From positions 1 through 26,486 of IMG/VR virus record IMGVR_UViG_3300042294_003245: DNA of 26,486 bases, one strand, 5' to 3'. Made by a program: the position numbers and the translations under genes. This DNA is from a virus. The notes under the pieces are model-generated. The model was not told the DNA's origin, searched no databases, and worked only from the letters and a program-made list of their open reading frames with translations. Positions 1 to 26,486 of this stretch are shown here, piece after piece. Within the stretch, counting starts at the first letter, position 1. Every line of letters starts with the position of its first letter.

Positions 1-1
1 G

Positions 2-607
2 CGGTCCGGGATCTCCGGACGCATCATGCGCACCCCCGTCAACCTCAAGGACCAGGGCACCCACGTGATCAAGTGGACCGCGAACCAGCCGTACCTGGAG
101 CCGTTCTGCGGCACGGTCGAGGAGTGCGTCGCCGAGCTGCACGAGCGCACGGGCAAGAAGCCGGAGCGCGTGTACCAGGGCGAGCCGTCCCTTTCCAACT
201 ACATGGAGCGGTGCATGCGCTGGTACAAGGGGCAGGGTGAATACCTTGACAAGGTGCCGGATTTCGACAACGACCCCCCGATCAACATTTCTTTCACTCA
301 TTCGAGCGTGATGCTTGACAGGGATTGGCGCAATGACTATCTTGCTCGTGTTGCCATGGTGTACGATATGGCAACAAGAGAGGCAAACCCATGCAACTTC
401 CTGAAGAACATCGACGCGATCCGAATGGGGTCGAAGCTGGCGAACTACAGTCCGTTCTACCTGACCGAGCCGAAGGACTGGCCGAGCCTGCTGGCGGCGC
501 AGCACTTCCTGGTGGCGCACCGAGACGCCGGAGATCTTCCCGCGGAACCCGAGCCCCACGAGTTCGACGGGATGATCGAGAGCCTCGAACCCGTACACCC
601 CACGTGA
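2..607 (+). CDS. Hypothetical phage protein, 5' end outside window
   Basis: I do not recognise this protein. The frame is open to the left edge, and the first ATG (position 26) has no convincing ribosome binding site, so the gene probably starts upstream. The visible part is about 200 residues of balanced composition with no recognisable catalytic motif. It has aromatic and acidic patches such as YKGQGEYLDKVPDFDNDPP. The stop TGA (605-607) overlaps the ATG of the next gene (607-609), so the two are probably translationally coupled. Bases 285-400 are clearly less GC-rich than the rest and contain a promoter-like sequence. From position 391 a second frame is open, but it encodes Arg/Pro/Gly-rich shadow sequence, while this frame stays protein-like to its stop. 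Its place ahead of an ATPase and a likely single-strand binding protein suggests a DNA-metabolism operon; that is context only. Confidence 0.72.
   Translation, partial: RSGISGRIMRTPVNLKDQGTHVIKWTANQPYLEPFCGTVEECVAELHERTGKKPERVYQGEPSLSNYMERCMRWYKGQGEYLDKVPDFDNDPPINISFTHSSVMLDRDWRNDYLARVAMVYDMATREANPCNFLKNIDAIRMGSKLANYSPFYLTEPKDWPSLLAAQHFLVAHRDAGDLPAEPEPHEFDGMIESLEPVHPT
315..343 (+). promoter_or_regulatory. Putative sigma-70-type promoter inside the first gene
   Basis: A perfect TTGACA (315-320) is followed by a 17-base spacer and TATCTT (338-343), which matches four of six bases of the -10 consensus. It lies in a locally AT-richer patch and points towards the helix-turn-helix, ATPase and single-strand-binding genes. 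It could supply extra transcription of that module. No experimental start is known, and a chance match within coding sequence is possible. Confidence 0.35.
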
Positions 608-945
608 TGTTCGAGTCCGAGTACGTCACGCTCGTCATCAAGCCGAAGATCGACCTGGTGCTTGAGGATGGCGTGGGCTCGATCGGAGACCTCACCGACA
701 AGTTCAACAAGGCGTTCGACTGCAAGGTCTCGCGCACCCGCGTGACCGAATGGCTCAAGGCCATCGGATACCGGGTGACCCGGACCGTGCAGATCGACCG
801 TCCGGCGGCGCAGCGCAGGGGAGCACCCGCCCCTGTCGCTCCCGCGCGGGAAGATTTCAGGACCCAGCATCGGCAGCACACCTTCGACTTCCCCGCCCCC
901 GTCGGCGTCTTCGCGAACGTGGCAATGCCGGGCTTCCAGGAGTAA
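607..945 (+). CDS. Small protein with helix-turn-helix-like segment
   Basis: This 112-residue protein starts at the ATG overlapping the upstream stop (TGATG). Residues 23-57 (from VGSIGDLTDKF to WLKAIGYRV) read like a helix-turn-helix: a short helix, a turn around the C-K-V-S residues, then a recognition-type helix RTRVTEWLKAIGY. The C-terminal half is Pro/Ala/Arg-rich and probably disordered. The frame is open further upstream to 391, but that extension encodes Arg/Pro-rich shadow sequence, so the start at 607 is preferred (a GTG at 604 is also possible). The gene lies just before the ATPase gene, and its last codons contain that gene's AGGAG ribosome binding site. It may be a DNA-binding accessory of the recombination module or a small regulator; the exact role is inferred. 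Confidence 0.7.
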   Translation: MFESEYVTLVIKPKIDLVLEDGVGSIGDLTDKFNKAFDCKVSRTRVTEWLKAIGYRVTRTVQIDRPAAQRRGAPAPVAPAREDFRTQHRQHTFDFPAPVGVFANVAMPGFQE

Positions 946-948
946 GAG

Positions 949-1845
949 ATGACAGTGACCACACAAGCAGGCAAGCTGCCCCAGCAGCGCTACGCCAACC
1001 TCGGCTTTACCGGGGTCCGCATGATCCACCCGCCGGAGAAGCTCTTCGGCCTGATCTGTGGTCTCCCCGGCGAAGGCAAGTCCCAGTTCGTCCACTCGCA
1101 CCCCGACTCATGGGTCTGCAACATGGACTGCACCTCGTCGCTCGGCGATCCGCAGGCCACGATCTGGCCGGGCATCAACCCCCAGGGCCAGCCGATCGAC
1201 GTCGACGGCCAGCCGCTGATGATGACGTGGGAAGCCGTGAACGCCAAGGTCGAGCTGCTCTGCCAGCTGGCCAAGAACAACCAGCCCCGCCCGGCCACCG
1301 TGTTCTTCGATTCGCTCGGCACGTGGATCCCGCTCCTCAAGGACTGGATCACCCGGGTCAACGACAAGAAGGACTGGCGCGAGATGGACGGACGCCGCTC
1401 ATGGGACCAGCTGTACGACATGGTGATCGACACGTGCCTCACGCTCCGGCGCTGCGGCTACGGGGTCTACATCATCTGCCATGTCGTCAACGCCAAGATC
1501 CCCCTGGGCGACGACAAGTACGTCTTCAAGCCCGAGCTCACGATCACGGACGGCTTCTACAAGCGGCTCTACCCGCTGTTCGAGCTGGTCGCCGCGATCT
1601 CCTCGGACTGGGTCACCGAGCAGCGTGAGATCAACCAGCCGCCCATCGTCAAGGACGGCAAGACCGTGACCCTCAAGCCCAAGGTCGTCACCGAGAAGCG
1701 CAAGCGGTACATGTTCTCGGTAGACTCCGAGACCCTGTCCGGAATCACCAAGCACCGTGTCAAGATGGACGCCGAGTTCGAGCTCCCCGAGTCGAATGCC
1801 TGGGCCGAGTTCGTTCGCAAGTACACCAACAATGCCGGGGCGTAA
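949..1845 (+). CDS. RecA/Sak4-like P-loop ATPase
   Basis: This 298-residue protein carries a clear Walker A motif, GLPGEGKS (residues 38-45), and a Walker B-like strand TVFFDSLG with Asp121 after hydrophobic residues. A later strand, YIICHVVN (about 176-183), fits the sensor region of RecA-fold ATPases. Size and layout fit the phage AAA_24/Sak4 group, which is linked to single-strand annealing and homologous recombination and often sits beside a single-strand DNA-binding protein, as here. The start is supported by AGGAG at 938-942, seven bases before the ATG. No helicase motifs III-VI are visible, so a replicative helicase is less likely. Assignment to the P-loop fold is firm; assignment to Sak4 rests on size, motif pattern and the next gene. 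Confidence 0.85.
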   Translation: MTVTTQAGKLPQQRYANLGFTGVRMIHPPEKLFGLICGLPGEGKSQFVHSHPDSWVCNMDCTSSLGDPQATIWPGINPQGQPIDVDGQPLMMTWEAVNAKVELLCQLAKNNQPRPATVFFDSLGTWIPLLKDWITRVNDKKDWREMDGRRSWDQLYDMVIDTCLTLRRCGYGVYIICHVVNAKIPLGDDKYVFKPELTITDGFYKRLYPLFELVAAISSDWVTEQREINQPPIVKDGKTVTLKPKVVTEKRKRYMFSVDSETLSGITKHRVKMDAEFELPESNAWAEFVRKYTNNAGA

Positions 1846-1877
1846 CCCCGGTCAACCCTTTCAGGAGAGTCAGAGTC

Positions 1878-2444
1878 ATGGCAAACAGCAAGATCAGCGC
1901 AATGTTCGCAGCCCAGAAGAAGGCGTTCGGCGATGCCAATCCGGACACGGGCGTCGGCGGTCTCGGCGAGTGGCCGACCGAGGGTGAGCACGACTGCTAC
2001 GTCCTCGGGCTGGAGATCAACGACAAGGCGACCTACCGCTTCCAGGACGGACAGGGCCAGCAGGTCGAGCTGGCGGCGACCGAGTTCCGGTTCCGCTACC
2101 AGCTGCTCAACGACGAGACCAACCCGGACAACCCGCTTGTCTGGGGCGGAGCGCCCTTCACCTTCCCGGAGAACGCCGGAGCGGTGACCGCGGAAGGCCG
2201 CCGCACCGGACTCCAGATCGAGCGCAACCGCTTCTGCGGCCACCTCAGCACCCTCCTTGGAAGCAAGGTCGGAACGGCTGATGGTCTGGACGTGGCCGAC
2301 GCGATCGAGAAGGTCCTCGCGACCCTCGGTTCCGACAAGCAGATCGTCTGCACCGTCCGCTGCCAGTACCGCAAGGGCAAGGGCAACGCCGCCACCAAGG
2401 TCTACAAGACGGAGTTCCTCAACAAGCTCCTGTCCGAGGCCTGA
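1878..2444 (+). CDS. Probable single-stranded DNA-binding protein
   Basis: This 188-residue protein begins at an ATG with a strong AGGAGAG ribosome binding site (1863-1869). The core (residues about 30-105) alternates beta-strand-like segments such as GEHDCYVLGLEIND, VELAATEFRFRYQLL and RTGLQIERNRFCGHL, compatible with an OB-type fold. The C-terminal part ends in a basic segment, YRKGKGNAATKVYKTEF. Phage proteins of this kind (DUF669-like or SSB-like) commonly follow Sak4-type ATPases. It probably coats single-stranded DNA during recombination or replication. There is no classical acidic SSB tail, and the family call rests on context as much as on sequence. It is the last gene before a strong GC-rich hairpin. 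Confidence 0.6.
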   Translation: MANSKISAMFAAQKKAFGDANPDTGVGGLGEWPTEGEHDCYVLGLEINDKATYRFQDGQGQQVELAATEFRFRYQLLNDETNPDNPLVWGGAPFTFPENAGAVTAEGRRTGLQIERNRFCGHLSTLLGSKVGTADGLDVADAIEKVLATLGSDKQIVCTVRCQYRKGKGNAATKVYKTEFLNKLLSEA

Positions 2445-2451
2445 AACCAAA

Positions 2452-2463
2452 CCCCCCACTGGT
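2452..2463 (+). repeat. Dispersed 12-mer CCCCCCACTGGT, copy 1 (intergenic)
   Basis: Exact copy, and the only one outside a gene. It directly follows the stop of the single-strand-binding gene and abuts the hairpin at 2466-2495. Its C-run could pair with the G-run of the left arm of that hairpin. Confidence 0.9.
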
Positions 2464-2465
2464 GA

Positions 2466-2495
2466 AGGGGGCGGGGCCCACAAGCTCCGCCCCCT
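2466..2495 (+). terminator. GC-rich hairpin, probable terminator of the recombination operon
   Basis: A 12-base-pair stem (left arm 2466-2477, right arm 2484-2495) encloses the 6-base loop CCACAA. One pair is G-U when read on the plus strand; on the minus strand it would be a C-A mismatch, so the structure fits plus-strand RNA. It lies 22 bases after the stop of the single-strand-binding gene. The following tract is only weakly T-rich (AACTTT), so termination may be incomplete or assisted. A smaller 7-bp hairpin follows at 2522-2538. Confidence 0.6.
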
Positions 2496-2583
2496 CCAAC
2501 TTTCCACTCCCACAGGGGGTCGGAGGTGCATCGCCTCCCTCCTCATCGGACAGGTCTGACTGTCTCGGCCTGAAAGAAGCGCG

Positions 2584-3123
2584 ATGGATCGTCCCCCGCA
2601 CGAGCTTCCGACCCCCTACGTGGAGCAGAAGACCAACGCCAGGTTGAACGACCTGGTGAACTCGCCCAGGCCCTGGCATCTCCCGGTGCCCCTGAGGGTG
2701 AAGCATTCCGGATTTACGGACCTCGGAATCCATGCTCCGGTTCCGACCCCGAGACCGCCATGCTTTACCCTCAAGGTCATCGGCACAGCCGATATCTTGA
2801 CCTACCCCGGAGGCAAGCACTGGTTCGTCCAGACCGTGTGCCTGCCCGACGGAACCATCCCGGAAGATCCGTTCGCAGGAGAGCCGCCGCACATTCGCGT
2901 GGGTGGCGGCACCTGCAAGGGCATCTTCACCTTCTCGTCGAAGGGCCTGGGATCCATGCTGCACGTCGACGTGACCCGTGCAGTCATTGCGGGGCTGGCG
3001 GATCAGGTCCAAAGGTCTGAGCCTGACTCAAGGATCCTGATCCGCCTGCTCCCCCGCTACGTCCAGGGCAGCATCCGCTGGTTCCCCAGCCACCGCTGTG
3101 TCCAGCTCTGGAACCCCATCTAG
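2584..3123 (+). CDS. Hypothetical protein, last plus-strand gene
   Basis: This 179-residue protein has no motif I recognise. GC-rich third positions and a balanced composition in this frame support a real gene. The N-terminus is Pro-rich. The middle contains strand-like stretches such as CFTLKVIGTADIL and KHWFVQTVCLPDGTIP, and the C-terminus is basic and aromatic. An in-frame TGA about 25 bases upstream limits the start to the ATG at 2584, and the ribosome binding site is weak (GAAAG). It is separated from the recombination genes by the hairpin at 2466-2495, so it may be expressed by read-through or from a promoter I could not find. Its stop TAG (3121-3123) overlaps the stop of the convergent 1125-residue gene. 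Confidence 0.7.
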   Translation: MDRPPHELPTPYVEQKTNARLNDLVNSPRPWHLPVPLRVKHSGFTDLGIHAPVPTPRPPCFTLKVIGTADILTYPGGKHWFVQTVCLPDGTIPEDPFAGEPPHIRVGGGTCKGIFTFSSKGLGSMLHVDVTRAVIAGLADQVQRSEPDSRILIRLLPRYVQGSIRWFPSHRCVQLWNPI

Positions 3124-6100
3124 TACCCGGAGAACGGGGTGAACCCGGACTCCTGCTGCATGATCTGCTGCTGCTCCACCGTGAGCGGACGAGCCTCGAT
3201 GCGGCGGTTCTGCATCCGCTGCCGGGCCGTCTCCGCGCCCGTGATGTCCTCGCTCTGCAGGCCCAGGTGCTCGGCCCGTCCAGCCGCCATCGCCTGGTAC
3301 TGACTCCGCAGCTCGGGGGGCATGCGGTCCATGATGCGCTCGGTCCGGCTGACCACCCGGTTCTTCATGGCCTCGTCCAGCTGGTCCTTGCTGATCGTCA
3401 GCTTGATTCCGAAGCGTCTCTCGAACTCGGCCTGCACCGACCGCATCTTCGGGATCTCGTTGCTCAGGAGCGCCTGGATCGCCCGTCTCCGGTACTCCAC
3501 GATCTGCTCGCGGTTCTTCAGCAGGTACCCGTCGAAGTCTCCGGTCTCCCGGAACTTGCCCATGTCGACGCCGAGCTGCTTCGCGAAGATCATCCCAGGA
3601 CTCTGGTAGTCCACCAGGGTCCCGTCCGCCTTGAACACGGCCACCATCCCGTCCGGCGTCCGCTGCTTGAAGTCCACGTAGGTCTTCTGCAGCGCGCCCG
3701 GCAACCCGAACACCGGGCTCTCCGGCAGGTTCGGCATCAGGTTCAGCGTCCTCGAAAGCGCGATGCCTCCGGGGATCAGGCGCGGGATGTTGTTCTGCAG
3801 CAGCTCCCGCTGCCCCGGGTCCAGCATGCCGCGCACGATGTTGACCGGGATGTCCACCACCGGAGGGATCGGGATGTACTCGTTCCCATCCTGGAAGAAC
3901 CGATCGCCACCCACCACCTGCGTCAGGCTCGATCCGTACAACCCCTGGCTCAGGTCCACCCCGAAGGTGTTCTTGCCGATCTCGTAGAAGATCGCGCTGG
4001 TGCCCATGCCGCGCACGAAGTCCTGGCCCACGCCCTTCACGAACCCACGGCCGCCGAGCCTCGGGCTGTCGAACGTGAGCGACGTCACGCTGCGCACCGG
4101 GAAGCTGAGGAACTGGCGCATCAGGGGATTGTTCCCCAGCCGTCCGAACGGACCGACGCCTTGGAACATCATCGGCGTGTTCAGCGTGGATCCGCCGAAC
4201 TGGGTGGCGCTCACGTTCTCGCCGACATCCCGCAGCATCCGCAGGTACCCCTCGGATCCCTTCGAGATGTCGATGCCCTTGCCCCTGTACAGGTTCTCCA
4301 CGGTGTGAGCGGCCACGTTCCGGTTCAGCCACTCGGCCTTCTCGAACAGCTTCATCGGATAATCGTAGAAGTAGCTCTCCTTGCGGGCCACGCCCGCCAG
4401 GCCCTCCGACTTGTACGAGATGTTGTCGAGCGTCGAGAACGAATCCCGGCCGATCTGCACCAGGTTCTCGCCATCCACGTTCGCGTACTTGAAGTGCTTT
4501 CGGATCAGGTCCCCGTGCTGCTCGTCGGTCAGCGCCTTGAATCCGTACTTGCCGACGCGCTCCGAGATGTACCCGCCCATCTCCTTGAACGCAGCCGTAT
4601 ACGCCTTCATCACATTGCCAAGGCCGCCCCACGTGCTGGCCATCAGCAGCGGCTGCATCATGTTCATCGTCACGCTGCTCAGGTTCAATCCGAGGTGCGT
4701 CACGTAGAAGTACCGGGCCAGCGCACCGCTGATTCCCTTCGCTTCTCCGAACGACAGCTCCGAATCGACCACGCCCTTGAGCCGATCGTGCAGGCCCTGG
4801 CCCCACTTGCCCGCCTTCTGCATCGCCTTTCCGATCGGCGACTCCAGCATCCGGCCCAGCGCCTCCTTGCCCCGGATCAGCGCCATGTGCGTAGCCACGT
4901 GCTCGACCTTCTGCACTCCGGCCGCACCCCGCAGCACCACCTCCAGGGACTCCTTCGCGAACCGATCCTCCAGCAGGTAGTGCTCCTCCTGCAGCAGCTG
5001 CGCCAGGCTCTTCCGGTCGTCCATCAGCGGACTCCGGTACAGCTGGCCCTCCATCGCCTTCACCTTCTCGGGCTTGGCCATGCCGCGCGTGTCCTTGATG
5101 GCCTGCTGAACCATCGGGAACTGGTCCGCCGTCTGCACATACAGCGCATGCGTGAACCCCGTGTCCCGGAAGTACCGACTCAAGGACTCCTGCGCGTTGA
5201 CCCGGTAGGTCCGCACCACGCGCCCGCGATCCAGCATCTTCTGGACCTTGCGCTGGCTGGCCGCCAGCATCTTCTCTCCTGCCTCCGTCGAGCCGAACAT
5301 CCCGTACACCTCCTTGAGGTCGTCGGGATCCCAGTTGCCCAGGGTGCTGCTCCTGCTCAGCGTCGAGCCCGTCGCCACCAGGCTTCGGCTCCTCCGCTGC
5401 TCAAGCACATCGGCCATCGACCGAGCGCCCTTCACATCAATGACGTTCCTCGGCAGGTAGAACTCGGGGTGCTTCTCGATGATCGTCTTCAGGAAGCCCA
5501 TCACCTGGTCTTCCGCGATCTCGCCCTTCGACAGTGCCATCGCCACCTCGGGACCCATCAGCATCGCGGTCACCTCGGACCCCGTGCCCCTGAGCACACC
5601 GTCCGCCTTGAAGCCCATCTTGACGCCCTGCACCTGGCGCAGCAGCTTCTGCTCGTCCGGCACGAACTTCCCGGCGACCGCGCTCGCAGCCTCGTCGCCG
5701 TGCGTCTTGATGTACCGATCCCTGAGGGCCTTCCGGTACGCATCGCGCAGCTCCGTCAGCCCGAGCCTGCCGATCTCCTGGTCCATGTCCTGCGCCACAA
5801 GCCGGGGCACGTCCGTCTCCTTCATGCCCATCCGCCAGGTGCCGTCCTTCTTCTTCTTCAGGAACGCCCTTGCCGACTTGTACTCCTTGTCCATGCCGTT
5901 CAACGACGCATGGAGCGCGTGGTTCATCCGCTTCGCCAGATCCTTCTTCGCCGGATCCCGCACCATCTCGTGGTTCAGCGACTCCAGCCCGTGCTTCTCA
6001 AGCACCTTCCGGAGCGGCTCGCCCACCGTGTCCAGCATCTGCCGCTCCAGGTCACCCACGCCCTTCGTGACCGCGTTCACCGCCGGAGTCAGCGCCGTGC

Positions 6101-6497
6101 CCCGGAACAGCTGCATCGGAGCCAGCAGGCCCAGGGCCGCATGCAGGCCGCCCTGCTCCTTCACCATCGGGCTGAACCGCTCCGCCATGTCGAAGATCGC
6201 CTTGCCCGTGCGCGAGAGCGCCTGGCCCCCCACTGGTGTCGTGGCCGCCATCAGCAGCACAAACGGGTTCGTGACGATGTCGATGACGGTGTCGGTGACG
6301 GCGTTGCGGCCGACCCGGTTCTTCAGCCTGTCCGTGAACAGGTCCCGTTCCTTCGGGCTCAGGCCGTCGGAATCGGCCAGCGTCTGCAGCGCCCCCCTCA
6401 CCGTCAGCTCGTTGTCGAGCGCCTGGGTCAGCAGGACCATCGGCTTCTCGTAGCTGGTCAGCTGCTCGAACGGGAGGTTCATCGGTACCTGGCTCAT
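3120..6497 (-). CDS. Large putative internal or ejected virion protein
   Basis: This 1125-residue protein is the last and among the largest of the minus-strand cluster. The N-terminal 100 residues include a hydrophobic stretch, VTNPFVLLMAATTPVGGQAL, that could enter a membrane. The middle is mostly helical, charged and rich in Lys, Arg and Met. Near residue 790 lies the segment GNNPLMRQFLSFPVRSV, resembling the PLxRFG/LPD-type segments of very large phage proteins thought to enter the cell with the DNA; this is my inference. The C-terminus is helical and Gln-rich. No peptidase, transglycosylase or polymerase catalytic motif was recognised. The likely ribosome binding site is GGGAG within the leader behind a terminator-like hairpin (6520-6549), so this gene may be expressed at a lower level than the rest. 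It could instead be a tape-measure-like or other structural protein. Confidence 0.75.
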   Translation of the reverse strand: MSQVPMNLPFEQLTSYEKPMVLLTQALDNELTVRGALQTLADSDGLSPKERDLFTDRLKNRVGRNAVTDTVIDIVTNPFVLLMAATTPVGGQALSRTGKAIFDMAERFSPMVKEQGGLHAALGLLAPMQLFRGTALTPAVNAVTKGVGDLERQMLDTVGEPLRKVLEKHGLESLNHEMVRDPAKKDLAKRMNHALHASLNGMDKEYKSARAFLKKKKDGTWRMGMKETDVPRLVAQDMDQEIGRLGLTELRDAYRKALRDRYIKTHGDEAASAVAGKFVPDEQKLLRQVQGVKMGFKADGVLRGTGSEVTAMLMGPEVAMALSKGEIAEDQVMGFLKTIIEKHPEFYLPRNVIDVKGARSMADVLEQRRSRSLVATGSTLSRSSTLGNWDPDDLKEVYGMFGSTEAGEKMLAASQRKVQKMLDRGRVVRTYRVNAQESLSRYFRDTGFTHALYVQTADQFPMVQQAIKDTRGMAKPEKVKAMEGQLYRSPLMDDRKSLAQLLQEEHYLLEDRFAKESLEVVLRGAAGVQKVEHVATHMALIRGKEALGRMLESPIGKAMQKAGKWGQGLHDRLKGVVDSELSFGEAKGISGALARYFYVTHLGLNLSSVTMNMMQPLLMASTWGGLGNVMKAYTAAFKEMGGYISERVGKYGFKALTDEQHGDLIRKHFKYANVDGENLVQIGRDSFSTLDNISYKSEGLAGVARKESYFYDYPMKLFEKAEWLNRNVAAHTVENLYRGKGIDISKGSEGYLRMLRDVGENVSATQFGGSTLNTPMMFQGVGPFGRLGNNPLMRQFLSFPVRSVTSLTFDSPRLGGRGFVKGVGQDFVRGMGTSAIFYEIGKNTFGVDLSQGLYGSSLTQVVGGDRFFQDGNEYIPIPPVVDIPVNIVRGMLDPGQRELLQNNIPRLIPGGIALSRTLNLMPNLPESPVFGLPGALQKTYVDFKQRTPDGMVAVFKADGTLVDYQSPGMIFAKQLGVDMGKFRETGDFDGYLLKNREQIVEYRRRAIQALLSNEIPKMRSVQAEFERRFGIKLTISKDQLDEAMKNRVVSRTERIMDRMPPELRSQYQAMAAGRAEHLGLQSEDITGAETARQRMQNRRIEARPLTVEQQQIMQQESGFTPFSGY
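6226..6237 (+). repeat. Dispersed 12-mer CCCCCCACTGGT, copy 2
   Basis: Exact copy inside the 1125-residue gene. Read on the gene strand it encodes P-V-G-G near residue 90. Confidence 0.9.
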
Positions 6498-6519
6498 GCC
6501 TCAAGTATCTCCCAAAGAA

Positions 6520-6549
6520 GAAGGGGCCACCCCTTCGGATAGCCCCTTC
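6520..6549 (-). terminator. Terminator-like hairpin ahead of the 1125-residue gene
   Basis: A 13-base-pair stem with tetraloop GAAG is formed on the minus-strand transcript, followed by TTCTTT. Two of its pairs are G-U on the minus strand but C-A mismatches on the plus strand, so it is built for minus-strand RNA. It sits between the stop of the 147-residue gene and the ATG at 6497; only 22 bases remain before that ATG, so no promoter fits downstream of it. The right arm and following bases resemble those of the hairpin at 21902-21929. Confidence 0.75.
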
Positions 6550-6571
6550 CAGGAGGAAAAGAATGCCGTGA

Positions 6572-7015
6572 TCAGAGCTGGCTGCGCCAACGCACCTGGA
6601 TCTGCATGGCGTTCAGGTTCGACAGCGAGGCATTCGCAGTGAACCAGAGCGTCGAGCCCTCAGGAACGATGTTGTTGGTCGTCGAAATGTTGAACCCGGA
6701 CGTCACGCCAGTAGTCCACCGGGTGTTCGTGTCGCTGGTGGTGATGCCCTTGTCCGCGGTGACAGTGCTCTGACCCGTGACCGGACTCGCTTGCTGAGGA
6801 ATGGCAGAGCTCGTGATTTGCACGAATCGGATCGTCCGATTCGAGGTTGTGCCCTCGAACCAAATCGAGATCGAGTCGATTACCGCTGCCCGATCAAAAT
6901 ACAGGACCGGAATGGCGTGGGATGCGTTTCCGGGCTCAGCGTCGGAAACAAACATTGTGGTGACGTTGAAGTCGGACGGGTAGTACTTGGTGGTGAGCGG
7001 AATCTGACCGGGCAT
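6572..7015 (-). CDS. Small beta-rich virion protein, possible decoration or fibre protein
   Basis: This 147-residue protein is rich in Thr, Ser and Asn with alternating hydrophobic residues. Strands such as VIDSISIWFEGTTSNRTIRF and GSTLWFTANASLSNLNAMQI suggest a beta-sandwich or jelly-roll fold. No Cys is present and no catalytic motif is seen. The start is supported by GAGGTG four bases upstream of the ATG. The coding sequence looks less GC-rich than its neighbours and contains a perfect 9-base inverted repeat (6823-6843). It is the last gene before a strong terminator-like hairpin, so it ends the main late transcript. A surface decoration or short fibre role is a guess from composition. Confidence 0.7.
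   Translation of the reverse strand: MPGQIPLTTKYYPSDFNVTTMFVSDAEPGNASHAIPVLYFDRAAVIDSISIWFEGTTSNRTIRFVQITSSAIPQQASPVTGQSTVTADKGITTSDTNTRWTTGVTSGFNISTTNNIVPEGSTLWFTANASLSNLNAMQIQVRWRSQL
6823..6843. repeat. Perfect inverted repeat CGAATCGGA-TCG-TCCGATTCG
   Basis: Two perfect 9-base arms flank a 3-base spacer inside the 147-residue gene. It could form a small hairpin or be a symmetric protein-binding site. One or so such repeat is expected by chance in a window this size, so functional meaning is uncertain. Confidence 0.5.
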
Positions 7016-7023
7016 GGGGCACC

Positions 7024-7542
7024 TCAGTAGGAGTCGATTGCGGCCTGCATGATACCCTCAGAATCGGGGGTCTGCGAGGGGTTTTCAAACCCTCCGGTCG
7101 CCATCTGGTAGGCCACGCTCTCCAGGAAGTCGCTCTTCTGGCCGCCGCCGATCACGACCGCTCCGGTCGGAAGGGTCCGGCCCACCAGCAGCTGGTTGTA
7201 CAGCTGGGGGTTCGCGGCCGCCAGCCGCATCATGTTCTCCGCCATGGCCCGCTGCAGGCGACGGGCCTTCATGGCCTGTGCAGCCTGATACCGCTGCACC
7301 TTGATCTGTTCCTTGATGTCCCGGTTGAACCCGGTGAACTCCTCCTTGACCGCGCCACCCAGCTGCTGCAGCACACCCCCGGCCATGAACGCCGTGGGCA
7401 CACCGATGCCCAGCGCCGCTGCGGGGGACCCGAAATCAAAGCCCACCGCCTTGCCTGCGGAACCAAGCTTTGCCGCGCCCTTCGAGATCGGGGACGCAAG
7501 GCTGGAAAGGCTCTTGAATGCTGACGCTGCGATGCGGCTCAT
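7024..7542 (-). CDS. Hypothetical virion-associated protein with hydrophobic segment
   Basis: This 172-residue protein has a Ser/Ala/Gly-rich N-terminus and a hydrophobic Ala/Gly stretch at about residues 40-64 (from PAAALGIGVPTAF to LQQLGGA) that could insert in a membrane. A charged helix follows, KEEFTGFNRDIKEQIKVQRYQAAQAMKARRLQRAM. The composition resembles the neighbouring 545- and 843-residue proteins. The ATG shares ATGA with the stop of the upstream 121-residue gene and has GAGGTG five bases upstream, so translation is probably coupled. An internal virion or ejection role fits the hydrophobic segment and position, but no family was recognised. Confidence 0.68.
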   Translation of the reverse strand: MSRIAASAFKSLSSLASPISKGAAKLGSAGKAVGFDFGSPAAALGIGVPTAFMAGGVLQQLGGAVKEEFTGFNRDIKEQIKVQRYQAAQAMKARRLQRAMAENMMRLAAANPQLYNQLLVGRTLPTGAVVIGGGQKSDFLESVAYQMATGGFENPSQTPDSEGIMQAAIDSY

Positions 7543-7904
7543 CGGGACACCTCAATCCACTGGAATCCTTCGTTCTTCCGGATCATCCGCTCGGCCACTT
7601 CCTTCGAGACCACCGTCGCCAGGCCCATCACGCTGACGTCCTGGTCGTCCATGTACCTGGTCCACACGTAGCTGCGGTCCTTGCGCCTGCCCCCGTTGCA
7701 CTGGCTGCACTCCCACAGGAACCTGCGCACATCCGCCTTCGCCCTGAGCTCCCGGCCCTTGCGGACCAGCGGCTCAAGGGTCACGTTCAGCAGCACTCCC
7801 TCGGGACGCTCTGCGTCGGTGATCTTGACGATCGAGAAGCCCCGGTTGTTGTGGGACTCCACGACCTCGTGCGAAAGCTGCTTCACGTCCTCGATCCGGA
7901 CCAT
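7539..7904 (-). CDS. Small hypothetical protein with CxxC pair
   Basis: This 121-residue protein has mixed charge and a single Cys pair, ECSQCNGGRRK, in the middle. That is half of a zinc-ribbon signature; no second pair is present. The first half looks like an alpha/beta domain (HNNRGFSIVKITDAERPEGVLLNVTLEPL). The start ATG overlaps the stop of the 843-residue gene in TGATG and is preceded by GAGGT, which supports coupling. It lies between putative internal virion proteins, but it could be an assembly factor and not a structural part. No family recognised. Confidence 0.7.
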   Translation of the reverse strand: MVRIEDVKQLSHEVVESHNNRGFSIVKITDAERPEGVLLNVTLEPLVRKGRELRAKADVRRFLWECSQCNGGRRKDRSYVWTRYMDDQDVSVMGLATVVSKEVAERMIRKNEGFQWIEVSR

Positions 7905-10435
7905 CAGTACCTCATCATCAGCTCTGCGACACCCGGGCGACTCGGCGTGGCAAGCGCGGCCAACGCAGCCTCGTTGCCCCGGATCAGCGAGTCCATCGCC
8001 ATGTTGCCAGTATACTGCTTGTTGAGCTCGTCAATCTGAGCCTGCCGCTGCACGGCCGCGAGATCCGTCATGCGCTGCATCGCGCGGATCTGCTCCTTCT
8101 GCATCATGCTCTGGCCCATGCCGCCACCCACGGCACCGAGCGACTGCATGACCCGGAGCCTGCGCTCGTCGGCCTCGTCGATCGTCTGACCCTTCAACGC
8201 GCTCGCGATCTCATAGGCCCCGTACACCGCCGCAAGCGGCCCAAGGAACCGCAGCGCCCCGGCCCCAAGCCGTCCCAGCCGTCCGACCTTGGATGCCGCA
8301 CCTTCAGCCGCCCCCGCTGCACCTTCAGCCGCAATGGTCGCACGGTTCGCAGCCACCTGCGCCTCGTCCGGAAACTGAGGAAAGATCCCTCTCGGAACCG
8401 CTTGACGAATCTCTCCGGTATCGAGCGTGGGGCCCATGACCCGGCCCGCCAAAGATTCCGTGGGGCCCATGATCCGGCCCTCCGGCACAGCGTTGCCGAA
8501 CGGTCCAGCCGGACGCGGGTACATTTGCCGCTTTGAAACCTGAGGAGCCTTTGGAGGACGCGACATGGATCGCTGGCCACCAGAAGTCCACTTGTTCGCC
8601 CAACTCAACTCCGACTTCGGAAGGTCCTCAAGCTTCGACACGCTCAGGCCCTTGGCCCGGGCTGCCTTCAGCAGACCCTCTTCCGCCTCCGGCGAAATGC
8701 GCCCAAGGCTCGACCTCAACTTGGACGCTTCCTTCTTCGACAGCTTCTCTGCCGTCGACGCCGCTGGAGCCGCCGCCTCGGGAGCCGCCGGAGCCGTACC
8801 CGCCAGTGCGGGCTTCTCCCCACCACCGATCCCCGACGTCGCGATCTCCGCCGCACCGCCTGCAGCCGTCGCAGCGCCCGGACGCTCAGCCGCCGCCGGA
8901 GCAGGAGCCCCGGTCGAAGTGGCCTTCTTCGCCGCCGCAGCCTCTGCCGCGATCTCTTCCTGGCGCTTGGCGACATACGCCTTCAGGTCCGGAACCTTGC
9001 TTTCCGGAATGGCGGCAATCAGCCCCCGCTGGTTGGTTGCCGGAGTATCCACACTGATGAGCCCGTTCTCGACGAGCAGCTGCTTGAGCTCCCGGTTGTT
9101 CTTGAAGCCAGAGACTTCCCGAATCGCCCGGACACTCTGGTTCTTCCGAAGCTCGAAGCCCCGCGGATCCTTGGCGTACTTCTCGCCAAGCGTAGGCCCG
9201 AGCTCCTTGCGCCGCTGCTCGGACCACGGAAGCGGCATGTTCTTGTCAGACGTCGCAAGCAGTGAACCGCGCGCACGACCCTTGTAGAAGAACTCGTCGT
9301 GGCTGTTGGCAAACGACTGCGCGAACGGCGTCGGATCTCCTGCGCCCTTGACGGCATCGGTCAGCTTGGAGACCCGGTCGTCCAGCTTCTCAAGAAGCAT
9401 CTGCGCTTCCGCGTTCAGCTTGAGGTCCGGGATCCGCTTCACCTCGTCCCGAAGCAGCAGCAGCTCTCCGACCTTGCGACGGTCGATGTCCGTGAGCTCG
9501 ACCTTGTCGCCCAGGAACTCGTTGGCCCGCTTCAGCACGTACCGCTCATCGAGACGCGCAAAGTTGCGGCGCTTGACCTCGTCGATGCTCAGCGGCGTGG
9601 AGATGCCCCCCACTGGTGCCCGGCCCCCACGACGCCCAGCCTTCTCCGATTCGGAGGCACCAAGCTTCAGCGGCGATGCCGGACCTTCGGTCTTCGGCGC
9701 ATTGTTCATCCGGACCCGGGCCCTCGCGCCGGGCTTGTTGGCCTCTCCGGCCAGCCACTCGCGCATGACCTTCCGGTTCTCCTCCGTATCCGGAATCTGA
9801 TCGAGCTGCTTGGCCTTGACACCCTTCAGCTTCAGAATCCTGTCGCCGTCGACACCGAGATCGGCCGCAGCCTTGCGGAACTGTGCAGCACCCTCGCTGC
9901 CCAGCAGCTTCGGGCCCGCAGGCGCACTTGCCGCCGGAGCGTCTGGAGCCCGGACAAACCCAGGATCCGGAACCGCGGGGGCTGCCGGAGCCGCTGCCGT
10001 CCCCGTTCCCTTCTTCGCCTTCTCTCCCTTGGGTGCCTCAACCACCGGAGCCGCCGGAGCCGCAGGAGCTTCAGCCTTCGCCTTTGCCGCAGCCTCACGC
10101 TCGGCCTGGAGCTTTGCAAGTGCAGCCTGTTCTTCGGCCTTCTGGGCTGCAGCCGCCTGACGGGCCCGGTCCTCGGACGCCGCCATCTCCTTCAGCTGCT
10201 CTTCGGTCAAGTCCTTCTTGGCCGCAGCACCCGCCGCCTTCACAGGTGCCGGAGCCGCCACCGGAGCCGCGGGTGGAGGACCAACAAGGAACTTTCCGGA
10301 AGCCGCATCCTGATGCACTTCCCCAGCCAACAAGAGCTTCTTCAGCTCCCCGATGGCGGACTTGTTCTTCTGGTTGACTGCCCGATCAACCAGAACCTCC
10401 AGATCCTTCTGATCCAAGCCCTTTTTCTCTGCCAT
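7904..10435 (-). CDS. Ala/Pro/Lys-rich large virion protein with C-terminal hydrophobic helix
   Basis: This protein has 843 residues from the ATG at 10435, which is preferred over an upstream TTG because GGAGG lies at the right distance. Residues about 1-50 are a charged helix. Residues about 55-190 are low-complexity Ala/Pro/Lys/Glu sequence with repeated AAP and APA units, coded by recurrent CCGGAGCCG tracts. A charged helical middle follows. Another Ala/Pro-rich linker lies near residue 510-570. Near residue 655 the short unit GR(I/V)MGPT occurs twice. A hydrophobic helix near residue 725-750 (GALRFLGPLAAVYGAYEIASAL) could cross a membrane. Elongated, flexible and partly membrane-active proteins of this kind in podoviruses are often ejected with the DNA. 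That role is inferred; there is no enzymatic motif. Confidence 0.72.
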   Translation of the reverse strand: MAEKKGLDQKDLEVLVDRAVNQKNKSAIGELKKLLLAGEVHQDAASGKFLVGPPPAAPVAAPAPVKAAGAAAKKDLTEEQLKEMAASEDRARQAAAAQKAEEQAALAKLQAEREAAAKAKAEAPAAPAAPVVEAPKGEKAKKGTGTAAAPAAPAVPDPGFVRAPDAPAASAPAGPKLLGSEGAAQFRKAAADLGVDGDRILKLKGVKAKQLDQIPDTEENRKVMREWLAGEANKPGARARVRMNNAPKTEGPASPLKLGASESEKAGRRGGRAPVGGISTPLSIDEVKRRNFARLDERYVLKRANEFLGDKVELTDIDRRKVGELLLLRDEVKRIPDLKLNAEAQMLLEKLDDRVSKLTDAVKGAGDPTPFAQSFANSHDEFFYKGRARGSLLATSDKNMPLPWSEQRRKELGPTLGEKYAKDPRGFELRKNQSVRAIREVSGFKNNRELKQLLVENGLISVDTPATNQRGLIAAIPESKVPDLKAYVAKRQEEIAAEAAAAKKATSTGAPAPAAAERPGAATAAGGAAEIATSGIGGGEKPALAGTAPAAPEAAAPAASTAEKLSKKEASKLRSSLGRISPEAEEGLLKAARAKGLSVSKLEDLPKSELSWANKWTSGGQRSMSRPPKAPQVSKRQMYPRPAGPFGNAVPEGRIMGPTESLAGRVMGPTLDTGEIRQAVPRGIFPQFPDEAQVAANRATIAAEGAAGAAEGAASKVGRLGRLGAGALRFLGPLAAVYGAYEIASALKGQTIDEADERRLRVMQSLGAVGGGMGQSMMQKEQIRAMQRMTDLAAVQRQAQIDELNKQYTGNMAMDSLIRGNEAALAALATPSRPGVAELMMRY
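8427..8480 (-). repeat. Tandem duplicated unit coding GR-(I/V)-MGPT
   Basis: Two near-identical stretches beginning at 8427 and 8460 (33 bases apart) share GTGGGGCCCATGA and nearby bases. They encode two copies of GR-x-MGPT, 11 residues apart, in the linker of the 843-residue protein. Confidence 0.6.
9606..9617 (+). repeat. Dispersed 12-mer CCCCCCACTGGT, copy 3
   Basis: Exact copy inside the 843-residue gene, which encodes P-V-G-G there on its own strand. Confidence 0.9.
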
Positions 10436-10437
10436 GG

Positions 10438-12075
10438 TCAACCTCCGAACCTGGCCGCAAGGGCCTCAAGAGCCGCAGCTTCGTCTTCCGCAATCTGGCC
10501 CTGGCCACGGGCCATGAACTGCCCGGTACCAAGCCCGAGCTCGCGCTCGATCTCGCCCGTCCGCAGCGCGCCAGCCTCAGCCTCGGACGCCATGGCCCGA
10601 AGCGCAGCCTCGTACTCCTGCGGCGTCATGTCTCCAGTATCGCCAATCAGAGCCATCATCTCCTGCACCTGCTGGTCCGCCATTCCGGTTCCGCGCAGCA
10701 TCTGCACCAGCTCCTCGGTCCGCGGATCCTCCATCAGGCCGTAGAGCGAATCCGCCTTCCGCGTGATCCCCGCGATGTCGAACTTGGAGGCATCCTCGAT
10801 GGTGCCCCCCACTGGTTGCATCAGCTTGGAGTCGTCGGCCACGGCCTGCAGGATGTCGGCCAGACGGCCCACGCCGTCCGTGGTCTCAAGCAGCACCTTC
10901 TGCAGACCCGCTTCCTTCTGGTCCATGCCGAACTGCAGCAGCAGCTCCGACCCACCCTCGCCGACGCCTTCAAGGCCGTCGAGCATCAGCGCCGTGATCT
11001 GCTCGTCGCCCATGCCCATCTGCCGCAGCTTCCCGAACCCCTGCGCGATCTTTGCCTTCACGCCCCCGACCGACTCGTCGTTGAGGTTTCGAGCTTCAGG
11101 GTTCAATCCCGCCAGGATTGCCGCACTTCCAACCATCTCCGTTGCAACTACCGCGGCCTCCGCCTTCTTGCCCGAATCCAAGCCAAACGCATCGCCGTGC
11201 CTGCTGAACGCATTGTGCACGATCGCTCCGGCCATTGCCGCCGGGCTCGTCTGCAGGTCCGTCATCCGCTTCTTCATGGCCTCGGGGTCGCTGTACCCGA
11301 ACATGCTTGACGCCAGATTCTCCATGAGGATCTTCGTGCCTGCGATCGGAGCTGCAATGCCCGCAGCCTGGTAAGCAAGACCCGGGCCTCCAACAACCTC
11401 CGACTGCATTCGTCTTGCAATGTCGTTGACGAAGCCGCCGTCGAGGCCGTCGTTGAGCATGGCATCCGTGAGTGCCCGCTGGGCTGCGTCCTGCGCGGCC
11501 TGCCGTCGGGTCGCGACAGCCTCTCCGTAGGCCGTCAATCGGGACCCGACTTCCTTCATACGGTCGCCCTTCATGCCCTGAGACCTGGCGAGACCGTGCT
11601 GGGCAGCGGCCATCATGCTCTTGATCTTGACCATCTGGGCGTCGAGCTGACGACGCTCGGCCCTCAGACCGGGCCTGTTGCCGCTGTCGTCTGCCTCGGA
11701 GATCAGCTTGGCGTTGGCGGCCTCGCGCTTCGCCTGCAGCCGCTGGAGCTCGATCGCCATCAGCTTCTCGGCCTGGGCCTGCTCCCGGAGGAACTGCTGC
11801 TGTGCGTCGAACTGCCTCTGGTTCTGCGCAAGCTCCTGGGTCTGCAGATCCGCCCGACTCTTGTTGAGCGCCCGGTAGTTCGCAGCCTCGGCACCAAGGG
11901 CGCGGACCTGCATCCGCTCCTCCTGCTGCATCTGCTGACCCCGCTGGGCCAGCTGGCGCAACGCAAGATCCTGCTCCATCTTGGCGCGCTGGTTCTGACC
12001 CATCAGGGCGATGTTGCCCTGCGCAGACTCAAGGCCTGCCGCGAACTGCATGCTGTTGCTCGGGATCTGAGACAT
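10438..12075 (-). CDS. Putative internal virion protein, coiled-coil
   Basis: This 545-residue protein starts at an ATG overlapping the upstream stop (TGATG), with GGAGG six bases ahead. Residues about 25-160 are strongly Gln/Ala/Glu/Arg-rich with heptad-like spacing, consistent with a long coiled coil (for example RQLAQRGQQMQQEERMQVRAL). The middle holds Ala/Gly-rich helices, including AYQAAGIAAPIAGTKILMENLAS, weakly hydrophobic. The C-terminus is acidic and helical. No Cys residues are seen. It ends two bases before the start of the 843-residue gene. Composition and position suggest an internal core or ejection protein of a podovirus-like particle, but no family was recognised. Confidence 0.7.
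   Translation of the reverse strand: MSQIPSNSMQFAAGLESAQGNIALMGQNQRAKMEQDLALRQLAQRGQQMQQEERMQVRALGAEAANYRALNKSRADLQTQELAQNQRQFDAQQQFLREQAQAEKLMAIELQRLQAKREAANAKLISEADDSGNRPGLRAERRQLDAQMVKIKSMMAAAQHGLARSQGMKGDRMKEVGSRLTAYGEAVATRRQAAQDAAQRALTDAMLNDGLDGGFVNDIARRMQSEVVGGPGLAYQAAGIAAPIAGTKILMENLASSMFGYSDPEAMKKRMTDLQTSPAAMAGAIVHNAFSRHGDAFGLDSGKKAEAAVVATEMVGSAAILAGLNPEARNLNDESVGGVKAKIAQGFGKLRQMGMGDEQITALMLDGLEGVGEGGSELLLQFGMDQKEAGLQKVLLETTDGVGRLADILQAVADDSKLMQPVGGTIEDASKFDIAGITRKADSLYGLMEDPRTEELVQMLRGTGMADQQVQEMMALIGDTGDMTPQEYEAALRAMASEAEAGALRTGEIERELGLGTGQFMARGQGQIAEDEAAALEALAARFGG
10805..10816 (+). repeat. Dispersed 12-mer CCCCCCACTGGT, copy 4
   Basis: Exact copy inside the 545-residue gene, coding P-V-G-G in M-Q-P-V-G-G-T. 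Confidence 0.9.
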
Positions 12076-13244
12076 CAGAATCCTCCGGACGGGAAGAAGT
12101 TAGGAGCGGGCATGCCTTCGATGCCCGGCGTGGTCGCCGCCGCAAGATATCCGGTGAGCCCCGCGAACAAGCTGACAAACTGCCGCGGATTGGCGCGGAT
12201 CATCTCGGCCACGCTCTGACGGCCCTGCATCTCGAACATCACGGACTGCTGCAGTGCGCTCGCGTAGGCCTGCTCGCCCATCGCCCGGTAGTTCGCCCCG
12301 AGCTCCGCCATGCGCTGCCCCAGGTTCGCAGCCTCCAGAGTCTGTGACCCGAAGCTCGTCCCGACCTGGGCCCGCAGCTGTCCTCCGGCCATCGCCGTCT
12401 GGCTCTGGCCCATCGTGATGTTGGCGAGGTTGCCCTGCATCGACGCGACCGCGTTGTTCATGTTGCTGAAGATCCCGTTGACCGTCTGAGACACCTGGTC
12501 CTCGGTCTGCGAGTACAGCTGCTGGGTCGCGGCCTGGCGTTCCGCCGAGGTCATCATCGTCCCGTCCGGGTTCATGCCCGCGTTGATCTGCTGCATCGCC
12601 GACTGGACATTGCGCCGCAGTCCGAACGCCGCGTTGGCCGCGTCCTGGGCGCTCGTGTCCTTGAAGTCCGAGATCGCCTGCTCGTAGCCCTGCCGTGCCT
12701 CGGCCGCGAACCGATTGGCCGACGCGATGTCCTCGTCGACCCGGCCCATCTGCTTGTCCCGGAACTGCCCGAAGTCCGCCATCGTCTGACGGCCCTGCGC
12801 CTCCAGGTTGCCCGCGATCCCCTGCATCGCCGTCCGCTGTCCCGCTCCGGACTGCTGGATCGTCTGCGAGCCGCGCCCGATCAGGCCCTCCATCAAGCCG
12901 ATCTGCTGCTCGTTCCGGCGGTACATCTCGTTCATCGCCGCCTGCTGCCGCGAGATGTCAGCGCCCATCGTGTTCGCCAGCGCCGGGAACATGGGCGAAT
13001 AACCCGAAGCCCGGGCCGGACCCATGCCCGGCGGCATGCTCCGCACCGGGTTGATCGTCCCGCCGCCAATCTGCGCCTGACCGCCGGGTGCGTAGGGCTG
13101 GTAGTAGCGCTGGGGCCCCCCACTGGTCTGGTCGAACTGGACACGCTGCGGCTGCCGGGTGCGGGCCTGGTTGCGGCCGGGCTGACCGAACGGGGAACCG
13201 AAGTCGGAGAACTGGGACAGGGGGTCGTTCGTCTCGAATGCCAT
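12075..13244 (-). CDS. Gln/Ala/Met-rich putative virion protein
   Basis: This 389-residue protein has a start overlapping the 1258-residue gene's stop as TGATG, with AGGTAG upstream. Residues 1-80 are Gln/Pro/Gly-rich and probably disordered. Residues about 100-330 are helical and rich in Gln, Ala and Met (QQAAMNEMYRRNEQQIGLMEGL, QSAMQQINAGM). The last 40 residues are more hydrophobic: VSLFAGLTGYLAAATTPGIEGMPAPNFF. This layout is common among internal or tail-associated podovirus proteins that unfold for ejection. There is no recognisable enzyme motif. It is followed, with a one-base overlap, by the 545-residue protein of similar composition, so the two may assemble together. Confidence 0.7.
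   Translation of the reverse strand: MAFETNDPLSQFSDFGSPFGQPGRNQARTRQPQRVQFDQTSGGPQRYYQPYAPGGQAQIGGGTINPVRSMPPGMGPARASGYSPMFPALANTMGADISRQQAAMNEMYRRNEQQIGLMEGLIGRGSQTIQQSGAGQRTAMQGIAGNLEAQGRQTMADFGQFRDKQMGRVDEDIASANRFAAEARQGYEQAISDFKDTSAQDAANAAFGLRRNVQSAMQQINAGMNPDGTMMTSAERQAATQQLYSQTEDQVSQTVNGIFSNMNNAVASMQGNLANITMGQSQTAMAGGQLRAQVGTSFGSQTLEAANLGQRMAELGANYRAMGEQAYASALQQSVMFEMQGRQSVAEMIRANPRQFVSLFAGLTGYLAAATTPGIEGMPAPNFFPSGGF
13116..13127 (+). repeat. Dispersed 12-mer CCCCCCACTGGT, copy 5
   Basis: Exact copy near the start of the 389-residue gene. Here the gene reads the motif as T-S-G-G, a different frame from the P-V-G-G copies. Confidence 0.9.
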
Positions 13245-16200
13245 CAGCTACCTCGAATGCTCGTGGTTCGCTCCACGGAGGAGATCGTGCCGCGCACGGA
13301 ACATGCCAACAGTCTGTAGTCCAGGTCGGGACAGAAGATGCGGATGCCCGGGCTCAGGGAGTTCCCCTTCACGCCGTATCGCCCATCCGTAGCATCGGAC
13401 CCAAAGGCCGCGTACACCAGGCCTTCCCCGTTCTCCACCGATCCGTAGTAATCGCCCGACGTGTCCAGGGTCTGGGCCGTCGTCAACGGGGTCTCGTCCG
13501 TGCCCGCGTACATCGTTCCGACGAACCTCGCCAGCGGCTTGTTCTGCGCGCCCGTGAGATCGTACACCAGTGGGGGGCCCGACACGTCCGTGAACGCACA
13601 GCCGATGCTGGCCGCCGTCTTCATGCGGAAGAAGTCCGCCAGCGAGAACACCTGGTTGACCTCGTTGTTGAGACCGAGGTTGTGGCCGACCCACTCGAAG
13701 TAGACCGGGCTCGCCCCCAGGATGTCCCCAGAGGTCAGGTTGAGGGCCCAGGCCCCCGATCCGGTGACGTCCACGAACACGGTCGTGGTGTTGTTGGACA
13801 GGACCCGGACCTTCTTGCCGATGTGCTGCTTGTTGGCGGTCGAGTACACCAGGTACATGTAGGTGTACAGGTACGCGCCGCTGACCGCGATTGTGGCCGA
13901 GGTGCCAGTGGGGGAGATCGGGAACGAGTTGTTCGCCGGGTTGAACGCACCCGTCACGATCACGCGGGAGTCGCCCTGGAAGTCGAGATGCGTGATGCGG
14001 CGGCTCCCGTTCCACGCGGCCGCTGCACCCGAGATCGTCTTGGTCCGCTTGTTGTCGGTCAGGTACACACGGGGCCCGGTCCAGCTCCAGCCGCTCAGTC
14101 CGCTTCCGCCCTGCACGTTCATCAGGAACATGCAGCGACGGGTCAGGCTGTTCGAGTACTCGGAGCCCGTGAAGTTGTCGGGCCACGCGCCCGCGGCCGC
14201 ATGCGCGAAGTTCATGTCCACGAGCTTCGTGGTCTTCGCGGATCCGAACCACATGCAGTACGCCTCCTGCTGCACCGGGTTCAGCAGGAACAGGGTGTTC
14301 ATCGAGGCGTCGTAGGCGACCTGGATGCTGGCGTGGTCGGACTTCCACTCCGAGATCACGACGCTGTTCAGGTTGCGAATCTCGTCAAGCTGGGCCTGCG
14401 AGTCCACGGCCTTGAGTCCGTGCGGGCTGACGTAGTAGGCCACCGAGCTCACGACGTCCACGGCCTTCGGATTGACGATGCCGTAACCCTCGTACATCTC
14501 CTGGACCCGGATGAACCCGCCGCTCTTGCGGATGTGGAACACCCGGTCCTTGCCGATGCCGAGCGCGTTCGACCCGATCTTCGCGAACGTCACGGCCTCG
14601 TTCGTCGGCAGCGTCGGGTTGTGGCGGTTGAACGGCGGAAAGAGCTCGGGGCTGAACTCCTGCAGGCTGGACCACCGCATCTCGCCGAGGCCCTTGTTCA
14701 CATCCTCGACACGCAGTGCATCCTCGGACGAGTCCGGTTGGGCGTCGATGCGGGACACCAGCATCGTGTTGTCGTAGAACAAGGCCGTGCCGCCGAACGG
14801 CATCTTCTGGTCGAAGATGCTGCGGTCCGTGTACGGGGCCTGGTACACGAGCTGCTTGTCCTCAAGCTCGTAGTAGTAGAGCGCATGCCTGCGGTCGGTG
14901 CTCGCCGGGTCGAACGTGCGCCCGGTTCCGTTGAGGCACGTGTGGTAGTCCTCAAGCTCGATGATCGCGTCGAGGAATGGAAGCCCGGCGACCATCGTGC
15001 CGCCCGCGTCCTGGATCTTGACGCTGCGGTACACGTACATCAGGTCGTACTTGGCCGAGTCGTACACGATCTCGATTCCGACGTACCTCTCGCGCTGCAC
15101 GTTGGTCGTGCTGGTCATCACGCGGAAGTCCTCGCCACGCGCCTGCGCGACCTCGCTGAACGCGCTCTTGCGTCCGGTCTTCGAGTCCACGAGCACGTAC
15201 CCGAAGCTGTAGTCACCGGGCTCCAGCTTGCGGGCGTTGAACCGATTCTCCGTCACGAAGAACGAGGTCGGGCTCGTGAACGTGAAGTTGCAGTCCCGCC
15301 TGCGGCCCTCGATGCGCCAGAAGTACTTCGTGTTGTACTCCAGCCGCGAGTTCGGGAACAACGCGCCCGGCGAGTACCGGGTGTCCGTGATGTCCGTGGC
15401 GACCCGGGACGCAGCGGCATTGATGTTGGCGTTGTTTTCCTTCGTCAGGTACAGCGAGTAGACCAGGTTGTTGGGAGAAGCCGGAAGGGCCTCGCCGTCG
15501 ATGTGGAACGTGGACCAGTCGAGCTCCGGCGTGACGCTCACGTTGATCTGGCGGTACGCGGGACTCGAAAGGGTGACCCGCAGCCCGGCGTTGTACGCGA
15601 CCGTCGTCGGGTTGCACGTGGTGGCGGGGAGCGCGGGGTCGTAGGCCACGTTGCCGGGCTGTGCCGGAGCCGCCGGAGCCGTGGGCATCAGGTCGGCCTG
15701 GCAGATCCCGGTCTCCTGGTTCGGGAACAGCGGAGCACCGTAGGGCGTGGTGTCCGACATCACGATCTGCGCCGCCGCAGGCCTGTTGGCCCCCTCGATC
15801 GACGTCAGGGTTCCCGGGATGTTCGCGCCCTCCGGGCTCTTGAGGGTCGGCTGCAGGCCCGGACCCGGGATGTCCGACAAGCCCGTGACGCCGATCAGAC
15901 GCTCGGTGAAGAACGTCTTGCTCGAATACACCACGGTCAGCTTGGGCCGGATCATCGGGTTGGCCTGGCGCTTCGACGCCAGGTACACCACGTTCGTGCC
16001 CGACGAAAACGCGCGAAGCAGCAGGTCGAGTTTCGTCGTGAACGGCTGCGGCCTCGTGCCCGATGCACCCAGACACTTCTGCAGCAGATTGACAAGCACC
16101 GCCCCGGTGAACACGATCCGGCCCTTGTACCCGGCGGCAATGACCTTCGACTCGGGCGGGAACGTTCCGTCGTTGAACGTGCCTCCCGCGGTCTGCCAGG

Positions 16201-17020
16201 CCACCGCCGTGGTCCTGTTGTTCCACGTGACCTGCGACTCGCTCCACAGCGTGTTCGTGGCGGTCGCCGGATCCGTGACCGCCTTCACCTCGATCGTGGT
16301 CGGGTTCGAGGTGTTGTTGTTCTCGGTGACCGTGAACTCCAGGGTCGCGCTCTCGACCGTCTCTCCAGCCTCCGAGCTCGTGTCGAACCGGACCAGCGCG
16401 TTGTGGTAGTAGCCGCCCGAGTACTTGAGCCGCAGGTTCGTCGAGTCCACCGTCGGCGTTCCCGGCGTCGGATTGTTGACGGTCGTGGCCGCAGACGAGT
16501 CGATCCAGTTGTCGGCCTCGGGCTCGTATTCCTTGGTGCTCGTGGCCTCCACGTAGAACAGCGACGGAGACCGCCCGGACGCGAAGCAGTACACGAACCG
16601 TCCCGCGACCTGCACATCAAACTGAGCCGACGCGCTCACGCCCGACATCAGCAGGCGGCACTTGGTCCACGTCTGCGTTCCCGAGTTCCAGTAGTCCAGG
16701 AACACATCGGTCACTGTGGCATCGGCCGGACGCTTCGCGCGGTACACGAACCCGTACCCGTAGTACTCGCTGCCGATCCGAAAGTCGATCGGGTGGAAGT
16801 CGATGACCTCCGACGCCGTCGAGTGGTTCGTCTGGGCCGAGAGGCTGTCCATCGTGTACACGTGCCTGAACCCGGGAAACGGCCTGAGGCCGCCCTCGTC
16901 CAGGCCGTCCACGCCCGTGAGCTCGGCCGCGAGGCCCTTCTGGATGGCAGGACGAGACAGGCGCTTGTCAAGCGTCGTCTCAAGAAGGGGGTACGGCCAC
17001 TCCGTCTTCATCTCAGCCAT
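13244..17020 (-). CDS. Large tail protein (nozzle-like) with adhesin-type domains
   Basis: This 1258-residue protein starts at an ATG with GAGAGG six bases upstream. The N-terminus contains GVDGLDEGGLRPFPGFRHV (residues 37-54), like the opening of tail-tube or nozzle proteins of T7-like phages. Residues about 165-366 resemble a DNRLRE/CBM96-type beta-sandwich: ALVRFDTSSEAGETVESATLEF, then W-S-E-S-QVTWNN, and at the end NVVYLASKRQ...RPKLTVVY. An Ala/Pro linker (PTAPAAPAQPGN) and a fibronectin-III-like stretch with YNTKYFWRIEGRR follow. The rest is beta-rich with repeated Tyr/Trp positions, compatible with a beta-propeller. It probably forms the tail tip and may bind the cell surface. The nozzle assignment is an inference; the added domains are visible as sequence patterns only. 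Confidence 0.75.
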   Translation of the reverse strand: MAEMKTEWPYPLLETTLDKRLSRPAIQKGLAAELTGVDGLDEGGLRPFPGFRHVYTMDSLSAQTNHSTASEVIDFHPIDFRIGSEYYGYGFVYRAKRPADATVTDVFLDYWNSGTQTWTKCRLLMSGVSASAQFDVQVAGRFVYCFASGRSPSLFYVEATSTKEYEPEADNWIDSSAATTVNNPTPGTPTVDSTNLRLKYSGGYYHNALVRFDTSSEAGETVESATLEFTVTENNNTSNPTTIEVKAVTDPATATNTLWSESQVTWNNRTTAVAWQTAGGTFNDGTFPPESKVIAAGYKGRIVFTGAVLVNLLQKCLGASGTRPQPFTTKLDLLLRAFSSGTNVVYLASKRQANPMIRPKLTVVYSSKTFFTERLIGVTGLSDIPGPGLQPTLKSPEGANIPGTLTSIEGANRPAAAQIVMSDTTPYGAPLFPNQETGICQADLMPTAPAAPAQPGNVAYDPALPATTCNPTTVAYNAGLRVTLSSPAYRQINVSVTPELDWSTFHIDGEALPASPNNLVYSLYLTKENNANINAAASRVATDITDTRYSPGALFPNSRLEYNTKYFWRIEGRRRDCNFTFTSPTSFFVTENRFNARKLEPGDYSFGYVLVDSKTGRKSAFSEVAQARGEDFRVMTSTTNVQRERYVGIEIVYDSAKYDLMYVYRSVKIQDAGGTMVAGLPFLDAIIELEDYHTCLNGTGRTFDPASTDRRHALYYYELEDKQLVYQAPYTDRSIFDQKMPFGGTALFYDNTMLVSRIDAQPDSSEDALRVEDVNKGLGEMRWSSLQEFSPELFPPFNRHNPTLPTNEAVTFAKIGSNALGIGKDRVFHIRKSGGFIRVQEMYEGYGIVNPKAVDVVSSVAYYVSPHGLKAVDSQAQLDEIRNLNSVVISEWKSDHASIQVAYDASMNTLFLLNPVQQEAYCMWFGSAKTTKLVDMNFAHAAAGAWPDNFTGSEYSNSLTRRCMFLMNVQGGSGLSGWSWTGPRVYLTDNKRTKTISGAAAAWNGSRRITHLDFQGDSRVIVTGAFNPANNSFPISPTGTSATIAVSGAYLYTYMYLVYSTANKQHIGKKVRVLSNNTTTVFVDVTGSGAWALNLTSGDILGASPVYFEWVGHNLGLNNEVNQVFSLADFFRMKTAASIGCAFTDVSGPPLVYDLTGAQNKPLARFVGTMYAGTDETPLTTAQTLDTSGDYYGSVENGEGLVYAAFGSDATDGRYGVKGNSLSPGIRIFCPDLDYRLLACSVRGTISSVERTTSIRGS
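13566..13577 (-). repeat. Dispersed 12-mer CCCCCCACTGGT, copy 6 (reverse)
   Basis: Exact copy on the minus strand inside the 1258-residue gene, where it is read as part of G-P-P-L-V. It faces copy 5 across a 450-base interval that spans the gene junction. A weaker relative, CCAGTGGGGG, lies at 13905-13914. Confidence 0.9.
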
Positions 17021-17050
17021 GTTGGACCTCTCGTCCTAGTATCGCAGGGT

Positions 17051-17464
17051 TCAGGGCCATTTGTTCCGGGGACACGTCGCGGCAGGCATCTTCGCCTTCA
17101 CCGACAGCTCGGCCCGGGCACCCTTGCCGCAGCCACACGACTTGCACCAGCCGAACTCCTTGGGGTTCGCCGACCTCAGCAGGTCCGGGCACTGCGAACA
17201 CGCCTCCAGCCGACGCTCCACCTTGTCGTCCGTGATCGACGAGATCAGCGCCGAGGCCTCGGCCTTGATGTAGGAGACAGCCTTGGAGAGGAGGCCCCCC
17301 ACTGGTTTCTCGGTCTGGCGGACCGTGAGCTCCACCTTGCCGGGATCCCGCTCGGGGCACTGCATGCAGATGCCGATGCTGGGCTGGCCGCCGTACAGCT
17401 TCTTCTGGCAGCATCCGCCGCCGCTCACGCCGCAGGGCTCCCAGCTCTTGCAGAAACCTTCCAT
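17051..17464 (-). CDS. Cysteine-rich zinc-ribbon-like small phage protein
   Basis: This protein has 137 residues from the ATG at 17464, which overlaps the previous stop in TGATG; the longer open frame upstream is shadow. The C-terminal half has the spacing C89-x2-C92, C107-x2-C110-x-C112 and ends in ATCPRNKWP with C131. This matches a type of small phage zinc-ribbon protein that I recall as ending in CP-x(2)-KW. The N-terminal half carries a second Cys cluster (C5, C11, C18, C19, C33, C36). Metal binding is therefore likely. Its role is unknown; it sits between the very Cys-rich 728-residue protein and the tail protein, and could be a tail assembly factor. It contains a copy of the 12-mer. 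Confidence 0.78.
   Translation of the reverse strand: MEGFCKSWEPCGVSGGGCCQKKLYGGQPSIGICMQCPERDPGKVELTVRQTEKPVGGLLSKAVSYIKAEASALISSITDDKVERRLEACSQCPDLLRSANPKEFGWCKSCGCGKGARAELSVKAKMPAATCPRNKWP
17295..17306 (+). repeat. Dispersed 12-mer CCCCCCACTGGT, copy 7
   Basis: Exact copy between the two Cys clusters of the 137-residue gene, coding K-P-V-G-G-L. Confidence 0.9.
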
Positions 17465-19650
17465 CAGCTGACCCTCACTTCCGCGCCGTTGTTGCCGGAC
17501 CAGAATCCAGGACCCTTGCACTCAAGGCCCCCGAGGACCGTGTACTTCGGCCTGTACACGCCGACCGGGCTGCAGCTCTGGTGGGCCTGCCACTCCAGGA
17601 GCCACAGCGGGGGCGAGGAGATTGCCCCGATCACCGAGTTGGTCTCTGCGGTCAGGCCGCAGATGTCGTAGTCGCCGAAGGCACAGACCTGCAGGATCAT
17701 CGTGTAGTTGAAGTTGTCGCCGCCGCAGCTGAAGTAGGCATTGCAAGTCTCGTTGGGCACGGACATCTGGGCGATGCCGTTGTTGCATGCCGGAAGACCG
17801 CCCGATCCACCGACGATGGACCCGTTGGTGGCCGTGAACCCTTGGCAGAATGGGGTGCACGAACTGGAAGATGCGTGAAGCCCGCAGCTGTTGTAGTTGC
17901 GCAGCTTTCCGGGGTAGCAGCCTGCGGTGGCCGGAACGTAGATGCCGGAGAACGGCGGGGACTGCAGCGGGGTGGGACACGCGCAGCAGCTGATGTAGGC
18001 CGGATCACTGGCCTGGCACGAGGCAAGGCATGCGGCCAGATCGGACTCGAAGATGTTGATGCAGCCTGGGAACAAGGTGCAAGTTGGGTCGATGTAGAAG
18101 TCGAACGCCGGAAGATTCACCGCTGACCCGGAGCGCATCGCCGTGCATCCGAGGTTCGGCGACGAGCTGGTGTACCAGGGGTTGATGGTCTCGGTGTGGT
18201 CGTACTTGTTGCGGTACCTGCGCCAGAACGGATGGCCGCGCTCCACGGGTTCGGCCCCGAGGTACCTGTAGTAGTCCGCGATTCCTGTCGGAGTCAGCGA
18301 AGCCAGTGGGGGGTACGTCGGCAGGTAGTCCCACATGAAGCAGGAGTCCCACGCCGCGGGAACCGAGCGGAACACGCTCTCAAGCCCGACGTTGATGCCG
18401 ACCGTGAACGAGCTCGATGCAAGGCTGCACTGTGGGTCGACGACGATCGGAAAGTCGCCGCTGATCGAGATGGCCGATGGACCGTGCTCGCAGTACGACA
18501 CCCGGTTCACGGGATTGCGGGCGTTGAAGCAGTGGCACTCCTTGTCGGAGTAGCACCAGTCCTGCGGGTTGAGGGTGACCACGGCCGTGATGCGCCAGCT
18601 CTCGTCGCCCGCGTCGAAGGTCGCGGTCTTGTTGAACGTGATCGAGGCCGAAGGCTTGTAGACGCTTCCGGTCGTGGGCATCCTGGGCCCGACGTCGAAG
18701 AGCATCCGAAGTCGGCCGGAGGTCATGCAGACCCAGAAGTCATTCCAGGTCCCGATGCCGACCGTTGAGTCGAGACCCATGGCCGTCAGCGCCGACAGCA
18801 GGTTTGCCTCGATCAGGTCGATGCAGCACAGAACATTGTCGCCGCCGTTGAGGTACCCGCCTGGGCCGCATCCGATCAGGCTTCCGTTGCAGTCGTTGCC
18901 GGGATCGTTCGGCAAGATGACGATGGGGTAGTCCATACACACGCCCGACTGCACGGAGCCCGTGGTCGTGGGGCATCGGTCGACGTGCGAGATCGTGCCG
19001 CATGCCGACACCTGGGGGTACATGCTGGAGGGGATCGCGCTTGTGGTCAGCGTGGTGCTGAACTCCGCGAAGCGCGGTGCCGCCTTCCGGTTCTCCTCGG
19101 CCCACCAGATCGGCGCGGAGCCGAAGCTCTGCGGGTCGTTGGGGGAGGAGCAGGCCGTGCCGCAGTTGATGCCAAGGCCACAGGGAAGTTGGCCCGGGAT
19201 CGCGTCGGCATACGGATTATCAGCAGGGTCCAGGTCCGTGGCTTGATCGGGGCTGATGCCTCGGAACTCCATGGTCCCGGACCATGTCCACAGGTAACGG
19301 TCCGTGTAGACCGTGCGCTTGCAGTTGGGTGCAGCTGCGATCGTCCCGGTGTCGGTGCAAGATGCGCTTGTCGCAAGGCCTGCACCTGCCGGACATGCGC
19401 CCGGAGTGCACTCTTCCTGGGCGAGGGTCCTCTTGGTGATCGTGAGGAAGATCGACCCGGCGACCTTGCCGCGCTTCGAGATCGTGTTGTGCCAGGCGGT
19501 GTGGTAGGTGCCTGCGTACTTGCGGGGGGTCCGAGGACGTCCGACCGAAATGTACTCCGCAACCCTGGAGGGGTAGCCCGGATCGCAGACTTGCAGGGCC
19601 TCGCATGCAGCGGCGATTCCACAGCAGCATCCTGATGGCGTGATGGTCAT
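17464..19650 (-). CDS. Very cysteine-rich large hypothetical virion protein
   Basis: This protein has 728 residues from the ATG at 19650, which shares ATGA with the stop of the upstream gene; an in-frame start further upstream would overlap that gene by 43 bases and is not preferred. I count about 45 cysteines (roughly 6 percent), spread over the whole length and opening with SGCCCG. They come in irregular pairs and clusters such as DWCYSDKECHC and SCCACPTP, not one regular repeat. Between them lie beta-like Ser/Thr/Gly/Asn-rich stretches and many aromatic residues. No signal peptide, transmembrane helix or catalytic triad was recognised. Such a Cys load suggests disulfides or bound metal; a tail spike or receptor-binding role would fit the position before the tail protein, but this is inference. 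Confidence 0.72.
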   Translation of the reverse strand: MTITPSGCCCGIAAACEALQVCDPGYPSRVAEYISVGRPRTPRKYAGTYHTAWHNTISKRGKVAGSIFLTITKRTLAQEECTPGACPAGAGLATSASCTDTGTIAAAPNCKRTVYTDRYLWTWSGTMEFRGISPDQATDLDPADNPYADAIPGQLPCGLGINCGTACSSPNDPQSFGSAPIWWAEENRKAAPRFAEFSTTLTTSAIPSSMYPQVSACGTISHVDRCPTTTGSVQSGVCMDYPIVILPNDPGNDCNGSLIGCGPGGYLNGGDNVLCCIDLIEANLLSALTAMGLDSTVGIGTWNDFWVCMTSGRLRMLFDVGPRMPTTGSVYKPSASITFNKTATFDAGDESWRITAVVTLNPQDWCYSDKECHCFNARNPVNRVSYCEHGPSAISISGDFPIVVDPQCSLASSSFTVGINVGLESVFRSVPAAWDSCFMWDYLPTYPPLASLTPTGIADYYRYLGAEPVERGHPFWRRYRNKYDHTETINPWYTSSSPNLGCTAMRSGSAVNLPAFDFYIDPTCTLFPGCINIFESDLAACLASCQASDPAYISCCACPTPLQSPPFSGIYVPATAGCYPGKLRNYNSCGLHASSSSCTPFCQGFTATNGSIVGGSGGLPACNNGIAQMSVPNETCNAYFSCGGDNFNYTMILQVCAFGDYDICGLTAETNSVIGAISSPPLWLLEWQAHQSCSPVGVYRPKYTVLGGLECKGPGFWSGNNGAEVRVS
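18302..18313 (-). repeat. Dispersed 12-mer, copy 8 (reverse, one mismatch)
   Basis: CCCCCCACTGGC on the minus strand, differing from the consensus only in the last base. The 728-residue gene reads it as P-P-L-A. Confidence 0.75.
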
Positions 19651-20441
19651 GGCGGGCAGGTCACCGTCGTCGGGTTGGCCGCGGAGAACCACGGCTTGTT
19701 GTTGACATCGAGGGCCATGAACACGATGGACAGAGGATACGACTTCCTCGTGACCGTCACACCAGTGGGGGGCGTGTTTCCACCGTTGTTGTCCACGGTC
19801 TGCTCGTACATGTTGTGCGCCAGACCGTAGGTCGCGGAGGTCTTTCCGCCTGTGGCGGCGACGTATCCGAAGCCCGTGGTGTTGCGCACGACTTCCTGGA
19901 AACCATACTCGTAGCAGTCACGACCTGCAACAACTGTCACCGATCCGACGGAGATGAGCTCGGCCATGAACGGCGTGGTCGGACACGGGCACCCGGAGCT
20001 GGTGGGGATCCCGGTTCCGGGGTCGTCGACGGTGGGGGCTCCGGTGCATCCGGTCTCGCGGCATTCCACGAGGTCGATGTAGACGCCGTCAGGGTCCTCG
20101 ACGCACTGGCCGTTGACGCACGAGTACCGATTCTCCTGGCCTGGGTTTCCGCCGGAGCCGCCGTCGCCACCTTCGCCGGGGTCTGCGTATCCACCGCCGC
20201 CGATGCCGTCGCCGTTGATCGAGTCGATCGCAGGGATGGCGGGGCCGATCTCGTTGTTGTAGCTGCTGAGGACCGACGGCCCGGTCTGCACGAACCCGCG
20301 GATCTGTGGGAACTCCTGGCCCTCGTGGATCGTGACCTGCTGGAATCCGTTGGCCCGGAGAGACCGCATCGCAGCCGAGAAGCCCGGGAACAAGGCCTCG
20401 AACTCGCGGCGCGAAAGGTCTTGTTGCGGGGTCTCTGCCAT
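19647..20441 (-). CDS. Hypothetical structural protein with Gly-rich linker and Cys motif
   Basis: This 264-residue protein has an ATG overlapping the upstream stop in TGATG. Three parts are visible: an acidic/helical N-terminal part (1-60), a Gly/Asp-rich linker (about 74-100, GDGIGGGGYADPGEGGDGG), then a small Cys motif YSCVNGQCVEDPDGVYIDLVEC-x4-C (C108, C113, C127, C132). This C-x4-C-x13-C-x4-C pattern, with a Gly-x-Tyr in the middle, is one I recall from surface and virion proteins of marine bacteria and phages. A beta-rich C-terminal domain follows. It probably belongs to the tail or neck and may bind a surface. The ATGA overlap ties its translation to that of the 728-residue Cys-rich protein. 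Confidence 0.7.
   Translation of the reverse strand: MAETPQQDLSRREFEALFPGFSAAMRSLRANGFQQVTIHEGQEFPQIRGFVQTGPSVLSSYNNEIGPAIPAIDSINGDGIGGGGYADPGEGGDGGSGGNPGQENRYSCVNGQCVEDPDGVYIDLVECRETGCTGAPTVDDPGTGIPTSSGCPCPTTPFMAELISVGSVTVVAGRDCYEYGFQEVVRNTTGFGYVAATGGKTSATYGLAHNMYEQTVDNNGGNTPPTGVTVTRKSYPLSIVFMALDVNNKPWFSAANPTTVTCPP
19761..19772 (-). repeat. Dispersed 12-mer CCCCCCACTGGT, copy 9 (reverse)
   Basis: Exact copy on the minus strand near the 3' end of the 264-residue gene, read as T-P-P-T-G, another reading frame again. Confidence 0.9.
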
Positions 20442-21328
20442 CAGAACACGTAGAGGTTCTTGTTGTCGACGGTGCCGCCCGAGAAGCGCTTTCCGGTCCT
20501 GGAGTTCATGTTGCCCAGGGTGTCATAGGCGGTCTTGATGGCCTGGCGGTACGCCAGCATCAGCGACTGCATGTGGGCCTGCGTGATCTTGCGGCCCGTT
20601 CCCGCGCGCATGGCCGCGCTCAGGGAGATCGCGTCGATCATGGGCTCCATCAGGAACGGAACGACCTCGTAGCTGTAGGACCCGGCCGCATTCGTTGGGG
20701 TGGTCCGCAGGGTGGCCACGCGGGTCGCGGCGTCGTAGGCCGAGACCTGGCACTCGTCCGTGATGTTGGTTCCGAAGATCCGGATGTAGCTGCCGACGTA
20801 GGCGTTGGGCCGCTTGTCGAGGGATCCGAGCAGGCTGCCGGACGAGTGCAGCGTGAACGTGCCGTTGGCGTTGCGGACTCCGTGAGCCGCGTTCTCGTAG
20901 TGCACCGCGACGTCGCCCGAGGGCACGTACAGGATCGTGTAGTTCTTGGCCTCGGTCGGGTAGGGCTTGAACGAGATGATGTTGCCCTCGATCGACCAGC
21001 CCGGACCGTACACGTTGAACTCGCTCCGGGGATGGAAGTCCTCCATGAACACGCCGCTGTCGGCCACGGTGGTGCCGACCCGGAGGATCTGACGGACATG
21101 CGGAGGCAGCTGGTAGTACTGGGTCCCGGCGGCCACAGTGAGCGGCAGCACGGCCACGACCTGGGCGTCCGACATCATCGAGACGCGCGAGATCACGTCG
21201 CTCATCGAGCTCGACAGGAAGAAGCGGACCAGGTAGTTGTCGTCGTACTTGGCGTCGAGGTCGGGGTCGTCCAGGTAGTGGCGGACCTTCTCGCAGTACG
21301 TCTTGATGATGGATCCCGTTGAGTGCAT
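20441..21328 (-). CDS. Head-tail connector/adaptor-like protein
   Basis: This 295-residue protein follows the small 183-residue gene by three bases, with a weak ribosome binding site, so coupling is likely. The N-terminus is helical (IIKTYCEKVRHYLDDP). The central part has the beta-rich pattern typical of phage head-tail adaptors and necks: LPLTVAAGTQYYQLPPHVRQILRV, then GPGWSIEGNIISFKPYPTEAKNYTILYVPSG. The C-terminal helical region (AISLSAAMRAGTGRKITQAHMQSLMLAYRQAIKTAYDTLG) also fits this class. The position soon after the capsid gene supports a part in joining the portal to the tail. Exact family (gp6-like or tail-tubular-A-like) cannot be decided by eye. Confidence 0.6.
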   Translation of the reverse strand: MHSTGSIIKTYCEKVRHYLDDPDLDAKYDDNYLVRFFLSSSMSDVISRVSMMSDAQVVAVLPLTVAAGTQYYQLPPHVRQILRVGTTVADSGVFMEDFHPRSEFNVYGPGWSIEGNIISFKPYPTEAKNYTILYVPSGDVAVHYENAAHGVRNANGTFTLHSSGSLLGSLDKRPNAYVGSYIRIFGTNITDECQVSAYDAATRVATLRTTPTNAAGSYSYEVVPFLMEPMIDAISLSAAMRAGTGRKITQAHMQSLMLAYRQAIKTAYDTLGNMNSRTGKRFSGGTVDNKNLYVF

Positions 21329-21331
21329 GGT

Positions 21332-21883
21332 TCAGCCCGTTGAGATGACCTTCTCGTTCATGGCCCAGCGGAGGATCTCGCGCATCTGATCCAGTTCCGG
21401 CCCGTCATCCGGGACGTCCTCAAGACTCAGTTTGTCGGCGGCCTCGTCCAGCTTCCTCTTGCGCAAGACCTTCTCCATCTCGTCCAGGACTTCCTTGCGC
21501 TCCAGCAAAGCCCTCTGACGATCGCTGATCTTCCGGAGCCGATTGGCCCGCATCTCGTCGACCATGTCGGCCTCCGGCTTGCAGCGCCACATCAGCCACT
21601 CCATGTCTGGCAGGTCCTCCGGATTCTGTCCGGGTGGAGCCGAGAACAGGCAGATCTCGGTGGCCACCGCAATGCCCTGCCCGAACACCTTGGGCTTGAC
21701 GGTCCATGTGGCCAACCCGAACTTCCCGGTCCTCCGGTGCCTGTAGACGAACAGCCCGTCGATCCCGGTCTTTCGCCGCAGGACCTCGATCCACGGGCAA
21801 TCCGGAACAAGCTCGAACCGATCGGGCACGATCTCCGTGCCGAACATCAGTTCACGGGTGATCGCGTCGTCCGACATCGTCAT
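21332..21883 (-). CDS. Small hypothetical protein after the capsid gene
   Basis: This protein has 183 residues from the ATG at 21883, chosen because GGAGAG lies four bases upstream. The longer frame beginning at 21946 would have to be translated through the hairpin at 21902-21929 and is rejected. Residues about 1-110 look like a mixed alpha/beta domain with several Trp residues (CPWIEVLRR, EWLMWRCKPEADM). Residues about 115-165 are a highly charged helix, possibly a coiled coil (DRQRALLERKEVLDEMEKVLRKRKLDEAAD). No family was recognised. It sits between capsid and connector genes, so an assembly or head-completion role is plausible. Its expression is probably reduced by the terminator-like hairpin just upstream. 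Confidence 0.7.
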   Translation of the reverse strand: MTMSDDAITRELMFGTEIVPDRFELVPDCPWIEVLRRKTGIDGLFVYRHRRTGKFGLATWTVKPKVFGQGIAVATEICLFSAPPGQNPEDLPDMEWLMWRCKPEADMVDEMRANRLRKISDRQRALLERKEVLDEMEKVLRKRKLDEAADKLSLEDVPDDGPELDQMREILRWAMNEKVISTG

Positions 21884-21901
21884 GGAACTCTCCAAAGAAT
21901 A

Positions 21902-21929
21902 GGGGCCACCCCATTTACGGGATGGCCCC
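21902..21929 (-). terminator. Terminator-like hairpin after the major capsid gene
   Basis: An 11-base-pair stem (right arm on RNA GGGGTGGCCCC) with a 6-base loop forms on the minus-strand transcript and is followed by TATTCTTT. One pair is G-U in minus-strand RNA and a C-A mismatch on the other strand, so direction is clear. It lies between the capsid stop (21957) and the ATG at 21883, only 18 bases before that ATG. A partial terminator right after the capsid gene is known from T7 (T-phi), where it lowers expression of tail genes. Confidence 0.75.
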
Positions 21930-21956
21930 ATTGTATCGTGTGTCACGCTGGGTGCA

Positions 21957-23645
21957 TCAGACGATGTTGCCCGAGGTCATGTAGACGCGGTCTTCGGTGA
22001 TGCCCGTGAGCTTCATGCCGTTGACCTGATCCGGGACCAGCTGCATGCGGATGCGGCCAGGCATCTGGCTCGCCTGGGTGACCAGGGTCGGGCCAAGCGA
22101 CGGAGTCGTGTAGACCGGGAGCTGGTTCGTCGAGGTTCCGGTGATCGCGCCCGCGACGAACTCGAACGGAACGTATGCGTCCGCCTGGCTCATCTTGGAC
22201 ATTCCGGCCGGGCTCGGCGGAACGTACTTCTTCCAGTTCTTGCCCCCGAGCTTGATGCCGTACAGGGTGCCCTGCTCGACGAAGCGCGAGGTGTGACCCT
22301 TGTAGGTCTTGCCCTCGAAGCTGAAGCTGAAGCCATCGGCCTGGCCCTCGTTCGTGATCGAAGCGACCCGGTTGGTGCGGTCGATCCGGTACTGGCCGAT
22401 CTTCTGCGACTCGTAGGCGCTCCACACGCCCTCGGACGCGACGAGCGTGTCAATCGTGTGACCGAGCGGCTCGAACGCCGAGTGGACACGCTGGAGGTAG
22501 CGCTTCAGGTTGTACTCGGTCAGCACACCGTTGACGTTGTACTTGAAGCTCTTGAACTCCGGACGCTCGTTGACGTCGATGAAGTCGCTCGAATCCGACT
22601 CGGCTCCGAGGAGCTTGGTCGCATCGGTCGCGGTCTCGAAGCCGTTCTTCAGCCAGCTGTTGATGCCCGCGATGCCGACGAACGTGTTCGAGCCGACGCC
22701 GTTTCCGTTGATCGTGGCGTTCGCGTACACGATGAAGCCCGCATCGAAGTCTGTCTGAGCGGCATACGTGGTGGTCACGGCCGTTCCCGACACCTGGGCA
22801 CCTGCGGAATCCAGGAAGCCCGTGTTCGGATCCGTGGCCGTGACGAGCACGACCTCGTTAGTCAGCGGGTCGATGTTCTCGACGACCAGCTGAATCCGCG
22901 AGGCACGGGTCTGAGATCCGACTGCCGCCGTAGGCGCAGTGCTATCGTTTGCCCGAAGACCCGTCGAGTACACGATGTCCACGCGCTGGCCACGGGCGAA
23001 GCGGTGGGTCGCCTGGTTGCTCGGGTTGAACTTGATCTGGTAGTAGGCCGAGGTCGAGGTTCCGGTCGGACCCGTGGAAGCCGTCACCGAACGAACCATC
23101 GTGCCGCTCAGACCGCAGATGCGGTACGAGTCGTTCTGGCTCAGGTACCAGTAGTTGCACAGGGTGTGCGCCATGTTGCGGGCGAATGCCGTGAGCTTCG
23201 GGGCGATGACCTGGTCGATGAGCGCCGGGGTCGCGTCGGCCTGCTTCTCACCGAGGGTGATCATCAGGTTGGTGACGAGCGAGCGCATCGGGATCGCCAG
23301 TCGGTACGCGGTGGCGTTCGGGCCCTCAAGCGGGCTCGGGTACGCCTGCGAGATCGACTGCTGGTGCATGAGCGGGCCAAGCGACGAGGTGCCGCTGCCG
23401 TAGAGATCCTGATCGCCGAACGAACGGCCGGACTCGATCACGCCCGTGAGGCTGCCCATGAAGAGCTTGGTGATCTTGAGGTCGCGACCCATGTCGCCGG
23501 AGTTGCCGATGCCCTGGCTGGTGACGACGTTTTCGCGCCACACCGGATCGAGTCCGGCCAGGAACACCTTGAGGGACTTGTTGAGGACTTCCTGAATGCG
23601 ATTTGACTGACGGTCGAAGATCGACCCTGCTGTTGCGTTTGGCAT
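21957..23645 (-). CDS. Major capsid protein (probable)
   Basis: This 562-residue protein lies directly downstream of an acidic scaffold-like gene and two genes after the portal, the usual place for the major capsid protein. The N-terminus is helical (DRQSNRIQEVLNKSLKVFLAGLDPVW). The middle is beta-rich with many Thr, Asn and Gly. It includes conserved-looking stretches such as MITLGEKQADATPALIDQVIAPKL and YLQRVHSAFEPLGHTIDTLVASEGVW. There are no signal peptide, membrane helix or enzyme motifs. The ATG is preceded by GAAGGGG, 17 bases after the scaffold stop. A terminator-like hairpin lies just after the stop, as expected for a gene needed in excess. The gene lacks any copy of the 12-mer. Capsid assignment rests on order, size and composition. 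Confidence 0.75.
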   Translation of the reverse strand: MPNATAGSIFDRQSNRIQEVLNKSLKVFLAGLDPVWRENVVTSQGIGNSGDMGRDLKITKLFMGSLTGVIESGRSFGDQDLYGSGTSSLGPLMHQQSISQAYPSPLEGPNATAYRLAIPMRSLVTNLMITLGEKQADATPALIDQVIAPKLTAFARNMAHTLCNYWYLSQNDSYRICGLSGTMVRSVTASTGPTGTSTSAYYQIKFNPSNQATHRFARGQRVDIVYSTGLRANDSTAPTAAVGSQTRASRIQLVVENIDPLTNEVVLVTATDPNTGFLDSAGAQVSGTAVTTTYAAQTDFDAGFIVYANATINGNGVGSNTFVGIAGINSWLKNGFETATDATKLLGAESDSSDFIDVNERPEFKSFKYNVNGVLTEYNLKRYLQRVHSAFEPLGHTIDTLVASEGVWSAYESQKIGQYRIDRTNRVASITNEGQADGFSFSFEGKTYKGHTSRFVEQGTLYGIKLGGKNWKKYVPPSPAGMSKMSQADAYVPFEFVAGAITGTSTNQLPVYTTPSLGPTLVTQASQMPGRIRMQLVPDQVNGMKLTGITEDRVYMTSGNIV

Positions 23646-23662
23646 GACTGGACCCCTTCAGG

Positions 23663-24568
23663 TCAGATTGCGGATTCACCGGGAGACGTTGCCAGGGCCC
23701 GCTTGATGGTGTCGCTCGTGAAGCTCTTGACCTGCGACTCGATGTCGCTGATGGTGGCTCCCGGCTTGTACTCAGGATCAGGCGCTGGCTTGCTGCGCAG
23801 AATCTCCTGCGCATCGAATCCGGTGACCGTTTCCGAAGACCGACCGAGCTTGTCGATGTCTCCGATTACCGACCGGAAAGTACCGAGCACGGGCTCGGTG
23901 GCCTTGTCGACCTCTTCGGACATCCAGGAGTCCTCGAAGGTCCCCGCCGCTGCCCGGCGCGACTGCATGCGCTCAAGCGCCCGCTGCTCCAGCTGTGCCC
24001 GGAGAGTCTGGGTCGCCTGATTCACACCTTCGTCGCCCCGAGAAGAACGGGCGCTCTCGATTAGCTTCTGGATCTCGGGGTTGCTTTTCAACACCCGGTC
24101 CAGGTTCGCGTTCAGGTTCTCGCGGAGCTCGCGCACCCGCATCCGGTGAAGCTCGGCCCGCTGGGCCTCAAGCTCCTGCTTCAGCTGCTCTTGATCGCTC
24201 ATGGAATCCTCGTTGGGCCCCCCACTGGTTTCATCGGTGTCGTCCTCCAGGTCCGGAAGGTCGATCTCCTCGACCTCGTCGTCCGGATCCTCGGGGGCCT
24301 GCTGCGGCTGGGAGTGCTGTCGGGCCGCGCTGATGTAGCCTTCGATCTGATCGTCCTCGTAGCCGAGGTTCTGCAGGATGTTGCGGACGGCGGTCTCCCG
24401 GCGGTCGGGCTGGACGTTCGCCTGGAAGAGGGTTCCGACCTCCTCAAGATCATTCTGCAGCGTGTCGTTGATCTCCAGGGCGTCCTTGAGATCCTTGCGG
24501 CTCTGCATGAGATCCGCCAGGGTGACCTCGGTTCCGTCGTCGAGCGTGATGAGCGTGTCGGGGTCCAT
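23663..24568 (-). CDS. Scaffold-like acidic protein
   Basis: This 301-residue protein is strongly acidic, rich in Glu, Asp and Gln, with few aromatic residues. Residues about 85-122 form an acidic linker (PEDPDDEVEEIDLPDLEDDTDE). Residues about 124-200 are a predicted coiled coil (SDQEQLKQELEAQRAELHRMRVRELRENLNANL). The C-terminus is more basic and includes RSKPAPDPEYKPGATISD. This is the usual make-up of phage scaffolding proteins, which guide capsid assembly and are later removed. It lies between portal and capsid genes, and its ATG directly abuts the portal stop (TAAATG) with AAGGA as ribosome binding site. A capsid protease activity is not indicated. Confidence 0.78.
   Translation of the reverse strand: MDPDTLITLDDGTEVTLADLMQSRKDLKDALEINDTLQNDLEEVGTLFQANVQPDRRETAVRNILQNLGYEDDQIEGYISAARQHSQPQQAPEDPDDEVEEIDLPDLEDDTDETSGGPNEDSMSDQEQLKQELEAQRAELHRMRVRELRENLNANLDRVLKSNPEIQKLIESARSSRGDEGVNQATQTLRAQLEQRALERMQSRRAAAGTFEDSWMSEEVDKATEPVLGTFRSVIGDIDKLGRSSETVTGFDAQEILRSKPAPDPEYKPGATISDIESQVKSFTSDTIKRALATSPGESAI
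24218..24229 (+). repeat. Dispersed 12-mer CCCCCCACTGGT, copy 10
   Basis: Exact copy in the acidic linker of the scaffold-like gene, read as T-S-G-G by that gene. Confidence 0.9.
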
Positions 24569-26486
24569 TTACATTCCTTGCATCTGGGGCATGGGCTGCT
24601 GCGCCGGGCCCTGCTGCATGCCTTGCATCTGGGCCATCTGCTGATCCAGCTGCGATAGCATAGCCACATCGTCAGGATTGGGAAGGGCGTTCGGAAGAAC
24701 AAGACCCATGAAGCCCATCAGGGTCTTGTGGTACTCGATGAAGGCGTTCTGCACCTCGGCCGACGCCACCATCATGGTCGGTCCGGCCATGAACGAGTTG
24801 AGCACCCGGATCTGCATCTCGGGCTTCGAGGTCTGCGGGGTCAGCACCACCTGGCCCGGCGTCTTTCCGTCGCCGTACAGCAGCAGGCAGTTGCGGACCA
24901 CCGACTCGTAGGCCGACTGGTGCTCGTCGGTCCACATCGCGAAGTCGAGGCCTTCCTTCAGTGCGAACAGCATGAAGGTGTCCGGGTCGATCTGGAACTG
25001 CTGCTGGAGCTGGAGGGCCTCCTGCTTGCGGGCCACCTTGCTCCTCGGGTTGATGTCCTTGATCTTGAACGACAGCTGGCTCAGCGACGGCAGCGGGTTC
25101 TGCTCGAAGCTGACCGACATGCTCTCGGGATCCACGACGACTCCGGCCAGATCGAGGGTCAGCTGGTCCACCGTGAACGTCTTCGGGCTGAACACAACCT
25201 CGCGCACCGTGCCCGCCAGGATCGAGCGGTAGCAGTCGCCCCACGCCTGCTGCACTCCGGCGGTCGGCGTGTTCATCGCCCGGTTGACCTGCTCGTCCAG
25301 GAACTGCAGTCCGGTCGCCGAGTCCACGCGGCCCTTCTCGGCGATCAGGTCGCGGATCGGATTGAGGCGGTCGATCTGCTGGACCGCGAACGCCGACACC
25401 TTGCCCGGGACATCGCCCGAGCTGAACGGCGCGATGTTGAACGGCCGGAAGCCCTCGCTGATCGGATCCGGCTCCCACGGGAACACCCGGAGTCCCTGGC
25501 CGACGTCGCGCAGCATCGTGTTCGCGTTGAACGAGCCGTGCGGCAGCACCAGCACACCGTACTTGTCGATGTCCCGGATGTTGTTGAACAGCGACTTCTG
25601 CAGGCGCTCGGCCTCGCGGCACAGCGGGAACAGCAGGTCGAAGACTCCTGCACCGTGGAACGAGCCGTTCTCCATGAAGCGGGCGAACCCGATCGGGCAG
25701 TAGACCTCGCGGTTCTCAAGGTCCTCGTCGTGGATCACGTACTCGCCGCTCGTGACCACGTACCGGGTCACCGTGTCGCGGGGACCCTTCAGCCACAGCT
25801 CGCGCACCCGAACCACCTGCTGGGCCTCGGCCTCCGGATCGTGGCCGACGACCTTGGTGTCCGAGTACACGACCTTGGTGCCAAGGGTGTACTCGTTGGC
25901 GTCCTGCTGCTCGTAGACCTCGCCGGGCTTGATGGTGTAGAACTCCATCCGCTCCTTGTTGCGGGCCACCTTCGGGCCGAACACGTCCTTCAGGTACTCC
26001 ATCGAGACCATGCGCTGCCGCAGGAGGCCGCGCTGCTTCGAGTAGTCCTGACCGATGCTCGGGAACGAGAACAGCTCGACCGGATGCACGACCTCGAAGT
26101 CCGCCGTCAGGCCGATCGTCGCGTGATTCACCATGTGTCCAGTGATTCCGCAGGATCCCAGGAGCGTGAAGATGTGGTTGAACTGCGGGACCACACGCTG
26201 CAGCTGGTGCTCCGAGACCACCTGGTCCAGCATGATCTGCGCGATCGAACGCTGGCGGATCGAGCTCAGCGACGAGCCAACGCGCATCACGTGCGGCCGG
26301 AAGTCGAGGCTGCTCAACCGCCCCGAGATCTTGTCGACCGCGCTCAGGAGCTCCGAACTCTGGAACTCCAGGCGCTCCGACTCGTCCAGGTACGAATACC
26401 GGACCGTGCCGCTCTCGGGGTCGAACACATCAAACTGACGCGCTCCCATCAGGTAGTACAGCGCCACCAGCCAAGTCGCCCTGCGG
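24569..26486 (-). CDS. Portal protein, 5' end outside window
   Basis: The frame is open through the right edge. The first possible start inside (GTG at 26467) is preceded in frame by R-A-T-W-L, so the protein probably begins upstream; about 639 residues are visible. Features typical of podovirus-type portals are: an N-terminal YYLMGARQFDVFD segment, a long alpha/beta clip and wing region, a helical part DLLFPLCREAERLQKSLFNNI, and a later helix with QQIDRLNPIRDLIAEKGRVDSATGLQFLDEQVNRA. The C-terminus is Gln/Met/Pro-rich (QMAQMQGMQQGPAQQPMPQM) and probably disordered. It would form the dodecameric ring at the capsid vertex through which DNA is packaged. Its neighbours, scaffold and capsid genes, support the call. 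No terminase gene is visible beside it inside the window. Confidence 0.8.
   Translation of the reverse strand, partial: RRATWLVALYYLMGARQFDVFDPESGTVRYSYLDESERLEFQSSELLSAVDKISGRLSSLDFRPHVMRVGSSLSSIRQRSIAQIMLDQVVSEHQLQRVVPQFNHIFTLLGSCGITGHMVNHATIGLTADFEVVHPVELFSFPSIGQDYSKQRGLLRQRMVSMEYLKDVFGPKVARNKERMEFYTIKPGEVYEQQDANEYTLGTKVVYSDTKVVGHDPEAEAQQVVRVRELWLKGPRDTVTRYVVTSGEYVIHDEDLENREVYCPIGFARFMENGSFHGAGVFDLLFPLCREAERLQKSLFNNIRDIDKYGVLVLPHGSFNANTMLRDVGQGLRVFPWEPDPISEGFRPFNIAPFSSGDVPGKVSAFAVQQIDRLNPIRDLIAEKGRVDSATGLQFLDEQVNRAMNTPTAGVQQAWGDCYRSILAGTVREVVFSPKTFTVDQLTLDLAGVVVDPESMSVSFEQNPLPSLSQLSFKIKDINPRSKVARKQEALQLQQQFQIDPDTFMLFALKEGLDFAMWTDEHQSAYESVVRNCLLLYGDGKTPGQVVLTPQTSKPEMQIRVLNSFMAGPTMMVASAEVQNAFIEYHKTLMGFMGLVLPNALPNPDDVAMLSQLDQQMAQMQGMQQGPAQQPMPQMQGM

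Follow-up and report, generated by a model that had tools for sequence, protein, structure and literature searches.

An exact DNA word dispersed over both strands in a family of uncultured tailed phages

The word in the window and in related phages

The 9-bp word CCCCCACTG is a functional, sequence-exact DNA signal of the phage family represented by the window, by which we mean the whole stretch of DNA analysed, a complete IMG/VR record of 26,486 bp. The functional unit is this core, and the 12-mer CCCCCCACTGGT, on which the original prediction was based, is its extended form in the window sublineage. Nine exact copies of the 12-mer are present in the window, against 0.01 expected; dinucleotide shuffles of the window (n = 100) gave a mean of 0.01 and never reached nine copies, in agreement with the earlier chance estimate of about 0.01. 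The core occurs 11 times, seven times on the plus strand and four times on the minus strand, and 10 of the 11 sites are in coding sequence. A shuffled-codon null, which had been proposed as a check, was far exceeded: synonymous-codon shuffling within the window genes (1000 runs) yielded a mean of 0.17 and a maximum of 2 cores, compared with the 10 observed in coding sequence.

On the plus strand, exact 12-mers are located at 2452..2463, in an intergenic position directly past the stop of a 188-aa gene (retained by 17 of 17 aligned relatives), and, antisense to the surrounding gene in each case, at 6226..6237 in a 1125-aa gene (retained by 7 of 20 aligned relatives), 9606..9617 in an 843-aa gene, 10805..10816 in a 545-aa gene, 13116..13127 in a 389-aa gene, 17295..17306 in a 137-aa gene and 24218..24229 in a 301-aa gene (core retained by 34 of 34 relatives). 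On the minus strand, the exact copies at 13566..13577, in a 1258-aa CBM96 (putative tail fibre) gene (retained by 6 of 18 relatives), and at 19761..19772, in a 264-aa gene, lie in the sense orientation, as does the copy at 18302..18313 in a 742-aa gene, CCCCCCACTGGC, which has one mismatch to the 12-mer and an intact core. The original prediction had placed these ten copies correctly; however, it overlooked an eleventh, TCCCCCACTGGC at 13904..13915 on the minus strand, because both end bases of the 12-mer differ there, although CCCCCACTG is intact. Its G+C content of about 62% for the window was also slightly low (64% measured).

The word is read in several frames and on both strands, and this, together with the excess over the synonymous shuffle, rules out a conserved peptide, as had been argued at the outset. 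A mobile or interspersed repeat was ruled out as well: the similarity ends with the word, and the flanks are near background beyond about +10, which bears out the earlier statement that no flanking similarity is seen.

A search with three window proteins retrieved 44 related viral IMG/VR records, the largest of 51-54 kb, and CCCCCACTG was present in all 45 records including the window. The family total was 587 copies against 3.8 expected under a third-order model, at a density near 0.6 per kb, and a reversed-word control was near zero in the same 45 records. All one-mismatch forms of CCCCCACTG together numbered 182 against 170 expected, which is background, and the word therefore looks to be recognised in an all-or-none manner, unlike degenerate transcription-factor sites. 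This exactness bears on a further reading, in which the word serves a naturally competent host as a DNA uptake sequence (USS/DUS type). An uptake sequence would account for an exact 9-mer core at this density and for its even spacing, and some inverted pairs of the word resemble uptake-sequence terminators; however, near-miss sites are usually enriched around uptake sequences and are not enriched here, and it is normally the host genome that carries uptake sequences, whereas this word was found in a phage family. We regard this as the least probable of the readings considered.

The phages bearing the word form an uncultured family of tailed phages, whose assemblies measure about 45-56 kb and include several circular ones; in the wider family, several assemblies have terminal overlaps of 99-127 bp, as in circular assemblies. 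The family encodes TerL, an SU10-like adaptor, DNA polymerase A, an SF3/D5-type helicase and UDG, and genes for a RecB-like exonuclease, a Sak4 recombinase and an ERCC4-type nuclease are conserved in it. The helicase protein matches the helicase half only of primase families, and thus no phage primase domain was found.

Conservation and replacement of the word

Selection acting on DNA conserves the word. When sequences of 75-80% identity were aligned in pairs, 64% of aligned sites retained the core, compared with 15% for permuted words (60 words of the same composition as the core). Core retention was about 3-12 times that of the permuted words at 65-85% identity, and the gap persisted from 65% to 90%. 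Some sites were retained in every aligned relative (35 of 35, 34 of 34, 17 of 17, 15 of 15 and 13 of 13), and others were lineage-specific. At the 11 best-conserved sites, the two longest invariant runs include one that equals or contains the word, and an alignment of 23 genomes over the gene containing window site 24218 has exactly CCCCCACTG as its longest invariant run. Loss of the motif in close relatives without compensation had been named as an argument against function; instead, the word is retained in relatives, and losses at some positions are compensated by others.

Each clade swaps in its own related word. Among distant relatives (TerL identity of 47-59% and G+C content of 40-59%, plus a wider set), CCCCCACTC replaces the core in genomes of 40-43% G+C, and the other words found were GTCCCCCCACG, TCCCCCCAC[T/C], TTCCCCGCT, TCCCCACT, ACCCCTCCAC and CCCCCACTACC. 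The density of the word in these relatives stays near 0.3-1 per kb; in the wider set, some loci, mostly short, are without a clear word. Site positions were common to different clades in 15 of 528 comparisons, against 2 expected. Since positions mostly turn over between clades, it is mainly the distribution of the word (density and spacing) that appears to be selected, rather than individual loci.

The bases flanking the core also vary within the window's clade: the window sublineage has C before and GT after the core, and most other members have A before and G or A after it. On the portal tree, the form with C at position -1 has at least three origins. In a Mantel test of flank preference against individual genes, it was the CBM96 tail gene and a 260-aa gene, not replication genes, that gave the better-supported correlations. 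A tie between flank preference and tail genes was nevertheless dropped, because the trees do not separate tail genes from other genes. That flank preference differs between close phages could suggest a phage-encoded reader.

Orientation and spacing of the copies

Copies in each orientation are evenly spaced separately from those in the other, which points to a directional reader. Compared with near-word positions (one genome per clade), both the plus copies (Fisher p 6e-8) and the minus copies (Fisher p 1e-3) were evenly spaced, and the spacing per strand had a low variance, at 1.9-3.3 kb for plus copies and 4.4-8.5 kb for minus copies. Spacing is a stronger signal than strand bias. The C-rich strand lies opposite the late genes in about 69% of copies (96 vs 43 pooled), the remaining 31% or so being on the other strand; for composition-matched words the figure is 62% (p 0.10). 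Within the window's clade, a bias of 66% is shared by near-words and permuted C-rich words, so that polarity there, being matched by base composition, is no independent evidence; strand bias as proof of directionality was downgraded on these grounds. In clades with TCCCCCCA, the strand bias was above the 50% background.

A site for a phage architectural or packaging protein, acting in DNA condensation, as a terminase small subunit or in a phage nucleoid, would fit the phage-wide distribution, the even spacing and lineage words that co-diversify with the phage. Such proteins usually tolerate degenerate sites, however, and one-mismatch sites are not enriched here; even spacing that is separate for each orientation also favours a directional reader. 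An architectural role is, in our judgement, fairly improbable. The low-variance spacing per strand would also be expected of lagging-strand start sites (primase or single-strand initiation) set at Okazaki-fragment distance on both strands, and the direction dependence of the word, its independence of transcription and the phage's own DNA polymerase A and primase-type helicase are in keeping with this. Known primases, however, use signals of 2-3 bases, and no primase domain was found among the phage proteins, as described above; we therefore consider lagging-strand priming improbable.

The orientation of the word is unchanged between early (+) and late (-) genes and thus does not follow transcription. 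This weighs against repressor stoperators or operators as in the cluster A mycobacteriophages. The stoperators of L5 and Bxb1 resemble the copies described here in that both are asymmetric sites of 9-13 bp, spread across about 50 kb of genome and with lineage-specific variants. The family word, however, shows no tie to transcription units, lies in coding sequence at all but one of the window sites and has no degenerate sites, and neither an integrase nor an immunity repressor was among the families listed in Pfam and PHROG scans of one 53-kb relative (25 of 39 PHROG families). A stoperator function is very unlikely.

Minus copies tend to follow plus copies on the right at a distance of up to about 1 kb, and in some cases the two form close inverted pairs; outside the family, inverted-pair matches were isolated pairs only. 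One inverted pair of cores, 18 bp apart, lies in a 120-aa late gene (at 21266/21284 in genome G034, at 31094/31112 in G001 and in eight other records); about 10 of 18 aligned relatives retain the two cores together. A divergent pair 33 bp apart, with the invariant spacer TCTCCTATCCCACGTGGTTCGTCA, lies in the DNA polymerase gene (at 10533/10566 in G022 (L070), and in G034 and G002).

Among published phage patterns, the closest is the 9-mer associated with localized single-strand interruptions in the virion DNA of LUZ24-like Pseudomonas phages, and a phage nickase could accordingly recognise the word, producing interruptions like those known from T5, phiKMV-like and LUZ24-like phages. The LUZ24-like motif, TACTRTGMC / WACTRTGAC, is an exact 9-mer with 13-14 copies in a lytic phage genome of about 46 kb that has two convergent gene sets; it is conserved in 60 relatives, varies between relatives and lies mostly in coding sequence, and all nick sites are on one strand, clustered toward one end (PMC3517423, PMC11780129). 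The family word is likewise an exact 9-mer, mostly coding, with lineage variants and no apparent role in transcription, and the conserved ERCC4-type nuclease would be a candidate enzyme. However, known nicked phages are interrupted on one strand only, whereas the word is divided 7 vs 4 between the strands of the window and about 31% of copies in the family are on the other strand, some of them at strongly conserved sites (13 of 13 and 19 of 35). Conserved inverted pairs 18 bp apart would, moreover, be nicked on both strands, and the word is evenly spaced rather than clustered toward one end. A nickase site thus seems quite improbable.

A possible Chi-like function, and the phages that carry the word

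An exact word that is regularly placed in each direction, lies mostly in coding sequence and is oriented regardless of transcription suggests directional reading of the DNA by a machine. Our best guess, held tentatively and with an inferred mechanism, is that the word is a Chi-like signal controlling exonuclease activity and recombination; of the candidates listed in the original prediction, this one fits best and stoperator-like immunity fits poorly. The reader would be a host helicase-nuclease of the RecBCD/AddAB type, or less likely one of the phage's own; entering at an end of linear or concatemeric phage DNA, it would read the G-rich strand (CAGTGGGGG in the window's clade). At the word, it would cease degradation and pass a 3' tail to recombination, a step for which the phage-encoded RecB-like exonuclease and Sak4 recombinase could serve. 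With regularly spaced copies on both strands, loss from any end in either direction would be limited, and the clade-specific words would reflect differing host enzymes. Chi reading by a phage-encoded AddB-like protein was considered unlikely from size alone (471-aa exonuclease).

Phages such as P1 carry Chi. The family word resembles Chi in being a dispersed, exact and over-represented word that is apparently directional, has lineage-specific variants and is G-rich on one strand in every clade. To our knowledge, regular spacing per strand is not a described property of Chi, and Chi does not predict minus copies near the right of plus copies or inverted pairs; the strand bias in the window's clade, which is not above composition, is a further difference. 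Known Chi words are G-rich and species-specific, for example GCTGGTGG, AGCGG and GAAGCGG, and those tabulated are 5-8 bp long (PMC5959072), compared with 9-12 bp for the family word. On its G-rich reading strand, the family word is similar to these; the word of the TTCCCCGCT clade reads AGCGGGGAA and thus contains AGCGG.

The word may instead be a phage-encoded 'self' signal, by which a nuclease/recombination machine of the phage would spare and recombine phage DNA while host DNA is degraded. Word and reader would then co-evolve, giving each clade a private Chi-like code; we consider this unlikely. If the word is Chi-like, the genomes of these phages spell out the recombination code of their uncultured hosts and would offer a way to read host Chi words and to help assign hosts; if it is read by the phage, it would represent a new self-recognition system. 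Either way, one exact word has been rewritten genome-wide several times in one phage family with its density kept, and such genome-wide replacement is a clear natural experiment in the change of DNA signals.

Searches that included two scans of genome contigs found no host or close cultured isolate of the family. Microcystis phage Mwe-JY08 shares one protein with it and has zero copies of the word, and a literature search for the word itself returned unrelated sequences only. Most of the large late-gene proteins encoded on the minus strand of the window at 3120-26467 (e.g. those of 1125, 843, 545, 742, 562 and 632 aa) had no PHROG match, and no Pfam match above the cut-off where they were scanned. 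In G022, the region 9725-12282 (L070) holds a cassette encoding DNA polymerase A together with a small HTH protein and an ERCC4-type nuclease; the HTH protein, which is weakly like D5-type regulators, is present in 7 of 12 genomes. An argument for unidirectional replication from GC skew at fourfold sites was abandoned, as it is confounded by early and late expression. In rotated genomes, the GC skew switches sharply from about +0.25 to -0.25 some 8-10 kb after TerL, at the helicase gene and after, and then climbs slowly round the genome, a pattern that may mark a replication landmark.
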